Origin: Spinactinospora alkalitolerans
GTDB taxonomy: Bacteria; Actinomycetota; Actinomycetes; Streptosporangiales; Streptosporangiaceae
Length of the DNA stretch: 64,000 nt
Assembly: GCF_013408795.1 (NCBI RefSeq)
Contig: NZ_JACCCC010000001.1
Location: 6,076,001-6,140,000, forward strand
Direction: 5' to 3'
The translations under genes were made by a program, and so were the position numbers. Below the pieces are notes generated by a model. It saw only the letters and a list, made by a program, of their open reading frames with translations. It had not been told where the DNA came from and searched no databases. Below are positions 1 to 64,000 of the stretch, piece after piece (the stretch's first letter is position 1; each line of letters opens with the position of its first letter).

Positions 1-1028
1 TTCACACCGGTACGGTACCCGGGGTCGAGGCCCATGGTGGGCCGGGCCCCGGCGGGCGCGGCGAGCAGCAGGTCGCGCAGGTTGGCGGCGAAGACGTCGA
101 CCGCCTCGTCCTCGGCCGCCTGCCACAGGCGCATGCGCAGGTCGATGTCGAGCCGGACGAGGATGCGGGTGCGCCAGGCCCAGCGCACCGTCTCCATCAG
201 CCACCGGTCGGCCGGGCGGCCGCGGTCGGCGATGTCGAAGTGCCGGGCGACGCGCAGCTCGTAGTCGCCCGGCCCGGTCCGCGCCTCCTCCCCGGCCTGC
301 GGCTCCTCCGGCTCGGGAGTGAGGTCGAGGACCTCCTCCTTCTCGCCGCGGAACATCGCCAGGATCCGGTGCGAGGGCAGCCGGGTGAAGGGCTCGGCGA
401 AGTCGAAGTAGTCGGCGAACTTGGCGCCGGCCTCCTCCTTGCCCTCGCGCACGCGCGACACGAGGCGGCCCCGCGTCCACATCCGCTCGCGCAGCTCTCC
501 GATCAGGTCGGCGTCCTCGGTGAAGCGCTCGACCAGGATCGCGCGGGCGCCGTCGAGCGCCGCAGCGGCGTCGGCCACGCCCTTGTCGGGGTCGGCGAAG
601 TCGGCCGCGGCCGCCTGCGGGTCGGTCCCGGGGTCGGCGAGGAGCCGGTCGGCGAGCGGTTCGAGCCCGGCCTCCCTGGCGATCTGCGCCTTGGTGCGGC
701 GCTTGGGCTTGTAGGGGAGGTAGATGTCCTCCAGGCGGGCCTTGGAGTCGGCCGCCATGATCCGCGCCTCGAGCGCGTCGTCGAGCTTGCCCTGCGTGCG
801 GATCGACTCCAGGATCGCCGTGCGCCGCTCCTCCAGTTCGCGCAGATAGCGCAGCCGCTCTTCGAGCGTGCGCAACTGTGCGTCGTCGAGCGTGCCGGTC
901 ACTTCCTTGCGGTAGCGGGCGATGAACGGCACGGTGGAGCCGCCGTCGAGCAGCTCGACGGCCGCATCCACCTGCCGCTCGCGCACGCCGAGCTCCTCGG
1001 CGATCCGCTGATGAATGGACGTCGTCAC
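1..1028 (-). CDS. tex: Tex-family transcription accessory / RNA-binding protein, N-terminal part
   Basis: Reverse-strand frame open from a GTG at 1028 to the window edge, about 342 residues; the C-terminal half is outside. The N-terminus (HQRIAEELGVRERQVDAA, then STVPFIARYRKEVTG) and the later LEDIYLPYKPKRRTKAQIA segment are hallmarks of Tex, a conserved nucleic-acid-binding protein with HTH, YqgF-like and S1 domains that influences transcription. Only the N-terminal helical part and the beginning of the YqgF-like region are visible. No in-frame ATG lies near the start, so GTG was chosen; a weak AGGA precedes it. Family assignment is confident from recognisable motifs. Confidence 0.9.
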   Translation of the reverse strand, partial: MTTSIHQRIAEELGVRERQVDAAVELLDGGSTVPFIARYRKEVTGTLDDAQLRTLEERLRYLRELEERRTAILESIRTQGKLDDALEARIMAADSKARLEDIYLPYKPKRRTKAQIAREAGLEPLADRLLADPGTDPQAAAADFADPDKGVADAAAALDGARAILVERFTEDADLIGELRERMWTRGRLVSRVREGKEEAGAKFADYFDFAEPFTRLPSHRILAMFRGEKEEVLDLTPEPEEPQAGEEARTGPGDYELRVARHFDIADRGRPADRWLMETVRWAWRTRILVRLDIDLRMRLWQAAEDEAVDVFAANLRDLLLAAPAGARPTMGLDPGYRTGV

Positions 1029-1239
1029 GTTCCTGATCCGCCTTCTCAACTGGGGTCCGGGGTGCATTGTCCAGGACTCCGGCCCAATTGTCGCGCCGCC
1101 CCCGCGACGAACGCGCGGCACGCTCCCCCGATCCCGCGGGCCGAGACCCGTTCCAGGGAGGGAGGACGCGCGGACGAGGGCACGCGTACCTCGGCCTCAG
1201 GGGGTTGTGAAGACCCGCCCCAGGAGGGATGGCGTGCGG

Positions 1240-1292
1240 GTGGGCGATTCTCTCGCGTGGCCGAAGGCCCGTGGACGCAAAATCGCCCTCAC
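1240..1292 (-). repeat. Intergenic stem-loop repeat, copy 1
   Basis: GTGGGCGATT at 1240-1249 pairs with AATCGCCCTCAC at 1281-1292, and inside it GGCC-GAA-GGCC forms a second hairpin. Read on the minus strand the core is GGGCCTTCGGCCACGCGAGAG followed by AATCGCCC, nearly the same as the copy at 15071-15115. Direct sequence observation; function unknown. Confidence 0.65.
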
Positions 1293-1525
1293 GCGCGAAG
1301 CGCACGCCGACACCATGGGCACAGACCGACACCGCGGTTTCGGCCCGGCGCCCAAAGCGGCGGTGTGCGGTCGCGTCCTCGGGCCGGGGTTCACGCCCCT
1401 GTGGCCGGTGTTTCACGCCCTCGGTGGCCGAGGTCGGCGGGCGCGGTGGTCCGCGCCCTCACCGCGCACCGAAACCCCGGTCGCGTCCCGGCACACGAGG
1501 TGGCGGCGTGGGCGGCGCGGCGCCG

Positions 1526-1690
1526 GGGCGATCCCTTGAGGGGCCTACGGCCACACGAGAGGATCGCCCGGCCACCGCGGATCCCACCTTCGGCCGAGGT
1601 TCACGACCCCCTGAGGCCGAGGACGGCGTGCACCGTCACCCGGTCACCGCGGACCCTTCCTGTGGTTGAGGTTCACGGCCCCTGAGGCTG
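1526..1690 (+). repeat. Stem-loop repeat copy 2 with two tail units
   Basis: GGGCGATCC (1526) pairs with GGATCGCCC (1561-1569) around GGCCTACGGCC. It is followed by two approximate units of the form CCGCGGAYCC..TTC..GAGGTTCACG..CCCTGAGGC. Bases 1642-1676 match the reverse complement of 11629-11663 at 33 of 35 positions. The block just upstream (GCGCGGCGCCGGGGCGATCC) is also found at 15060-15080. Confidence 0.7.
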
Positions 1691-1955
1691 AGGAGAGCGG
1701 GCATGGTGACCCAGCCCTCAAGAGGTGGCGATGCAGCTCTCACCTGCGGGAATGCCCGCATGACAGGGGGCCGGGGGCGGTTCCGCGCACGTGGGGGACG
1801 TCACGTTTGAAAACGCGGAACACATGGATTTCGGGTATGGCGCGTGTGGTTGCAGACGGGGTGACCCCCGAGGAGATCCCTTCAGTCTCCCTCCGGATCC
1901 TCCTTCTCGTCGCCTTCTCCGCTGTTGCGCCCTCTCTCCGCCCGAGGTGATCCTC

Positions 1956-3230
1956 GTGTCCATCGTCGCCGCGCGTCCGGCCGCGACCGGTTCGCACACC
2001 AGCACCCTCACCGAGGCTCCGCGGCCGCGGCGCTCCGTGGTGCTGCTGGTGTTCGTGCTGGGCGCGCTCTCGGCCACCAGCTCGCTCGCGACCGACCTCT
2101 ACCTGCCCGCCTTCCCCGAGATCGCCGCGGACCTGAACGCTCCGGCGTCGCAGGTCCAACTGACGCTGACCGCCATCATGGTCGGCCTGGCCGTCGGCCA
2201 ACTGGTGATCGGCCCGATGAGCGACATGTGGGGGCGCCGCGTCCCCCTGCTGATCGGGGTCTCGCTGTTCACCGCCACGTCGTTCCTGTGCATGGTGGCG
2301 CCGTCGGCGGAGATGTTCAGCCTCATCCGGTTCGTGCAGGGCCTCGCGGCCTCCGCCGGTGCCGTGATCTCCAAGGCCGTCGTGCGCGACACCTTCGACG
2401 GCGACTCCGCCGCCAAGTTCTTCTCCCGGCTGGTGCTGATCGTCGGGCTGGCGCCGATGCTGGGGCCGATCCTGGGCGGCCAGCTGCTGCTGCTGGGTCC
2501 CTGGCAGCTCATCTTCGCCGCGCTGGGGACCGCCGGGCTGATCAGCTTCGCCCTGGTGTTCTTCGGGATGCCGGAGAGCCTGCCGAAGGAGCGGCGCCGG
2601 GCGCCCCAGATGGCGGCCACGCTGCGCACGTTCGGCAGGCTGCTGCGCGACCCCGGCTTCATCGGGCCCGCGCTCATCATGGCGCTGAGCTTCGCCATGA
2701 CCTTCACCTACATCTCGACGTTCTCCTTCATCTCCCAGAACGAGTTCGGCGCCTCCGCCCAGCAGTTCAGCCTGGTCTTCGCGGTCAACACCCTGGGGAT
2801 GGTCCTGGGCAACCAGGTCAACGCCGCGCTCATCGGCAGGATGCACACCTCCCGGCGGCTGCTGGCCGGGCTGGCGGGCAGCGTCGCCGCCGTGGCGGCC
2901 CTGGCCGTCCTGGGCGTCAGCGGGCAGGCGAACCTGGTCTCGGTCACCGCCGTGCTGTTCGTGATGATGTTCTGCACCGGGCTGATCTCGCCCAACGCCA
3001 CCACGCTGGCCATCTCCAGCCAGTCGGCTTCGGTGGCCGGCAGCAGCTCCGCGCTCCTGGGCACCCTGCAGTTCGCGCTCGGCGGCGGGCTGGCCGCGGC
3101 CTCCGGCCTCACCTCCACCGGTCAGGCCACGCTGACCAGCATGACCGCGGTCATGTTCGGCACCGTCGCCGCAGCGGCGCTCATCTTCGTGCACGCGGCG
3201 CTGCGCGGCCACACGCGTTCGGTGCTCTGA
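1956..3230 (+). CDS. Bcr/CflA-type MFS drug-resistance exporter
   Basis: A 424-residue, twelve-helix major facilitator. The first membrane segment ends in ATDLYLPAFPEIAADL, the signature of the Bcr/CflA (DHA1) subgroup. Motif A between helices 2 and 3 is GPMSDMWGRRVPLL, and RFVQGLAASAGAVISKAVVRD matches the family's helix-4/5 region. The family exports bicyclomycin, chloramphenicol and similar drugs by proton antiport at the plasma membrane; the actual substrate is unknown. GTG 1956 was chosen because GAGGTGA sits five bases upstream; GTG 1947 is an in-frame alternative. The gene stands alone on the plus strand and converges with the oxidoreductase gene 46 bases downstream. Confidence 0.88.
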   Translation: MSIVAARPAATGSHTSTLTEAPRPRRSVVLLVFVLGALSATSSLATDLYLPAFPEIAADLNAPASQVQLTLTAIMVGLAVGQLVIGPMSDMWGRRVPLLIGVSLFTATSFLCMVAPSAEMFSLIRFVQGLAASAGAVISKAVVRDTFDGDSAAKFFSRLVLIVGLAPMLGPILGGQLLLLGPWQLIFAALGTAGLISFALVFFGMPESLPKERRRAPQMAATLRTFGRLLRDPGFIGPALIMALSFAMTFTYISTFSFISQNEFGASAQQFSLVFAVNTLGMVLGNQVNAALIGRMHTSRRLLAGLAGSVAAVAALAVLGVSGQANLVSVTAVLFVMMFCTGLISPNATTLAISSQSASVAGSSSALLGTLQFALGGGLAAASGLTSTGQATLTSMTAVMFGTVAAAALIFVHAALRGHTRSVL

Positions 3231-3276
3231 CGCGGGCGCCGGGCGCGCCGGGCCGGACCGGCCGGGCCGGGCCGGG

Positions 3277-4119
3277 TCAGCGGGCCTCGTCGATCATGAC
3301 GGCGATGTCGTCCAGCCGCTTCAGTGTCTCGTCCTCGGGCTCGGTCGGCAGGTTGACCAGCACCCGCTCGGCGTCGAGCCCGGCAGCGGCGGCGATTGCC
3401 TCGCGGGTCTCGGGTACGCCGAACACGGTCACCGGGAGCTGCTCCCGCCCCTCCCGCGCGCAGCGCTCGCGGAACTCGGCGATGGCCGACACCAGCGGCT
3501 CGGCCTCGCCCTTCCAGCGGGGGAACCAGCCGTCGCCGTAGTCCAGCACCCGGTCCAGGACGGTGCGGCCCTCGCCGCCGACGAGGACCGGGAGGTGCGG
3601 CCGCCGCACCGGCTTGGGCCAGGCGTAGATCGGGTCGAAGTCCACGAAGTCGCCGTGGAACTCCGCCTCGTCCTCGGTCCAGATCCGCTTGATCGCCTTG
3701 ACCCGCTCCCCGAGCAGCGACACCCGCGTGGCCGGGTCGGTGCCGTGGTTGCGCATCTCCTCCCGGTTCCAGCCTGAACCCACGCCGAGCACGAACCGCC
3801 CGCCGCTGACCCGGTCGACCGAGGCGGCCTCCTTCGCCGTCATGATCGGGTCGCGCTCCACCAGCAGCGCGATCCCGGTGCCCAGCACGAGGCGCTCGGT
3901 GGCCGTCGCCGCCGCGGACAGCACCACGAACGGGTCGAGCGTGCGGTAGTACTTGCGCGGCAGCTCACCGCCCTCGGGGAGGGGCGTCTCCCGGCTCACC
4001 GGGATGTGGCTGTGCTCGGCCACGAACAGCGACTCGAACCCCCGCTCCTCCAGGGCGCGGCCGAGGGCCGCCGGGCCGATCCCCTCGTCAGTGACAAACG
4101 TCGAAACACCGAATTCCAT
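3277..4119 (-). CDS. LLM-class F420-dependent oxidoreductase
   Basis: A 280-residue luciferase-like TIM-barrel protein. The start MEFGVSTFVTDEG, the FVAEHSHIP segment, VLGTGIALLVERDPIMTAKEAASVDRVSGGR and FVLGVGSGWNREEMRNHGTD are characteristic of actinobacterial F420-dependent LLM oxidoreductases (TIGR03619-like). These transfer hydride from F420H2 to varied substrates in the cytoplasm; the substrate is unknown. ATG 4119 is preceded by AAGGGGAG on the minus strand, which settles the start. The reading frame extends further upstream but that part is low-complexity. Convergent with the MFS gene. Confidence 0.88.
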   Translation of the reverse strand: MEFGVSTFVTDEGIGPAALGRALEERGFESLFVAEHSHIPVSRETPLPEGGELPRKYYRTLDPFVVLSAAATATERLVLGTGIALLVERDPIMTAKEAASVDRVSGGRFVLGVGSGWNREEMRNHGTDPATRVSLLGERVKAIKRIWTEDEAEFHGDFVDFDPIYAWPKPVRRPHLPVLVGGEGRTVLDRVLDYGDGWFPRWKGEAEPLVSAIAEFRERCAREGREQLPVTVFGVPETREAIAAAAGLDAERVLVNLPTEPEDETLKRLDDIAVMIDEAR

Positions 4120-4287
4120 GTGTCTCCCCTTAACCGCGGGCGGCCCGACCATGCGCGGGGCCGGCCCGCCACCGAGACCGCCGAGACCGTCCGCCGGGCT
4201 CCCTGCGCGCGCGGGGCCGTCCGGTGTCACGGACCGATATCGGGGTAGCGGGCCGGGCTCATGATCCCGAGCCCTGTGGAGACCGCG

Positions 4288-4509
4288 ATGACCGAGCACG
4301 CGCAGCACGGCGACGAGGACCCGCGCCACCACGCAGAGCAGTTGCGCGGCCTGCTGACCGAGGTGATCGAATACGCCCGCAACGACGCCAACAAGGTCGC
4401 GGACCCGAAGGCCCAGGGTCTGTTCGAGACCGCCGCCGAGGTCTGCATCGGGTTGACCACCGCGCTCCAGCACTACGAGGCGCGGTCCGAGCGCGCCTGG
4501 GAGCGCTGA
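4288..4509 (+). CDS. Small hypothetical protein
   Basis: A 73-residue acidic helical protein starting MTEHAQHGDED, with LRGLLTEVIEYARNDANKVADPKAQGLFETAAEVCIGL suggesting a two-helix fold. GGAG at 4278-4281 lies six bases before ATG 4288; the earlier in-frame ATG 4261 has no ribosome site. Codon use shows the strong third-position GC expected of a real actinomycete gene. Family not recognised. Divergent from the oxidoreductase gene at 4119. Confidence 0.6.
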   Translation: MTEHAQHGDEDPRHHAEQLRGLLTEVIEYARNDANKVADPKAQGLFETAAEVCIGLTTALQHYEARSERAWER

Positions 4510-4951
4510 TCGCCCGGTGCCGCCCGCCGCCGAGCGGGCGGCGCCGCACCGATGCGCAGTGGTCCTGGCTCCGGAAGGCCGGAAGGCCGGAAGGCCGGAA
4601 GGGGCCGGGCGGACCGGGAGGCCCTGTGCCCGTTGGCCTCCGGTCTCTTCTAGACTCGTTTCTTCAAGGTCCGGAAGCGTGGCCTAGATTTCAGTGACCC
4701 TGCGCGTCTCATGCACCCGCGTGGCCTGTGAACCAACGGGCCTCATGACGCCGCAAACGCATATCCGCTCCGCCGCGACCTCATCGGATTCACGATGAGG
4801 ACTTCGGTGTGCACGCGCCCGATCTCCCTCCGGGGACGATCGGCGGCGTCGGTGCGGAGCGCGCGGGGCCGCCGGAATCAGTCGTCGGCGCCACACATCC
4901 CCGTGGCGCGAGCCATAGGTGCCACGGCACGGTGGAGATATTCCGGACCCG
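4510..4951. other. Intergenic region with a short tandem repeat
   Basis: About 440 bases without a supported gene. It includes an 8-bp tandem repeat (4571-4602) and a less GC-rich stretch at 4640-4800 that may carry the promoter of the ANTAR gene. No tRNA or other structured RNA was recognised. Confidence 0.6.
4571..4602. repeat. Tandem repeat (CCGGAAGG)x4
   Basis: Four consecutive copies of an 8-bp unit, CCGGAAGG, visible directly. It lies just downstream of the small gene ending at 4509 and is not inside any supported coding region. Confidence 0.85.
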
Positions 4952-5797
4952 ATGAAGAAGAGCCGAGCGAACAGCCGTTCAGCATTTCCGGAGGGAGCGC
5001 CCCTCCCGGAGCACAGGGAGTTGGTCGCAGCCCCCGCCCCCGGTGGCGCGGACGACCGGATCGCGCTGGTCCGGCGTCTGGTGTCGCTGACCGAGGAGCT
5101 CGGCAGCTCCCCCGGTCTCGAAGAGGCCGCCCAGCGGATCGTCGACGCCATGGTCGGCGACCTCGACCTGTGCGACCACGCCCACGTCACCGCGCGCACG
5201 GGGAAGAACGGCCCCTGGATCACCGCGCACAGCGACGGTGTCGCCAAGCGGCTCGGCGACTCCTACGTCTTCCTGGGCACGTCGCCGAAGCTGCACATCA
5301 CCCTGGCCGATCCCCTCACGCGCACCGCGACCGAGCACAGCGACGGGCGCTGGACCCGCTTCCTGACCAGGGCCGCGGCCCACGACGTCCGGAGCATGTA
5401 CGCGGCGCGCCTGACCACGTCCAAGCGCAGGATCGGCGTCCTCACGCTCTACTCCGACAGCCCCGACGCGTTCGAGGAGCAGGGGACGGCGCTGCTCGCG
5501 ACCGTGACCGACCACGTCGCGATCACCCTGCAGCACAAGATCGAGGTGGCGAACCTGACCCGGGCCCTGAGCACCCGGAGCCTCATCGGCAGCGCACTGG
5601 GCATCCTGATGGAGCGGCACAGCATCGCCGAGGAGGAGGCCTGGAAGATCATCAGCAGGACGTCCCAGGAGCTCAACATCCGGCTGGTCGACATCTGCAG
5701 GCGGGTGGTGGCCGACACCGAGGCGGCCGCGTCCCCCGAGGAGCCGTCCTCCTCGGAGAAGTCCCCACCGCGGGAGGAGGCGGAGGGGAGCGGCTGA
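4952..5797 (+). CDS. GAF-ANTAR domain regulator
   Basis: About 281 residues. Residues roughly 30-190 form a GAF-like sensor domain (RRLVSLTEELGSSPGLEEAAQRIVDAMV at its beginning, RIGVLTLYSDSPDAFEEQ later). The C-terminal part is an ANTAR domain: TRSLIGSALGILMERHSIAEEEAWKIISRTSQELN. ANTAR domains bind paired RNA hairpins and cause antitermination; GAF-ANTAR proteins are common actinobacterial signal-responsive regulators. The start is uncertain: ATG 4952 has only a distant GGTGGAG, while GTG 4919 has none. The tail after residue 250 is acidic, Ser/Pro-rich and probably disordered. Its RNA target was not identified. Confidence 0.85.
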   Translation: MKKSRANSRSAFPEGAPLPEHRELVAAPAPGGADDRIALVRRLVSLTEELGSSPGLEEAAQRIVDAMVGDLDLCDHAHVTARTGKNGPWITAHSDGVAKRLGDSYVFLGTSPKLHITLADPLTRTATEHSDGRWTRFLTRAAAHDVRSMYAARLTTSKRRIGVLTLYSDSPDAFEEQGTALLATVTDHVAITLQHKIEVANLTRALSTRSLIGSALGILMERHSIAEEEAWKIISRTSQELNIRLVDICRRVVADTEAAASPEEPSSSEKSPPREEAEGSG

Positions 5798-5997
5798 GAC
5801 CGGCCGAGGGCACCCCCTCCGTCGCCCCCGGCCGGTGTCCACGCCCCTCCTCGTGGGCAGCCGAATCCGTCCGCCCGGGCGAGTCCGATCCTATTCACAA
5901 GATCACGTCCATGAGAGGTGATCACGAAACGATGCGTTAGTTTCGGTGAATCGGGCAGAACGCACAGTGATGGCTCTCCTATCGAGGAGGTGTGATC

Positions 5998-6276
5998 GTG
6001 GAGATCACCGGCATCATCAGTGCGCTCGTCATCGGCCTGATCATCGGGGCTCTGGCCCGGCTCGTCCTCCCGGGCAAACAGAGCATCCCGATCTGGCTGA
6101 CCATCCTGGTCGGCATCGTCGCCGCCTTCATCGGCACGGCGATCGCGGGGTTCGGCGGGTACGCCGAAACCCCCGGCATCGACTGGTGGGAGCTCATCAC
6201 CCAGCTGGTCGTGGCGGTCGTCGGCGTCTCGGTGGTCGCCGGCCTGTGGAGCGGCCGCAAGGGCAGCCACAGGTAG
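5998..6276 (+). CDS. GlsB/YeaQ/YmgE-family stress membrane protein
   Basis: A 92-residue protein with three membrane helices. The opening GIISALVIGLIIGALARLVLPG is the typical start of the transglycosylase-associated (PF04226) family, small inner-membrane proteins often induced by stress. The closing segment LITQLVVAVVGVSVVAGLW also fits. GTG 5998 was preferred to GTG 5992 because GAGGAGG at 5984-5990 is too close to the latter. Monocistronic, with 200 bases of upstream sequence; a stress-type promoter is possible but not clear. Confidence 0.88.
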   Translation: MEITGIISALVIGLIIGALARLVLPGKQSIPIWLTILVGIVAAFIGTAIAGFGGYAETPGIDWWELITQLVVAVVGVSVVAGLWSGRKGSHR

Positions 6277-6309
6277 CCGCACCCTTGGCCACCGGGGGTC
6301 TTTCACCCC

Positions 6310-6560
6310 GGCCACAGGAGTTCGCGGTGAACGGGCGGTCCGCCGTTGTGGCCGAAGGCCCGTGTGCGGGGTGCCCGGCTCCGCGCGAAGCACACCGGCC
6401 GTTTTGCGGTCCAGACCGAAACCCCGGTATCGGCCCGACCCAAGGCACGGGTCGCTTCGCGCACGGATGCGACGTTCACCTCAATGGGTCTTCGGCCACA
6501 CGGGAGGACCGCACCCGCACGGACCCCTCCTGCGGCGGGCCTTGAAGACTCCTGGGCCGG
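6310..6560 (-). repeat. Degenerate copy of the stem-loop/tail repeat family
   Basis: GTGGCCGAAGGCCCGTG (6347-6363) is shared with 1258-1274 and both are followed by GCGCGAAGC..CAC. Further on, ACACGGGAGGACCGCACCC..CGGACCCCTCCTGCGG resembles the tail units at 1571-1680. The copy fills most of the space between the GlsB-type gene and the 3' end of the first kinase. Confidence 0.5.
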
Positions 6561-6570
6561 GACTGGACTC

Positions 6571-8631
6571 TCAAGCCAGCTCCCACACCTGCACCGTGCT
6601 GTTGTCGTAGGCGGCGGCCAGGAGGGAGCCGTCGGGGCTGAAGGCCACCGCCGTGGGGGCCGCGCCGTCCGGTGATTCGAGGACGGTGATCTCCTCCTGC
6701 CCGGCGACGTCCCACAGCCGCAGGGTCGGGTCGAAGGACGGCCCGATCAGCTCGCGGACCTCGGGGTCCTCGGGTTCGACCACGCCGACCCCGGCCAGCA
6801 GGCCGCCGTCGGCGCTGTAGGCGATGTCGTGGACCGGCCCGGTGTGCCCGGTGAGTTCGCCGTACTCCTCGCCGGTGTGGGCGTTCCACAGCTTGACGGA
6901 GTGTCCCTGGCCGGACGTGGCGATCGAGTCGCCGTCCGGGCTGAACCGCACGTCCCAGACCCGCTGCGACGCCTCCAGCACGAAGACGCTCTCGCCGGTC
7001 TCCGGTTCGAAGACCGCGGGGGCGGCACCGCCGACCGCGGCGATCCGGTCGCCGTCGGGGTGCCAGGAGATCTGCATCCAGAACCCCGCGCCCGAGGCGC
7101 CCGGCTGGGCGAAGAAGTCGGTGACCATCTCCATCTCCTCCGACTCCGTGTTCCAGACGGCGAGGTTGCCGTTCATGCCGGCGGTCGCCAGCCGGTCGCC
7201 CGAGGGGGAGAACTCCACGTCGCTGACCGGGACCCCGCCGCCGTGCAACTGCGCGGTCCAGGCATCGCCCTCCACCGGCGTGAGCCGCACCCGCCCGTCG
7301 CTCAGGCCGAGGGCCCCGATGAGTCGATCCGCGTCCGGGGCGTAGGCGATGGACTCGGCGCCGTCCCCTTCGGGCAGGACGTTGTCGCCGGCCGGCAGGC
7401 GGTCCTCCATCCGCCACGCCTGGTAGAGGTCGGGGCCGCCCACCGAGAGCCGGTCGCCTTCGGGGTTGAACGCGAGTTCGGTGATGTCGCGGCCGCCGGG
7501 GTCGGTCAGCACGAACGCCGGTTCGGCGAAGTCCTCGGCGGTGAGGTCCGTGGTGGGCGAGTCGGGCACCTCGGGACCGGCGGCCTGGGAGGACGCGGCC
7601 GCACCGGTGTCGGCCGCCGTCCCGGCGTCGGCGGCCCCCTCCCCCGGCAGCAGCCGGACCGCGGTCAGCGTGCCCGCTGCGACGACCACGGCGGTCCCGG
7701 CAGCGGCGGCGGCCAGCGGCCACCTCCGCCTGCGCATCGGGCCGGCCGTGCCGTCGGCGAACTCCCGGCCCCGCCGCTCCATGGACTCGACGCCGTCGCG
7801 CGCCTGCTCGGGCGGCCACGCGGTGCCGTATCCCGCGGGTTCGAAGCGGTCGATCAGGTCGTCGGGCGTGGGGCGCCGGACGGGGTCCTTGGCCGTGCAG
7901 TGCTCGATGACCTCGTGCAGCGACTCCGGAACGCCGGCCATGTCGATGTCGGCGGTGGCGATGCGGTACAGGACCGCCGGCGTCGGGCCGTCGCCGAACG
8001 GGTCGCGCCCGGTGGCCGCGTAGTACAGGACGCCGCCCAGCGCGAAGACGTCGGAGGGGTAGGAGACCATGTGCCCGTAGGTCTGCTCGGGCGACATGAA
8101 CCCCGGGGTGCCGATGATCTCGCCGGTGCGGGTGGGCCCGCCCGACTCGGTGGTGCGCGCGAGGCCGAAGTCGATGACGCGGGGGCCGTCGGCGGCCAGC
8201 AGCACGTTGCCGGGCTTGAGGCCGCGGTGCACCAGGCCGGCGGCGTGGATCGCGCGCAGCGCCTCGGCCAGGCCGAGCGCCAGCGCGTACAGGGAGTGCT
8301 CGGGCAGCGGCCCGTGCTCCTTGACCGCCTCGCTCAGCGAGGGGCCCGCGACGTACTCGGTGGCCAGCCACGGCTGGGCGGCGTCGGGCTCGGCGTCCAC
8401 CACCGCGGCGCCGAAGTGCCCGCTGACGTGGCGGGCGAGCTCGGCCTCACGGGCGAACCGCCGGCGGTACCCCGGCTCGGCGGCGAGGTCGGACCGGATG
8501 ACCTTGATCGCCACCAGCCGGTTCGCGGGCGAGCGGCCGAGGTAGACCAGGCCCATGCCGCCCGCCCCGATGCGGGCGAGCAGCGTGTGGTGGCCGATCG
8601 CGGCCGGGTCCTTCTCGGTCAGCGGTTTCAC
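6571..8631 (-). CDS. Membrane Ser/Thr kinase-like protein with WD40 repeats, HRD changed to HRG
   Basis: A 686-residue protein. The kinase fold comes first: glycine loop IGAGGMGLVYLG, lysine in LVAIKVI, then VHRGLKPGN instead of VHRDLKPEN, then VIDFGLAR and SPEQ. The catalytic-loop aspartate (codon 8221-8223) is glycine, so phosphotransfer should be severely impaired. A membrane helix (WPLAAAAAGTAVVVAAGTLT) follows, then an extracellular WD40 beta-propeller containing units such as VWDVRFSPDGDSIATSG. The start is GTG 8631 with GGAG seven bases upstream. It is a tandem paralogue of the next kinase, 111 bases away on the same strand. Likely role: cell-envelope sensing as a pseudokinase; the ligand is unknown. 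Confidence 0.88.
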   Translation of the reverse strand: MKPLTEKDPAAIGHHTLLARIGAGGMGLVYLGRSPANRLVAIKVIRSDLAAEPGYRRRFAREAELARHVSGHFGAAVVDAEPDAAQPWLATEYVAGPSLSEAVKEHGPLPEHSLYALALGLAEALRAIHAAGLVHRGLKPGNVLLAADGPRVIDFGLARTTESGGPTRTGEIIGTPGFMSPEQTYGHMVSYPSDVFALGGVLYYAATGRDPFGDGPTPAVLYRIATADIDMAGVPESLHEVIEHCTAKDPVRRPTPDDLIDRFEPAGYGTAWPPEQARDGVESMERRGREFADGTAGPMRRRRWPLAAAAAGTAVVVAAGTLTAVRLLPGEGAADAGTAADTGAAASSQAAGPEVPDSPTTDLTAEDFAEPAFVLTDPGGRDITELAFNPEGDRLSVGGPDLYQAWRMEDRLPAGDNVLPEGDGAESIAYAPDADRLIGALGLSDGRVRLTPVEGDAWTAQLHGGGVPVSDVEFSPSGDRLATAGMNGNLAVWNTESEEMEMVTDFFAQPGASGAGFWMQISWHPDGDRIAAVGGAAPAVFEPETGESVFVLEASQRVWDVRFSPDGDSIATSGQGHSVKLWNAHTGEEYGELTGHTGPVHDIAYSADGGLLAGVGVVEPEDPEVRELIGPSFDPTLRLWDVAGQEEITVLESPDGAAPTAVAFSPDGSLLAAAYDNSTVQVWELA

Positions 8632-8742
8632 GCCGGACTCCGTTCGTCTTCTCCATCGTGGCCCAGGTGTCAGGGCCTCCCCGCTGTCTGAGAAAGCCCC
8701 GACCTTCACTGCTTCATGGGGTGGTGGGGGGCGGTGGGCTGC

Positions 8743-10911
8743 TCAGGGCCGGGTCCAGACCGTGGCCAGGCCGTTCTCGTACCCCACGGCGACGCGCGTT
8801 CCGCCGGGGTTGAAGGCGAAGGCGGACCCGGGGACCGGGCTCTGCTGCGAGTCGTCGCCGCCGATCCATTCGCCCGTGGCCAGGTTCCACATGCGGACCC
8901 TGCCGAACTCGTCACCGGAGACCAGGACCTCGCCGCCGGGGTCCACCGCCATGGCGGTGACCGCGCCCTCGTGCCCGGCCAGGGCGTGCAGCTCCTCATG
9001 GGACTCCGCGTCGAACACGCGGACCATGTGGTCCTCCCCTCCGGTGGCGATCCGCTCGCCGCCGGGAATAGGGACCGCCGTGACGCCGCCGGACGCCCCC
9101 GTGTCGAAGCGGTCGCGTTCGGCCCCGGTCGCGGGGTCGACGACGCGCACGGTGGAGCCGTCCGCGACCACCGCGCTCCCGCCGTCGGGGTGGAGGCGGA
9201 ACCCGGCGCCCCGCGCCTGCTCCGGGGTCGGCAGCCGCGCACCGGAAGCGACGTCGAAGCGCGTCCAGCCGTCCGCGCCGACCACGTACAGAATGTCACT
9301 CTCCGCACTGAAGTCGGCACCGACTGTTTCAGGGTAGCGTTCGGCGAGCGGCAGCCCGGCGGATTCGGCGGAATCGAGTCCGGCCTCGGACACCGCCGGG
9401 ACCACGGTGCCGGTCTCGCCGGTGGCGGTGTCGGTGAGCAGGACCTCTCCGGTGACCGAGCCCGTCGCCCGGTACGCGCCGTCCGGGGAGAAGGCCACCG
9501 ATCCCACCAGCGGCTCCCCGCCGTGCTCGACGTCCTCGTGCCCGGCGAGCTCCGCGGTCAGGTCCCATCGGTCGAGCTTGCCGAGCCTGGCCGTGTACAG
9601 CCGCTCGGGCTCGCCGGGGTCGAAGGCCAGGGAGGTGACGGGGGCGGCCTCCGGATCGTCGCCCCGGTCCTCCAGCAGGTCGGGGTGGGTGTCGCCGGAG
9701 ACGAAGTCGGCACCCCACGCCGGGCCGGGCGGCGGCGGGTACAGCGTCTCGTCGCGCCCCTCGGAGGCCCCGGCGCCCCCTCCGGCCCCTTCCGAGCCGG
9801 CCTCCGAGGTGGAGCGCTCCCGCAGGTAGAGGTCTGTCCCGAACGCCGCCCCGCAGCCGGCGACCAGGGCGGCCGCCGGCGCGGCCGCGACCGCCGTCCG
9901 GCGCCGCCGGCGGGAGGGGGCGCCGGACGCCGGGGCCGGCGGTGCGGCGAGGCTGCGGCGCGCCAGGCGGTCCCGCTCGGCGATCAGCTCCCGCACCGGC
10001 GGGGGCAGCCATCCGGCGTCAGCCTGCGGGACGGGGACGGGCCGCCGATCGGAACCCGGCTGCGCGGCGGGGCCGCCGGGCCCGCTGTCCCCGGAGGGGT
10101 CCGGACCGGAGGAGAGGTGTCCCGGCAGGTCCCGGACCAGGTCGTCGGGGGTGGGGCGGTCGCGGGGATCCTTGGCCAGGCAGCGCCGCAGGGGGTCGCG
10201 CAGCCCCGGCGGCACGGCGCCGAGGTCGGGATCGTCGTGCACGATGTGGAACAGCACCGTGCGCTCGTCGCCGCCGAACGGGGGCCGCCCGGCGGCGGCG
10301 TGGTGCAGCACGGAGCCGAGGGAGAAGACGTCGGAGGCCGGGGTCACCGGGAGGCCGTTGGCCTGCTCCGGCGACATGAACGCCGCCGTCCCCAGAACCT
10401 GGCCGGTCCTGGTCACCGATGCGCCGTCGAGAACGCGCACGATCCCGAAGTCGATGACGCGGGGACCGTCGGCGGCCAGCAGCACGGTGGAGGGCTTGAG
10501 GTCGCGGTGCACCAGGCCGGCGCGGTGGACGGCGCGCAGCGCCTCGGCCAGGCCGGGCGCGAGCGTGGCCAGCGAACGGGCGGGCAGCGGCCCGCACCGC
10601 TCGACCGCCTCGCGCAGCGAGACGCTGGGGACGAACTGCGTGGCCGGCCAGGGCGTCTCCGCGTCGGGGTCGGCGTCGACCACGGGGACGCCGAAGACGC
10701 CGCCCACCCCGCGCGCCGCCCCGACCTCCCGGACGAACCGCGTGCGGAGGTCGGTGTCGCCGGCGTGCCCGGGATGCACCACCTTGATGGCGAGCAGCCG
10801 CCCCGACTTGGAACGCCCCAGGTAGACCCGTCCCATGCCGCCGCCACCGATGCGTGCGAGCACCCGGTACCGGCCGACCCGCCGCGGATCGGCATTGGAA
10901 AGGGGCTGCAC
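8743..10911 (-). CDS. Membrane Ser/Thr protein kinase with WD40 repeats
   Basis: A 722-residue protein: Hanks-type kinase (IGGGGMGRVYLG, LLAIKVV, VHRDLKPST, VIDFGIVR, MSPEQ), a membrane helix around TAVAAAPAAALVAGCGAAF, then a WD40-type propeller outside (AFSPDGAYRATGS, AMAVDPGGEVLVSGD). The catalytic Asp is present, but the metal-binding Asn of HRDLKPxN is Thr (codon 10486-10488), so activity may be weak. GTG 10911 was chosen because GGAGG precedes it by five bases and the N-terminus then aligns with its paralogue. Probably an upstream promoter near 10,930-11,000 serves this gene. Confidence 0.9.
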   Translation of the reverse strand: MQPLSNADPRRVGRYRVLARIGGGGMGRVYLGRSKSGRLLAIKVVHPGHAGDTDLRTRFVREVGAARGVGGVFGVPVVDADPDAETPWPATQFVPSVSLREAVERCGPLPARSLATLAPGLAEALRAVHRAGLVHRDLKPSTVLLAADGPRVIDFGIVRVLDGASVTRTGQVLGTAAFMSPEQANGLPVTPASDVFSLGSVLHHAAAGRPPFGGDERTVLFHIVHDDPDLGAVPPGLRDPLRRCLAKDPRDRPTPDDLVRDLPGHLSSGPDPSGDSGPGGPAAQPGSDRRPVPVPQADAGWLPPPVRELIAERDRLARRSLAAPPAPASGAPSRRRRRTAVAAAPAAALVAGCGAAFGTDLYLRERSTSEAGSEGAGGGAGASEGRDETLYPPPPGPAWGADFVSGDTHPDLLEDRGDDPEAAPVTSLAFDPGEPERLYTARLGKLDRWDLTAELAGHEDVEHGGEPLVGSVAFSPDGAYRATGSVTGEVLLTDTATGETGTVVPAVSEAGLDSAESAGLPLAERYPETVGADFSAESDILYVVGADGWTRFDVASGARLPTPEQARGAGFRLHPDGGSAVVADGSTVRVVDPATGAERDRFDTGASGGVTAVPIPGGERIATGGEDHMVRVFDAESHEELHALAGHEGAVTAMAVDPGGEVLVSGDEFGRVRMWNLATGEWIGGDDSQQSPVPGSAFAFNPGGTRVAVGYENGLATVWTRP

Positions 10912-11044
10912 CCGAACCTCCGGACTCATGGGGATATGGGGAGGGCGTGCCCACCGGGCGGGGCGCGAGTGCAATATACGACGATGATTCGGTTACCGAA
11001 GGGTCGGCGTCGTGGAACGACCGGATGTGGCCGAAGAAGTTCAG

Positions 11045-11080
11045 GCACCGGGATGCCGCCGCGCGGCGGCATCCCGGTGC
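11045..11080. terminator. 36-bp perfect palindrome, likely terminator
   Basis: An 18-bp arm beginning GCACCGGGATGCC is followed at once by its exact reverse complement. It lies just past the stop of the NTF2-like gene and upstream of the second kinase gene, so an intrinsic-type terminator (without a clear U-tract, as is common in actinomycetes) is the simplest reading. Confidence 0.7.
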
Positions 11081-11097
11081 CGGTCAGGCGATGCCGG

Positions 11098-11505
11098 TCA
11101 CGCGGTGCCGAAGGGGTTGTCGATGACGTATCGCCAGAGCCCGTCCCGGCCGCGCCGGGCGACGTCGGCCGCGGTTCCCTCCAGGTGGACGTCGGAACCG
11201 TCGCGCGCGGTGCCGCGAATGGACCAGTCGACGACGAGCAGGGCGATGTCGTCGGCGGTGTAGACGTGCCGGGTCCGCGCGTCGATCGGCAGTCCCAGCC
11301 GGAGCAGATGCTCGACGGCGCCGACCCGGGCCGGGCCCGTCATGGGCTGACCGGGTGCGGGCACGAGGACACCGCGATCCTCGTAGGCCAGGTCGACGGC
11401 GCGCGAGTCGCCGGAGTTGAACGCGGCGGCGAAGACCGAGTGCAGCAGAGCCGGATCGTCGGGGAGAGCCGCGCGGGGGCCGTGGGCGTCATGATTGGTC
11501 GTCAT
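11098..11505 (-). CDS. NTF2-like / SgcJ-EcaC-type small protein
   Basis: 135 residues beginning MTTNHDAHGPRAALPDDPALLHSVFAAAFNSGD. The helix followed by LAYEDRGVLVPAPGQPMTGPARVGAVEHLLRLGLPI and later DWSIRGTARDGSDVHLEGTAADVARR is the pattern of the SnoaL/NTF2-like cone fold (YybH/SgcJ-like). Such proteins bind or transform small ligands; specificity cannot be told. ATG 11505 lacks an obvious ribosome site and TATGAT lies a few bases upstream, so the transcript may be leaderless or nearly so (inference). A 36-bp palindrome follows the stop. Confidence 0.75.
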   Translation of the reverse strand: MTTNHDAHGPRAALPDDPALLHSVFAAAFNSGDSRAVDLAYEDRGVLVPAPGQPMTGPARVGAVEHLLRLGLPIDARTRHVYTADDIALLVVDWSIRGTARDGSDVHLEGTAADVARRGRDGLWRYVIDNPFGTA

Positions 11506-11554
11506 GACATACACATCATAACGCGGGAGGATGCCGCTCCGCCTTACCGGGGGT

Positions 11555-11700
11555 CGTGAAGCCTCAGTCGAAGGAGGGATCCGCGGTGGCCGGATGATGG
11601 CGCGCGTCTTCCTTAACCCCAGGGAGTCGTGAACCTCAACCACAGGAAGGACCCGCGGTGACCGGGCGATCCTCTCGCGCGCCATCCCTCCCGGGGCGAG
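11555..11700 (-). repeat. Two tail units of the dispersed intergenic repeat
   Basis: GTGAAGCCTCAGTCGAAGG..CCGCGGTGGCCGG (about 11568-11601) and GTGAACCTCAACCACAGGAA..CCGCGGTGACC (11629-11663) are two diverged units. The second matches 1642-1676 on the opposite strand at 33 of 35 bases and runs on into CGGGCGATCCTCTCGCGCG, a half of the stem-loop core. It fills the spacer between the NTF2-like gene and the AAA ATPase gene. Confidence 0.65.
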
Positions 11701-11784
11701 CCGTGGCTCCAGGCAGGGCCGAGGGCGGCCGGGACAAGCCTCCTGGAGCCAGGCTGCAGACCCCCGGACCGGAGCCGCCGCCCC

Positions 11785-13182
11785 TCAGCGGGTGGGGTAC
11801 GTGGTTCTGAGCGTGAGTCCGGAGACGGCGACCAGGCGCCCGCTCCCGGCCTCCCGGCCCGCGCCGGCGGTCCCCGAGGCCGTGCCGATGGCCCAGGGCC
11901 CCGCGGCGGCGGCCTCCTTTCTGGCCACCACCGCGTCGAACTCGTCGTCGGCGACCTCGGGGACCGCGCCGTAGCGGCCGGTCAGGTAGCACAGGGCCCG
12001 GTTCGCCTCCCCTTCGTCCTGGTAGTCGCTCAGCGGGAAGAGGTGGGAGGCGCCCTCCTTGTCCTTCTCTGCGAACCAGACCTCCTCGCGCCGGAGCGCG
12101 TTGCCGCCCCGGATCCAGCCGAGGAGGGCGATGTCGTGGCTGGAGAAGACGAGCTGGGCGCCCTTGGGGTTGGTCGCCGGGTTCTCGAACAGCTCGATGA
12201 GCTTGGCCGACAGGTGCGAGTGCATGTTCGCGTCCAGCTCGTCGACGACCAGGACCGAACCGGAGCGCAGCGCGGCCATGATGCGTTGCCCCAGTTCGAA
12301 CAGCGCCACCGTGCCGTGCGACTGCTGCCGGATGCCCAGGGGCTCGACCGCGCTGTCCGCCGCGCGGTGGTGGAAGAGGACCTCGACGCGGCCGAGGGCC
12401 TGGACGCGGCGCCTGCGGAAGCTCTCCGGGGTGCCGGCGTAGCGCTCCTCGATCTCGGCGATCTCGCCCTCGGTGGGTTCCTGCCGCTTGAGCTCCAGGC
12501 GCTCGATGCCGGTGTCCGCCGCGCGCAGCAGCCCTTCCAGCTCCTTCATCCAACCGCCGTCCGCCGCGCGCGCGGCGTGAGCCTGCGAGGCGGGCGAGCG
12601 CTCCGCGAACCGGAAGGCCAGCCGGGACACGAACCAGTCGTAGACCGGCCGCACCGCCTCCTGCCTGGACCGCGCGGCCACGGTGAGGAAGAGCGCGTTG
12701 TCCTCCGTGATCTCCTTGACCTGGCTCATGGAGCCGGGCAGGCTTGCGCCGAAGCGGTAGCCGTCCGGGTCGCGCTCGAAGACGACGCGGCGCTCACCCC
12801 TGGGATAGGAGTGCAGCCGCTCCCACACGACCTGCGCGTCGTCGACCGAGAACCCGTAGGTGTAGCGGACTCCGCCGAGCCGGAGCTCCACCGCGTAGGT
12901 GGAGGGTTCGGTCAGGCTCGCCGCGCGCAGCGCGAAGGGGAACCGCTCGATCCCGGCGTCCGGCTCGTTCTCCGTCATGGACGAGCGCACCATCCGCTGC
13001 ATGAACCGCATGGCGTCCAGGAGGTTGGACTTCCCCGATGCGTTCGCCCCGAAGATGCCCGCCACCGGGAGCGCCGGCTCCTCCGTCTCCGGTTCGGCCG
13101 CGGGTTCGGACAGGGGGACGAGCAGCAGTTGCTGCCTGCCCTTGAGGGATCGATGGTTGGACGCCTGAAAACTCAGCAGCAT
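11785..13182 (-). CDS. AAA-family ATPase of the AAA_15/AAA_21 (RloA/OLD-like) group
   Basis: 465 residues. The N-terminus LLSFQASNHRSLKGRQQLLL, Walker A GIFGANASGKSNLL, the ABC-like SHGTVALFELGQRI region and Walker B SVLVVDELDANMHSHLSAKLIELF define an SMC/ABC-type ATPase with an inserted coil (about residues 180-270). The last strand includes LVFSSHDIALLG. Relatives act with a Toprim nuclease or RloB-type partner in phage defence. No such partner is adjacent, so this copy looks orphaned. ATG 13182 with GGGAGG six bases upstream fixes the start. The C-terminal 60 residues are Ala/Gly-rich and unlike the core. Confidence 0.85.
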   Translation of the reverse strand: MLLSFQASNHRSLKGRQQLLLVPLSEPAAEPETEEPALPVAGIFGANASGKSNLLDAMRFMQRMVRSSMTENEPDAGIERFPFALRAASLTEPSTYAVELRLGGVRYTYGFSVDDAQVVWERLHSYPRGERRVVFERDPDGYRFGASLPGSMSQVKEITEDNALFLTVAARSRQEAVRPVYDWFVSRLAFRFAERSPASQAHAARAADGGWMKELEGLLRAADTGIERLELKRQEPTEGEIAEIEERYAGTPESFRRRRVQALGRVEVLFHHRAADSAVEPLGIRQQSHGTVALFELGQRIMAALRSGSVLVVDELDANMHSHLSAKLIELFENPATNPKGAQLVFSSHDIALLGWIRGGNALRREEVWFAEKDKEGASHLFPLSDYQDEGEANRALCYLTGRYGAVPEVADDEFDAVVARKEAAAAGPWAIGTASGTAGAGREAGSGRLVAVSGLTLRTTYPTR

Positions 13183-13410
13183 CCGCGGCCTCCCTGGAAC
13201 GCCAGAAATCATTACGGAGAGTTACTATAGCGGCGCGCACCGTGAATGACTGCCTTGGCCGACGAAGGCGCCCTGGTGTTTCGTCCCGCGGCCGCCCCGT
13301 TTCACCCCCGATGACCCGGCTCCGCGCTGCGGGCCGGGCCATCGGGCCGGACGCCCGGCTCCGCGGGCCGTCCACTCCGTCCGCTCCACCCGCTCCGGTG
13401 CCGGATCGGG

Positions 13411-13764
13411 TCAGGGCCGCAGCTCCCAGCCGTAGAAGGGTCCCTCCTCGGGCAGCAGACCCCAGATCCCCAGTCCGGCCAGGACCGCGATGACCGCCAG
13501 GAGCACGCACGCGATCGCCAGGCCCGCCGGGTGCCCGACGTTCATCGTCCATCCGACGCCCATGGCCCGCTTGGACACCCACACCGCGGGGTCGGCGCGG
13601 TTGGCGTAGACCGTCCCGGCGAGGTGCCAGAAGCGGTCGTCGTCGCGCTGGACGTAGCCGGTGTCCTCGTCGGCGGGCGCGCCGTGCCGCAGCCGCCACC
13701 CGCCCTGGCCGACGGCGAGGACGACCGCGATGGCGCCGACCGCGGCGGCGAGGCCCACAGCCAC
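13411..13764 (-). CDS. DUF5808-type small membrane protein
   Basis: About 117 residues. The core DDRFWHLAGTVYANRADP followed by AVWVSKRAMGVGWTMNVGHP is the DUF5808 pattern, flanked by membrane segments near the N-terminus (GLAAAVGAIAVVLAVG) and C-terminus (GLAIACVLLAVIAVLAGLGIW). Function unknown. The GTG used at 13764 lies in the middle of what was an ABC permease reading frame, so the N-terminus may be an accident of a deletion, and the gene could be a surviving fragment of a longer protein. Confidence 0.6.
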   Translation of the reverse strand: MAVGLAAAVGAIAVVLAVGQGGWRLRHGAPADEDTGYVQRDDDRFWHLAGTVYANRADPAVWVSKRAMGVGWTMNVGHPAGLAIACVLLAVIAVLAGLGIWGLLPEEGPFYGWELRP

Positions 13765-14099
13765 GTCCAGGTGCTGAAGAACTTGCGGAACTCCACGGAG
13801 ATCAGTCGAAGCGTCATCGGGTCTCCTGCTACTCGGCGCGGGCGGTCGGCGGCTTCGGTCAGGTCGGTCAGCGCGAGCACCTCGTCCACCCTGCGCGGGG
13901 CGATCCCCGCCGCGTGGCAGTAGATCCGCAGGTGGGCGCGGCCGCTGCGCGCCGGGTGGAAGTTCGACGCCTCCAGCGACGCCCCCACCACGGTGAGCGG
14001 ATCGGTCAGGCGGGCGTAGGCCCGGTCACCGATCACGACGCCGCGCAGATCCCCCGCACCTTCATACGAGATCACCACGCGCCCTGTTCTGCCGCTCAC
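13765..14099 (-). pseudogene. ABC transporter remnant (ATPase fragment joined to permease N-terminus)
   Basis: Translated on the minus strand, DRAYARLTDPLTVVGASLEA then NFHPARSGRAHLRIY and VDEVLALTDLTEAADRPRRV match the segment of an ABC ATPase between Walker A and the signature motif. Neither Walker A, the signature motif nor Walker B is present. After a stop comes a good ribosome site (CAGGAGACCCG) and ATG 13817 starting MTLRLISVEFRKFFSTWTW, the typical start of an ABC-2 permease, which loses frame after about 17 codons. Internal deletions have fused the pieces to the DUF5808 gene. Confidence 0.75.
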
Positions 14100-14968
14100 G
14101 CTTCCGTAGCGCCTCGATGCGATCGATGTTCCTGCGAATCACCGCCATCCGCGTCCTGCCGGGGTCCCATCCTCGCTCCGACAACCGCCCGAGAAGCTGA
14201 CGCAGGAACACACCAGGATCGATCAGCACGCCTGCCTGAGTGCAGACCAGCACATTCCATCCCATGTCCCGCAAAGCGGCTCGACGCGCATGGTCATGCA
14301 TACGGTCTTCGGGGCGGCCGTGGTGCTCTCTGCCGTCGTATTCGACCCCTTGCCGGTACTCCGGAAACCCCAAATCGATATAGCGATCGCACCCCTTCCC
14401 AGTGATGACGTGCACCTGCAGATCAGGGCGAGGAAAGCCGGCGTCGACGATGCAGCAGCGCGTCCAGCTCTCCGCGGCGACTGGGCGCGTGGGTCCGCGA
14501 GTTCGACCACGTCCCGAAGCGTTCTCACTCCGGCGCGCCCCTCATGTCGGCGCACCTCCGCAGCAGGTCCACGCGAGAAACCCCGATACGAACGAACTGG
14601 TCAAGCGCTGCCAGCGCCTCCAAACGGGGAAGGAGCCGTCCACAGTCAAGAGCGGTCCGTTCGAGGGTGGTGGCTCTCACGCCTTCCATGGATATGGCGT
14701 CCTGCTCAGGCACCTCCCATCGGTACTCGCGGCATCCAGCCCGCCATGGTTGCCGCTTATCGGGAGGTACGGCGATCTCGACGGGCCGGATCCGGCTCTC
14801 CGTACCGTGTGGAAGAACATCCAGCCCCCAGAGCCGGGCGGCGGTCCGGCCCACGACGATGGCATGGGGCGGGAGGTAGGAAGCCAGGAGCCGGGCGCGG
14901 TGACTCGGGGATTGCCGCTCACTGTTCCGGAGAGCAGTGAACCCGGAGGAGACAGGTGGCTTCTGCAT
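14062..14968 (-). pseudogene. DUF559 / AbiEi-like endonuclease-domain protein broken by two frameshifts
   Basis: Three consecutive frames rebuild one protein of about 300 residues. Frame 1 (14968-14525) gives MQKPPVSSGFTALRNSERQS through ARLLASYLPPHAIVVGRTAARLWG to SRVDLLRRCADMRG. Frame 2 gives GVRTLRDVVELADPRAQSP. Frame 3 gives ESWTRCCIVDAGFPRPDLQV then YRQGVEYDGREHHGRPEDR and GWNVLVCTQAGVLIDPGVF. The last part carries the D-x-E-Y-DG signature of the restriction-endonuclease-like DUF559 fold. Breaks lie near 14530 and 14475. It overlaps the start of the ABC remnant by 38 bases. Sequencing error is an alternative to true decay. Confidence 0.75.
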
Positions 14969-15054
14969 GATGCGAGGATGCCGGCGAGGCAGGATTCCCG
15001 GAAGTCGTTCTTCACGGCCTGTGGAAAAGCCTGTTCGAGGGCAAGGTGCAGGTT

Positions 15055-15125
15055 GGTCTGCGCGGCGCCGGGGCGATCCCTGAGTGGGCCTTCGGCCCAC
15101 GCGAGAGGATCGCCCAGTCGCCGCG
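15055..15125 (+). repeat. Intergenic stem-loop repeat, copy 3
   Basis: GCGCGGCGCCGGGGCGATCC opens the copy; GGGCGATCC (15071-15079) pairs with GGATCGCCC (15107-15115) around the perfect hairpin GTGGGCC-TTC-GGCCCAC. It is nearly identical over about 65 bases to 1515-1580. Its position just beyond the lipoprotein stop would suit a transcription terminator. Confidence 0.7.
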
Positions 15126-15163
15126 GAGAGTTGTGGGGGGCGACCGAGGTGTGCGAGTCGTGG

Positions 15164-15916
15164 TCAGTCGAGCGCCATGGACCATTCGCCGTCGGCCTCG
15201 ACCGCGATGACGGCGGTGTCCGTCGGCATGAGGACCTCGCCGTCGTAGGAGCCGATCTCGTTGACGAGGAGGTCGGAGTCCTCGCCGTAGGCCCACACGG
15301 CGAAGTTGCCCTCTCCGGCGTGGGTGGCGGCGACCGTCTGCAGCCCGGCGGACTCCTCGGCGAAGAGGAGCACGTCGTGGCCGGTGCCGGAGACCTCGTC
15401 CCCCTCCCAGACCCGGGCGTCGGTGAGGGGCCTGAGTTCGACCGTCCACGCCCCGTCGGCCTCGACCTGCACGGCCGCCATCTCGTCACCGACGTGGCCG
15501 TTGTAGAGGACGGTCCCCTCGTAGGAGCCGATCTCGTTGGCGAGGAACTGGTCCTCCTCGCCGGAGGAGTTCACGCCGTGAACGATGAAGTTGGCCGAGC
15601 CGTCGTGCGTCATGGTGGCGATCCGCGGGTCCTCGTGGAGCTCGACCTCCTCGACCGCGTCGCCGTTTCCCTCAAGGGAGACGGTCTCGGGCGGGGTGTA
15701 GGCCGGTTCGGGTTCCTCGGTCTCCGGTTCCTCGGTCTCCGGTTCCTCGGCCTCCGGTGCGTCGTGGGAGTCGGTGTGGGAGTCGGCCGGGCGGGACGGG
15801 TCGTTCCCGTCCGCGATGGGGGCGTCGGCGGCGGCGGGGGCGTCCTGCCCGCCGCCGCAGGCGGTGGCGAGCAGGGCGAGGAGGACGCCGACCGTGGTCA
15901 GAAGGTGCGGGTTCAT
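15164..15916 (-). CDS. Secreted lipoprotein with two internal repeats
   Basis: 250 residues. The signal peptide ends in the lipobox LLATAC, so the protein should be lipid-anchored outside the membrane. Residues about 50-75 are an acidic linker of EEPET repeats (15-bp repeats in the DNA). Then two related blocks of about 75 residues follow, each with NEIGSYEGTVLYNGHVGDE- or NEIGSYDGEVLMPTDTAV-like strands and V.VEADG.W...L. Family not recognised. ATG 15916 overlaps the TGA of the upstream DUF4352 gene (ATGA), so the two are translationally coupled. Confidence 0.75.
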   Translation of the reverse strand: MNPHLLTTVGVLLALLATACGGGQDAPAAADAPIADGNDPSRPADSHTDSHDAPEAEEPETEEPETEEPEPAYTPPETVSLEGNGDAVEEVELHEDPRIATMTHDGSANFIVHGVNSSGEEDQFLANEIGSYEGTVLYNGHVGDEMAAVQVEADGAWTVELRPLTDARVWEGDEVSGTGHDVLLFAEESAGLQTVAATHAGEGNFAVWAYGEDSDLLVNEIGSYDGEVLMPTDTAVIAVEADGEWSMALD

Positions 15917-16554
15917 GACAGGGACACCGTCACGCCGTCGCTGAACGCGGAGTCGTGCAGCTCGATGCGGTCGGGCTGGACGTCGGCGGGGACGTCGTAG
16001 ATGACCTGGGCCTCGACCTTGTTGCCGGGGTTGATCTCGTTGAGGAACGATTCCGCGTCCTCACCCAGGTAGATCTCGGCGCCCGTGTCGTTGGAGTACT
16101 CGGTGTCGTCGGCGTCGACCAGCGTCTGGTTGGAGCCGTCGAACATCTGGGCCCGGTCGCCGATGTTCTCCACGGTGACGTGCACGATCACGTACTGGCC
16201 CTGCGGCGTCTCGGACAGGACCCCGTCCCCCACCGACTCCACGCCGGTCTCGACGTCGGTGACGGTGAACGCGAACTTGCCGTCCTCCACCGTGTCCCCG
16301 ATGCCGGCCGCAGCCTGCTCCTCCTCCGCACCGGCCTCGGCGTCCCCGCCGTCGCCGGCGGAGGCGCCGCCCTCGGCGGCCGTGTCGGAACCGGAGGAAC
16401 CGGGGTCGGTGCTCCCGCTGTCGATGCTCGCCACGACGGCGACGCAGCCGACGAACCCGAAGAGGACGCAGACGCCGAGGGTGATCAGTGAGGCCCACAG
16501 GCATCCGCGGCTCTTCTTCGGCGCGGGCTGGGGGTATCCGGGCTGGTAGTTCAT
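15913..16554 (-). CDS. DUF4352-type membrane-anchored protein
   Basis: 213 residues starting MNYQPGYPQPAPKKSRG, with a membrane helix (ASLITLGVCVLFGFVGCVAVVA), an acidic Gly/Ala linker and a C-terminal immunoglobulin-like DUF4352 domain (DGKFAFTVTDVETG through GQYVIVHVTVENIGDRAQ and LVDADDTEY). Such proteins (Telokin-like) sit on the outside of the membrane; the role is unknown. AAGGAAG precedes ATG 16554. The stop overlaps the start of the lipoprotein gene, so the pair forms one operon and may act together at the cell surface. Confidence 0.85.
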   Translation of the reverse strand: MNYQPGYPQPAPKKSRGCLWASLITLGVCVLFGFVGCVAVVASIDSGSTDPGSSGSDTAAEGGASAGDGGDAEAGAEEEQAAAGIGDTVEDGKFAFTVTDVETGVESVGDGVLSETPQGQYVIVHVTVENIGDRAQMFDGSNQTLVDADDTEYSNDTGAEIYLGEDAESFLNEINPGNKVEAQVIYDVPADVQPDRIELHDSAFSDGVTVSLS

Positions 16555-16695
16555 TGTCGTCTTCCTTAATCGTCGAGGAGCGGAGCGCCACCCCGGGAAT
16601 CCGGGCAGCACGAGCAGAGCGGACGACGCCGCGGGGTCTTCGGGAGTGGAGGACCGGAGGGCTGGAGGTCTACGGGCGGAGAGGGCGGAGGAGGG

Positions 16696-18396
16696 TCAGG
16701 CGTGCGGGATGCCGACGAGCTCGACGTCGATGTTGCGCTCGTCCAGGGCCTTGGTCGTGCGGTAGAGCTCGACCTGTGCCAGCGGGTAGAGCGTGTCCAC
16801 GTCGACCTCGCCGTGGTTCCTCAGATGTACGGCGAAGACCACCGTGCGCGGCCTGAAGGACTCATCGATGTCGCGGTCGGGGTCGAGCTCCTTCACCCGC
16901 CTCACGAAGCGCTCCCGGGCTTCAGTCTCGAATTCCAGGCTCTCCAGAGCCGATCTGACCTGGATGAACAGGTGACTCAACGCGGAAGCCGAAGCGGCCT
17001 GCTTGACGTGGATGAGCCGGTTCCCTGGACCGAGGAGGTCGCACAGTTCGATGCCGCGCCCCCAGTGCGCGGGAGTCTTGACGAGGTTCCTGTCCAGGCA
17101 CAGGTATCCCGCGGCCGGATCGTGGACGCCGTCGTTGTAGTCGCCCTCGTCGCCGGCGCCCCAGGCCGGCAGCTCGATCGGTGATCCCCGTGAGAGCAGC
17201 CGTTGCAGGTTGTCGCGGACGGCCTGGAGGTAGTCCGCGCCGTAGCGGTACCAGTGCCCGTGGCGAAGGACGAAGATCTCCGACTCCATGTTCACGGTGG
17301 CCTCGATCCAGTCCAGTGGCCTGGTGTGCTTCCGGATCTCCCAGCGTCCGTCGGGGTCGGAGTAGAGCTGGATCCATCCGGCACGGAGCGCGGCGACCAC
17401 GTTGCCCGTCTGCAACTGCTTGAGCCGGGCCACGAGGTGGGTCCGGAGACTGTCCGGGTCGCAGTCCGTCCGCAGTGGGCAGGACTTCGGGCCGATACGG
17501 GCGACGAAGGAGCGGGTCCTCTCCAGATCGTCGAGGGCGTCCTCGGGCGGGGCGATCGCGAGCTCCAGGGATTCGGGGTCGCCCAGGCATTCGGCGAACA
17601 GGTCCCACAGGACCTGCAGCCGTTCGGGATCCCGCTCTTCCGTGTGGGCCTCGAGGATGCGGAAGTCATCGCGGGGGTCCACCGACCGCTCGACCTCCGC
17701 GATCCACCGGATGTCGTTGACCAGGTCGCCGGGAGCGACTCCGAGGCGGGTGCGGACGCCGTCCGCGCAGTCCACATAGGGGAGCCGTCCCGTGATCCCG
17801 GTGTAGGTGAGCCCGTTCGCTCCGGAGCGGACCCGAAGCCCGGTGACGATGTCGCGCTCGGGGCGCACACCGTAGGTCCGCACGTTCCCCCCGTGGGCGA
17901 TTCGGGTGTGCTCGTAGCGACCGGGCACGTCCATCCGTCGGCGGCGGACCGTGGTGACCGCGGTGGAGTCCGCCACCCGCGCCGCGAAGCGGCGTCCGAA
18001 AGCGGATTCCCTGAGTTCTCGCGGGACGAGGTGGTGGCCTTCTCCGTAGCTGAACGCGTACACGGACGCGTCGACGGCGATCAGCACCGTGACCGCCGGA
18101 TTGCCGACCTCCAGTTCCATGTGGAGTCCGGTGGTGCTCCGGGCGTTGTCCAGCCAGTCGGGAGGGTGAACGCCGCCGCGTAGTCCGTGGACCACCACGG
18201 CGACCATGCCACCGACGTTCACACTCTCCATGCGCAGCCCGTCATTCCGCAGTCCCTGTTCGTCGAACACGGCACGCATGTCTTCGGGGCGCGGTTCGAC
18301 TCCGATGAGGCGGTGCAGGGTGAGTTCTTGTGTACGTGCCGCGACACGCTTGCCGCAACGGCGGCTCGTCCTGGTGCCGACGTGTGAGTTCGACAT
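16696..18396 (-). CDS. DUF6119 / TIGR04141-type sporadically distributed protein
   Basis: 566 residues. The C-terminal half has the family pattern GDYNDGVHD..YLCLDRNLVKT then IELCDLLGPGNRLIHVKQAASASALSHLFIQ, with WIQLYSDPDGRW and the N-terminal LTLHRLI-VEPRPEDMRAV also fitting TIGR04141. Members are found patchily and often close to restriction-modification or other defence genes; no biochemical role is firmly known to me. The start ATG 18396 has GAGGAGG seven bases upstream. It is transcribed divergently from the HTH-methylase gene with a 180-base shared promoter region, suggesting joint control. Confidence 0.75.
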   Translation of the reverse strand: MSNSHVGTRTSRRCGKRVAARTQELTLHRLIGVEPRPEDMRAVFDEQGLRNDGLRMESVNVGGMVAVVVHGLRGGVHPPDWLDNARSTTGLHMELEVGNPAVTVLIAVDASVYAFSYGEGHHLVPRELRESAFGRRFAARVADSTAVTTVRRRRMDVPGRYEHTRIAHGGNVRTYGVRPERDIVTGLRVRSGANGLTYTGITGRLPYVDCADGVRTRLGVAPGDLVNDIRWIAEVERSVDPRDDFRILEAHTEERDPERLQVLWDLFAECLGDPESLELAIAPPEDALDDLERTRSFVARIGPKSCPLRTDCDPDSLRTHLVARLKQLQTGNVVAALRAGWIQLYSDPDGRWEIRKHTRPLDWIEATVNMESEIFVLRHGHWYRYGADYLQAVRDNLQRLLSRGSPIELPAWGAGDEGDYNDGVHDPAAGYLCLDRNLVKTPAHWGRGIELCDLLGPGNRLIHVKQAASASALSHLFIQVRSALESLEFETEARERFVRRVKELDPDRDIDESFRPRTVVFAVHLRNHGEVDVDTLYPLAQVELYRTTKALDERNIDVELVGIPHA

Positions 18397-18510
18397 GCGG
18401 GGCCTCCTCACCGGAATGTTTGCTTTCCTGGAGCCTCAGACCATGCCCCATCAACCAAGACAATAGAACCATAGCTTGTGAACCTAGTCAACGGAGACTT
18501 AGCCACTCTC

Positions 18511-18539
18511 TTACTTAAACAGTCAAACAGGCGTACGAT
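18511..18539 (+). promoter_or_regulatory. Candidate promoter of the HTH-methylase gene
   Basis: The 180 bases between the divergent DUF6119 and methylase genes are clearly richer in A+T than the flanks. TTACTT (18511-18516) and TACGAT (18534-18539) are separated by 17 bases, 37 bases before the ATG. The -35 match is poor, so this is tentative. Confidence 0.35.
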
Positions 18540-18576
18540 AGAGTGCACGTCGCAGCAGCTGAGCACAGGAGTCCTC

Positions 18577-20673
18577 ATGGCGAACACCCCGTCCGGAACA
18601 ACCGTGAACTCGGTTGAGATCGCGCGCCTGGCGGGCGTGGGGCGGGCGGCCGTCAGCAACTGGCGACGGCGGCACGCGGACTTTCCACAGCCTGTGGGCG
18701 GCACCGACGGGAGTCCGCTGTTCGACCTCGGCCAGGTCAGGGCGTGGCTGATGAAGTCGGGCAAGTTGAACGAGGACGACGATCCGGCAGCCGCGATCGA
18801 GACCGCGTGGAAGGCGCTGGACCCGCTGCGCGCAGGCATGGACGGCGCCGACGCGGTCGCCCTGGTGGGGGCCGCTCTGCTGCTGGCCGAAAGAGAGCCG
18901 TCCGGCCTGGAGGGCCTCGCCGGAACCGAGTTCGCCGACCGGCTCACGGAGATCATGGCGGCCGAGGAAACCGGAACGCCGCCGCTGCCCCTGCCCGATG
19001 TTCACACGCTCCGAGCGGCCCTGCTCGACGCCGTCCGCTCCGTGAACGGGCTCGGGGACGCCGCGCACGCCTTCGAACTGCTGCATCAGCGCTACCTGAC
19101 CTCGGTCGCGCGCAACTTCTTCGCCGACACCCCCGAGGTCGGCGCGCTGATGCTGGGGCTGGCCGGCCGCCCCGACGGCACCGTCCTCGACCCCTCGTGC
19201 GGCACCGGCTCGCTGCTGCGCACGGTCGCCGAGGCCGTCCCCGGCGCCGCGGTCATGGGCCAGGAGATCGAACCGGCGGTGGCCCGTCTGGCCCGCGTCC
19301 GGCTGCTGCTGGCCGGGGGCGACCCCGACATCCGCTGCGGCGACTCCCTGCGCGCCGACGCGTTCCCCGGTCTCACCGCGGACGCCGTGATCGGGCATCC
19401 GCCGTTCAACCAGGTCGATTGGGGTTTTGAGGAACTCAGCCTGGACACCCGGTGGGAGTACGGGTTCCCGGCGCGGCGGGAATCGGAACTGGCCTGGGTG
19501 CAACACGCCCTGGCGCACGTGCGGCCGGGCGGGGCCGTCGTCATGGTGCTCCCGCCCACTGTCGCGTCACGCAGCAGCGGCCGACGGGTGCGCCGCGATC
19601 TCATCCGGCGCGGTGCGCTGCGGGCGGTGATCTCGCTGCCCGCGGGCGTCACCCCGCCGATGGGCGTCCCCCTGTCCGTCTGGGTCCTGCGCCGCCCGGT
19701 GCAGGGGGAGCCGGTGCCGGGCGAGGTGCTGCTGTTCGACGCCGCCGACGGGCAGGACGCGGCCGCCGGTCCGGGGCCGGAGGGCTCCCCGCCATGGCCC
19801 GACGTCGCGGCGACCGTGATCGAGGTCCATCGGATGTTCACAGAGGACCCCGCGACGGTGGTGGAGCGGCCGGGGCGCCACCGCGTCATGCCGGTCTCGG
19901 ATCTCCTTGACGAGTCGGTGGACGTCACCCCAGGCCGCTACCTGCAGCGGCCGGGACCCGGTATCACCGACCTGACCGGCGACCGCGACGAACTGCTCCG
20001 GCTGGCGGGCGCGCTGAGCGACGCGCTGCCGGCGGTACGGCCGGGCGGGGGCGGCAACGGCGGCCACCAGGCGATGATCTCCATCGGCGACTTCGTCCGG
20101 ACCGGTGGGCTGGAGATCCTGCAGGCGCGGTCGGCCGATGACGCAACGGGAAGTGGCGGCGGTGGCGGCCGGGACAGCGTCGCCGCCCTCACCGGCGGGG
20201 ACGTCGTCCACGACGGCCCCCCGTCGGGCCGGGTGCCACGGAGCGGCGACGTGGTCCGGCTCAGACCGGGTGATGTCGTCCTCCCCCGGGTCACGCGTCG
20301 ACCCGCGGCGCGCGTGGTCACCGATGAGAAGGCGGTCCTGCACGGAACCGCCTATGCGCTGCGGCCCGATCCCGACGTTCTCGACCCGTGGTTCCTGGCC
20401 GGGTTCCTGATCGGCGCCGGCGCGTCCTTGGCGGCCACGTCCACCAGCAGACCGGGGACCACCCGCGTATCGGACCTGCGGAAGGTGGAGGTGCCGAGGC
20501 TGCCGCTGACCGAGCAGCGCGCGTACGGCGCGACGTTCAAGCAGGTGACGGAGTTCCGCCGGATGGTGAAGCGGACCTATGCCGTCGGCAGGGGGCTGTG
20601 GACCTCGATGGCCGAGGGCCTGGCGGCGGGGACGCTGCGGCCGGGGGCTCCCGATTCCCCCGAACAGGAGTGA
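18577..20673 (+). CDS. N6-adenine DNA methylase-like protein with N-terminal HTH, motif IV HPPF
   Basis: 698 residues. Residues about 8-60 form a MerR-like winged helix (VNSVEIARLAGVGRAAVSNWRRR..FPQPVGG..LFDLGQVRAWL). The methylase core follows: FFADTPEVGALMLGL, motif I VLDPSCGTGSLLR, and motif IV VIGHPPFNQVDW where NPPF is expected; His274 replaces the catalytic Asn (codon 19396-19398). The C-terminal part (ISIGDFVRTG..GDVVRLRPGDVVLPRV) looks like an S-subunit-type half. AGGAG lies upstream of ATG 18577. It precedes hsdM by 120 bases. It could be a DNA-binding regulator or an unusual modification subunit. The His change is direct observation; its effect is inferred. Confidence 0.85.
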   Translation: MANTPSGTTVNSVEIARLAGVGRAAVSNWRRRHADFPQPVGGTDGSPLFDLGQVRAWLMKSGKLNEDDDPAAAIETAWKALDPLRAGMDGADAVALVGAALLLAEREPSGLEGLAGTEFADRLTEIMAAEETGTPPLPLPDVHTLRAALLDAVRSVNGLGDAAHAFELLHQRYLTSVARNFFADTPEVGALMLGLAGRPDGTVLDPSCGTGSLLRTVAEAVPGAAVMGQEIEPAVARLARVRLLLAGGDPDIRCGDSLRADAFPGLTADAVIGHPPFNQVDWGFEELSLDTRWEYGFPARRESELAWVQHALAHVRPGGAVVMVLPPTVASRSSGRRVRRDLIRRGALRAVISLPAGVTPPMGVPLSVWVLRRPVQGEPVPGEVLLFDAADGQDAAAGPGPEGSPPWPDVAATVIEVHRMFTEDPATVVERPGRHRVMPVSDLLDESVDVTPGRYLQRPGPGITDLTGDRDELLRLAGALSDALPAVRPGGGGNGGHQAMISIGDFVRTGGLEILQARSADDATGSGGGGGRDSVAALTGGDVVHDGPPSGRVPRSGDVVRLRPGDVVLPRVTRRPAARVVTDEKAVLHGTAYALRPDPDVLDPWFLAGFLIGAGASLAATSTSRPGTTRVSDLRKVEVPRLPLTEQRAYGATFKQVTEFRRMVKRTYAVGRGLWTSMAEGLAAGTLRPGAPDSPEQE

Positions 20674-20793
20674 GCGCCGACACCGCGGCGCGACAATGGG
20701 AGGGGCGTGCGGGCGGCCGGGTGTCGGTGCCGCAGGGGAGACTCAAGACCCATTCCGCATATCCACGTATCCACGATCGGCGAGGGACGGCAG

Positions 20794-22764
20794 TTGAGCA
20801 CGGATCAGGGACGACTCGAGCAGTTCATCTGGCAGGTGGCCGACCTGCTGCGGGGCAGCTACTCCCAGGCCGACTACCGGAAGGTGATCCTTCCGTTCAC
20901 GGTGCTGCGCCGGCTGGAGTGCGTCCTCGCCCCGACGCGTGACGCGGTGTTGGCGGAGAAGGACCGGCTGAAGGACATGGGCGTCGAGGACATGGACCTC
21001 ATGCTCACAGACGCCAGCGGGTACGGCTTCTACAACCGTTCCGGACTCACGCTCAAGCGGATCGCGGTGAGCACCGAGCAGAACATCGTGGCCACGAACC
21101 TGCGGACCTATCTGGCGAACTTCTCCGAGAACGCCCGGGAGATCTTCGAGTCCTACGAGTTCGACAACCAGATCACGAAGCTGGTGAAGGCGGACCTGCT
21201 CTACCAGGTGGTGGGCGAGTTCGCCGGGATCGACCTCAGCCCGGAGACCGTGGGCAACCACCAGATGGGCTACATCTTCGAGAACCTGATCCGCCGGTTC
21301 TCGGAACTGTCGAACGAGACCGCCGGGGAGCACTTCACCCCGCGCGAGGTCGTGGAGTTGATGGTGAACCTGCTGCTGGCCCCCGACGAGGAGCGGTTGA
21401 AGGAGTCGTTCCTCATCGACATCCTCGACCCGGCGTGCGGGACGGGCGGCATGCTGACGGCGGCCGAGGAGTTCATCAAGAAGCGCAGCCCGGACACCGA
21501 GGTGGACGTCTTCGGCCAGGAGATCAACCCGGAGTCCTACGCGATCAGCCGATCCGACCTGCTGATCAAGGGCGAGAGGGCCGACAACATCGAGTTCGGC
21601 AACTCCTTCACCCAGAACAGACACGGCGACCGCCGGTTCCACTACCTGCTCGCGAACCCGCCGTTCGGCGTGGAGTGGAAGCAGGCGAGGGACGTCGTCG
21701 AACGCGAGCACAGAGACTTGGACTTCGACGGCCGGTTCGGTGCGGGACTGCCGCGCATCAACGATGGCTCTCTGCTGTTCCTGCAGCACATGGTTCACCA
21801 CATGCGCGATCGGGAGGAGGAGGGCGCGCGCATCGCGATCGTCTTCAACGGTTCCCCGCTGTTCACCGGCGGAGCCGGTTCGGGCGAGTCGGAGATCCGC
21901 CGTTGGATCCTGGAAGAGGACCTGTTGGAGGGCATCGTCGCCCTGCCCGACCAGCTCTTCTACAACACCGGGATCTCCACCTACTTCTGGATCCTGTCCA
22001 ACCGCAAGAGCGATGCCCACAAGGGCAGGGTGATCCTGCTGGACGCCCGCGACCAGTGGGCGAAGATGCGCAAGAGCTTCGGCAACAAGCGCAAGCAGAT
22101 CACCGGTCAGCAGATCGACGAGTTGACAAGTCTCTACGTCAACGCGCTGGAGGAGGGCGAGAGCCACCCGAAGGTGAAGGTCTTCAAGCCGTCGGATTTC
22201 GGTTACCACCGGATCACCGTCGAGCGGCCGTTGAAGCTGCGTTTCGAGGTGACGGAGGAGACTCTGGCCGAGCTGGAGTCGAGCCGCCCCCTGGCGAAGT
22301 ACGAGGGCCGCGAAGTACTGACCGCGGACGTGAAGAAGCTGGTCGGCCGCGAACCGGTGTGGACGAAGCAGGAGTTCACCAAGGTGCTGTCGGAGACGTT
22401 GTCCGGCGGGCTGAAGGGACTGCCCACACCGGTGAGGAAGGCGGTGTGGGCGGCGGTGTCGGTCACCGCTCCGGAGGGCGAGGTGCAGCGGAAGAAGGAC
22501 GGCTCACCAGAACCCGATCCGGACCTGCGCGACTACGAGAACGTGCCGTTGGAGGAGGACGTCCACGCGTACTTGGAGCGGGAGGTCCTGCCGCACGTCC
22601 CGGACGCCTGGATCGACGAGGACAAAACCAAGGTGGGCTACGAAATCCCGTTCACCCGGCACTTTTACGAGTACGTCCCGCCTAGGCCGCTGGAGGAGAT
22701 CGACGCGGAACTGAAGGAGCTTGAGGGAGAGATTCAGCGGCTGTTGGGAGAGGTGACGGAGTGA
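20794..22764 (+). CDS. hsdM: Type I restriction-modification system, modification subunit
   Basis: 656 residues. The N-terminal HsdM_N bundle (LEQFIWQVADLLRGSYSQAD then YRKVILPFTVLRRLECVL) is followed by EHFTPREVVELMVNLLL, motif I DILDPACGTGGML and motif IV YLLANPPFGVEW, and a long C-terminal coil (EIDAELKELEGEIQRLLGEV) that would contact HsdS. It methylates adenine in the target chosen by HsdS. The start TTG 20794 is preceded by GAGGGAC; no ATG or GTG fits the conserved N-terminus better. The stop overlaps the hsdS start by four bases (GTGA), showing translational coupling. Confidence 0.93.
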   Translation: MSTDQGRLEQFIWQVADLLRGSYSQADYRKVILPFTVLRRLECVLAPTRDAVLAEKDRLKDMGVEDMDLMLTDASGYGFYNRSGLTLKRIAVSTEQNIVATNLRTYLANFSENAREIFESYEFDNQITKLVKADLLYQVVGEFAGIDLSPETVGNHQMGYIFENLIRRFSELSNETAGEHFTPREVVELMVNLLLAPDEERLKESFLIDILDPACGTGGMLTAAEEFIKKRSPDTEVDVFGQEINPESYAISRSDLLIKGERADNIEFGNSFTQNRHGDRRFHYLLANPPFGVEWKQARDVVEREHRDLDFDGRFGAGLPRINDGSLLFLQHMVHHMRDREEEGARIAIVFNGSPLFTGGAGSGESEIRRWILEEDLLEGIVALPDQLFYNTGISTYFWILSNRKSDAHKGRVILLDARDQWAKMRKSFGNKRKQITGQQIDELTSLYVNALEEGESHPKVKVFKPSDFGYHRITVERPLKLRFEVTEETLAELESSRPLAKYEGREVLTADVKKLVGREPVWTKQEFTKVLSETLSGGLKGLPTPVRKAVWAAVSVTAPEGEVQRKKDGSPEPDPDLRDYENVPLEEDVHAYLEREVLPHVPDAWIDEDKTKVGYEIPFTRHFYEYVPPRPLEEIDAELKELEGEIQRLLGEVTE

Positions 22765-24059
22765 GCTTGACCGGCACTCCGCCTCCTAAGGGCTGGGAAT
22801 GGATTCCACTGAAGCACGTGACCACGGTACTTCGACGTGGAACGACACCGAACTACGCTGATGACGGCCCAGTGCGGGCTATTAGTCAGGCATCGAACCA
22901 GCCCGGCGGACTCGATTGGTCAAGGACTCGCTTTCATGAACACGATGGCTCTACGAAAAAAATCAAGGGTATCCTTCAGCCAGGTGACATACTCATCAAC
23001 TCGACCGGGCGCGGAACCTTGGGACGGGTTGGATATTTCAGCGGCGGGCCAGACGGGAAGCTCTGCATGGCGGACGCACACGTAACGGTCGCTCGCACGG
23101 ACGCCAATCGCTGGGATCCCCGATTCGCATTCTATTACTTAAGCAGCGACCTCTTCTACAGCTACATCTACTCAGCGCTGGTCATCGGAGCAACGAACCA
23201 GATCGAACTTAGCGGTGACCGTCTGGCGTCGGCCCCTGTAATCCTGCCACCCTTGGATAAGCAGCGGCATATTGCCGGATTCCTTGATGCCGAGCTGACT
23301 CGGATCGATCAGGTTTCCAGTCTCTTCAAAGAGAGTGACTGGTTGGCACAAGAACGTAAACAAGCTTTGCGCGCGTCCACCTTAGAGCAGCTTGCGCAAG
23401 ATCACGGAGAGGTCCCGCTTCGTCGGTTTGTGACTAAGATCGAGCAGGGAGAGAGCCCCCAATGTGAGAGCTCCCGTGCAGGAGACAGCGAATGGGGCGT
23501 TCTAAAGCTGAGTAGCATTAAGGATGGCACCTTCTCCTCCGATGAGAATAAACGCCTCCCTGAAGGAATACGCCCCGAACCGCGCTTCGCAGTGCGCACA
23601 GGAGATTTGCTAGTCACCCGAGCAAATACACCGGAACTCGTCGGCGATACCGCTGTAGTCACCGATGCCTACCACCGGCGCCTTCTTCCTGACCTAATCT
23701 ATCGCGTCGGGCTAACCGATGCACTGTTGCCAGAGTTCGCAGCGATTACACTACGGGGCCCCCGAGTACGAGGGCTTATCCAGGCAGTCGCCCGAGGCTC
23801 GTCCCAGTCCATGGTCAAGCTTCGCGGTGAAGATATCCGCGCTTGGCCAATCCCGCGAGCTCCGGTCGATGTACAGCGCCTAGTCGTTTCTTCACTTGAA
23901 GAGAAATTCACCCAGCTCGCAGAACTCCGAGCTAAGGTCAGCCACCAGCTCTCCCTTCTCGCCGAGCGCCGACAGGCGCTCATCACCGCCGCTGTCACCG
24001 GTCAACTCGACGTGACGACTGCCGGACGGGCGGGGAAGGTCGCGGCCTCGGGGGTCTGA
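22761..24059 (+). CDS. hsdS: Type I restriction-modification system, specificity subunit
   Basis: 432 residues with two target recognition domains. TRD1 begins PPPKGWEWIPLKHVTTVLRRG and ends before the conserved helix PPLDKQRHIAGFLDAELTRID. TRD2 begins EVPLRRFVTKIEQGESP and ends before the second helix (LVVSSLEEKFTQLAELRAKV..LLAERRQALITAAVTGQLDV). The DNA is visibly richer in A+T than its neighbours, with rarer codons such as TTA and ATA, consistent with TRD exchange by horizontal transfer. It sets the bipartite target sequence for HsdM and HsdR; the target is not predictable here. Confidence 0.93.
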   Translation: MSLTGTPPPKGWEWIPLKHVTTVLRRGTTPNYADDGPVRAISQASNQPGGLDWSRTRFHEHDGSTKKIKGILQPGDILINSTGRGTLGRVGYFSGGPDGKLCMADAHVTVARTDANRWDPRFAFYYLSSDLFYSYIYSALVIGATNQIELSGDRLASAPVILPPLDKQRHIAGFLDAELTRIDQVSSLFKESDWLAQERKQALRASTLEQLAQDHGEVPLRRFVTKIEQGESPQCESSRAGDSEWGVLKLSSIKDGTFSSDENKRLPEGIRPEPRFAVRTGDLLVTRANTPELVGDTAVVTDAYHRRLLPDLIYRVGLTDALLPEFAAITLRGPRVRGLIQAVARGSSQSMVKLRGEDIRAWPIPRAPVDVQRLVVSSLEEKFTQLAELRAKVSHQLSLLAERRQALITAAVTGQLDVTTAGRAGKVAASGV

Positions 24060-24128
24060 GGGGAAGTGAGCGGCTGTGGGTGACGACGCGCGTGGGAGAC
24101 AGCCGCTGTCTCGAGGAGAGGTCGGGCG

Positions 24129-24650
24129 TTATGAGCGCTGGGCGGGGATGCGCAGGCCGGCCTTTGTCATGAACTCGGCCCAGGTGATCATCGGGCCGTC
24201 GTAGTCGTCGCCGTGCTCGGTGGTGAAGATGCTCGTGTAGCCCTTCTCCGCATACGTCGGGCCGCCCTCCGCCGGGAGGCGGCCCCACTCCTTGCTCAGG
24301 GCCGAGGTGAGGAACAGACCGCAGCCGCCGGGGCGCCGGGGGTCGGGCATCAGCACCCGCGCCACCGTCTTCGGGCGGTCCGAGCGCGGCCCCTGGTCGA
24401 CCACCTCCAGGTGGACCACGCCGTAGACCAGGCCGACGATGCTCACGAACACCTCGCCGCCGCGCTCCCCGGAGGCGGTGTGCGTGACCGCGTTGGTGAA
24501 GAACTCGCTGACCACCAGCTCGACCGGGTCGGCGACGTCCCTGAACGGCCGCATCAGTGTCCGCGCCCACAGCCGCGCCTCACGGCACTGGTCCACCGTG
24601 CCGGGAAACGTGCGCCCGGCCCGGACGGTGTACAGGTCGTCGTCGTTCAT
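24129..24650 (-). CDS. HATPase-domain anti-sigma-factor-like protein
   Basis: 173 residues. The N-box VSEFFTNAVTHT and the later VDQGPRSDRP..GGCGLFLTSALSKEWG belong to the RsbW/SpoIIAB-like histidine-kinase-type ATPase family abundant in actinomycetes; LVVSEFFTNAVTHTASG is very typical. Such proteins often bind sigma factors or act near DUF397/Scr1 regulators. The start codon ATG 24650 follows the stop of the upstream gene by two bases, so both form an operon, and the neighbouring divergent regulator gene may control it. Confidence 0.85.
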   Translation of the reverse strand: MNDDDLYTVRAGRTFPGTVDQCREARLWARTLMRPFRDVADPVELVVSEFFTNAVTHTASGERGGEVFVSIVGLVYGVVHLEVVDQGPRSDRPKTVARVLMPDPRRPGGCGLFLTSALSKEWGRLPAEGGPTYAEKGYTSIFTTEHGDDYDGPMITWAEFMTKAGLRIPAQRS

Positions 24651-24652
24651 CG

Positions 24653-24997
24653 TCAGGCCACCGCCTTCACGTGTCCGCGCGGTTCGGGGCGCCGGGCGAA
24701 GAGGTCGATCACGTCGGCCTCCGTGGACGCGCCGAGAAAGCAGGCGGCCAACCCGGAAGAGTCAGCGGACATCTGTTCATGTTTACCCCACAAGTACCAC
24801 CACGAGTCACCCGCCTGCACGGCCACGACCGCAACACGGCGGCCGCCGTCGCGCACGGTGTACAGGACGGGGTGGTCGGAGTCCGAGAGAGCGACGAGCA
24901 CCCGCCGGCCGCGTTTACGCAGCTCGTCGGCGAGTCGAGCGAGCATCACCCGCCGGGTTTCGCCCGGTGTGGACGCCTTGACCAAGGACATGGACAT
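24653..24997 (-). CDS. Small hypothetical protein in operon with the anti-sigma-like ATPase
   Basis: 114 residues: MSMSLVKASTPGETRRVMLA, then LADELRKRGRRVLVALSDSD, then VLYTVRDGGRRVAVVAVQAGDSWWYLWGKHEQM. The alternating strands and helix suggest a small alpha/beta protein; no named family is recognised, although similar proteins commonly sit beside Scr1/DUF397 clusters. GAGGGGG precedes ATG 24997. Its promoter must lie in the divergent region that contains the nested palindrome at 25017-25059. Confidence 0.7.
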   Translation of the reverse strand: MSMSLVKASTPGETRRVMLARLADELRKRGRRVLVALSDSDHPVLYTVRDGGRRVAVVAVQAGDSWWYLWGKHEQMSADSSGLAACFLGASTEADVIDLFARRPEPRGHVKAVA

Positions 24998-25016
24998 TGT
25001 TTGCCCCCTCAGCATT

Positions 25017-25059
25017 GAGAGTGTTGCGATACTAATCGCAACAGTAGCTCAACACTCTC
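25017..25059. promoter_or_regulatory. Nested palindromic operator between divergent genes
   Basis: GAGAGTGTTG (25017-25026) is the exact reverse complement of CAACACTCTC (25050-25059), and inside it TTGCGAT (25024-25030) pairs with ATCGCAA (25035-25041). The arrangement lies 20 bases upstream of ATG 24997 and about 115 bases upstream of the regulator gene at 25175, so it is a good candidate operator for the Scr1-type regulator. Confidence 0.6.
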
Positions 25060-25174
25060 GCAATGTGCCAAGCTTTCCGAAGAAATCCTTGAAACAAGAG
25101 CAACATGTCCGCATTTACGAAGGCTGGTAGCTCAAGCAGCCGATCAGGCGGGCTTTCCGATCCCGGAGGACGGC

Positions 25175-26023
25175 ATGACGACCGCACGACAGGGCACCAT
25201 CGGAGGCCGTGGTCTGGGCTCGGATTTGCGATCTTTGCGCAACAGCAAGCGCCTCAGCCTGCGGCATGTCGCAACACAGTTGGAGTGGCAGCCATCCAAA
25301 CTGTCGCGCATCGAGACCGGCAAGCAGGGCATCACGACCGAGGACGTGGCATCGCTGCTGGTCATCTACGGCGTCACCGGTGAAGAGCGTGACCGGTTGC
25401 TCGCGAAGACCGAGCGTGCCGACGAGCCCAACCTCTGGGAGCTCCAGGGGCCGCTGTCCGCCGAATCCCGCACGCTGATCCAGCTGGAGCCGCAGGCCAC
25501 CGGCATCTTCAACTTCGAACCGCTGCTTGTTCCCGGTCTGTTGCAGACACCGGACTACACCCGTGCGCTGATGAAAGCGGGAGGCGTTTCAGAAGAGGAT
25601 ACGGAGGTCCGTGTAGCGGCGCGCATGAGCCGACAGGCGATCCTGAGCCGGGATAAACCTCCGGCCTTCGAGGTGATCATCGATGAGGGTGTGCTGCGCC
25701 GCGTCGTCGGAACCCCGAAGATGATGGCCCGACAGCTCCGACACCTCGCGGAAGCCACCGAGCGTTCCAACGTAACCCTGTTGGTGTTGCCGCTGTCCCT
25801 CGGTGCCCACACCGGCCTGGACGGCGCATTCGCCATGCTCGATTTCGCCAAGGACAAGCCTGTCGTCTATCTGGACCACAAGATTTCCGGCCTCTTCCTT
25901 GAGCAGCCGGAACAAGTCTCCTTCTTCCGCACCGAGGTCGATAGGCTGAAGTCGGTCGCGCGGAGTTCCCAAGAGTCGGTGGATACTGTTGCGGCCGCTG
26001 CAAAAGAACTCGACCATGACTGA
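25175..26023 (+). CDS. Scr1-family antitoxin-like transcriptional regulator (HTH + DUF5753)
   Basis: 282 residues. Residues about 13-70 form an Xre-type HTH (LGSDLRSLRNSKRLSLRHVATQ..LSRIETGKQGITTEDV). The rest is DUF5753, with IFNFEPLLVPGLLQTPDYTR, ARMSRQAIL and DGAFAMLDF as landmarks. Such genes are typical of Streptomyces-type developmental and stress regulation and are partnered by DUF397 proteins. GGAGG lies a few bases before ATG 25175. The DUF397 gene follows after 11 bases, and the HATPase gene lies divergent, completing a regulator/partner/anti-sigma cluster. Confidence 0.92.
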   Translation: MTTARQGTIGGRGLGSDLRSLRNSKRLSLRHVATQLEWQPSKLSRIETGKQGITTEDVASLLVIYGVTGEERDRLLAKTERADEPNLWELQGPLSAESRTLIQLEPQATGIFNFEPLLVPGLLQTPDYTRALMKAGGVSEEDTEVRVAARMSRQAILSRDKPPAFEVIIDEGVLRRVVGTPKMMARQLRHLAEATERSNVTLLVLPLSLGAHTGLDGAFAMLDFAKDKPVVYLDHKISGLFLEQPEQVSFFRTEVDRLKSVARSSQESVDTVAAAAKELDHD

Positions 26024-26034
26024 GGACGGCGGAG

Positions 26035-26295
26035 ATGACAGCGCCAGCAGTGAACCGCCTCGATTGGCGCAAGAGTTCCTACAGTGGCACCAACGCCAAC
26101 TGCGTCGAGTGCGCGAGCGCCTCCTGGGCCAGGAGCTCTTACAGCGGTGCCACGAGTAGTAACTGCGTCGAGTGGGCCTCCCTCCCCTCCTCCGTCGCCC
26201 TGCGCGACTCCAAGAACCCCGAGGCCGGGCATCTCTCCCTCGCCGCGCCCGAGTGGTCGGCGTTCCTCACCGCCGTCAAGCGCGGCGAGCTCTAA
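26035..26295 (+). CDS. DUF397 protein with duplicated N-terminal motif
   Basis: 86 residues. DUF397 proteins are small partners of Scr1-type HTH regulators, proposed toxin-like or modulatory factors. Normally one W.KSSYSG..NCVEVA motif is present; here two occur in tandem, WRKSSYSGTNANCVECA and WARSSYSGATSSNCVEWA, followed by the usual VALRDSKNP and [14 protein letters not shown] end. It lies 11 bases after the regulator gene. Its last 113 bases are repeated almost exactly at 30514-30626. Confidence 0.9.
   Translation: MTAPAVNRLDWRKSSYSGTNANCVECASASWARSSYSGATSSNCVEWASLPSSVALRDSKNPEAGHLSLAAPEWSAFLTAVKRGEL
26182..26294 (+). repeat. 113-bp direct repeat, left copy (3' part of DUF397 gene)
   Basis: Matches 30514-30626 in the same orientation with a single difference (CAT/CAC His codon). 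The two copies bracket the NIPSNAP and STAND-WD40 genes. Offset between copies is 4,332 bases. Confidence 0.92.
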
Positions 26296-26358
26296 GTTTC
26301 CGCCCCTCCGACCTCCTCCACCAGCCGCACTCCCAACCGCGCGAAGGAGCGTTCTCCC

Positions 26359-26658
26359 ATGGCCGGTACCAGCCAGCACCGTGTCTACACCGCCAAGGAA
26401 GGCCTACTCGACGCATGGGTGGAGCGCTGGCGCGCGGAGGTCGTTCCACTGCGCCTGGAGTTCGGCTTCACCATCGACGGCGCGTGGGTGGACCGGGAGC
26501 GCAACCAGTTCGTCTGGACGTTGTCCTACGACGGCCCCGAAGGCTTCGAGGAGCGCAACCGACAGTACTGGGCGTCACCGAAGCGCGATGCGATGGGCCT
26601 CGACCCGAACGACTACCTGGTCTCCACCGAGAAGCGCGACGTCACCCGCGTCTACTGA
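26359..26658 (+). CDS. NIPSNAP-family small protein
   Basis: 99 residues: QHRVYTAKEGLLDAWVERWR through LRLEFGFTIDGAWVDRERNQFVWTLSYDG to NRQYWASPKRDAMG. The order Y..K.G....W...W...PLR...GF...GAW and F.W.LSYDG..G...R...YW.SP.R is the NIPSNAP (dimeric alpha-beta barrel) pattern. Substrate or function unknown. GGAG precedes ATG 26359. Its stop overlaps the stop of the convergent STAND gene by seven bases. Confidence 0.8.
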   Translation: MAGTSQHRVYTAKEGLLDAWVERWRAEVVPLRLEFGFTIDGAWVDRERNQFVWTLSYDGPEGFEERNRQYWASPKRDAMGLDPNDYLVSTEKRDVTRVY

Positions 26659-29600
26659 GCCCCGTCCGGCACCGGCAGCATGTGCCCGTTGCGCTCCTCA
26701 GGTGTGAGCGCTCGGAACACGCGGGTGCGGGCGAACGCCTGCGTCCGCTCCCAATCCACGTCGGCGCGCCATATCCGCACTGTGCCGTCGAACGATCCCG
26801 AGACCACGCATTCGCCGTCGGGCGTCCACGCCACGCTCGTCACGCGGTCCCGGTGCACACCGACCACCGAGATCTCCTCACCGGTGGTCGCGTCCCAGAC
26901 GCGGATGGTGCGGTCGTAGGAGGCGGTGGCGATGCGACTGCCGTCCGGAGACCAGGCCACCGAGGGGACGCGGTCCTCGTGTCCCTTCAGGACGTGCACC
27001 TGGCGGCCGTCGGCGACGTTCCATATCCGCGCCGTCCAGTCGGCCGACGAGGTGACGACGTGGCTCTCATCCGGAGCCCAGGCGATGGCGTCCACCCAAT
27101 TGCCGTGTCCGTGCAGCACAGCGCGTTCCCGTCCGTTACCGAGCTCCCAGATGCGAGCCGTGCGGTCGTCGGAGGCCGATGCGATGAACCGGCCGCTGGG
27201 CGACCAGGCCAGTCCCACCACCCAGTCCTGATGCCCCGGAAGAGCCGCCAGCGGAGTGGCGTCCCCCGCATCCCAGATGCGGATCGTGCAATCCTGTCCG
27301 CCCGTGGCGACGCGGGCACCATCCGGACTCCACGAAACCGACTCCACGATCGCGCTGCCGTGGTCGATACGGGCGTACGGTTCTGACCCGTCGGTGCGCC
27401 ACAGCAGTGCGGTGCGATCGGTGCCACCGGTCAGCAGCCGCCCACCGTCCGGGGACCAGGCCAGCGCCCGAACCGTCAACGCGTGCCCGTACAGCTCAAC
27501 GGCGGAATCCGCATCCCTCGTCCCCCACACCCGAACCACGCCGTCGTCGGAAGCGGCCGCGACAGCGGCGTTCACAGACGAGCACGCCACTGCGCGCACG
27601 CAGTCGGTGCGCGCTGGAAAGGAGCTCTCCTCCACCCCGCGCGGTGCCAGATCCCACACCCGAGCGGTACCGTCCTCGGAACCGGTGGCCAGCTGTTCCC
27701 CGTCCGGGGACCACGCCACGGCCCACACCCCATCGGAGTGGCCGCGCAGCACCGCGGCCTCCTCCGCGTTCACCGGCGAGAACACGCGCGCAGTGCCATC
27801 GGCCGACGCCGAGGCGAGCATTCCGCCATCCGGGGACCACGCCACGTTCCACACGCGGTCCCGGTGTCCACGGATGAGAAGTTCCTGCCGTCCGTCCTCG
27901 GCGTCCCACACCCGGATCGTGTGGTCTCCCGACCCCGTGGCTATACGAGTGCCGTCCGGTGACCACGACACGCCTTCCACGAAATCCTGATGACCACGCA
28001 GGACGACATCGGGCCGAGCCTCATCGAGCTCCCAGACGATGACCGTCCGATCGTGCGACGCCGTCGCCAGACGCGAACCATCCGGCGACCAGGTGATACC
28101 GAGGACGTTGTCCCCATGGCCACGCAGCTCCACCGACAGACGCCCGGTGCCGGCCTCCCACAGGCGGACCACCCGGTCGCGCGAGGCACCGGCCACCCAG
28201 CGGCCGTCCGGACTCCAGGCCACGCCGCGGACCACGTCGGTCGCCTGGCTGAGGGCGAGGATGGATCGACCGGTTTCGGCGTCCCAGATCCGCACCGTGC
28301 GGTCCCGGGACGCCGTGGCGACGCGGGCCGAGTCAGGCGACCACGCCACCATCTCCACCATGCCCAGGTGCCCGGTGAGTTCGCGTAACGATGCTCCTGA
28401 GCGCGCATCCCAGATTCGGGTCGTGCCGTCCCGGGACGCCGTTGCGATGCGCGTTCCATCAGGTGACCAGGCAAGATTGCGAACGGTGTCGGCGTGGCCG
28501 GACAGCACGAACCTGCCGTGGCTGAACGTCAGCGCCGACATCAGCGCACGCTGCGCCATCGGCGTCGGAGCGCACTCGCTCAGCGCAGCCAGAGAGAGCA
28601 GGACCGCAAGCTCGGGGTACTTCTCAGCGTTGGCCAGCACGTACTCGCCGACCGACTGTGAGACTCGGCGCAGGAACACGAGGTCCCGACGCCGGGAGGC
28701 GTCGACGAACTCCACCAGCTCCGGCTGGTCCTGGCCGACCGCCCGCAGACCGTCCAGCCACTGCTGCGCCACGGTCAGCCGGTTTCCGGTCAGCAGGTAA
28801 TCGGTGCTGCGGCCGGACTGTTTCCAGTCGGCCGCCCACCGCTCCAGCTCCGCGCGCTGACGCAACAGGGCCGCGTGCGTTTCCACCTCCTGCCGCAGCG
28901 GTGCCCACCGGCGGAACAGGGCCTCGTGGGTGACCTGCGCGGAAGGACCGCCGTCGCCGACATCGGAGACCAGGAGGCGGGCGTCGACGAACGCGTCGAC
29001 GATCCTGCGCTCGCCCGGGTCCAGGCTGGTCACCGGCACTCTGCGCCGGGTGGCCTCGGTGCTGGTGATGGTGACGAAGAGAAGCAGCACCCGCATGATC
29101 TCGGCGGCGTCCTCCTCTTCGCGCAGCTCGGCCACCACCTGATCGGCGTGCCGGGCCAGTGCCCCCGGCACGCCACCGAGGGCGCGGTAGTCCGCATAGG
29201 TCGCGGTGCGTCCGGCCCCGATCCGGAGGTAGAGCTCTTGGAGCAGGTGGGCGAGCAGCGGTAGGGCGTCGCCGCTGCCGGTATCGGTGACGACCGTGTC
29301 CACCAGTCCCGGCTCGAACCGCATGTCCACGGCTTCCGCCGGGCGTTCGACGGCCTCGGTCAGTTCCGCCCTGCCGAGCGCACCGATCGCGACCGGCTGA
29401 GTGAACAACCGGGATTCCCCGCTGTCGAGGAGATCACCGAGGAACTCGACCCGCAGCGTCGCCAGCACCCGGAAGTGCCGATCGTGTCGGGCCGCTTCAC
29501 CGAGGGCATGGAGGAAGAGCTCTCTATCGCGCTCACCGCTGAGGGTGACCAGCTCCTCCATCTGGTCGATGATGAGCAGAGTGCGGCCGAATCGTCGCCC

Positions 29601-30212
29601 GGACCGACGGCGCAGCCGTTCGAGGAGGGCCGGGAACTCGTTCGCGTTGCGGCGCAGTCGGCGGATGACCGGCTCCACCGGTTCGTCCGTAATGGCCGTG
29701 ATGCTTTTGGCGAGCGCGCCGATCGGGTCCCCTCCGGGGATCACGACCGGTAGCACCAGCCAGCGTTGACCGCGCAACCGGGGCAGGACGCCGGCCTGGG
29801 CGAAGGAGGACTTGCCGCTGCCCGACGCACCGACGACGGTCATGAACCGGGTGGACGGATCGGAGGCCGAATCGTTGAGTCGGCGCACCACCTCTTCGGC
29901 CTGGGCGTCGCGGCCGAAGAAGACCGCGGCCTCGTCCTCGTCGAACGCCTCCAGACCCGGGTAGGGCGTGCGGCCGGGTTCCCAGTGCGTCGAGGGCTTC
30001 ACCGGGTTCTCCAGCCGGTAGGAGACGAAATGCCCGATGACGAGCACCACCAGCAGGAGTACCAGCCCGGGCACCGCCACCTGCTCCAACACCCGCAGTG
30101 GAAGCGGGGCCGGTCCTTCTCCGGTGGCGTAGTCGGTGACGATCCCGAGCAGGCTGGTCGCCAGTACCAGGAGGAGCTGGAGCAGGAGGGCGATTCTCTG
30201 ACGACGCCGCAC
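26652..30212 (-). CDS. Membrane STAND NTPase with 14 WD40 repeats
   Basis: 1,186 residues. Two membrane helices come first (residues about 5-25 and 44-64). After the linker PYPGLEAFDEDEAAVFFGRDA comes a novel-STAND ATPase: Walker A VVGASGSGKSSF (about 118-125) and Walker B LLIIDQMEEL, then a helical region with THEALFRRW typical of nSTAND1. The C-terminal half has 14 WD40 units (GH..V..VAWSPDG), enough for two seven-bladed propellers. GTG 30212 has GGAGG five bases upstream. Such proteins act as sensors that oligomerise after ligand binding, some in phage defence. The trigger and effector are unknown; there is no C-terminal effector domain, so the membrane helices may be the output. Confidence 0.9.
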   Translation of the reverse strand: MRRRQRIALLLQLLLVLATSLLGIVTDYATGEGPAPLPLRVLEQVAVPGLVLLLVVLVIGHFVSYRLENPVKPSTHWEPGRTPYPGLEAFDEDEAAVFFGRDAQAEEVVRRLNDSASDPSTRFMTVVGASGSGKSSFAQAGVLPRLRGQRWLVLPVVIPGGDPIGALAKSITAITDEPVEPVIRRLRRNANEFPALLERLRRRSGRRFGRTLLIIDQMEELVTLSGERDRELFLHALGEAARHDRHFRVLATLRVEFLGDLLDSGESRLFTQPVAIGALGRAELTEAVERPAEAVDMRFEPGLVDTVVTDTGSGDALPLLAHLLQELYLRIGAGRTATYADYRALGGVPGALARHADQVVAELREEEDAAEIMRVLLLFVTITSTEATRRRVPVTSLDPGERRIVDAFVDARLLVSDVGDGGPSAQVTHEALFRRWAPLRQEVETHAALLRQRAELERWAADWKQSGRSTDYLLTGNRLTVAQQWLDGLRAVGQDQPELVEFVDASRRRDLVFLRRVSQSVGEYVLANAEKYPELAVLLSLAALSECAPTPMAQRALMSALTFSHGRFVLSGHADTVRNLAWSPDGTRIATASRDGTTRIWDARSGASLRELTGHLGMVEMVAWSPDSARVATASRDRTVRIWDAETGRSILALSQATDVVRGVAWSPDGRWVAGASRDRVVRLWEAGTGRLSVELRGHGDNVLGITWSPDGSRLATASHDRTVIVWELDEARPDVVLRGHQDFVEGVSWSPDGTRIATGSGDHTIRVWDAEDGRQELLIRGHRDRVWNVAWSPDGGMLASASADGTARVFSPVNAEEAAVLRGHSDGVWAVAWSPDGEQLATGSEDGTARVWDLAPRGVEESSFPARTDCVRAVACSSVNAAVAAASDDGVVRVWGTRDADSAVELYGHALTVRALAWSPDGGRLLTGGTDRTALLWRTDGSEPYARIDHGSAIVESVSWSPDGARVATGGQDCTIRIWDAGDATPLAALPGHQDWVVGLAWSPSGRFIASASDDRTARIWELGNGRERAVLHGHGNWVDAIAWAPDESHVVTSSADWTARIWNVADGRQVHVLKGHEDRVPSVAWSPDGSRIATASYDRTIRVWDATTGEEISVVGVHRDRVTSVAWTPDGECVVSGSFDGTVRIWRADVDWERTQAFARTRVFRALTPEERNGHMLPVPDGAQ

Positions 30213-30513
30213 AGACCCTCCGTATTCGGCTTGGGATGCATCATCGGTGCCGCCGCATCGACCGCTCGCCACGGCTGCACACCGAACGCGACGCTAACCC
30301 GCATCACGGTCGCGGGCCAGTCCTCGGCCCGAAACGGCCAGGAGTCGATCAAGCACACCGTTGGAAATTTTCATCGGCGGAGACCGGTGATCCCGCCGTC
30401 TTCCCTGGAAGCCACGGAGATCACTGATCGGCCGATGGAAGACCCGAAATAGACGCATCCAGGACCGAAAGACAACCGGAGCGATTGCGGCGACCGAGGA
30501 TTCGAGGGCTCCT
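30213..30513. other. Upstream region of the STAND gene
   Basis: About 300 bases without a supported gene. Moderate A+T around 30355-30375 (GGAAATTTTC) may mark a promoter for the STAND gene. The right direct repeat begins immediately after. Confidence 0.5.
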
Positions 30514-30626
30514 CTCCCCTCCTCCGTCGCCCTGCGCGACTCCAAGAACCCCGAGGCCGGGCACCTCTCCCTCGCCGCGCCCGAGTGGTCGGCGTTCCTC
30601 ACCGCCGTCAAGCGCGGCGAGCTCTA
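30514..30626 (+). pseudogene. Right 113-bp direct repeat: 3' fragment of a DUF397 gene
   Basis: Encodes LPSSVALRDSKNPEAGHLSL then [14 protein letters not shown] and a stop, nearly identical to the end of the DUF397 gene at 26035. No start codon or N-terminal W.KSSYSG motif precedes it, so it is a gene fragment. It overlaps the last codons of the amidase on the opposite strand. Confidence 0.88.
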
Positions 30627-31855
30627 GGCCGTTCCCATTCGTCGGCCCGCCCGTCGCAGGACGGCGGCGTCCCGAGCGGGGCGGGCAGAGCGGCCGCGGT
30701 CGCCGGGAGGACGGGGTCGCGGCCGTGGGCGGCGACGAGCTGCAGGCCCACCGGGAGGCCATCGTCGGCGAGGCCCGCAGGGACGCTCAGCGCCGGATGG
30801 CCGCTCACGTTGAACGCCCACGTCAGGGTGGTGTTCAGCAGCTCTCCCGGGCCGTCGTGGCCGTGCGGCGGATGGGGCACCGTCGGCGTCAGGATCAGGT
30901 CCACCCGCTCGAACACCCGGCCCAGCCTGCGGTCGTTCTCCGCCCGGACGGCCTCCGCCTCCGGGTCGGGCCCCGAGCGCAGCGCCGTCCACGCGCGCGC
31001 CGGATCGAGGAGTTCGACGTCCGGCTCCTCCCGCAGGTCCACGGCCCCCGCTGCGGCGAGCCGCTCGGCCGCGGAGCGGGCGACGGCGGCGACCCGCGGA
31101 TCGGGGTCGGCGAACCCCAGCGTCGCCGACCAGACGGCGCTCAGGCGCGGCCGGATCGGCGCGTCCCGCAGGTCATCACGCCGAACCCACCGGGCCCGCA
31201 GCGTCCGCAGGTCCCGCAGGGTCCGCGAGTAGCGTCCCCCCGCATCGGGGAACAGCACGTCGAGGACGGCGGCCAGGTCGTCGGCGTCCGCGGTGATCGG
31301 GCCCAGCGCACCCAGCCCGTCACCGCGCGCGGTGGGCAGCAGCGCGTTCGTCGGTTTCATCCCCACCACGCCGCACCACGCCGCCGGGATGCGGACGGAC
31401 CCGGCGCTGTCGCCGCCGGTGGCCAGCGGCACCATGCCCGCGGCGACGGCGGCGGCCGACCCCGCCGACGACCCGCCCGGCACCCGCTCGGCGCACCACG
31501 GGTTCGCGGTCGGCCCGCGGTCGGTGCATCCCCACGTCTGCCAGATCGTTCCCGGACCGGGCGCCGACGCCGACCCGACCGGCACGCACCCGGCCGCGAC
31601 CAGCCTGCGGGCGATCTCCGATCCGGTGCCGCCCCAGGCCTTGACGGCGATCGGCACGCCCGCGAGCGGAAGGGCCGCGCCGCCGGACACCGCCTCATCG
31701 ACCCGGCGCGCCGCGCGCGTCGCCTGCTCCGGCCACACCTCGCAGAACGCCCGCAGCCGGCCGTCCCGCTCGGCGATCCGGTCGAGCGCGGCCGCGGTGG
31801 TCTCCACAGCCGTCGTCTCACCCCGCGCCACCCGGCGCGCCACGTCCCGAAGCAT
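30608..31855 (-). CDS. Amidase-signature-family hydrolase
   Basis: 415 residues of the amidase signature family. The catalytic Lys is in [12 protein letters not shown], the glycine-serine-rich motif is [20 protein letters not shown], and the nucleophile region is [25 protein letters not shown]. The end includes [11 protein letters not shown] and [17 protein letters not shown]. It should hydrolyse an amide bond in the cytoplasm; the substrate is unknown. ATG 31855 was used. The last six codons and the stop come from the reverse of the DUF397 repeat, so the original C-terminus was replaced at that junction, possibly with little effect since the fold ends earlier. Confidence 0.85.
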
Positions 31856-32040
31856 CGCGTCCCGTCCCCGCCGTCCCGTCCCCGTGCCCGCTGCTCATCC
31901 TCCCCCAGGGCCTCTCCCCGCGCGCCGATCGGCGATCCGGCGAGTCCGGGCGGGTCCGGTGGATCCCACCCGCGGTTCCGGTTCGTCGGCGGCTCCGGCG
32001 CACCGCCCACCACCCTCCCCGGCTCGGCGGCGGCGCGGTG

Positions 32041-32062
32041 CAGGCAGGCAGGCAGGCAGGCA
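32041..32062. repeat. Tetranucleotide repeat (CAGG)x5
   Basis: Five CAGG units in a row, visible directly, within the 3' part of the decayed membrane-protein gene. Such repeats slip easily and could explain frame loss there. Confidence 0.85.
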
Positions 32063-32079
32063 GCCGGTGCCACCACCAC

Positions 32080-32756
32080 GTCCAGGCGTGCCGGGTGAGG
32101 TTGCCGCCGACCGTCATCGCGATGTCGGCGGCGACGTCCAGTTCCCGCTGCGGGCCGAGATCGGCAGGACGGTGACGCGGACGTTGCGGTCGCTGAACCT
32201 CGCGCTGGTGAGTTCCTGCGTTCCGGCCCGCTCCCGGTCACCGCGGCGGCGGACCCGCCGCCGCCCGCGGCGAGTTCGCGCTTGCGGACCACGCCCCCGC
32301 TGTCTGCGTCGGCCGGGTCGTCGGGGCCGAGGGCGACCGGTGTCCCCGTGTCCGCGGGCAGGCTTCCCTCCAGGGCCTCCCGCAGGTCGGCGACGCCGTC
32401 CCGCGTAGCGGCGTAGTCGTTCATCGGCGGATTCCGCCTGACCGAGATCTCCAGCGGGCCGCCGATCGGGCCGCCGGTCACGCCGCCCTCCGCGGTGCAG
32501 CGGGTCGACTCCGCGAGTCCCTCGCCGCTCTCTTCCCTGTCCGACTGCTCGAAGCCGCCGCCTCCGACCCCGGGGACATCCGCGAGTCCGCTCTCCGGGA
32601 ACAGCTCCGCGCAGTCGGGCAGGCTCGCGAACGGCCTCGAGCCGTAGACAGCCAGGCGGCGACCAGCAGCGGAACGGCGCCCGCCGCCGACCATGCCGCG
32701 CGCGGCCTCCCGCGCCGGGGCCGGGCGGGGGCAGGGGCGGGTGAGCGTTCCGGCAT
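32080..32756 (-). pseudogene. Membrane-anchored extracellular protein broken by several frameshifts
   Basis: Consecutive minus-strand frames give a coherent protein: MPERSPAPAPARPRRGRPR with membrane helix AAWSAAGAVPLLVAAW, then in a second frame AVYGSRPFASLPDCAELFPE, a linker with GPIGGPLEISVRRNPP and DYAATRDGVADLREALEGS, then in a third frame TSARFSDRNVRVTVLPISA and in a fourth IAMTVGGNLTRHAWTWWWH. No single frame covers it. The family is not recognised; the layout suggests a short cytoplasmic tail, one helix and a secreted domain. Confidence 0.5.
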
Positions 32757-33161
32757 CGGAGGATTCCAAGGCCAGATCGTTGACGGGGGAAGGCGGGGAT
32801 CGCCTCCAGGCCTTGGCCGGGCCCGTGGCGACCTGGGAGAGCTGCTGTCAGCGCGACCCCGCAGACTCCGACCAAGGAAGCAACGGACCCACAACCGCCT
32901 CGACGAATATCGCGCAACACCTAACCGAACGGCATTGAGGCCAGGGGCCACCAGATGGTGGACCTCCGCCCGCCCGGGCCGTCACCCCGAGTGCGGGTGC
33001 ACCGCATCGCCCGCCCTCCCCGCTCCTCCCCGCTCTCCTCCCGGGTGACCGCGGGTGGTCTCACCGCACCACGGAACCCGCGCGACGCCCCCGGCCGTCC
33101 AACCTGCCGGTACCGGCAACAGCCGTCCGGACGGAACCGGGCGGGAGAGGGGACATCGAAC

Positions 33162-33494
33162 ATGAACGCGGGGATTCGGCGAGGGGCCGCCATCGGGCTG
33201 GGGGCACTGGCGCTGATGTCGGCGGGGGCCTGCAGCTTCAACTTCAGCGTCGGCGGATCGAGCGTGGACGGGCAGACCGTGGCCGACGAGTCCGCCGCGA
33301 TGCTCGAAGAGCAGGTCGGGCAGGCGCCGGACAACGTGACCTGCCCCGAGGACCTGCCGGCCGAGGTCGGCGCCGAGATCCGCTGCGAGCTCACCGCCGA
33401 CGGCGCGACCTACGGGATGACGGTCACCACGACCACCGTCGAAGGCAGCGACGTCAACTTCGACATCCAGGTCGACGAGCAGCCCAGCGGGTGA
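33162..33494 (+). CDS. DUF4333-type lipoprotein
   Basis: 110 residues. The signal peptide AAIGLGALALMSAGAC contains a lipobox, so the mature protein should be anchored to the outside of the membrane. The DUF4333 domain follows: VDGQTVADESAAMLEEQVGQ then VTCPEDLPAEVGAEIRCEL and YGMTVTTTTVEG. This actinobacterial family is of unknown function and often associated with cell-wall or kinase genes. GGGAGAGGGG lies before ATG 33162. Convergent with the sigma-factor gene. Confidence 0.88.
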   Translation: MNAGIRRGAAIGLGALALMSAGACSFNFSVGGSSVDGQTVADESAAMLEEQVGQAPDNVTCPEDLPAEVGAEIRCELTADGATYGMTVTTTTVEGSDVNFDIQVDEQPSG

Positions 33495-33520
33495 GCCGGG
33501 GTCGGCGCCCACGGCGGCGG

Positions 33521-34807
33521 CTACGGCGACGCCGTCGCGCGTCCGCAGGCGGCGGCGCGGTCGAGGAGCAGCGCGCGTTCGCGCTCGTTGCGGGTTAGCG
33601 ACGCGGCGCGCTCGAACTCCTCCCGAGCCTCGTCGAAGCGGTCGAGCTTGGCGAGGAGGTCGCCGCGCACGCTCGGCAGCAGGTGGTAGTCCTTGAGCGA
33701 CGGCTCCGCGGCCAGCTCGTCGGCGAGTTCCAGGCCCACGGCCGGGCCGAACGCCATCGCGAGCGCGGCCGCGCGGTTCAGCTCCACGACGGGGGAGGGC
33801 GTGCGCCGGGCCAGCGCGGCGTAGAGCGCGGCGATGCGCGCCCAGTCCGTCTCCTCCGGGGTGCGCGCCCGCGCGTGGCAGGCGGCGATCGCGGCCTGCA
33901 GCGCGTAGGGGCCGGGCCGGCCGGTGAGCTCCTCGGCGCGGTCGAGGGCCGCAAGGCCGCGGCGGATGAGGAGTCGGTCCCAGCGGGCGCGGTCCTGGTC
34001 GAGCAGTAGGACGGGCTCGCCGGACGGGCCGGTCCGCGCGCGCGTGCGCGACGCCTGGATCTCCATCAGCCCGACGAGGCCGTGCACCTCCGCTTCCTTG
34101 GGCATGAGCCCGGCCAGGACGCGGCCGAGGCGCAGCGCCTCCTCGCAGAGCGCGGGCCGCATCCAGTCGTCGCCCGCCGTCGCGGCGTAGCCCTCGTTGA
34201 ACACGAGGTAGACGACCTCCAGCACCGACGACAGGCGGTCGGCGAGCTCGGCCCTCGGCGGCACCTCGAAGGGGACCTCGGCCTTGGCGAGGGTGCGTTT
34301 GGCCCGGACGATCCGCTGGGCGACGGTCGGCTCCGCGGCGAGGAACGCCCGCGCGATCTCGCCGGTGGTCAGGCCGCCGAGCAGGCGCAGCGTGAGCGCG
34401 ACCCGCGCCTCGGTGGACAGAACCGGGTGGCAGGCCGTGAAGACGAGCCGCAGCAGATCGTCCTCGATGGCGTCGTCGTCGAGGACCGCGTCGAAGCCCG
34501 GCGCGCCGTCCTGCCGACTCTCGACGTCGCGGCCGATCTCCTCGAGCTTGTGTTCAAGGCGCTTGTTCCGGCGCAGCAGGTCGACCGCGCGGTGCTTGGC
34601 CGTGGCCATGAGCCAGGCGCCGGGGTTGTCCGGGACACCCGTCTCCGGCCACCGTTCGAGCGCGGCGACCAGCGCGTCCTGTGCGAGCTCCTCGGCGAGG
34701 CCGACGTCGTGCACGATCCGGGCGAGACCGGCGATGAGCCTCGCCGACTCGATCCTCCAGACCGCGTCGATCGTGCGGTGGGTGTCGGAACCCGTCACAA
34801 CGACCAA
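33521..34807 (-). CDS. ECF42-type RNA polymerase sigma factor with C-terminal TPR-like extension
   Basis: 428 residues, longer than ordinary ECF sigma factors. Region 2 is AELAQD-like (AEELAQDALVAALERWPETG, PGAWLMATAKHRAVDLLRR) and region 4 is LTLRLLGGLTTGEIARAFLA. The long C-terminal extension (VVYLVFNEGYAAT, PYALQAAIAACHARA, LNRAAALAMAFGP, YHLLPSVRGDLLAKLDR) is the DUF6596/TPR-like part of group ECF42, which senses signals without an anti-sigma factor and is typically beside a YCII/DGPF gene, as here. A TTG at 34807 with GGAGG eight bases upstream was used as start; a downstream GTG at 34798 is possible. Confidence 0.9.
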   Translation of the reverse strand: MVVVTGSDTHRTIDAVWRIESARLIAGLARIVHDVGLAEELAQDALVAALERWPETGVPDNPGAWLMATAKHRAVDLLRRNKRLEHKLEEIGRDVESRQDGAPGFDAVLDDDAIEDDLLRLVFTACHPVLSTEARVALTLRLLGGLTTGEIARAFLAAEPTVAQRIVRAKRTLAKAEVPFEVPPRAELADRLSSVLEVVYLVFNEGYAATAGDDWMRPALCEEALRLGRVLAGLMPKEAEVHGLVGLMEIQASRTRARTGPSGEPVLLLDQDRARWDRLLIRRGLAALDRAEELTGRPGPYALQAAIAACHARARTPEETDWARIAALYAALARRTPSPVVELNRAAALAMAFGPAVGLELADELAAEPSLKDYHLLPSVRGDLLAKLDRFDEAREEFERAASLTRNERERALLLDRAAACGRATASP

Positions 34808-34976
34808 TCACAGCACCTCCGACCTCGCCCCGCAAGGGAGGCCGGAGGTGCCGTGGTCGTGGTGTCTCCGCGGCCGTGGGCGGCCGCGGCGGTGCCGTCG
34901 GGGCTCCGATCCGTCTGGACGCCGCGGTGCCCGGACACCGCGGCACCGGACCGTCAGAGCGCCGGGGCGCCGGACG

Positions 34977-35396
34977 TCAGGACTCCGCGATCCGGTCGCG
35001 CAGGCGCTGTTCGCGGGCGATCTGCTCCTCGGTCGCGTTCTCGAAGTCCGTGTCCTCGAACACCTTGCGGATCTCCAGCACGGACTCCTCACCGGTGGGG
35101 TTGGGGCAGCGCTTGGCCCACTCGATCGCCTCGTCCATCGACTTCACGTCGATCATCCAGAAGCCGGCGATCAGTTCCTTGGTCTCGGCGAAGGGGCCGT
35201 CGACCACGGTCCGGCCGTCCCCGGAGAAGTTGACGCGCGCACCGTTCGAGCTCGGGTGGAGCCCTTCGCCGGCGAGCAGGACACCGGCGTTGACCAGCTC
35301 CTCGTTGTACCGGCCCATCTCCTCGATGAGCTCCTGGGACGGGGGGACGCCCGCCTCGCTGTCGTCGTCGGCCTTGACCAGAATCATGAACCGCAT
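34977..35396 (-). CDS. YCII (DGPF)-family protein
   Basis: 139 residues: MRFMILVKADDDSEAGVPPS, ELIEEMGRYNEELVNAGVLL, TVVDGPFAETKELIAGFWMI and AIEWAKRCPNP. The DGPF motif and fold match the YCII-related family, the standard partner of ECF42 sigma factors; its exact signalling role is unknown. AAGGAG lies eight bases before ATG 35396. It is upstream of and co-directional with the sigma gene, with a 169-base gap. Confidence 0.9.
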   Translation of the reverse strand: MRFMILVKADDDSEAGVPPSQELIEEMGRYNEELVNAGVLLAGEGLHPSSNGARVNFSGDGRTVVDGPFAETKELIAGFWMIDVKSMDEAIEWAKRCPNPTGEESVLEIRKVFEDTDFENATEEQIAREQRLRDRIAES

Positions 35397-35796
35397 CGTC
35401 GTGTCTCCTTCTGTTCCATCTGCCCGATCAGGTCGATCGGCCGGCCCGGCGGCCGGTCCGGCGGACGGTCCGGCGGACGGTTCCGACCGGCCGACCCCTG
35501 CCTTCACCAACGCGTCGAACGGGAGACGCCGGGATCGACACGTCACCCGAAAAATCTTCGGGGAATCCGGATTCTTTCCCGGCGAGTGGTGGCGACTCCC
35601 TGCTTTCCCAGGTCATTGGCTCATTTTTCCTATAGGGCCGAGACCGGAACCCGATGCGCGTCCGCACCGCCTCGCGGCGCTCCCCACCGGCCGGTCCTCG
35701 TATGCCCTGATACGTCGCATTCGCCGCGCGGGGATCGCCTCCCGTCGGCATACTGGACGTGACCCCCGGCACCATGAGCCACCGGGAGCCGCCCAT

Positions 35797-38700
35797 ATGA
35801 GCTCGACCGTCCCCGCGTACTTCGAATCCCGGTTCGAGAACGCGATCGTCGCGGACCTCGCAAGGGTGGGGGGCTGGCGGGTCGTCGAGCAGGACGGCGG
35901 CTACGACGTCGAGCGCGCCGTGGACACCGCCCGGCTCTTCGAGTTCCTCGGCAAGCCCTCCCAGCGCAAGCGGATGGACCGGCTCAGGGCCGCCTACGGC
36001 GGGGAGGCCGACCTCCAGCGCGGCGTCCTGAAGCGGATCACCGACCAGCTCGACAAGCGCGGCGTCCTGGACGTCCTGCGCAACGGCGTCAAGGACCAGG
36101 GAGTCGACCTCGAACTCGCCCACTTCAAGCCCGAAGGCGCCGAGGCGACCGACGCCCTGGCCCACTACCGGGAGAACATCCTCAGCGTCACCCCGCAACT
36201 CCGCTACTCCGCGCACAACGGCAACTCCCTCGACCTGGCGTTCTTCGTCAACGGCCTCCCCGTGGCCACCGCCGAGTTGAAGAACCCGCCCACCGGGCAG
36301 ACCGTCGCGCACGCGATGCGGCAGTACCGCGAGGACCGGGACCCGAGGGAGAAGCTGTTCACCAAGCGGGCGCTCGTGCACTTCGCCGTCGACACCGACG
36401 AGGTGCACATGACCACCCGGCTCGCCCGCCGGAAGACCGTGTTCCTCCCGTTCAACCAGGGCTCCAACGGCCCCAGCAAGGTCGGCGGCAAGGGCAACCG
36501 CAAGAACGTCGAGAAGAGCGAGGGCAGCTACCCCACCGCCTACCTGTGGCGCGAGGTGCTGGAGCGGGACGCCTTCATGGAGATCCTGCAGCGCTTCCTT
36601 TCGGAGGAGGAGAACGGCGGGACGACGCTGATCTTCCCCCGCTTCCACCAGTGGCACGCCGTGCGCGAGATCACGAAGCACGCGGCGCGGCACGGCAGCG
36701 GCGAGAACTACCTGGCCCAGCACTCGGCCGGCTCCGGCAAGTCCAACACCATCGCCTGGCTCGCACTGCGCCTGGTCGACCTGCACACGCTTTCGGACCG
36801 GAAGAAGCTGGAAGGGCGGGCGCGCGGGATCGGGCCCGACGTCCCCGTGTTCGACAAGATCCTCGTCGTCACCGACCGGACCGTCCTCAACGACCAGCTC
36901 AGCGCGACCGTCAAGAACTTCGTCCGGACCAGGGGCGCGTTCAAGGCCGTCACCGGTGACGACGGCGGCAAGTCCGCCGGTCTACTCGATGCCCTGCAGG
37001 ACTCCACCACCCGGATCGTCACGGTCACCCTGCAGACGTTCCCCTACGCGCTGAAGCTGATGAAGGAGCTCCCGGGACTGCGCTGCGCCATCATCGCCGA
37101 CGAGGCGCACTCCTCCCAGAGCGGCACGACCTCGAAGAAGGTCCGAGCCGCGCTCAGCGACAGCGGCGAGGACGACGCCGACACGGCCGCCGAGGACGAC
37201 GGCGTCCCCGAAGCCGCCGACCCGCTCGCCGAACGCGCCTACCCGAACCTGTCGTTCTTCGCCTTCACCGCCACCCCCAAGAAGAAGACGCTCAACCTGT
37301 TCGGGGTCAAGCGCGACGACGGCACGATGGGGCCCTTCCACCTCTACTCGATGCACCAGGCCGTCGACGAGGGCTTCATCCTGGACGTCCTCAGCCGCTA
37401 CATCACCTACGACCGCAGCTTCCAGCTGGTCAACAAGGCCGTCCAGGACACCACCGGCCCCGAGGACCCCGAGGTCGACGTGAAGAAGGCCAAGGCAGCC
37501 CTGATGCGGATGGTCGACGTCAGCGACGTGCGCATCCGGGAACTCGCCGACCTCATCGTGCGGCACTTCCACCGCTACATCGCGCCGCAGATGGGCGGAC
37601 GCTCCAAGGCCATGGTCGTCACCGGCAGCCGCAGACACGCGGTGCTGCTGCACCGGGCCATCGAGAAACGCCGCAAGGAGCTCCGCTGGGAGGACTGCCG
37701 CGCGCTCGTCGCGTTCTCCGGGGAACTGAGACTCGACGGGCAGCAGCTGACCGAAAGCAGGGTCAACGGCTTCAGCGAGCAGAGGCTCCCCGCGGCGTTC
37801 GGCTACACCCGGGCCGATGACCCGCACGGCACCGGCGGCGCGAAGGACGAGTACCGCGTCCTCGTCGTGGCCGACAAATACCAGACCGGCTTCGACCAGC
37901 CACTGCTCACCACGATGTACGTGGACAAGAAGCTCGGCGGCGTCCAGGCGGTGCAGACGCTGTCCCGGCTGAACCGCACGCACCCGCACAAGAGCCAGAA
38001 CGACCTGTTCATCCTCGACTTCCGCAACACAGCCGACGAGATCGCCGCCGCCTTCCAGGACTACTACTCCACCACGCTGGCCGACGAGGTCGATCCGAAC
38101 CTCCTCTACGAGAGGCACAGCGAACTCCTGGCCTCCGACGTGCTCGACCGCGACGAGATCGCGGAGTTCGACCGGCTCTGCCTCCCGGGGGAGGACACCC
38201 CCGCCCACGCCGACATGGTCCGGTTGACCGGACCGGCCCTGGAGCGGTTCGGGGAGCTGATCGGGCACGACGGCACGGCCGCCGAGAAGTTCCGCGGCAG
38301 ACTCGACGGCTACCAGCGCGGCTACGGTTTCCTGCAGCTCATCGCCAAGTGGGTGAGCGAGGACGCGGACCTACGCGGCCTGTACCGCTTCGGCGGGATC
38401 CTGCTGGGTCGGCTGCCGCGCCGGGCCGAGGAGCGGGGAATCGACCTGTCCCGGACCGAGGTCGCCGAGTACCGCCCCGTCAAGTCGAGCGAGCAGCGCA
38501 TCAGGCTCTCCGCCGAAGAGCCCGGGACCCTCGGCGGCTTCACGGTCGACGAGCGCGGGCCCGGTGGCGAGCGCACCCCGGAGACGGGCCGGCTGTCCGA
38601 TGTCATCGCCGAGATCAACGACATGTACGGACTCGGCCTGCGCCAAGAGCACATCGACGGACCGATCGTCGACGTGGCGGAGCAGACGCCCCGGTTGAAG

Positions 38701-38892
38701 AAGGCCGCGGCCAAGGCATCGCCGGAGGACTTCAAGCGGCTCTTCATCGCACCGTTCCGCAAGCGGTTCCTGGCCAGGGTCCAGGCCGATCCCGAGGACG
38801 CCGAACTCTTCCGCGCCTACAACAACAGACGGGACCTGCGTGACCTCATCGACTCCGAAGCCGCGCGCCGCGCGCAGAAGGACTGGGGGTAG
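35797..38892 (+). CDS. hsdR: Type I restriction endonuclease, restriction/translocase subunit
   Basis: 1,031 residues. The N-terminal nuclease domain has a PD-(D/E)xK core near residues 145-164 (LDLAFFVNGLPVATAELKN). The motor domains follow: Walker A QHSAGSGKSNTIAWL (about 308-320), DEAHSSQSG (about 435), FAFTATPKKKT and a second RecA lobe including VADKYQTGFDQPLL and TLSRLNRTHPHKS. It cuts unmodified DNA after translocation when joined to HsdM and HsdS. GGGAG precedes ATG 35797; the reading frame is open far upstream but lacks conserved sequence. The nearest HsdMS is about 12 kb upstream on the same strand. A kinase gene follows after 93 bases. Confidence 0.93.
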   Translation: MSSTVPAYFESRFENAIVADLARVGGWRVVEQDGGYDVERAVDTARLFEFLGKPSQRKRMDRLRAAYGGEADLQRGVLKRITDQLDKRGVLDVLRNGVKDQGVDLELAHFKPEGAEATDALAHYRENILSVTPQLRYSAHNGNSLDLAFFVNGLPVATAELKNPPTGQTVAHAMRQYREDRDPREKLFTKRALVHFAVDTDEVHMTTRLARRKTVFLPFNQGSNGPSKVGGKGNRKNVEKSEGSYPTAYLWREVLERDAFMEILQRFLSEEENGGTTLIFPRFHQWHAVREITKHAARHGSGENYLAQHSAGSGKSNTIAWLALRLVDLHTLSDRKKLEGRARGIGPDVPVFDKILVVTDRTVLNDQLSATVKNFVRTRGAFKAVTGDDGGKSAGLLDALQDSTTRIVTVTLQTFPYALKLMKELPGLRCAIIADEAHSSQSGTTSKKVRAALSDSGEDDADTAAEDDGVPEAADPLAERAYPNLSFFAFTATPKKKTLNLFGVKRDDGTMGPFHLYSMHQAVDEGFILDVLSRYITYDRSFQLVNKAVQDTTGPEDPEVDVKKAKAALMRMVDVSDVRIRELADLIVRHFHRYIAPQMGGRSKAMVVTGSRRHAVLLHRAIEKRRKELRWEDCRALVAFSGELRLDGQQLTESRVNGFSEQRLPAAFGYTRADDPHGTGGAKDEYRVLVVADKYQTGFDQPLLTTMYVDKKLGGVQAVQTLSRLNRTHPHKSQNDLFILDFRNTADEIAAAFQDYYSTTLADEVDPNLLYERHSELLASDVLDRDEIAEFDRLCLPGEDTPAHADMVRLTGPALERFGELIGHDGTAAEKFRGRLDGYQRGYGFLQLIAKWVSEDADLRGLYRFGGILLGRLPRRAEERGIDLSRTEVAEYRPVKSSEQRIRLSAEEPGTLGGFTVDERGPGGERTPETGRLSDVIAEINDMYGLGLRQEHIDGPIVDVAEQTPRLKKAAAKASPEDFKRLFIAPFRKRFLARVQADPEDAELFRAYNNRRDLRDLIDSEAARRAQKDWG

Positions 38893-38985
38893 CCGCGCGG
38901 GTTCCTCCGCGCCCGCGGCGGGGAACCGCGGGGAGAGGAGAGGACCTCACCGCGGGACACGGACCGGCAACGAAAGAGGACGGAC

Positions 38986-40577
38986 GTGAGCGCAGAGCGC
39001 GTCGTCATCGCCGATCGCTACGAACTGACCGCGTTCGTCGGCCGCGGCGGGATGGGCGAGGTGTGGGAGGCCTACGACCGCGGCCTCGACCGCAAGGTCG
39101 CGGTGAAACTGCTGCGCAGGGACACCCTGCCGGAAACCGACCGGGGCGACGACGTCGGAGAGAGACGGTTCCACCGGGAGACGCGGGCGACCGCCAGGGT
39201 CGAATATCCCGGTGTCCCCGCCGTGTACGACACCGGCGTGCACGAGGACACCCTGTTCCTGGTGATGCAGTTCATCGAAGGCCACCTGCTCAGCGATGTG
39301 ATCGCCGAAGAGGCCCCCATGCCCGTCCCGTGGGTCGCCTCGATCACGGCCCAACTCGCCTCGATCCTCGCCGCGGCGCACGATCGGTCCCTGGTCCACC
39401 GCGACCTGAAGCCCGGCAACATCATCCTCGGTCCGGACGGATCACTGAAGCTCCTGGATTTCGGGATCGCCGCCGTCCTCGACCCCGGGACCACCCGACT
39501 CACCATGGGCGTGGTACCGGGAACGCCCCACTACATGGCCCCCGAGCAGTTGGAGGACAAGCCGGCGACCCCGCGCAGTGACCTGTACTCGCTCGGCTGC
39601 CTGATGTACGAGCTCCTGACCGAGCGCCCGCCCTCACCGGGCGCACGGTCGCGTCCATCACGCACCAGCAGGTCAACTCCATTCCCGAACCGGTGGGAGC
39701 GCTGCGCGACGGTGTTCCGGCGGAACTCGAGCGCCTCGTCGGCGACCTCCTCGCCAAACGGCCGGACGACCGTCCCGACGACGCCCACTCCGTGTACCGG
39801 CGGCTGGAACCGCTCCTTCCCGGGACGGGCGACGAGCCGACCAGGCCGCTCCACGACCCGACGCGGCCGTACCTCCGGCCGATGGCCCCGATGCCCAAAC
39901 GGGCCGTCCGCGCACGTGTCGGCGGCGCCGCTACGGCGCCCGCCCGGCAGGCGCCGAGCGCTCCCGCGGCCGATCCGGCGGCGTTGCTCGCCGAGGCCGA
40001 GCGGCTGAGGAGGGCCGAACGCTACACCCAGGCCGCGGAAGTCCTGACCAAGGCGATCGACGGCGCCGACCTGCCGGAACGCGAACGGCTCCGCCTGCTG
40101 TGGCAGCGTGCGGGGCTGGCCGTGAGCGCACGGGACCACCGCGACGCCCTGCGGCAGTACGAGGAGCTGCTCCCCCAGGCGGTCGAGTACTTCGGCTCCG
40201 GTTCCGAACCCGTCGTCGACTGCAGGCGCCAGATCGCCGACTGCCTGGCACTACTCGGTGAAATGACCGCCGCGGCCGACGCTCTCCGCGATCTCTACAC
40301 CGACCGCTACGCGGCCGAGCCGCGCGGCCGGGAGGCCCTGGAGATCGGCCGGCGCATCGGCGCGATCCTGGAACAGGCGCGCGATCACCGAGCGGCCGAG
40401 GCCTGGCTGCGGGAGATCGCCGATCACGCGGTCGCCGGACGGGGGCCGGACGACGCCCTCTCCCGAGCGGTCGTCACCGACTGGATGCGCGTCCGCGACG
40501 CGATCGACGGCGTCCAGGGGGAGCGCCGACCTTCCGCGTCCGATTCCTCGGGACGGAGAACGTCCCTTCCCGGCTGA
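38986..40577 (+). pseudogene. Ser/Thr protein kinase with C-terminal TPR-like region, single frameshift
   Basis: From GTG 38986 the kinase domain reads normally: VGRGGMGEVWEAYD, KVAVKLL, VHRDLKPGNIIL, LLDFGIAAVL, TPHYMAPEQL and DLYSLGCLMYELLT. At 39633 one base is missing from what should encode PPFTGRTVASITHQQVNSI; the frame then continues in +2 as AELERLVGDLLAKRPDDRPD to a stop at 40575-40577. The tail (LLAEAERLRRAERYTQAAEV, LRQYEELLPQAVEYF) looks TPR-like. Without the shift the protein would have about 530 residues and no membrane helix. It follows hsdR by 93 bases. A sequencing error is possible. Confidence 0.75.
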
Positions 40578-40707
40578 TGCGGCGCCGGACGTGATCGCCC
40601 GCAGCGCTCGGCCGGCCCGGGGCCTGTCCACCGGGCCCCATGGTCGGAAAAGACCCCGGACGCCGCTCGGGGAGGGGGAGCGGCGGCCGGGGCCGTGGAG
40701 ACGCCGG

Positions 40708-42036
40708 TCAGACCGGGGCGTTCCACTTCTGGTTGGCGGTGCCGGCACAGGTCCAGATCTGCAGCCGGGTGCCGTCGGCCGAGGAGTTCCCGGTGGCGTC
40801 CAGGCACTTGTCGGCGTTGGGGTTCACCAGGTCGCGGGCCTCGGTGTAGACCCACTGCTGGGCCGCCGTGCCGTTGCAGTCCCACAACTGGACCGGCGTG
40901 CCGTCGGCCGTACCGGCCCCCGACACGTCCAGGCACTTGCCGAGCGCGCGGACGGTGCCGTCGGCGCCCATCGTCCAGCTCTGGGCGGGCCCGCCGTTGC
41001 AGTGGTGCAGTTGGATGGGCGTGCCGTCGGCGGTTCCGGCGCCCGCCACGTCGACGCACATCCCGCCGATGCCGGTGATGGCCCCGGTCGCCCCGGATCC
41101 GCCGCCGTTGTCGCCGCCGCCCGAACCCTGGTCGTAGACGCGGACGTAGTCGATCACCATCTGCTGCGGGAAGGAGGTGGAGGCGTCCGGCGAGCCGGGC
41201 CAGTTGCCGCCGACGGCCACGTTCAGGATCATGAAGAACGGGTGGTCGTAGACCCACGGGTTGCCGCGGGTGTCAGCGGGGGTGAACGTCTGGTAGGCGA
41301 CGCCGTCGACGAACCAGGTGATCGAGTCGGGGTCCCACTCCACCGCGTAGGTGTGGAAGCCGTCGGCGAACGCTCCCCCGCTGGGGTGCCGGTAGGAGCC
41401 GGTGATCGGGTTGCCGCCCGAGTAGCCGGGGCCGTGCAGGGTGCCGTGCACGGTGCTCGGCTCGTGGCCGACGTTCTCCATGATGTCGATCTCGCCGCTG
41501 TCGGGCCAGCCGACCGAGCCGAAGTTGTCGCCCAGCATCCAGAAGGCCGGCCAGATCCCCTGGCCGCGCGGGATCTTGATGCGGGCCTCGAACCTGCCGT
41601 AGGCCTGGGTGAACTTGCCCGCCGTGTTCATGCGGGCCGAGGTGTACTCGCACGGCCCGTAGTGGCACTGGTAGCCGGCGGGGTTGCCCTTGCGGGCGGT
41701 GATGACCATGTGGCCGTTGCCGTCGTGGGCGGCGTTGTCGGTGCTGTCGGTGTAGTACTGCAGCTCGTTGTTGCCGCCGCCGTCGCCGTTGACCTCCAGA
41801 TTCCACTTGGCCGGGTCGGGAGGGGTCCCGGCGGGGCCGTCGAACTCGTCGGACCACACCGGGGCCGCCGCGGTCTGCGCCACCGGCTCGGCGTTCGTCT
41901 GGGGCACCCCCTCGGACGGCGCACCCAGCACGCCCACGGCGAGCAGCCCCGCCGCGGCGACCGCGGTCGTGGACATCAGCGCCGGGAGGAGCCTGCGGGA
42001 GGTCCTGCGTCGGTGTCGGGATCTTCCTGCACTCAT
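40708..42036 (-). CDS. Secreted GH16 beta-1,3-glucanase with CBM13 (ricin-type) domain
   Basis: 442 residues. The N-terminus has arginines (RRRTSRRLLP) before a hydrophobic stretch (AVAAAGLLAVGVL), as in a Tat or Sec signal. The GH16 catalytic motif is GEIDIMENVG with nucleophile Glu182 and acid/base Glu187. WNLEVNGDGGGNNELQYY and RFEARIKIPRGQGIWPAFWM are typical of laminarinases. After a Gly-rich linker comes a CBM13 trefoil with three QxW-like units (GPAQSWTM, TAAQQWVY, TANQKWNA). It should cut beta-1,3-glucan outside the cell. AGGAAG precedes ATG 42036, and a CelR-like operator lies 260 bases upstream. Confidence 0.92.
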   Translation of the reverse strand: MSAGRSRHRRRTSRRLLPALMSTTAVAAAGLLAVGVLGAPSEGVPQTNAEPVAQTAAAPVWSDEFDGPAGTPPDPAKWNLEVNGDGGGNNELQYYTDSTDNAAHDGNGHMVITARKGNPAGYQCHYGPCEYTSARMNTAGKFTQAYGRFEARIKIPRGQGIWPAFWMLGDNFGSVGWPDSGEIDIMENVGHEPSTVHGTLHGPGYSGGNPITGSYRHPSGGAFADGFHTYAVEWDPDSITWFVDGVAYQTFTPADTRGNPWVYDHPFFMILNVAVGGNWPGSPDASTSFPQQMVIDYVRVYDQGSGGGDNGGGSGATGAITGIGGMCVDVAGAGTADGTPIQLHHCNGGPAQSWTMGADGTVRALGKCLDVSGAGTADGTPVQLWDCNGTAAQQWVYTEARDLVNPNADKCLDATGNSSADGTRLQIWTCAGTANQKWNAPV

Positions 42037-42367
42037 GTTCTTCCTGATCCGGACGTCGGCGGCCCGCGCGACGGGCGTCGCAGCGGGGTGACACGGGCCG
42101 GGCGGCGCCCTGGTGGGGGTAGCGGGGGCCGGGTCGGCGGACCCGGGGTGTCGCCACGGTGCCGGGCGGCCGGGCCGATGGCCCTTCACCCGGCACGCTG
42201 CGGCGACGGAAGAGGTTGAGTTCGTCACCCTTTGTATTTGTTAAGAGAACTTACTATTCGCTCCGGGTCGGCACAAGGACCAAGGGCCTGAAATTGAGAG
42301 CGCTCCCACAGGGTCGCGCGGAGACAGCCCTCAGGGAGGCGGCCGCGACGCTCGGGGCGCCGCTCGT
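42037..42367. other. Upstream region of the GH16 gene
   Basis: About 330 bases, with A+T-rich DNA at 42215-42260 that suits a promoter on the minus strand. It holds a LacI-family operator at 42295-42308. No gene is seen. Confidence 0.6.
42295..42308. promoter_or_regulatory. CelR/CebR-like operator
   Basis: TGAGAGCGCTCCCA differs by one base from TGGGAGCGCTCCCA, the palindrome bound by the LacI-family cellulose regulators CelR (Thermobifida) and CebR (Streptomyces). Placed upstream of a secreted glucanase, it suggests repression lifted by cello- or laminari-oligosaccharides. The regulator gene is not in this window. Confidence 0.75.
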
Positions 42368-42425
42368 CGATCTTGACCTTGCGGGGGTTATTGCAACGTT
42401 TTTAGGACCCATAAGGTCAAGATCG
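42368..42425. repeat. Terminal-inverted-repeat element A
   Basis: CGATCTTGACCTT and AAGGTCAAGATCG form 13-bp perfect inverted ends of a 58-bp element whose interior contains GGGGTTATT..CAACG. The element supplies the stop codon of the MFS remnant on the minus strand (the CGATCTTGA end, read in the opposite direction). Confidence 0.8.
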
Positions 42426-42660
42426 GCGCGGAAGGAGCGGGGCGCGGCCGATCAGCGGCACGGTCAGGTTCGGCGCCACGGCGACGAGCACGCTGCCCAC
42501 CGTGACGCTGACGAGCGAGACCCGCAGCATGCGGCGGTGCCCGTAGAGGTCGCCGAGGCGGCCGAACACCGGGACCGAGATCGCGGCGGCGAGGAACTGG
42601 ACCGCGGTGATCCGGCACCGTCGCGATCCTGCAAGGAGGCGGTCGCGACCACGACGGCCG
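42416..42660 (-). pseudogene. MFS transporter remnant
   Basis: The minus strand reads ITAVQFLAAAISVPVFGRLGDLYGHRRML, the helix-2/motif-A region of a multidrug MFS transporter, then VSLVSVTVGSVLVAVAPNLT. It is cut off by repeat element A, which provides the stop. A shifted upstream piece (PLPAVVVATASLQ) looks like the end of helix 1. Only about 70 residues remain, so it is a fragment. Confidence 0.75.
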
Positions 42661-42700
42661 GCAGCGGTCCCGGCTCACCCGGGACCGCTCCTCCTCGCGC

Positions 42701-43207
42701 GTGGCGGCCCCCTTCGCCCCGGACGCGGTCGACCGCGCTCTCGCGGTCGCGCTGGCCGAGGACGGCAGGGCGCCCTACGCCGACCTCGCCGCCGTGACCG
42801 TGACCGGCCCCGATTCCGCGCGGCGCCGCGTCGGGCGCATGCCGGCGGGCCGAGTCCTGACGGCCCGCTGCGAGATCGCCCGGTCCCTGTCGGAGTGGCC
42901 GGTGGCCATGACCCTGTGGGTGCGGGTCGCGTCGGGCGACATGGCCAAGATCACCCCGATCGTCTCGGGGATGCGGGAGGTCCGGCTGTGCGTCGGGGTG
43001 TCGGGGCGGTACAACCTGATGATCACGGCGTGGATCCGCTCGGTCGGCGACGCCCAGCGGTTCGAGGCCCGCCTCGCCGAGCGCCTGCCCGGCATCCTCA
43101 TCGGCGACCGGGCGACCGTCCTGCAGCCGATGAAGCTCATGGGTCACCTGCTCGACCACCGCGGCCACCGGATCGGAACCGTCCCGGTGAACCCCTGGAG
43201 CTCCTGA
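42701..43207 (+). CDS. Lrp/AsnC-family regulator, probably N-terminally truncated
   Basis: 168 residues. DAVDRALAVALAEDGRAPYADLA followed by ARRRVGRM looks like a slightly degenerate AsnC HTH, then CEIARSLSEWPVAMTLWVRV and IVSGMREVRLCVGVSGRYNLMITAWIRS form the ligand-binding (RAM) domain. Many actinobacterial relatives carry two such units (about 320 residues), so this is likely the second half only. The GTG 42701 start lacks a ribosome site and the frame is blocked by a stop at 42608. It lies divergent to the MFS remnant, and both may be relics of one regulator-exporter pair. Confidence 0.6.
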   Translation: MAAPFAPDAVDRALAVALAEDGRAPYADLAAVTVTGPDSARRRVGRMPAGRVLTARCEIARSLSEWPVAMTLWVRVASGDMAKITPIVSGMREVRLCVGVSGRYNLMITAWIRSVGDAQRFEARLAERLPGILIGDRATVLQPMKLMGHLLDHRGHRIGTVPVNPWSS

Positions 43208-43228
43208 ACCGCCGGACCTACACCGGAC

Positions 43229-43486
43229 CTACAGCGGCCACTCGACGATCTCGTCGACCGGGTCGAGGCGGACGGTGATCCTGTGCCCGGACTCGGCCAG
43301 GACGGCCTGGATCGCCGCGGCGACCACGGGCAGGGGGCGGTCCCGGCGAGCGCGGACGTGGATCTCCAGCGGGGCTTCGCCGTCGGCCGCGGCGCCCGTG
43401 GCGCGGGGGCACGGGACCACGGCGACGACTTCGGGAACGCGAAGAACCTGCTCTGCGATGTCGCGGGGCAAGGTCGCCTGGAACAC
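43229..43486 (-). CDS. Small hypothetical protein
   Basis: 85 residues beginning MFQATLPRDIAEQVLRVPEV with VVAVVPCPRATG, LEIHVRARRDRPLPVVAAAIQAVL and ITVRLDPVDEIVEWPL. The strand-helix-strand layout resembles Asp23/Gls24-like or ferredoxin-fold proteins, but the family is not recognised. GAAGGAGA precedes GTG 43486. It is convergent with the Lrp-type gene. Confidence 0.65.
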   Translation of the reverse strand: MFQATLPRDIAEQVLRVPEVVAVVPCPRATGAAADGEAPLEIHVRARRDRPLPVVAAAIQAVLAESGHRITVRLDPVDEIVEWPL

Positions 43487-43629
43487 GTGCTGTCTCCTTC
43501 TTCGGCCACACCGGTGGCCGCCCCGATCGGGGCGGCCACTGGTAAGACAACATCGGAGGCCGTTTCCACACGGTTTCGCGCCGTGGGTTGTATCACACGT
43601 CCATGCTGGTCAGAGCCGAAATATCGGCG

Positions 43630-45081
43630 TCACCCGAGTTGTTTGGGCAGCCCCATGTGGAGGACCTTCACGGTCGTCATCTCGTCCATGAGCTCGGGTC
43701 CGTAGCCGAACCCCTGCCCGCTGGCGCCGCGGGGCTGGGCCGCGCCGCCGGGGGCCCCGCCGAAGACGGCGTTGACCTTGACGGTGCCCACCGGCAGTTC
43801 CCGGCAGGCCCGCTGGGCGTGCTCCATCGACGCCGTGAGCACCGTCGCGGCCAGGCCGTAGCGGTCCCGCACCGCCTCGGCCAGGCCCTGGTCGAACCCG
43901 TCGACCACCTGCACCGGGGCGACCGGGCCGAAGGTCTCCTCCCGCATCACGGCCATCCCGTCGGTGCACCCGGTGAGGACCGTCGCCGGGTAATAGGCGC
44001 TCAGCCCGCCCGGCATCTCACCGCCGATCAGGCACGTGGCCCCGGCCTGCACGGCCTGCTCCACGTGGGCGTGCACCGCCTCCCGGTGCCGCCGGTCCAC
44101 CAGCGGCCCCATCGCGATCTCCCCGGCCGCGGCCGACTCGGGGACCCGGCGGGCCGCCTGCTCGACGAGCGCCTCGACGAACCGGTCCGCGACCGCCCGG
44201 TGCACGTAGATCCGCTCCACCGACGTGCAGATCTGCCCGCTGTTGGCGAACGAGCCCAGCGCCGCCTGCTCCGCGGCCCACACCGGGTCGACGTCGGCGT
44301 CCACGACCAGCGGGTCGTTCCCGCCGTTCTCCAGCAGCGCCTTGGCCCCCGTCCGCGCCGTCGCCGCCCGGATCGACGCGCCGGCGGCGGTGCTGCCGAC
44401 GTGCGCGACCACATCGGCCCGCGGATCCTCCGCCAGCGCGACGCCGACCTCGCCGCCCCCCGTCAGGCCGGTCAGCACCCCTTGGGGCAGTCCCGCCGCG
44501 ACGATCTCGGCGAACAGTGCGCCGGTGTGCGGCGCCCGCTCGCTCGCCTTGTAGACGACCGTGTTGCCCGTGGCCAGCGCCGCGCCGACGAGTCCGCAGC
44601 TCACCGCGACCGGGTCGTTCCACGGCGTCAGCGCGACCACGACCCCGCGCGGCTCGGCCACCATCACATCGGTGGCGCTCCAGTCCCCGACCAGGCTGCG
44701 CCCGCGGTGCAGCGGGCCGATCTCGGCGTACTGCTCCAGCGTCCCGGCTCCGGCCTCGACGCCCTCCCGCGCCTCCGCGAGCGGCCGCCCGGTCTCGCGG
44801 CTGTTCAGCCGGGCGAGGTTCTCCTCGTTGTCGCGCAGGACCCGCGCGATCGTCCGCAGCGCGGCGCCGCGCTCGGCCGCGGGCGTGCGCGCCCATTGCG
44901 CGCGGGCGCGGCGGGCGCGGTCGAGGGCCGCGTCGACGTCGGCGGCGGTCGCCGCGGGCAGGCGCCCCACGAGCGTCCCGTCGCGCGGGTCGACCACCGT
45001 CAGGTCGCCGCTCGCCTCCCGCACCGACGGCACCTCCGCCGCCGTCGCCGCCGTCGGTGCGGTGCGCGTTGACTCAACCAC
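43630..45081 (-). CDS. Aldehyde dehydrogenase family protein
   Basis: 483 residues. Cofactor- and substrate-site motifs of NAD(P)-dependent aldehyde dehydrogenases: VVALTPWNDPVAVSCGLVGA, TGNTVVYKASERAPHTGALF, VAHVGSTAAGASI, the general-base Glu in LLENGGNDP, the catalytic Cys in NSGQICTSVERIYV and MREETFGPVAPV. It oxidises an aldehyde to an acid in the cytoplasm; the substrate is not predictable. The GTG 45081 start with GGGAGA upstream overlaps the end of the Rieske gene by eight bases, so translation is coupled. Confidence 0.92.
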   Translation of the reverse strand: MVESTRTAPTAATAAEVPSVREASGDLTVVDPRDGTLVGRLPAATAADVDAALDRARRARAQWARTPAAERGAALRTIARVLRDNEENLARLNSRETGRPLAEAREGVEAGAGTLEQYAEIGPLHRGRSLVGDWSATDVMVAEPRGVVVALTPWNDPVAVSCGLVGAALATGNTVVYKASERAPHTGALFAEIVAAGLPQGVLTGLTGGGEVGVALAEDPRADVVAHVGSTAAGASIRAATARTGAKALLENGGNDPLVVDADVDPVWAAEQAALGSFANSGQICTSVERIYVHRAVADRFVEALVEQAARRVPESAAAGEIAMGPLVDRRHREAVHAHVEQAVQAGATCLIGGEMPGGLSAYYPATVLTGCTDGMAVMREETFGPVAPVQVVDGFDQGLAEAVRDRYGLAATVLTASMEHAQRACRELPVGTVKVNAVFGGAPGGAAQPRGASGQGFGYGPELMDEMTTVKVLHMGLPKQLG

Positions 45082-46009
45082 GTGCTCTCCCTGTCGTCGG
45101 CTGCTTCTCCTGCTCACTGCCCGCACCGGCCGCCTCGGAGCGCGGCGGGGGCACCAGCGCGCCGCTCTCGGGGCGGCGCACGCTCACCACCCCGTCGCGC
45201 ACGCGGGTCTCCAGCACCGGCTGCGAAGCGGTGGCCGGGCCGCTGACCACGCCGCCGTCGGCCAGCCGGAACGTGCTGCCGTGCCACGGGCAGGTGATGC
45301 AGTCGTCGGAGACCTCGCCCTTGGACAGCGGCCCGCTCATGTGCGAGCAGATCTCGGCCATGACGTGCACCTCGCCGCCCGAACGGACGATGACCAGCGG
45401 GGTGTCGCCGAGCACGCCGTGCATCGGCGTCTCCTCGGGGAACTCCGTCAGCATGCCGATGTCGTGCCACTCCGACGGCATCCGGTCCGTCACGTAGTCG
45501 GCGCGGTTGGCGCCGCCGGCCAGGTGGTAGGCGATGTGCGCCCCGAGCATGCCGCCGACGCCGACCGCCCCGAGCCCGGCCGCGCCCAGCGCCTTGCCCC
45601 AGCCGTGCCTGCCGCGCGAGCGCGCCATCGAGGACGCGCCGTACAGCATCAGCGCCACGTTGTTGGCCGCGGCGTGCACGACCCCGACCCGCTGGTGCCG
45701 CTCGTGCTGGCGCGACCAGTCCGCCGCCCCGGCCGCCATCGCCGGGACGGCGGCGATGATGCCGGTGTTGACCAGCCGCCGCGCGGAGCGCTCGGTTCCG
45801 GGGAAGCAGTCGAGGACGGCGGCCGACAGCCACGCCCCGATGGGCACCTGCACCATCAGCGGGTGCATCGGATGACCGAGTTGGACGCCGTGCAGCACGT
45901 CGCGGAACCGCCCCTCCGGGACGGCGTCCACCACCCGCTTCATAGCGCCCGCGACCCGGTCCAGGCCCTTGGCCCGCTCGATCCGGTGAATCCGTTCTCC
46001 CAGTCTCAT
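45074..46009 (-). CDS. DUF2231-Rieske fusion membrane protein
   Basis: 311 residues. The N-terminal half is a four-helix DUF2231-like membrane domain (GHPMHPLMVQVPIGAWLSAA, NTGIIAAVPAMAAGAADWS, VVHAAANNVALMLYG, GMLGAHIAYHLAGG). The C-terminal half is a Rieske [2Fe-2S] domain with ligands in ICSHMSGPLS and CITCPWHGSTF. It probably passes electrons at the membrane, perhaps to or from the coupled aldehyde dehydrogenase. Such fusions are known in actinobacteria but their partner enzymes are unclear. ATG 46009 was chosen as start; the open frame upstream is low-complexity. Confidence 0.88.
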   Translation of the reverse strand: MRLGERIHRIERAKGLDRVAGAMKRVVDAVPEGRFRDVLHGVQLGHPMHPLMVQVPIGAWLSAAVLDCFPGTERSARRLVNTGIIAAVPAMAAGAADWSRQHERHQRVGVVHAAANNVALMLYGASSMARSRGRHGWGKALGAAGLGAVGVGGMLGAHIAYHLAGGANRADYVTDRMPSEWHDIGMLTEFPEETPMHGVLGDTPLVIVRSGGEVHVMAEICSHMSGPLSKGEVSDDCITCPWHGSTFRLADGGVVSGPATASQPVLETRVRDGVVSVRRPESGALVPPPRSEAAGAGSEQEKQPTTGRARG

Positions 46010-46134
46010 GCGCGGGCGGCTACCCCAAACCCGCAGATCGAACCGGACGCCCGCCGTCCCCGGCCTCCTGCAGAGGTCCGCGGGAGCCGGATGGATCCGG
46101 GCGGGCGCACATGTCCGTTCTGCGGTGGTTCCCT

Positions 46135-46198
46135 CGGCGATCCTGACCTTGCGGGCGTTATTCAAACGTTCCAAGAGTCCATCAGGCCAAGATCGCCG
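46135..46198. repeat. Terminal-inverted-repeat element B
   Basis: CGGCGATCCTGACCTT at the left pairs with GGCCAAGATCGCCG at the right, with GCGGGCGTTATTCAAACG inside. It belongs to the same family as elements A, C and D and lies in the spacer before the DUF2231-Rieske gene. Confidence 0.75.
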
Positions 46199-46221
46199 AA
46201 AAGTCCGCGGGCTCCGATCGG

Positions 46222-46464
46222 TCAGTCCGGGTCCCGGTCGAGGGCCGGCTCGGAGTCGTCGCAGGGCGGGCCCTCCAGGTCGGAACGGGCCTCGGAACCG
46301 CCGTCGGCCGGCACCGGCGTCGGGACGCCGGTGCCGGTGACCTTGCGGCCCTGCGCGCGGGCGCGGTCGCTGGCCTGCGGTTCGTCCTCGTCGCGCAGCA
46401 CGGGCGCGAACCCGCGGTCGTCGGTGTGCTCGGGTTCGGGTTCGTGGCCCAGAGGCTCGGACAT
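46222..46464 (-). CDS. Small acidic hypothetical protein
   Basis: 80 residues, acidic and Pro/Glu-rich (MSEPLGHEPEPEHTDDRGFA, then DSEPALDRDPD at the end), likely disordered. A strong ribosome site (GGAGGAGGAGC) precedes ATG 46464. Family not recognised. It lies 27 bases downstream of and co-directional with the small membrane protein gene. Confidence 0.6.
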   Translation of the reverse strand: MSEPLGHEPEPEHTDDRGFAPVLRDEDEPQASDRARAQGRKVTGTGVPTPVPADGGSEARSDLEGPPCDDSEPALDRDPD

Positions 46465-46491
46465 GCTCCTCCTCCTTCATCGGCCGTCCGG

Positions 46492-46737
46492 TCATTCGAA
46501 GAGCGAACCGTGGCCGGGTCCCCGCTGCCGTCGGCGCCTGAGGACGACCACGATGTCGACCACCCCCACCACGGCGAGCACCCAGAGGAAGACCGCCAGG
46601 ACGGTGAAGTCGGCGGTGAGGGCGATCGCACCGAGGGCGATGCAGACGACGACGCCGATCACCGCCATCAGCAGCCGCAGGTTCAGCGCGCTGTAGGGCC
46701 GGTCATGGCTGCCCCTCGGGGGTTTGGCACGTCCCAT
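46492..46737 (-). CDS. DUF6343-like small membrane protein
   Basis: 81 residues. RPYSALNLRLLMAVIGVVVC with two membrane helices (to FLWVLAVVGVVDIVVVL) and a basic tail (RRRRQRG) matches the DUF6343 pattern of actinomycetes. Function unknown. ATG 46737 was chosen because it starts MGRAKPPRGSHD and has GGGAGGGAG nearby. It likely shares a transcript with the acidic protein gene. Confidence 0.7.
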   Translation of the reverse strand: MGRAKPPRGSHDRPYSALNLRLLMAVIGVVVCIALGAIALTADFTVLAVFLWVLAVVGVVDIVVVLRRRRQRGPGHGSLFE

Positions 46738-46804
46738 GCTCCCTCCCTCCACCCGACCCCCTAACCGCGCGGCGGACACCGAAACGCGGCGCGGCCCCGG
46801 GCGG

Positions 46805-47518
46805 TCACCGGCGCAGGGAACGGGCCAGGGCGACGGCCTCCAACTGGGAGGTCACCTCCAGCTTGGCCAGGATGGAGCGGATCTGGGAGCGGACCGTGGA
46901 GATGGCGACGAAGGAATCCGCGGCGATGGCCGCGGCCCGCCTGCCGTCCACCAGCGCGTCGAGGATCTCGTGCTCGCGGGCGGTGAGCAGGCCCATGAGG
47001 CGGCTCTCCGCGCGCCGCCGCGCCACCGCGTCCCGGTGCTCGGTCATCAGACGCTCGCGCTCCTGCCCGCTCATCACCGGACGGCCGGCGACGGCGTCCA
47101 GGATGGTCTGGATCAGGTCCGGGAACGGCGCGGACTTCGGCATCCAGCCGATGGCGCCGGCCGCGACCGCCGCGGCGATGCGGTCCCGCCCCGTCGTCCC
47201 GGTCAGGATCAGCACCAGCCAGCCGTCGGCGTGGAACTCCCGCGCCAGCGGGACGCCGTCCAGCGACTCCCCCTCCGCGCCGGTCCCCAGGTCGAGGTCG
47301 AGCAGGACCAGGCCGGGGGCCAGGTCGGCCGCGCTGCGCCGGACGGCGTCGGCGCCGAGCACCGGTGCCCGGACCGCCGCGATGCCTTGGGCTCTGAGCG
47401 CGAGCTCCATGGTGGTGCTGAGAAGTTCGTGGTCGTCCACGATCAGCACGTTCGGACAGCGGGCGGTCCTCGCCTCGCCGCCGTCGTCGTCCTCCGCGCG
47501 CTCGTCAGTGATCGACAT
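46805..47518 (-). CDS. LuxR-type response regulator
   Basis: 237 residues. The receiver domain has LIVDDHELLSTTMELAL, phospho-acceptor Asp in LVLLDLDLGTG, LILTGTTGRD and WMPKSAPF. The C-terminal LuxR HTH is LMGLLTAREHEILDALVDGR then IAISTVRSQIRSILAKLEVTSQLEAVALA (with VAIST in place). It binds DNA after phosphorylation by the adjacent histidine kinase, whose stop overlaps this start by 14 bases. Target genes are unknown. Confidence 0.92.
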   Translation of the reverse strand: MSITDERAEDDDGGEARTARCPNVLIVDDHELLSTTMELALRAQGIAAVRAPVLGADAVRRSAADLAPGLVLLDLDLGTGAEGESLDGVPLAREFHADGWLVLILTGTTGRDRIAAAVAAGAIGWMPKSAPFPDLIQTILDAVAGRPVMSGQERERLMTEHRDAVARRRAESRLMGLLTAREHEILDALVDGRRAAAIAADSFVAISTVRSQIRSILAKLEVTSQLEAVALARSLRR

Positions 47519-49079
47519 GGCCACCTCCGGTACTCGTTGACGTTGACGCCGCCTCGGACGGGGAACGGCGGCTGCCGACCCAGCGGACCCGGGAGCCGCG
47601 GTGGCTGCGGCGGGCGCGCAGCGTCTGCCCCTGCGGCTCGGGCGCCTCGACGGGAAGGTCCACGATGACCGTGCAGCCCGGCCGCTCCGGGATCGCGGGC
47701 GCCAGGCGCAGCCGCCCGCCGTACCGGTCCAGGACCTGCCGGCAGACGTGCAGCCCGATGCCCTGCCCCACGGACGCTCCACCCTTCGCGCCGCGCCGCA
47801 GCATCTCCTCCTCCTTGCCCGCCGGGACCCCGGGGCCGTCGTCCTGCACCTGGATCCGCGCCCGGTCGCCGAGCCGGTAAGCCTCCACCCACACCCGCGC
47901 CCCCGGGGCGTGGCGCTCGCAGTTGGCCAGGACGTTGGTGACGACCTGGGCGACGATCTCCGGCGGCACGTCGACGGTCAGGTCCTCCTCGGCGGCGAAC
48001 TCGATCGCCATCCCGGTGGTCCGCCGGATCAGCACGAGCTGCTCCAGCAGCGCCTTCAGCCGCACCCGCCGATTGGGCCGCCGCGACGGGTCGGTCTCCA
48101 GCATGGCGCGCATGCGGTCCAGCTCGGCGGACATGGCGGCGCGCAGGGCGGTGCGGTCGATGTCGGCGCCGTCCTGCGGGTCCATGGCCAGCAGTTGGGC
48201 GGCCCCGTCCACACCGGCGAGGGCGTTGCGGAGCTCGTGCGCCTGCTCCGACATCCGCTCCTGCACCCGCGACGCCTCGGCCTGGGCGTCGCGGAGCCGC
48301 TCCTGGTCGAGGACGAGCTGCTGATGGGTCTGCAGCGCGGCCCGGAGCAGCGCGCACAGGATGAGGGCCAGGCCGAGGAGCCGCATCCCCGGCACCAGCA
48401 TCGGGGAGGAGAGGATCGGCTCCCACTCCAGCACCCGCGGCACGTTGCCGCCGATGATGCTGATCATGCCGAACCCGGTCCACACCCACAGCCGACGCCG
48501 CCGCACCAGCCCGGCCACGATCAGCGCCACCCCGCCGTTCAGCCAGAACAGCACGATCCCCACCACGAGGAACCGCGAGGTGACCACGGGGTAGCCGAAC
48601 TGCGGCACGGCCGCGGCCACCAGGGCCACGGCCGCGGTGGCCGCCACGGCCACGACCGTCCCGCGCGTTCCGGTGACCGGGCCGCGGAACCCGGGCAGCG
48701 GCCACGGGTGCGGGCGGTCGAACCTGGCCAGCGAGGCCAGCAGCAGCCCCACGGTGGCGAGGCTGGCGGTGTGCCGAGCGGCCGAGACGACGATGGTGTC
48801 CACCGCGTTGGCCGACCCCGCGGCCGTCGCGGGGACGACGATCACCGCGTAGACGATCATGGCGGCCGCGATCCTGCGCAGCGCGGGCTGATCGGCGGTC
48901 CGGGCGGTGAACTCCGCGACGAGCGCGGCGAACGCGGCGCCGCCGGAGGCGAACATCGCGAGCATCGCGGGCAGTTGCGCGGTGATCCCGGTCGGTCCGG
49001 CCTCGATGTGGTGCAGCGTCACCGCGGCGGCGACGACCACCGACAGCAGGGCCACGGTTTCCAGGGCGAGTTTGCGCAC
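47505..49079 (-). CDS. Membrane histidine kinase of a two-component system
   Basis: 524 residues. Several N-terminal helices (about residues 5-250, MASE-like) precede a coil and an H-box SEQAHELRNALAGVDGAAQL, then the ATPase with N-box VVTNVLANCERHAPGARVWV, G-box DDGPGVPAGKEEEMLRRG and GQGIGLHVCRQVLDRYGG. The C-terminal 50 residues are Arg/Ser/Thr-rich. GTG 49079 was used. The stop overlaps the regulator start, so both are coupled. The signal is unknown, and no separate extracellular sensor domain is visible, so the membrane part itself probably senses. Confidence 0.9.
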   Translation of the reverse strand: MRKLALETVALLSVVVAAAVTLHHIEAGPTGITAQLPAMLAMFASGGAAFAALVAEFTARTADQPALRRIAAAMIVYAVIVVPATAAGSANAVDTIVVSAARHTASLATVGLLLASLARFDRPHPWPLPGFRGPVTGTRGTVVAVAATAAVALVAAAVPQFGYPVVTSRFLVVGIVLFWLNGGVALIVAGLVRRRRLWVWTGFGMISIIGGNVPRVLEWEPILSSPMLVPGMRLLGLALILCALLRAALQTHQQLVLDQERLRDAQAEASRVQERMSEQAHELRNALAGVDGAAQLLAMDPQDGADIDRTALRAAMSAELDRMRAMLETDPSRRPNRRVRLKALLEQLVLIRRTTGMAIEFAAEEDLTVDVPPEIVAQVVTNVLANCERHAPGARVWVEAYRLGDRARIQVQDDGPGVPAGKEEEMLRRGAKGGASVGQGIGLHVCRQVLDRYGGRLRLAPAIPERPGCTVIVDLPVEAPEPQGQTLRARRSHRGSRVRWVGSRRSPSEAASTSTSTGGGHVDH

Positions 49080-49124
49080 GGCGAGGTGTTCCTTAAGGAC
49101 GGGGGTGTTCGGCCGGGATCTCGG

Positions 49125-49877
49125 TCAGCCGCCGGGCGGCCGGGTGCCCGCCCGCGGCGGGGTCGCGGCCGGCCGGGCTTCCGGTTCGCCGGCGCCGACC
49201 GCCTCGCCGCCGTCCTCGTCGTCGTCACCGCCGCCGTCCTCGTCGTCGCCGTCGTCGCTCAGGGCGACGCCGAGCAGCCACAGGCCGAAGACGAGCAGTA
49301 TCCCCGCCAGCACGTACATCAGCGTGGGCCCCTGCTCCATCGCCTGCTGGGCGTAGCCGAAGTAGGGGATGTGGTACCAGACCTCGCCGCGGACGTCGGC
49401 GGCGGGAACGGGCGGGTCGTCGGGGACGTCGTTGGCGTCGCCCCGGGTGTGGAGGAGGCTCCCCTCCCCCGTCTCCTCGACCTCGACGACCCGGTGCGTG
49501 ACCAGGGGCGTGAGCTCCGGGTCGAAGGAGTCGGTCTGCGCCGGGTCGCCGTGCTCGAACGTGATGACGTCGCCGACCTCGACGGCGGCGGGATCGACGG
49601 GCCGGGCGATGACGACCGAGCCCACGGGGATCGACGGCTCCATGCTCCCGCTCAGGACGATCAGCGCCTGGGCCCCGGTGACCCGGGGCAGTACGGACAC
49701 GGAGAGGACCACGCCCGCGGCACCGAGAAGAAGCAGGGTGACGAATAGGGCGAAAAGCGCGGAAAGAAAGCGCCGAATTACGGACCGCTTTCTTTCTGCC
49801 CGCGGTGACCGGCCGTTCTCGGGCCGTCCGCGCGCCGACGGCCCGCCGCCGTCGAGCGCTGCCTCGCTGTCGTCCAT
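49125..49877 (-). CDS. SipW-like (ER-type) signal peptidase I
   Basis: 250 residues. One membrane helix (LSALFALFVTLLLLGAAGVVLSV) is followed by the active-site Ser motif ALIVLSGSMEPSIPVGSVVI, GDVITFEHGDP, and LVTHRVVEVE where His replaces the Lys of ordinary bacterial enzymes, then LHTRGDANDVPDD and a second helix (LMYVLAGILLVFGLWLL). These are the marks of SipW-type peptidases, which in Bacillus mature TasA and TapA. Three SipW-type substrates lie 3.7-6.4 kb away. The C-terminal tail is acidic and disordered. Confidence 0.9.
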   Translation of the reverse strand: MDDSEAALDGGGPSARGRPENGRSPRAERKRSVIRRFLSALFALFVTLLLLGAAGVVLSVSVLPRVTGAQALIVLSGSMEPSIPVGSVVIARPVDPAAVEVGDVITFEHGDPAQTDSFDPELTPLVTHRVVEVEETGEGSLLHTRGDANDVPDDPPVPAADVRGEVWYHIPYFGYAQQAMEQGPTLMYVLAGILLVFGLWLLGVALSDDGDDEDGGGDDDEDGGEAVGAGEPEARPAATPPRAGTRPPGG

Positions 49878-50331
49878 CCGGCCCCCTCCCGGCCTGCGCG
49901 GGGCCCCGGTGGCGGTCCGGCCCTCCCGCCGGCCGACCGGAACAGACCCCGGACCGGGGTCGTGCGCCTTCGACGGAAAAAGCGCGGATCATGAAAGGCA
50001 TTCGGACCCGGCCGCGTCGAAGGGCACCGGCAAAGGAGCCCGTGACGGATTTTACGAAACACCGCCGACAAATTCCCGTGTTCCCGCGAACTTCCGTGAC
50101 ATCAACGGTCCCGGTCCCCGAGTCAGCACGCCCGTATACCGGTTTTTCTGCGCTCCGGATCACGGGTCGGCGTGCGCTGTCGTGCCACGGCCGGGCGGTG
50201 CCCGCGCGCTGCGCCGGTTTGGCGACGCGGCCCGCATCGGCCGCTCTGGCCCGCGCCTCCCACAAGGCCTGCTACGGCCGTGTGCCTTCCGCCGCGATGC
50301 CGGTGAAACGTGCGGGTGCGCCGTGGTGCGC
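49878..50331. other. Intergenic region
   Basis: About 450 bases between the signal peptidase and the MBL-fold gene. The part around 49985-50110 is less GC-rich and may hold the peptidase promoter. No gene or repeat was recognised. Confidence 0.55.
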
Positions 50332-51165
50332 TCACACGCCGGGGCGGAAGCGGTAGGTGTCACCGTGGGAGACATAGTGGAACTCGGTGCTCCCAGACGA
50401 TCGAGCGGCAGCGCGCTGGAAGTCCTCAAGCCCCGACTGGAACACCGAGAAGTCGTTGTAGTGGATGGGGACCGCCGTCCTCGGCCCGATGATCTCCACG
50501 CACCTCACCGCCTGCTCTCCCGTCATGGTCACCACCGTGCCCAGCAGTGTCGTTCCGCCCGCGTGCACCAGCGCCAAGTCGACGCCCGGGTAGTGGCGGG
50601 GGATGTCGTACAGCCGCTCGTGCAGCAGCGTGTCGCCGCTGATGTAGAGGCGGAAGCGGCGGTCCGCACCCTGCTGGAAGTCCAGCATGCTGCCCATTGT
50701 CGGAGGGAGCAGTCCCGCCACGTGGTCAGGCGCGTGCTTGCCGGGCATCGAGGTCACCCTGAGTCTGGCGTCGCCTTTGGTCACCTCCTGCGATTCCCAT
50801 GTGTCGAGCGCGTACCCCCGGTTGAACCCCTGCTCACCCAACAGGCGCACCGCGTGGTCGTTGGTGATGATCGGCAGGTTCTTGTCGAGCTCCCGCGCCG
50901 CCACATCGTCGAAGTGGTCGCCGTGGTGGTGCGAGAGGACCACGAGGTCCACGGGAGGCAGCTCGGAGATCTGGCATGCCGGCTCGACCTCGCGGCGCGC
51001 GTACGCTCCGTGCCCCAGGTGCACGTGTTCCCCGGCGTGCAGGAAAGCCGGGTCGGTCAGGATGGAGAACCCGGCGTAGCGGATCAGCGTCGTGGCGTTG
51101 CCCACGAAGTAGAGCTCGCCCTCGCTGAAGTCGGCCGCTTCCGTAGTCGACAGCTCGATGCTCAC
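50332..51165 (-). CDS. MBL-fold metallo-hydrolase (UlaG-like)
   Basis: 277 residues: GELYFVGNATTLIRYAGFSI with LTDPAF, the metal-binding LVVLSHHHGDHFDD, then SMPGKHAPDHV and FRLYISGDTLLHERLYDI, and VPIHYNDFSVFQSGLEDFQR near the end. This is the beta-lactamase-like fold of the UlaG/YtnP-type L-ascorbate-6-phosphate-lactonase-related group; the substrate is unknown. ATG 51165 follows an AGGAGGG-like site (CAGGAGGGTTTTTCTGTGAGC). It stands alone. Confidence 0.88.
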   Translation of the reverse strand: MSIELSTTEAADFSEGELYFVGNATTLIRYAGFSILTDPAFLHAGEHVHLGHGAYARREVEPACQISELPPVDLVVLSHHHGDHFDDVAARELDKNLPIITNDHAVRLLGEQGFNRGYALDTWESQEVTKGDARLRVTSMPGKHAPDHVAGLLPPTMGSMLDFQQGADRRFRLYISGDTLLHERLYDIPRHYPGVDLALVHAGGTTLLGTVVTMTGEQAVRCVEIIGPRTAVPIHYNDFSVFQSGLEDFQRAAARSSGSTEFHYVSHGDTYRFRPGV

Positions 51166-51659
51166 AGAAAAACCCTCCTGGCGTGTGTCTGCCGGCTGCT
51201 ACCCAGACGTGACCTGGAAACACACGGACCGGATCACTCCGCCGAGAACCGGAGCCGTCGGAGTCCGCCCACTGGGCGCGCGAGAAGCGCAGACCCTCCG
51301 AACAGCGGCTGCACGATGCCGGAGGCGCTCGCGTGAAAGCCCCCGGCCCCGGTCCCTCGGCGCATCAGGCGTGGCACGGCGGGCAACCAGCGGGGCCCTT
51401 CCGGTGGAGACCGAGGTCTTGCGGTGAGACCTCTTCCACCAGAGACTCCATCCTGTCTCGAGGCGAGGCGGCACGGTGCCCCCATCCCGCAGCGCTGTCC
51501 CGCCTGCTCGAGTACGTCCCGGCCGGTCGCGACGATGGGGGTGTGCGGGTGGGACGGGGCGGTTTTCACGGCCTCACCGAGACCGCCCCGCTGAGGCCGT
51601 CCCATCGGGTTTCGACCACCGCGTTCGCGGGGCGGGGTCGTCGGACGCCGGCCCGGTCA
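51166..51659. other. Intergenic region
   Basis: About 490 bases with no convincing gene. Phrases such as GGTTTTCACGGCCTCACC at about 51560 faintly recall the tail units of the 1.5-kb repeat family, but the match is too weak to call. Confidence 0.5.
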
Positions 51660-52556
51660 TCAGACGGATGTCCTTCGGCGGCCGTGGAACCGGACCGCGA
51701 GCAGGCCGCCGCCGGCCAGCAGCGCGACGGACAGGCCGAGCAGTGACGTCAGGGCGGCGCCGGTCAGCGGCAGCCCGGCCGTCCCGGCGCCGCCGACCGC
51801 GTCGGAGCGCACCTCGACGCCGTCCTCGGCAGCGGGCCCGTCGAATCCGCCGCCCGTCTCCCCCGCCGGTCCGGCGTCGGCCCGCCAGACCAGGGTGAAG
51901 GCCACGGAGTCGCTCTGCACCTCATTGCCGGTCCACGCGGGAAGCTCCAGGTCGACGAGCACCTTCACCCGCCCGTGGGCGGGCACCGTGACCGGCCGCG
52001 GGCCGCTCCCCGCCGCCACGTCGCCGAGCGCCGCGCCGGACGGCCGTCCGCCTCCGGCGCCCTCGGGCCCCACGCCGAGCCTGAGGTGCTCCGCGAGCTC
52101 GCCCTCCCCGGAGCCGCAGGTGCCGTCGACGCGGGCCTCGGGGCGGGTGCAGCCGTTGTCGTCGTCGGCCAGGTCCTCGACCCGCACCCCGACCGCCACC
52201 GGCTCGGCGCGGTCGTTGGCGAGGGTCACCGACCACCGTCCGCTGTAGCCGGGGGCGATGTCGGCCGCGCGCAGGCGGCTCATGCCCGCGGCGTCGACGC
52301 CGTCCGCGCCCACGCGCACCAGGCCGGCGGACTCGGGCGCGTCCGCGGTGGCGCCGGACGCCGGGGCCGCGGTCAGCGCGGCGAGCAGCGCGAGGACCGC
52401 CGCCCACGTCTCGATCCGGCGCGGGGCGCGCCGACGGCCGGGGATCCCGGAGCCCGCGGAGGCCGCGGGGGTCCCCGGGCTCACGGAGGTCCCGGGGTCC
52501 ACGGACCTCTCAGGGGTCATGGAACCCACGGGGGACACGGGGGCCACGGGGGTCAC
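51660..52556 (-). CDS. Secreted cell-wall-anchored protein with LPXTG-type C-terminus
   Basis: 298 residues. After a low-complexity N-terminus comes a signal helix (TWAAVLALLAALTAAPASG), a beta-sandwich-like domain (SGRWSVTLANDRAEPVAVGV and KVLVDLELPAWTGNEVQSDS), and at the C-terminus LPLTG (262-266), a membrane segment and the charged tail RRRTSV. Sortase should cut between Thr and Gly and link it to the wall. It resembles the accessory wall anchor of a fibre system. GTG 52556 overlaps the upstream stop (GTGA), and GGGAGAGG precedes it, so the two genes are coupled. Confidence 0.8.
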   Translation of the reverse strand: MTPVAPVSPVGSMTPERSVDPGTSVSPGTPAASAGSGIPGRRRAPRRIETWAAVLALLAALTAAPASGATADAPESAGLVRVGADGVDAAGMSRLRAADIAPGYSGRWSVTLANDRAEPVAVGVRVEDLADDDNGCTRPEARVDGTCGSGEGELAEHLRLGVGPEGAGGGRPSGAALGDVAAGSGPRPVTVPAHGRVKVLVDLELPAWTGNEVQSDSVAFTLVWRADAGPAGETGGGFDGPAAEDGVEVRSDAVGGAGTAGLPLTGAALTSLLGLSVALLAGGGLLAVRFHGRRRTSV

Positions 52557-53044
52557 GGGTGCACCTCTCCCGGTTCCGGGGACGGGTCCGCCGTGGAGGC
52601 CGGACGCGTCCGCGCGGGGTCGGGACCGTCGGGCCTGGCCGACGCCTCGGCCGACTCCTCCGGTGCCGCCTCGGGCCGCGGTTCCCGCGATCCTCCGCGC
52701 GGTGGAGCCGACGATTCGGACGGGGTCGGGGACGGGGTCCCGGTCGTGCCGTCCGGCCCGGCCGAGGGCGACGACGGCGACGGCGATGGGGACGGGGACG
52801 GCGAAGGCCCCGTCACCGTGATCGGGCCGGTCGTCGCCCGCACGCTGAACGCGGCGTCGGTCACCCGCCGGTGTCCGGCGATCGACGCGGCGACCGCGGC
52901 GGCCAGGACCACGAGCACCAGGGCCGGCACCAGGTGGCCGCGCACCCGCCGCAGCCGCGCGGCGACACCCGTGCCGGGCGCCGCGGCGGCCGCCGCGGCG
53001 CCCGGCGGGCGGCCCCGCACGTCACGGGCGCGGTTCGCGCTCAT
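52553..53044 (-). CDS. Single-pass membrane protein with Pro/Ser-rich exterior
   Basis: 163 residues. A basic N-terminus (MSANRARDVRG) leads to one helix (LVPALVLVVLAAAVAASIAG), then an exterior stretch starting VTDAAFSVRATTGPITVTGP and a long SPSP/PTPSE linker. The phrase DAAFSVRATTGPITV resembles the beginning of a SipW-type substrate, but no domain follows. Family not recognised. Coupled with the LPXTG gene and divergent from the fibre genes, 487 bases away. Confidence 0.65.
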   Translation of the reverse strand: MSANRARDVRGRPPGAAAAAAAPGTGVAARLRRVRGHLVPALVLVVLAAAVAASIAGHRRVTDAAFSVRATTGPITVTGPSPSPSPSPSPSSPSAGPDGTTGTPSPTPSESSAPPRGGSREPRPEAAPEESAEASARPDGPDPARTRPASTADPSPEPGEVHP

Positions 53045-53531
53045 GGGCTCACGTCCTCACTGCAACGGCGGCGATCGGGGGCAGGGGTCGGCCGCAGCGG
53101 TGCGCGCGGCGCCGGCGGACCGAGAACGCACGTGCCGGGCCCACCACCCTGCCGGAACGCGTTCGCTGCGACATCGCCAAAAAAGGGGAAACGGACTTCA
53201 TCGACTTTGGGGATGACCGGATCGGCTCCGGACCGGCAGAGTCGTACTCGGCAGTCGGAAGGGCTGCGACGCAGGAGGCGGATCGGGCGGCGTGCTCCGC
53301 CTCCTGCACGCCCCCCTTGCCCGCCCCGTTGGGCGGGCATCCCGGCGAGTCGGCGACACCTGCGCGGCCGGAGACGTTCCCGGCCCGATGCCCGGCCGCG
53401 AGGAACACCGCGCGGCGCGGCCGGACCCCGATTCCCCCCGACGGCCCGCCGCACGCCTTCCGCCGCCCCCGAAGTCCCCATCGGGCCATCCCCCATCAGG
53501 ACCGGCCCGGCTCGAAAGGACGTGGACCTCC
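53045..53531. other. Divergent control region of the surface-protein locus
   Basis: 487 bases between the minus-strand LPXTG operon and the plus-strand TasA-like genes. A less GC-rich stretch at 53170-53240 (ACATCGCCAAAAAAGGGGAA) is the likeliest site for divergent promoters. No gene is supported. Confidence 0.5.
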
Positions 53532-54149
53532 ATGGCCAGCAGCAAGCGCAAGAAACTCGTCGCCGGTCTCGGCGCGGCAGCCGTGATCGGCGCCGCCGTG
53601 GCGATCACCGGCGGAACCTACGCCTACTTCACCGACAGCGACCGGACCACCGGCCAGAACGTCGCCGCCGGCGACCTGTCGGTCACGGTCTCCCAGAGCG
53701 GCAGCGGGCTGACCGACAAGCCGGTCAGCATCGACGACGCCGCACCGGGGCGGGTGTACCTGGACGACCTGCCCGGTCACTGGGGCGACGACTGGTACCG
53801 GATGAAGGTGACCAACGAGGGCTCCGTCGACGGCGAGATCGACTCCGTCGAGATCGTCGACCTGACCGGCGGAACGCCGAACCTGGCCGACCGCCTGCAG
53901 ATCCGCGCCGTCATCAAGCCCACCTCGTGGGAGCCCGGCAACTGGGGCCCGCCGGCGTTCGAGGCGCTGGACGCCGGAGCGCTGAGCGATCTGCCGGGGG
54001 ATGAGAACCTGGACGCGGGCGAATCGACCTACGTCTACTTCCAGATCCGGTGGCCGAACGGGACCCCCGACGAGGACAACCCGTACCAGAACGCCGACAC
54101 CTCGTTCAGGTTCCAGGTGAACCTGGACCAGAGGAACCAGGGCGCCTGA
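53532..54149 (+). CDS. SipW-dependent TasA/CalY-like surface protein 1
   Basis: 205 residues. The signal ends in ITGGTYAYFTDSDRTTGQNV, the typical SipW-dependent signal (T-Y-A-Y-F-T/S-D). The mature part has GDLSVTVSQSGSG, WYRMKVTNEGSVDGEIDSVE and YVYFQIRWPNGTPDEDNPYQ, consistent with the TasA/camelysin beta-sandwich that forms matrix fibres. GAAAGGACG lies near ATG 53532. First of three similar genes in one direction. Confidence 0.85.
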   Translation: MASSKRKKLVAGLGAAAVIGAAVAITGGTYAYFTDSDRTTGQNVAAGDLSVTVSQSGSGLTDKPVSIDDAAPGRVYLDDLPGHWGDDWYRMKVTNEGSVDGEIDSVEIVDLTGGTPNLADRLQIRAVIKPTSWEPGNWGPPAFEALDAGALSDLPGDENLDAGESTYVYFQIRWPNGTPDEDNPYQNADTSFRFQVNLDQRNQGA

Positions 54150-54247
54150 CCGTTCACGGCCGAGCGAGCGGCGAGGTCCCGCACCGGGCGCCCGGTGCGG
54201 GACCTCGGACGCGTCCGGGAGCGCCCTTGGAGAGGGGAGGCGCGACC

Positions 54248-54874
54248 ATGACCTTGAAGAAGAGGACGGCCCTGAAGAAGAGGGCGGCCCTGGCCCTGGG
54301 AGCGGCGGCGACGGTCGGCGCGCTGATGCTGTGCGTCGGCGGCACCTACGCCTACTTCACCGCGAACGCGCGCGGCCAGGCCGGCGAGATCCGGGCCGGG
54401 GACCTGTCGGTCGACGCGGCCGGACTCGGCCCCGAGGACGGCAGCGGGCCGGTCGCCATCACCGCCGCCGCACCGGGGCGGCGGTGGCCGGCCTCCGACG
54501 GCGACTCCTACACGCTGGTCGTCAACAACACCGGTTCCGTGGACGCCCGGATCGAGAAGCTGCTGATCTCCATCACCGGCGGCGGCGCGGACGGGCGCCC
54601 CAACCTCAGCGAGGCCCTGGAGATCCGCTACACCACCGAGGCCAAGCGCAGCGGAGCCCCCGACTGGGACGGCGGCAGCGGCTGGGCGGCCCTGCCCCGC
54701 ACGTCGGCCTCGGTGCTCGACTCGCTGCGCCGCAGGCCGGGGACCGTCGGGGCCGGCGAAACCCAGGAGCTGCACTTCCAGGTGCGCTGGCCCGACGGCG
54801 ACCCCGACCACGACAACCGCTTCCAGGGGGCCGGCACCGAGTTCGCGTTCACCGTGCGGCTCGGGCAGGCGTGA
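54248..54874 (+). CDS. SipW-dependent TasA/CalY-like surface protein 2
   Basis: 208 residues. The signal reads LCVGGTYAYFTANARGQAGE, again SipW-type. GDLSVDAAGLGPED, YTLVVNNTGSVDARIEKLLI and ELHFQVRWPDGDPDHDNRFQ match the first protein, showing a tandem duplication. GGGGAGG precedes ATG 54248. The gap to the previous gene is 98 bases and to the next 43 bases, so an operon is likely. Confidence 0.85.
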   Translation: MTLKKRTALKKRAALALGAAATVGALMLCVGGTYAYFTANARGQAGEIRAGDLSVDAAGLGPEDGSGPVAITAAAPGRRWPASDGDSYTLVVNNTGSVDARIEKLLISITGGGADGRPNLSEALEIRYTTEAKRSGAPDWDGGSGWAALPRTSASVLDSLRRRPGTVGAGETQELHFQVRWPDGDPDHDNRFQGAGTEFAFTVRLGQA

Positions 54875-54917
54875 GGCCCGCCCCGCCGGACGGGCGGGCC
54901 GTGAAGGAGAGGGCAGG

Positions 54918-55511
54918 ATGATGCGGCTCAGCAGGCCCGTGCTCGCCGGGATCGGCGCGGTGGCCGTCGCGGGGGCGATCGGCGGCGCCGTCCTGGGGAC
55001 GCGGGCGTCCTTCACCGCGGAGGCCGACAGCGGGGCGTTGCCCGTCACGGCCGGAGAGCTCGACGTCGCACTGCGCACGGGCCCGGCCGGCGCCGTGCGG
55101 ATCGACTTCGGCGACGCCGGACCGGGGCGGATGTGGCCGGAGTCCGGCGCGTTCGAACTGGAGCTCAGCAACACCGGCGACATCGACGGGGTGGTCTCCG
55201 AACTGGCCACGGCGACCGTCTCCGACCGGACCCCCGAAGGCGCCGAACCGCTGAGCCGGGCGCTGGAGGTCGCCTGGAGCGACCGGTCCCGGCAGGACTG
55301 GAGCGACCCGGGCCTGGAGTGGGAGCCGGTCGCGACCGCCGAGCAGGCCGACGGCCGCACCATCGGCTCCGACCTCGGTGAGCTGGAGGAGGGCCGGACC
55401 CGGACGCTGTACCTGAAGGTCCGCTTCGCCGAAGACCGGGACGCCGCGGACTACGCCGGCTCCACCAGCGACTTCCGGCTCACCGCGACGGTCCGCTCTC
55501 GCCGATCTTGA
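54918..55511 (+). CDS. TasA/CalY-like surface protein 3, divergent
   Basis: 197 residues. The signal region GIGAVAVAGAIGGAVLGTRA followed by SFTAEADSGALPV is a weaker version of the SipW site (SFT instead of YFT). The mature part keeps GELDVALRTGPAG, FELELSNTGDIDGVVSELA and LYLKVRFAEDRDAADY. It probably plays a minor or capping role, as TapA does for TasA (inference). AAGGAGAGGG precedes ATG 54918. The stop codon TGA lies inside repeat element C. Confidence 0.8.
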   Translation: MMRLSRPVLAGIGAVAVAGAIGGAVLGTRASFTAEADSGALPVTAGELDVALRTGPAGAVRIDFGDAGPGRMWPESGAFELELSNTGDIDGVVSELATATVSDRTPEGAEPLSRALEVAWSDRSRQDWSDPGLEWEPVATAEQADGRTIGSDLGELEEGRTRTLYLKVRFAEDRDAADYAGSTSDFRLTATVRSRRS

Positions 55512-55772
55512 CCTTGTCGGGGTGATCGCAGCGGCGGTTTCAGGGGGCTGTCGCAACGGCTGCGTGGTGTCGGAGACCGTGGCCGCGGGCTTTCCGTGCA
55601 CCAACGGTGACCTGGAGGGCCGCCGCCAGCGCGTCGCCGGACGCTTCGCGCCTGACAACAGCCCCATCAGGCCCGCAGCGGTTCAGCAGGGCCGGGAGAG
55701 CGACCATCGACCACCCCGCTGCAACCACCGCCGGAAACCACCGTTGAAATAACGCCCACAAGGTCAAGATCG
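55503..55772. repeat. Terminal-inverted-repeat element C, long form
   Basis: CGATCTTGACCTT (55503-55515) pairs with AAGGTCAAGATCG (55760-55772), with AATAACGCCCAC next to the right end as in the other copies. About 245 bases lie between the ends and contain no recognised gene. Both flanking genes stop inside the element ends. Confidence 0.8.
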
Positions 55773-56273
55773 CCGCCGGGACCACTCCCATGGACGCGGG
55801 GAGGTGCCGGGAACCCGGCGGGGCAAGGGGGCGTCGGCCTCGGGGTCCGTCCCGTCCGGGACCTCGCCGCCCCGCGGCCCGGCGGGGTTGAGCAGTTCCG
55901 GGTCGAACCGGAGCAGGGGCGACGGGTCGTCCTCCTCCTCGGGGACCGGGCCGAGCTCTCGTTCCCGCGACACCTCCGGGGACTGCCGGGGCTGGGCGAG
56001 GGGGTCGCGCAGGTCCTCGAACTCGATCAGGACGCCGTTTTCGGTCACAGCGATGGCGACGTTTCGTTTGATCCGTTTTCCGGCGACCTTGCCGGCGGCG
56101 ACGATGCGCTGCCGGTCTCGTTCGGTCGGCGCGCCCATGACGACGCTCTCGTGGGCGCGTAGGCCGACCGTGACGCGTTCGACCAGGTCGGGCTGCTGCT
56201 CGTGCACGTGGGTGTGGGGCAGGCGTACGGGCTCGGGGTTGGAATCGGCTGGGTGCGCAGAGATCGGCATCAA
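55764..56273 (-). CDS. Hypothetical protein
   Basis: 169 residues. The middle part VERVTVGLRAHESVVMGAPT, RDRQRIVAAGKVAGKRIKRN and VAIAVTENGVLIEFEDLRDP looks like a compact alpha/beta domain; the C-terminus is Pro/Glu-rich and probably disordered. No family is recognised. The start at ATG 56273 or 56270 is uncertain. The last codons (RRRS stop) and the TGA come from the end of repeat element C, so the original C-terminus may have been different. Confidence 0.55.
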   Translation of the reverse strand: MMPISAHPADSNPEPVRLPHTHVHEQQPDLVERVTVGLRAHESVVMGAPTERDRQRIVAAGKVAGKRIKRNVAIAVTENGVLIEFEDLRDPLAQPRQSPEVSRERELGPVPEEEDDPSPLLRFDPELLNPAGPRGGEVPDGTDPEADAPLPRRVPGTSPRPWEWSRRRS

Positions 56274-56847
56274 AGGTCCGCTTCAAACGTGCAGAGGCTG
56301 GGCACACACGACCGCCGGGGCTCATCGGGGCAGGAATGAGGACGTCGTGAATATTTTTCGCATCGGTAGGTAAACCTTACAAGCACGGCCGCGTCCTCAC
56401 CCACGCGAGTCCACTGTCTCCGTGACCGCGGCGGTACGCACCGTGCCCATTCCGGTCCGATCGGGCGGCACCATCCCCTCTTCCCCACTTTCCTGCGCGC
56501 GCCTTTCCGCCATTGGCGCGGCCACCGACCCGGACGAACCGTTTCAAAACCCACCGAACGGGAATGTCAGCGCTCAACGCAGCCCTCATGTCGCAACCCC
56601 GCTTTCGAAAGAGGATTGACCGAAGGAGGCCACCATGGCGTTCCGGTCGTCCTCTCCGCCGGAAGGCGGAGGGGACGGCGGTTTCCCGGTCTTCCCCGGG
56701 ACGCGTTCCCTCGGGGATTCTCGTAAGATCGGCTCGGTACCATGCGGTCCGCATCCCCTCGTGGCGCTCTGCCCTGTCATGTCCGGACCCCTGGCCGTTT
56801 TTCGCCCCGGCACCCTCCAGCCCCGCCGATAGAAGGCACCCTTTTCT
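56274..56847. other. Upstream region of the LCP gene
   Basis: About 570 bases. A+T-rich DNA at 56345-56385 (GTGAATATTTTTCGCATC) may hold promoters for the minus-strand hypothetical gene or the LCP gene. A small ORF with a strong ribosome site lies at 56635. Confidence 0.5.
56635..56832 (+). CDS. Possible small leader ORF upstream of the LCP gene
   Basis: 65 residues, MAFRSSSPPEGGGDGGFPVF and low-complexity after. AAGGAGG lies six bases before the ATG, better than many real genes here, but the sequence shows no domain and codon bias is weak. It could be a translated leader or chance. Confidence 0.25.
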   Translation: MAFRSSSPPEGGGDGGFPVFPGTRSLGDSRKIGSVPCGPHPLVALCPVMSGPLAVFRPGTLQPRR

Positions 56848-58086
56848 ATGTCCGATGAGTCTCCCGCGGCAGCGTCCGAAACCCCGCCCCGTCGCCGCAA
56901 GTGGAAGCGCGTGGTCGCCTGGACCTCCGTGGCACTGGTGCTGGCCGTGCTCGCGGGGGCGGGAACCGTCTACGGCTACTACCGCTCCCTGCGCGGGAAC
57001 ATGGTCCAGCACGACCTCGCCTCGGCCCTCGACGAGGAGGAGCGCCCGCCCAAGATCGGCGAGGACGTGAACATCCTGTTCATCGGCTCCGACCTGCGCG
57101 AGGGCGACAACGCCGAATACGGCGGCCGCGACTTCGTGGGCGAGCGCTCCGACTCCCTAATGCTGGCCCACATCTCCCCCGACAACGGGGTCACCGTCGT
57201 CAACTTCCCGCGCGACTCCCTCGTGGATCTCCCCGAGTGCAGGCCCTACGAGGGCACCGAGGGAACCGAGGGCTACTACGGGATGATCAACGCCGCGCTC
57301 TTCCACGGCGGCCCGCCGTGCGCGGTCAAGACGATCGAGTCGCTGACCGACATCCGCATCGACCACTTCGCGCACCTGAACTTCGTCGGCTTCCGCGACG
57401 TGGTGGACGCGGTCGGCGGCGTGGAGATGTGCATCCCGAAGCCGATGGAGGACGAGCGCTCAAAGCTCGACCTGCAGGCCGGGGTGCAGACGCTCGACGG
57501 CGAGGAGTCGCTGTCGTTCGTGCGCGCCCGCTACGAGATCGGCGACGGCGGCGACATCGGCCGCATCGACCGCCAGCAGATGTTCCTCGCCGCGCTGGCC
57601 GAGCAGGTGACCAGCAGCGACGTCCTCACCAGCCCGAGCAAGACGACCTCCCTGCTCAAGGCCGTCACCGAACACACGGCGACCGATGACGAGCTCACGC
57701 TGGACAAGATGATCTCCATCGGCTCCACGCTGGCCGACGTCGACCTCGACGACATCACGTTCTACACGGTGCCGTGGTGGCCGGCCCCCTACAACCCCAA
57801 CCGGGTGGTCTGGGACGAGGAGAAGGCCGCCCAACTGTTCGAAGCCGTCAACACCGACGGCCAGGTCACCGACGCGATGCTGGAGAGCGGCAGCCCCGAG
57901 GCGCCGACCCCCGATCCGAGCGCGTCGGGCACCCCCTCGCCGTCGTATCCGGCCGAGCCCTCGACCGAACCCGTCGCGCCCGAGTCCTCCTCCGGCGACT
58001 CCGCCGGGAGCATCGAGGGCCGCGACGCCACCTCCGACCCCTGCGTCAACGGCCTGGGCGAGGGCACCGGAACCGACCGGCGGTGA
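56848..58086 (+). CDS. LytR-CpsA-Psr (LCP) family cell-wall polymer ligase
   Basis: 412 residues. One membrane helix (residues about 21-43, VVAWTSVALVLAVLAGAGTV) and then the LCP domain: DVNILFIGSDLREGD, RSDSLMLAHISPDNGVTVVN, FPRDSLVDLPE, INAALFHGGPPCAVKTIESL, VGGVEMCIPKPM and LSFVRARYEIGDGGDIGRIDRQ. LCP enzymes transfer glycopolymers from a lipid carrier to peptidoglycan (or arabinogalactan) outside the cell. The Arg and Asp residues that bind the pyrophosphate lipid are present. The tail is Pro/Ser/Glu-rich. It starts at ATG 56848. Monocistronic. Confidence 0.92.
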   Translation: MSDESPAAASETPPRRRKWKRVVAWTSVALVLAVLAGAGTVYGYYRSLRGNMVQHDLASALDEEERPPKIGEDVNILFIGSDLREGDNAEYGGRDFVGERSDSLMLAHISPDNGVTVVNFPRDSLVDLPECRPYEGTEGTEGYYGMINAALFHGGPPCAVKTIESLTDIRIDHFAHLNFVGFRDVVDAVGGVEMCIPKPMEDERSKLDLQAGVQTLDGEESLSFVRARYEIGDGGDIGRIDRQQMFLAALAEQVTSSDVLTSPSKTTSLLKAVTEHTATDDELTLDKMISIGSTLADVDLDDITFYTVPWWPAPYNPNRVVWDEEKAAQLFEAVNTDGQVTDAMLESGSPEAPTPDPSASGTPSPSYPAEPSTEPVAPESSSGDSAGSIEGRDATSDPCVNGLGEGTGTDRR

Positions 58087-58169
58087 CCGCGGGCCGCGGC
58101 CGCCGCCTCCGGTGGCCGCGGCCCCTCCGGGGTACCGCCGATCGGGCGGCCCTAGTAACGTGGCCCGGG

Positions 58170-58259
58170 TAACCACGCGGGGTGTCCCGGAACGGGACTG
58201 AGACGGGCGCGGCGCCCGAACCCGTTGAACCTGATCTCGTTCGTACGAGCGGAGGGAAC
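58170..58259 (+). ncRNA. TPP riboswitch (THI element)
   Basis: The aptamer landmarks are in order: CCACGCGGGGTGTCCCGG, ACTGAGACGGGC, CCCGTTGAACCTGATCTC and GCGGAGGGAAC. This fits the thiamine-pyrophosphate riboswitch, with CTGAGA and CCTGATC as its conserved cores. The GGAGGG of its 3' stem is also the ribosome site of the tenA gene, so ligand binding should block translation. Confidence 0.93.
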
Positions 58260-58262
58260 GCG

Positions 58263-58970
58263 GTGGGCAACTCCCCTGTCGCCACCATGGAAACCGGCTT
58301 CACCGCCGAGCTGGGCCGGCGCCACGCCGACCTGTTCGAGGCGTTCTACGACCACCCCTTCCTGGCCGGGATGCGCGACGGCACCCTGGCCAAGGAGAAG
58401 GTGCTGCACTACGTGGGCCAGGACCACCAGTACCTGAGCGCCTACATCCGCTGCTACGGCCTGGGCCTGGCGCTCTCGCCGGACCGCGGGTGGATGCGGC
58501 ACTTCCACGACAGCATCGCCTTCGTCCTGGACGAGGAGTCGCACCCGCACCAGGTCCTGTGCGAGCACGCCGGCACCGGCTACGCCGAGGCCCAGGTCGG
58601 CCGCCTGGCGCCGAGCGCGCAGGCCTACGTCGACCACATGATGGCGGCCGGACGCGACAGCCTGGGCGTACTGCTCGCCTCGCTGCTGCCCTGCCCGTGG
58701 ACCTACACCTGGGCCGCCGACCGGTTCGTCCGCGACGAGCGGCCCGGCCCGGACAACCCGTTCCTCGGCTGGTGGACGTTCTACGCCGATCCCGGCTGCC
58801 AGTCCGTCACCACCGAGCTGCGCTCGATGCTCGACTCGCTGGCGGCCGACGCCGGCGCGGCCGAACGCGCCAGGATGGAGCGGGCGTTCGAGGACAGCTG
58901 CCACCACGAGGTCCGCTTCTGGAACATGGCCTGGACCCTGGAGGAGTGGAGCGCACCGACCGGCGCGTGA
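58263..58970 (+). CDS. tenA: TenA-family thiaminase II / aminopyrimidine aminohydrolase
   Basis: 235 residues. HPFLAGMRDGTLAKEKVLHY, VGQDHQYLSAYIRCYGLGLA, LASLLPCPWTYTWAADRF and FEDSCHHEVRFWNMAW are TenA landmarks; the conserved Cys is in LLPCPWTY and the C-terminal Glu in CHHEVRFW. TenA hydrolyses thiamine breakdown products to salvage the HMP pyrimidine. GTG 58263 was chosen because GGAGGG sits seven bases upstream; ATG 58287 is an alternative. Control by the upstream TPP riboswitch fits this role. Element D follows. Confidence 0.92.
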   Translation: MGNSPVATMETGFTAELGRRHADLFEAFYDHPFLAGMRDGTLAKEKVLHYVGQDHQYLSAYIRCYGLGLALSPDRGWMRHFHDSIAFVLDEESHPHQVLCEHAGTGYAEAQVGRLAPSAQAYVDHMMAAGRDSLGVLLASLLPCPWTYTWAADRFVRDERPGPDNPFLGWWTFYADPGCQSVTTELRSMLDSLAADAGAAERARMERAFEDSCHHEVRFWNMAWTLEEWSAPTGA

Positions 58971-59322
58971 GGGCCGCGGCGACCGATCACCGTGTCCGGC
59001 GATCGTGACCTTGCTGGGATTTTTAGGCCCCACAAGGTTGAAACCCAAGGTCGAGATCGGCGGGAAAGGCAAAACGCCGACCGGCGCGGCTGCTGATCGG
59101 CGTCGGCGGCGGCGCCTGGGCGCCGCCGCCGCGTTGAGGCCACCGCCCCTCTCCTCCCCCTCCGATCAGGAAAGAGGTGGTGGCCCCCGTCTCCCGAACT
59201 GCACCGCCCTCCGATGCCGGGAGACCGCTCCGGGGATCAGGGCCGCTGGACGGCCCTTCCGCCGGAGCGGGGTGCCCCGCCGGGACGGTCGACGGGACAC
59301 CCGTTCATGGGGTCGGCAGCGC
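58971..59322. other. Intergenic region containing element D
   Basis: About 350 bases between tenA and the secreted protein gene on the other strand. It contains repeat element D and otherwise Ala/Arg-type noise frames. Both genes converge here, so element D may end transcription. Confidence 0.55.
58998..59062. repeat. Terminal-inverted-repeat element D
   Basis: CGATCGTGACCTTG pairs with CAAGGTCGAGATCG at the right end, with TGGGATTTTTAGGCCCCACA inside. Its core matches element A (TTTTTAGGACCCATAAGG), though an extra TTGAAACC is present near the right end. Confidence 0.7.
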
Positions 59323-60120
59323 TCAGAGCAGCGGCGTGTCGACGGGGGTCGCGACGTCCACCGAGTCGACGTCGGCGGCGTCCTCCAGGGCCTGCACCGG
59401 CTCCTCGGTCAGGGAGGCGGGCTCCTCGGACACGGCCTCGGCGTCGGGGAGCGCGTCGGTGCTCTCGGTGCTCTCGGTGACCTCCGCGGCATCGGCCGCG
59501 GCGCCGTCGGCGGCCTGCTCGGCCCCGGCCCGCAGCCGCTCGGTCTCGGAGACCGCGTCGCCGGTGCCCGGGAGCGCGGCCCTGGTCTCGTCCAGAGTCC
59601 CCTCGGCCTCACCCAGGGCGCCTTCGGCCTCGGCCGCCTGCTGGTCGACGCGCTGCCGGGCGTCCTCGGAGGCCTCGGAGACCTCGGCGGGCACCGCCAC
59701 GCCGGGGGCCGCCACGCCGGGGTTGACCGGCGCCGTCAGCGGAACGGTCCGCTCGACGTCCCCGGACAGCCCGTCGACGGTGCCCTCCAGCTTGCCCGCG
59801 GTGCCGTTCAGCTTGCCATTGGTGCCGTTCAGCTTGCCATTGGTTCCGTTCAGCCCGCCGAGCAGGCCGTGTGCGCCGGACGACTCGCAGCCGTGGGCGG
59901 CGGGCAGGGTGTGCACGGTGCCGGGCGCACCGGGGACCGCGCCGCTCAGCCGCTCCGTCAGGCCGGTCGCCGGGGCGGTGTGCGGGGCGACGGTGCGCGC
60001 CGCGTCGTCCACCGGGCTCGCGACGCCGGCCGAGGCGACGCCGGCGCCCAGGCCGACGAACCCGGCGACGCCGGCGGTGAGCAGGATGGCCTTGGCGGAC
60101 TTGCGCGTGAACTTCAGCAT
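59323..60120 (-). CDS. Secreted low-complexity protein with GKLNGTN repeats
   Basis: 265 residues. A signal peptide (KAILLTAGVAGFVGLGAGVASA) is followed by HGLLGGLNGTNGKLNGTN and a further GKLNGTAGKLEGT, three to four copies of a seven-residue unit with 21-bp DNA repeats at about 59787-59850, then an acidic Ala/Glu helical part. Secreted and probably cell-surface; no family recognised. Start ATG 60120. The upstream leader contains a strong hairpin (60318-60366). Confidence 0.75.
   Translation of the reverse strand: MLKFTRKSAKAILLTAGVAGFVGLGAGVASAGVASPVDDAARTVAPHTAPATGLTERLSGAVPGAPGTVHTLPAAHGCESSGAHGLLGGLNGTNGKLNGTNGKLNGTAGKLEGTVDGLSGDVERTVPLTAPVNPGVAAPGVAVPAEVSEASEDARQRVDQQAAEAEGALGEAEGTLDETRAALPGTGDAVSETERLRAGAEQAADGAAADAAEVTESTESTDALPDAEAVSEEPASLTEEPVQALEDAADVDSVDVATPVDTPLL
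59787..59852. repeat. 21-bp in-frame tandem repeats
   Basis: About three copies of a 21-bp unit (CCATTGGTGCCGTTCAGCTTG on the plus strand) inside the secreted-protein gene; they encode the GKLNGTN repeats. Number may vary between strains. Confidence 0.8.
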
Positions 60121-60487
60121 CGAAACGTCCTCTCGGATCGTGACTGTCGTATCGGGAGAGCGGGCGGTGGTGCCCGCGCCCGGGAACCGCGGTGCGCCCC
60201 GGCCGTGAGCGCTTCGCGGCGGATGTTTTCAGGAGGAGCCTCCGGCCGCGTCGGCGGCGCGTCTGGATGGGCGCGCCGGTGATGCGCCGGGATCAGCCGA
60301 GTGGTCTGGCGAACCGCCGGCTGACGTCAATTCCGTGCGGTCGGGGCACGGGACTCACGTCAGCCCCCAGGTAGGAGAGAAGGGCTGGGAATCGGCGGTG
60401 CGGCCGGGCGGTGCCGTCGCCGGACCGCCGCCGGGCGGCGTCGCGGGTCACGCGCCGCGCGCGCTCCGCTGACCGGTGTCGCCGCGG
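60121..60487. other. Intergenic region with a strong hairpin
   Basis: About 370 bases between two minus-strand genes. It holds the bipartite hairpin at 60318-60366 and is otherwise featureless. It is the likely promoter and leader of the GKLNGTN protein gene. Confidence 0.5.
60318..60366. promoter_or_regulatory. Bipartite hairpin in the leader of the secreted protein gene
   Basis: GGCTGACGT pairs with ACGTCAGCC and an inner CCGTGC pairs with GCACGG, separated by small internal loops. It may end transcription from the upstream gene or act as a regulatory leader structure. Confidence 0.5.
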
Positions 60488-61378
60488 CTAGTCGGGCGAG
60501 AAGGAGGGATCGTCCACGGGGCTCTGCGGCACCGCGTCGGAGGCGATCCGGTCGGCCTGCGGCAGGGCGCCGGAGCGCGCCGCGGCCGGTGTGTGGGTGA
60601 GGAATCCGGCGAACATCCCGCCGAAGGGATTGGCGACCTGCGGCTGCGCGGACCCCGCGACGGCGGCGCCGGGGCCCGTGGCCCCGGTGTCGTGCGCGCG
60701 GTCGTCGGCGTCACCGTCGTCGTCGGCCGCGGGCCGCTCGACCGCGTCCGGCGCGCTCGCGGCGGCCGCAGCGGTGTCGTGCGCGCGGTCGGAGCGATCG
60801 GCGGACTCGGCCTCGCGGGGCTCGTGGGTCCGGGCGTCCTGCCCGTCCCGCTTCTCGGACGGCCCGCTCTCCCGCCCGCGCTCGGGACGGTCGTCGCGGT
60901 GCCGCCCCTCGATCTCGACGCGCTCCCCGATGTCGGCGACCGCGTCGACGGCGTCCTCGGCCTGCGGCACGGCCGCGACCTCGGACACATCCGGCTCGGC
61001 GGGCCGAACCGGATCGGCGGCCGCCCTGGAGGGCTCGGCGGGCTCGGTGGCCCGAGGGGCCGCCGAACCGGCGCGTTCCGCCGTCGTCCGCGTGCTCCGC
61101 TCGACGGCCTGCTGAGCGGGCCCGCGATCGTCGTGGGCCCGGGATTGCGACGGGGACTGAGAATGCGATGAAGACTGCGACGCGGGCGCCCCGGTCACCG
61201 CCGAGGCCGCCTCGTCCGCCGCGCCCAGCGCATCGGCGCTCGCCGGCGCCGAACCGATCAGCCAGGCCGCGCACACGAACCCGCCCAGAAGCAGCAGGCG
61301 GCGCAGCATCGGGTTCCCGAGGCGGCGCACGGCTGCGAAGACGCGCGCACCGCGTCCCCGTCGACCGTTCCACGCCAC
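60488..61378 (-). CDS. Secreted low-complexity hypothetical protein
   Basis: 296 residues. A basic N-terminus (MAWNGRRGRGARVF) precedes a signal helix (MLRRLLLLGGFVCAAWLIG) ending in SAPASADA. The rest is Ala/Asp/Glu/Arg-rich with a short hydrophobic motif NPFGGMFAGFLTHTPAAA near the end. No known family. Such secreted actinomycete proteins are often tied to sporulation or the envelope (inference only). Confidence 0.7.
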   Translation of the reverse strand: MAWNGRRGRGARVFAAVRRLGNPMLRRLLLLGGFVCAAWLIGSAPASADALGAADEAASAVTGAPASQSSSHSQSPSQSRAHDDRGPAQQAVERSTRTTAERAGSAAPRATEPAEPSRAAADPVRPAEPDVSEVAAVPQAEDAVDAVADIGERVEIEGRHRDDRPERGRESGPSEKRDGQDARTHEPREAESADRSDRAHDTAAAAASAPDAVERPAADDDGDADDRAHDTGATGPGAAVAGSAQPQVANPFGGMFAGFLTHTPAAARSGALPQADRIASDAVPQSPVDDPSFSPD

Positions 61379-62038
61379 AGCGAGATCCCTTCACCGGCGG
61401 CAGATGAGCCGGGCGGACACGGAATACTCCGCCCCGCCGACAAAACGTGACCGTAGCACGCTGACTCATCACCGCAAACCGATCACCGGAATTCATCGGC
61501 CACTCCACGGCCATTTGGGGAAGAATGCCTGGTCAGAGCCTGAGAACAAAAACAGGAACACGCGTTCGAACCGCACCGCATGCCCGAACCCTCCGGCGGC
61601 CCGACCGCATCCGGGCCCGGAACCGACGACTCCGGAGCGCGGACCGAGCCCCCGGTTCGGGACCAAAGCCCTCGCCACCGCGTGCCCTTCGGCCATTGCC
61701 GCCGACGCGGGCGACGCGGTTTCCTTGCAGGTGGGAGCCTGATCGGCTCCTTGTGGAGAGGAACACCGCAATCCGGGGCCCGGCGGAACTCCCCTCTGGA
61801 TCGCGCGGCGATCCCCGCCACCGGTGGCCCCGGGAACCGGCGGACCCGGCCGGTTACGCGGAACCGCCGGGTCCGTCCCTTCACCGTTTCGGGATCCGTT
61901 ATCCATGTGCCTTTCGAGTGGGGATTCCGCCCCGAAAGCCGCGTGGAATAGGAATATCGACACAAATTTTCACATTGAGCGGTTTAGTGCTCACCACAGG
62001 CATTCGTGGAGATAGCGTGTCCTCGGAGGTGTGGACAC
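61379..62038. other. Intergenic region
   Basis: About 660 bases between divergent genes. A+T-rich DNA at 61930-61990 (GAATATCGACACAAATTTTC) likely holds the sensor-kinase promoter. Several frames overlap on both strands but none shows a domain or a ribosome site. Confidence 0.55.
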
Positions 62039-63736
62039 GTGCCCGAACCCCCTGAGCGCCCCTTGATTCCGCAAATGCACCTCGACGAGCTCCTGTGCGA
62101 GCTCCACGCCCGACTGGAGGACGCGCTCTCGACCCGCGACCGCATCCACTCGCTGCTGGAGGCCGTGGTCTCGATCGGCAGCGACCTCGACCTGGCGACC
62201 GTGCTGCGGCGGCTGACCGAGGCGGCGTCGCATCTGGTCAACGCCAAGTTCGCGGGCCTCGGCGTGGTCGACTCCGACGGCCGGTTCATCGAATTCATCC
62301 CGGTGGGCATCAGCGACGAGGAGGCCCAGCGGGTGGCGCACTTCCCGCACGGGGAGGGGCTGCTGGCGTTCCCGACCGACCAGCGGCGCCCCCTGCGGCT
62401 GAGCAGGATGCAGGACCACCCGAACTTCCACGGCTTCCCCCCGGGCCACCCGCACATGACCAGCTTTCTCGGCGTGCCCGTCCAGGTGCGCGACGAGGTC
62501 TTCGGCAACCTCTACCTCACCGACAAGAACGACGGCGGGGAGTTCGACGAGGACGACGAGGCGATCGTGACCGCGCTGGCCACGGCGGCCGGCGTCGCGA
62601 TCGAGAACGCGCGGCTGTACGAGGGGACCCGGCAGCGCGAACGGTGGCTGTCGGCCTCCACCGAGATCACCACGCGGCTGCTGTCGGGGGTCGCGGCCGA
62701 AGAGGTGCTGGGCTACCTGGCGCAGCAGGCCAGGGAGATGGCCGACGCCGACATCGCGGTGGTCATGCTGCCCGACGCCGCCGACGGCCACCTCGTCGCC
62801 GAGATCGCCGACGGCCCGCTGGCCAAGGAGATCGTCGGCACCTCCGTGGTGATCGACGAGACCCGGTGCGGCGCGGCCTACCGCGACGGTGCGGCCGTCG
62901 ACATTCCCGACCTGCGCCACGCCGACTGCCTGATGCTCAGCCACCGGGGCTTCCGGCCGGGGCTGCTGATCCCGCTGGGCACGCCCGACCACACCCGCGG
63001 CGTCCTGCTGCTGGGCAAGGCCGGTGTGCGCGCCCCGTTCCACCCCTCGACGCGGGGCATGCTCGACGCGTTCTCCGGCCAGGCCGCGGTGGCGCTGGAG
63101 CTGGCGGAGGCCCGGCGCGACGCCGAGCGCCTGGTGGTGCTGGAGGACCGCGACCGGATCGCCAAGGACCTGCACGACATCGTGATCCAGCGGCTGTTCG
63201 CCTCCGCCATGACGCTGATGAGCACGCTGCGGCTGATCGACGACCCCGAGGCCGGCGACCGCGTGCGGCGCGCCATCGACGACCTGGACGAGACGATCCG
63301 CGAGATCCGCTCGACGGTGTTCGCGCTGCAGAACCCGCCCGCGCCCCAGGAGGCGTCGCTGCGCGGGCGGATCCTGGCGGCGGTGGAGGACGCGACCCGC
63401 ACGCTCGGCTGCCAGCCGGGGGTCGGCCTCGACGGGCCGATCGACGCCGCGGTGCCCGAAGGCGTCGGCGAGCAGTTGCTGGCGGTCCTGCGCGAGGCGC
63501 TGTCCAACGTCGCCCGGCACGCGCGCGCGGCCGAGGTCCACGTGCGCGTGGCGGCGGACGGGGAGCTGACACTGGAGGTGTCCGACAACGGGGTGGGCAT
63601 CCCCCCGCAGGGGCGGCGCAGCGGCCTGCGCAACATGGCCGAGCGGGCGGCGGCCCTGGGCGGCGCGTTCTCCACCTCCCCCCGCGAGGCCGGCGGCACC
63701 CTGCTCACCTGGAGCGTCCCGCTGCCGGAGGCGTAG
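62039..63736 (+). CDS. Double-GAF sensor histidine kinase (DevS/DosT-like)
   Basis: 565 residues. GAF1 spans about residues 40-185 (FAGLGVVDSDGRFIEFIPVG, FLGVPVQVRDEVFGNLYLTD) and GAF2 about residues 205-350. The HisKA_3 box DRDRIAKDLHDIVIQRLFAS contains the phospho-acceptor His, and the ATPase has REALSNVARHARAAEVHVRV and DNGVGIPP..GLRNMAERAAALGG. DevS/DosT relatives sense oxygen, NO or redox through heme; the heme ligand cannot be confirmed. GTG 62039 has GGAGG nine bases upstream. No response-regulator gene is adjacent. Confidence 0.92.
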   Translation: MPEPPERPLIPQMHLDELLCELHARLEDALSTRDRIHSLLEAVVSIGSDLDLATVLRRLTEAASHLVNAKFAGLGVVDSDGRFIEFIPVGISDEEAQRVAHFPHGEGLLAFPTDQRRPLRLSRMQDHPNFHGFPPGHPHMTSFLGVPVQVRDEVFGNLYLTDKNDGGEFDEDDEAIVTALATAAGVAIENARLYEGTRQRERWLSASTEITTRLLSGVAAEEVLGYLAQQAREMADADIAVVMLPDAADGHLVAEIADGPLAKEIVGTSVVIDETRCGAAYRDGAAVDIPDLRHADCLMLSHRGFRPGLLIPLGTPDHTRGVLLLGKAGVRAPFHPSTRGMLDAFSGQAAVALELAEARRDAERLVVLEDRDRIAKDLHDIVIQRLFASAMTLMSTLRLIDDPEAGDRVRRAIDDLDETIREIRSTVFALQNPPAPQEASLRGRILAAVEDATRTLGCQPGVGLDGPIDAAVPEGVGEQLLAVLREALSNVARHARAAEVHVRVAADGELTLEVSDNGVGIPPQGRRSGLRNMAERAAALGGAFSTSPREAGGTLLTWSVPLPEA

Positions 63737-63820
63737 CCGCCCCGCTCAGCGGGCGGGGCGGGGCCGACGGCCGGGGAGCCGGCCGCGTCACCGACCTCCG
63801 CGGTCAGTACATCTAGACAT

Positions 63821-64000
63821 CTAGCGCACCAGGCAGAACTCGTTGCCCTCGGGGTCGCGCAGTACCTGGAAGGAGCCCTGCTCGTCGGTGACGACGTCCC
63901 CGACGACCTCCGCGCCGGACGCGTGCAGGGGGTCGGTGGCCTGGACGATGTCGTCGACCTCGACGTCGATGTGCAGGCGGTTCTTGCCGGTCTTGTGCTC
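63821..64000 (-). CDS. VOC-family (glyoxalase-like) protein, C-terminal part
   Basis: The last 59 residues of a protein entering from the right edge: EHKTGKNRLHIDVEVDDIVQ, then ASGAEVVGDVVTDEQGSFQV and LRDPEGNEFCLVR. The metal or substrate site RDPEGNEF..V and the beta-alpha-beta layout fit the vicinal-oxygen-chelate superfamily (bleomycin-resistance or glyoxalase-like). Substrate unknown. The start lies outside the window. Confidence 0.85.
   Translation of the reverse strand, partial: EHKTGKNRLHIDVEVDDIVQATDPLHASGAEVVGDVVTDEQGSFQVLRDPEGNEFCLVR

Follow-up and report, generated by a model that had tools for sequence, protein, structure and literature searches.

Long hairpins behind genes in many Actinomycetes genomes, and their apparently worn copies in Spinactinospora alkalitolerans

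Four inverted-repeat elements in a 64,000-nucleotide stretch of the Spinactinospora alkalitolerans genome (NZ_JACCCC010000001.1, positions 6,076,001 to 6,140,000; hereafter the window) appear from sequence comparisons to belong, as worn copies, to a long-hairpin family with dispersed members in many genomes across the class Actinomycetes. The hairpin has a core of 58–64 bp (mostly 65–68 bp including conserved flanks, some near 80), a stem of about 29 bp, and a base near CCCG-N-TGATC-N-TG. In relatives, it adjoins gene 3′ ends just behind the stop codons, often between convergent genes. No description of the family was found in Rfam 15 or the literature searched: 16 loci gave eight Rfam matches up to E 1, all below the gathering score (seven miRNA families and one viral leader), and the sole Rfam match in the window was TPP. 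The explanation we favor, at about an even chance of being right, is a dispersed 3′-end hairpin that works in both directions, has its arms restored to a match through template switching, and is in decay in the window's genome.

The window features considered here are the following:

42368..42425, no strand, compact 58-bp hairpin copy, the best match in the window to the cross-genus covariance model R3 (64.7 bits, E 8e-15)
42417..42623, minus strand, MFS_1 fragment (P0001) matching profile positions 38–92 of 347 (E 1.6e-7; 31 bits, below the 33.4 cut-off)
46113..46137, plus strand, left extension GTCCGTTCTGCGGTGGTTCCCTCGG of the 46138 copy, resembling one-sided extensions elsewhere among the copies
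46138..46195, no strand, compact 58-bp copy whose arms have changed independently (CGATCCTGACCTT versus CGATCTTGGCCTG)
54918..55511, plus strand, third TasA-like ORF, without Pfam match, its final codons CGA-TCT-TGA lying inside the 55503 element
55503..55772, no strand, expanded 270-bp copy with both 13-bp ends identical
55764..56273, minus strand, hypothetical ORF, without Pfam match, its stop being the right-hand TGA of the 55503 element
59000..59059, no strand, 60-bp copy with a compact left arm and a right arm, GGTTGAAACCCAAGGTCGAGATCG, resembling mosaic ends such as those of L011 and L016

The end CGATCTTGACCTT occurs nine times in the window at up to two mismatches, against 0.86 expected from shuffles (nine was reached in 0 of 100), and eight of these matches bound the four elements in pairs. 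All four had been recognized in an earlier sequence-only reading of this DNA, including the single 270-bp copy, and only two starts needed moving by 2–3 bases (46138 for 46135, 59000 for 58998). The inner motif GGGCGTTATT..CAACG, which that reading ascribed to all of them, is present in altered form in the 42368 and 46138 copies and inverted at the right end of 55503–55772, but is absent from the 59000 element. The expanded copy folds along its entire length (−149 kcal/mol, z −5.0) and can be aligned over 61% of its length to other mosaic copies in the same genome; it gives no match to model R3. By its sequence, the 59000 copy looks like a collapsed mosaic.

That element ends provide stop codons, as had also been proposed, is borne out: the TGA of CGATCTTGA is the stop of the third TasA-like ORF (54918–55511, plus strand; its neighboring paralogue at 54050 has a Peptidase_M73 match), of the hypothetical ORF (55764–56273, minus strand), and of the MFS fragment ending at 42417 (minus strand), where it comes from the right end of the 42368 copy. 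Owing to the TGA in its base, a copy abutting a reading frame can also provide that frame's stop. Such supply is real in the window and occasional in Actinorugispora endophytica, where 54 gene 3′ ends were measured and four of them overlap the element.

That only these four copies exist, one part of what the sequence-only reading said would refute its proposal, is contradicted by the genome-wide counts: the 13-base end is found 72 + 78 times at up to one mismatch (2 + 1 in the reversed control) and 251 + 272 times at up to two (25 + 35). Covariance models recovered the hairpin in 14 of 341 genomes of the family (model R1, at the threshold used) and in 66 of 394 genomes of the class. In a phylum sample, pooled without a split into class and non-class genomes, 9 of 396 matched, four of the nine lying outside the class with one weak match each. 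These models replaced a simple count of a 14-mer end motif, which at up to one mismatch matched all 150 family genomes surveyed, mostly about 5–50 times each, and whose matches were taken as mostly chance or coding.

The element of A. endophytica (119 + 124 ends) is a near-perfect 58-bp palindrome. An alignment of 33 copies, drawn from 41 end pairs after omission of eight with other spacing, has 97.1% of its cells paired, with two-sided changes in 71 cells (23.2 in shuffles) and a covariation score of 0.238 (0.112 in shuffles, none of 500 reaching the observed value). A cross-genus set of 16 copies from 12 genomes, whose rows were found with a structured model and are to that extent biased toward paired sequences, has 92.0% of cells paired, 90 two-sided changes against 28.4 in shuffles, and a score of 0.539 against 0.189, again reached by 0 of 500 shuffles. 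The covariation signal is mostly lost when the partner is shifted by 1–3 columns. The middle of the stem differs completely between genomes yet still pairs, while the base motif and the length are constant. G-U-type pairs make up only 20 of 957 cells in the A. endophytica copies, a scarcity that would follow from a need for folding on both strands or from correction of the arms by DNA copying. Taken together, the matched arms and changing inner sequence in these relatives suggest that the element either ends transcripts as a hairpin or is a mobile repeat.

Comparison of the two arms within a copy with the same arm between copies separates the genomes that maintain the palindrome from the one that seems to have ceased to do so. 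The within-copy and between-copy mismatches, both lowered by the selection of copy sets through matching ends, are 2.3% versus 13–14% in A. endophytica, 4.0% versus 17% in G021, and 7.7% versus 27–29% in G075 (12 and 13, respectively, of 14 end pairs each in the last two genomes, those exactly 64 bp long). The corresponding values in the window's genome are 17.2% and 16.9%. Arm maintenance thus seems to have stopped there, with the arms decaying independently and many copies now being mosaics of 140–580 bp.

With respect to genes, 18 of 44 intergenic copies in A. endophytica lie between convergent genes, compared with 94 of 470 gaps of at least 60 bases, and 8 of the 44 lie between divergent ones. 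In a set of 26 loci, a single one of them from A. endophytica and the other 25 from elsewhere, 13 are convergent and two divergent, and a 3′ end is found no more than 60 nt away at 19. In the window's genome, 3 of the 16 elements included (of about 19) are convergent, 10 tandem, and three divergent, as placed by a simple gene caller that erred at 55503 and 59000 at least; in the window it put minus-strand ORFs over a TasA-like gene and tenA, and all context counts are accordingly approximate.

Orthologous junctions offer a further view of how copies come and go. In the stretches compared, A. endophytica and the window's genome share 15 conserved neighbor pairs, of which one has an element, in A. 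endophytica only; these being too few, the sister species G021 and G075 were used instead, with 30 of 32 distinct R3 places (E ≤0.0075; the 32 extend to E 0.1). Their 116 conserved junctions have a copy in both species in four cases, in one only in four and two cases, and in neither in 106. The four shared places comprise one with the same stem type, two with different stem types, and one reduced to a 25-bp palindrome, and at least two of the six one-sided junctions retain relics in the other species.

Under the explanation favored here, the hairpins would be transcribed from both sides and would end or protect transcript 3′ ends; they probably spread as non-autonomous repeats, and copies may be overwritten in place by other copies. 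Template switching inside the hairpin as DNA is replicated would be the main means of keeping the arms identical, a process by which palindromy persists while the sequence drifts. Template switching can create and maintain hairpins (PMC8794818), and the family resembles the quasi-palindromes treated there in that inverted-repeat arms are made identical; unlike those single sites, it is dispersed and has a conserved base and length.

A bidirectional intrinsic terminator is a hairpin between convergent stop codons. The present hairpin shares that siting, but differs in its unusually long stem, its conserved base sequence, and the lack of a T-tract, none having been seen behind the stems in the flanks read. 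A terminator scan of positions 42000–60000 returned three sites, against 4.2 in shuffles, one of which falls within the 59000 element and has that element's inner TTTTT as its tail. Termination, moreover, would not call for a conserved base motif, whose presence suggests instead that a protein recognizes the base.

The foremost rival is a miniature inverted-repeat transposable element (MITE), a non-autonomous transposon with the base motif as terminal inverted repeats cut by a transposase, with folding needed to transpose, and with insertions behind genes being those tolerated by selection; we regard this as possible, though on the unlikely side. MITEs such as ERIC, RUP, and the Correia elements are short and non-coding, with inverted-repeat ends and many copies, and the hairpins are alike in all these respects; in contrast to them, the family is wholly palindromic, its arms co-vary in relatives, and the stretches read showed no parent transposase. 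The family does have terminal inverted repeats in many copies, genome-specific sequence types, and ends conserved across genera, and the copies confined to one sister species (at four and two of the 116 junctions) and the truncation of the MFS gene at 42417 also fit insertion. Direct repeats abutting 58 copies are in excess at offsets 0–1 (2-bp, 31 versus 16.6 in shuffles; 3-bp, 14 versus 7.1; 4-bp, 10 versus 2.5), with nothing clear further out; these might be target duplications, but are attributed to self-complementary CG-rich flanks, from which target duplications are indistinguishable in a palindrome. Against a MITE stand the lack of a full-length element with a transposase gene in the stretches read, the exchange of stem types at the same orthologous place, which is not simple insertion, and the viral contigs: one scan gave five stretches, whose arms match across 10-mers with an interior judged by eye to be unpaired, and a second gave none, so that viral carriage was set aside as chance. 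The sequence-only reading had offered a MITE or a mobile bidirectional terminator; its dispersed inverted repeat near gene 3′ ends stands and its terminator comes close to our own reading, while its MITE half is the less probable.

A signal at the DNA level, with a chromosome-organizing protein binding the palindrome or a cruciform and the fixed length and base as a dimer or tetramer footprint, would account for that fixity, for the symmetric changes, and for the few G-U pairs; it is made rather improbable by a middle stem wholly different between genomes, the bias toward gene 3′ ends, and the 327 of 341 family genomes without a match (model R1, at the threshold used). Ordinary intrinsic terminators that are alike by chance or convergence would likewise sit behind stop codons, but are a very unlikely reading: base and length are shared across many genera, and ordinary shorter hairpins (about 32–50 bp) without the conserved base are present in the same genomes. 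Mobilization by RAYT, as of REP elements, seems close to negligible: PF01797 is missing from the window's genome and from the carriers G006 and G010, and although six of the 14 hairpin carriers match it (G007, G021, G048, G066, G071, and G075; the other five and A. endophytica, G041, are not among the matches listed), this is no enrichment over 139 of 338 family genomes. PMC3733652 describes REP/BIME sequences as extragenic palindromes in high copy number that mostly follow genes and lie where these are convergent or tandem, which the hairpins resemble; however, the REP stems of the GTAG and CGTC superfamilies are of 5–13 bp with an unpaired tag (PMC3733652), whereas here the stem is about 29 bp, pairing continues through the conserved base without either tag, and the length is conserved.

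Extending the favored explanation, we tentatively offer, as a rather unlikely proposal, that the hairpin is a class-wide actinomycete cassette, exchangeable at 3′ ends, with a putative enzyme acting at the conserved base, overwriting in place, concerted copying of the palindrome, and loss of that activity in genomes where arms decay, such as the window's. If our reading is right, one old hairpin family sits at gene ends in many actinomycetes and would be a candidate transcription-ending device for GC-rich bacteria without T-tract terminators. It would also be a natural laboratory for the upkeep of perfect palindromes, whether by selection on both strands or by template switching, in which genomes that maintain the arms can be compared with one that no longer does.

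Two smaller observations concern individual copies. Of 35 representatives, six have a CGGCG/CGCCG motif near the center at offset 0 and four more have it at offsets 2–4, which is suggestive of a conserved apex motif, although we do not claim one. At L021, a lone left end is adjoined by an integrase-like ORF and might mark an insertion into a hairpin.

All four inverted-repeat elements that the sequence-only reading had interpreted as a miniature inverted-repeat transposable element or a mobile bidirectional terminator are present in the window, with CGATCTTGACCTT / AAGGTCAAGATCG ends (altered in two of the four), and the end occurs nine times there at ≤2 mismatches, as against 0.86 in shuffles. 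The proposal that these ends supply stop codons is likewise borne out, with three reading frames terminating on a TGA within an element end:

42368-42425, element with ends of the CGATCTTGACCTT / AAGGTCAAGATCG type
46138-46195, element with ends of the CGATCTTGACCTT / AAGGTCAAGATCG type
55503-55772, element, expanded copy of 270 bp
59000-59059, element with ends of the CGATCTTGACCTT / AAGGTCAAGATCG type
54918-55511, TasA-like ORF, stop is the TGA in an element end
55764-56273, minus strand, ORF, stop is the TGA in an element end
end at 42417, MFS fragment, stop is the TGA in an element end

The copy at 42368 has an RNA fold of -39 kcal/mol (z -5.6), and in the 270-bp copy the fold runs from one end to the other (-149 kcal/mol, z -5.0). 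The family extends through the genome of the window (a single contig of 6,684,050 bases), where counts of the 13-mer end reach 72+78 if ≤1 mismatch is allowed (2+1 for the reversed control) and 251+272 if ≤2 are allowed (control 25+35), and five copies of 57-58 bp have both ends perfect. A profile search of 864 kb (two 400-kb blocks and the window) recovered 29 ends, grouped by eye into about 19 elements, from which we extrapolate to roughly 140 in the genome. Two forms are seen, viz., compact hairpins of ~58 bp and mosaics, similar at their ends, that span 140-580 bp. Other mosaics, in both orientations, account for 96-100% of the length of 14 of the 15 that were compared (the right-end cut being approximate in about half of the 15) and for 61% of the window's 270-bp copy. 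Several copies are flanked on one side by a shared module resembling GTCCGTTTTGC-GTGGT..CTCTCG, seen at about 1670-1710 and 1470-1500 of two other stretches (L012 and L018, respectively) and at 46113-46137 of the window.

Across a collection of 84,980 species by its own description, from which records very close to the window's genome may be absent, two perfect ends were found only in Actinorugispora endophytica DSM 46770 (five stretches on five contigs), a relative but a different species, as 47 reciprocal best protein pairs in the stretches compared average 73% identity. At ≤1 mismatch its genome has 119+124 ends (control 1+2), and in 800 kb 41 end pairs start 38-59 bases apart, 33 of them spanning exactly 58 bp. 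The copies form almost perfect palindromes, the stem measuring ~29 bp, and the genome has sister hairpin types besides, which resemble them at the base and differ in the interior. Strong hairpins number 92 in 800 kb (93 listed, one being a run of N) versus 20 in 800 kb of the window's genome; of the 92, 52 carry a base like that of the family. Further types in A. endophytica (L111-L150) have bases such as GGTGATCTTGCTG, GTTGACGGTCGTGGGC, and GGTGGTCTTGACGCTACTG; the loop of one sister type (L120, 2774-2839) contains GTTCTACAAAACGGACA, which resembles the GTCCGTTTTGC module.

The arms covary. Among 33 A. endophytica copies 97.1% of stem cells are paired, two-sided changes fall at 14 of 29 pairs (71 cells versus 23.2 in shuffles), and the covariation score of 0.238 (shuffles 0.112) is reached by 0/500 shuffles, dropping to 0.02-0.09 when the partner is shifted by 1-3 columns. 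G-U-type cells make up 20/957, which is low for a helix of single-stranded RNA, and about eight further bases beyond the core pair above shuffled partners (58 copies, one shuffle). Arm mismatch inside a copy is 2.3% (17/726) in the A. endophytica core, as against 13-14% for the same arm across copies; the corresponding values are 4.0% (11/276) and 17% in G021, and 7.7% (23/299) and 27-29% in G075, two species of one genus. In 11 compact copies of the window's genome the two values coincide (17.2%, 34/198, and 16.9%), indicating that arm likeness is no longer maintained there.

A covariance model built from the A. endophytica copies (R1) detected the hairpin at E≤0.001 in 14/341 genomes of the family and 11/68 genera, counting both the window's genome and A. 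endophytica. Ten genomes from eight further genera supplied representatives (L182-L191) that match in length and resemble the family at the base; their stems are different yet still paired. An alignment that adds three copies from A. endophytica and three from the window's genome (16 rows, 12 genomes) shows 92.0% paired cells and two-sided changes at 23/29 pairs (90 cells versus 28.4 in shuffles; score 0.539 versus 0.189; 0/500 shuffles). Model R3, made from this alignment, detects three window elements (E 8e-15, 2e-6, and 1e-5) but not the expanded 270-bp one, and in a class sample it matches 66/394 genomes, 45/138 genera, and 21 numbered families, several of these genomes resting on one weak match. 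TGATC stands at the base in 10 of 15 R3 representatives from other genomes (L192, L194-L207), and 14 of the 15 have matches of 65-68 bases, a length partly dictated by the model. A sample of the phylum gave 9/396 matching genomes, five inside the class and the other four in a single family; the latter have one weak match each, and the three inspected by eye all pair unlike the element. Since filters were stricter in searches of >40 genomes, with 12-15 candidates scored in each, absence of a match is no proof. Similar CGTTGATCATGGAG hairpins are probably present in Geodermatophilaceae and Micromonosporaceae genomes as well.

A long, symmetric stem located after stop codons is consistent with a hairpin that serves 3' ends in both directions. 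Based on gene calls from a simple codon model, and hence approximate, 44 intergenic A. endophytica copies comprise 18 convergent, 18 tandem, and 8 divergent cases (8 more fall within called genes) against a background of 94, 270, and 106 in 470 gaps of ≥60 bases. The distance to a gene 3' end is ≤24 bases in 24/54 measured cases and negative in 4/54, i.e., the gene ends inside the element. In a set of 26 loci, to which A. endophytica contributes one and other genomes 25, 13 are convergent, 11 tandem, and 2 divergent, with 19 lying ≤60 bases from a 3' end. The picture is weaker for 16 elements of the window's genome (3 convergent, 10 tandem, 3 divergent), where the same gene caller erred at 55503 and 59000.

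Mobility at some point is likely, as the sequence types are genome-specific and dispersed; yet no transposase-bearing element turned up in the stretches read, and PF01797 is without a match in the window's genome. Direct repeats of 2-4 bp are in excess at the boundaries and are indistinguishable from self-complementary flanks. G021 and G075 allow a comparison of orthologous places, being colinear in blocks at 67-92% DNA identity over 400-kb stretches (177 protein pairs, mean identity 77%). Of 116 junctions with conserved order and orientation, 106 lack the element, four have it in both, four in G021 only, and two in G075 only (divergent 0/17, convergent 4/19, tandem 6/80). Independence predicts about 0.4 shared junctions (8 x 6 / 116), a low estimate because many junctions are too short for an element. 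Judged by eye, one shared junction has the same stem type and two have different types at the same place; at the fourth the G075 copy has collapsed to 25 bp, and at least two one-sided junctions retain a relic in the other species. This is not the pattern of simple transposon insertion and fits one copy being overwritten by a different one, or loss followed by regain at a favored place. The collapsed orthologue of a full element (L256, 13111-13135) is a perfect shorter palindrome with arms extending into the flanks, possibly a template-switch footprint.

Replication template switching is described in PMC8794818 as a route that makes and mends perfect hairpins. It would yield coupled changes of every kind without G-U intermediates. 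By itself it does not explain the conserved base and length, which call for selection or a recognizing protein. Reportedly, two further papers treat template switching on hairpins. The lack of a T-tract and the conservation of the base speak against a classical terminator, and a terminator scan gave three sites (4.2 in shuffles), one of them within the 59000 element.

Rfam 15 has no matching family, and no description of the hairpin was found in the open-access papers searched. REP superfamilies, as presented in PMC3733652, differ in stem length and tag; inverted repeats are frequent in Actinobacteria generally, according to PMC10434271, and PMC6403206 proved unrelated.

In stretch L021 (1501-2719), a solitary left repeat end stands before a minus-strand ORF of 373 aa, which by eye resembles a tyrosine-type integrase; a hairpin may have been split there by an integrated element. 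The window has a row of TasA/camelysin-like paralogues at 54050-55511, of which that at 54050 matches Peptidase_M73 and the third, terminating in the element, has no Pfam match. A TPP riboswitch (58168-58275, 76.1 bits) precedes a TENA/THI-4 ORF given as 58182-58970, the real start of which must be further downstream; its end lies 29 bases before the element at 59000.
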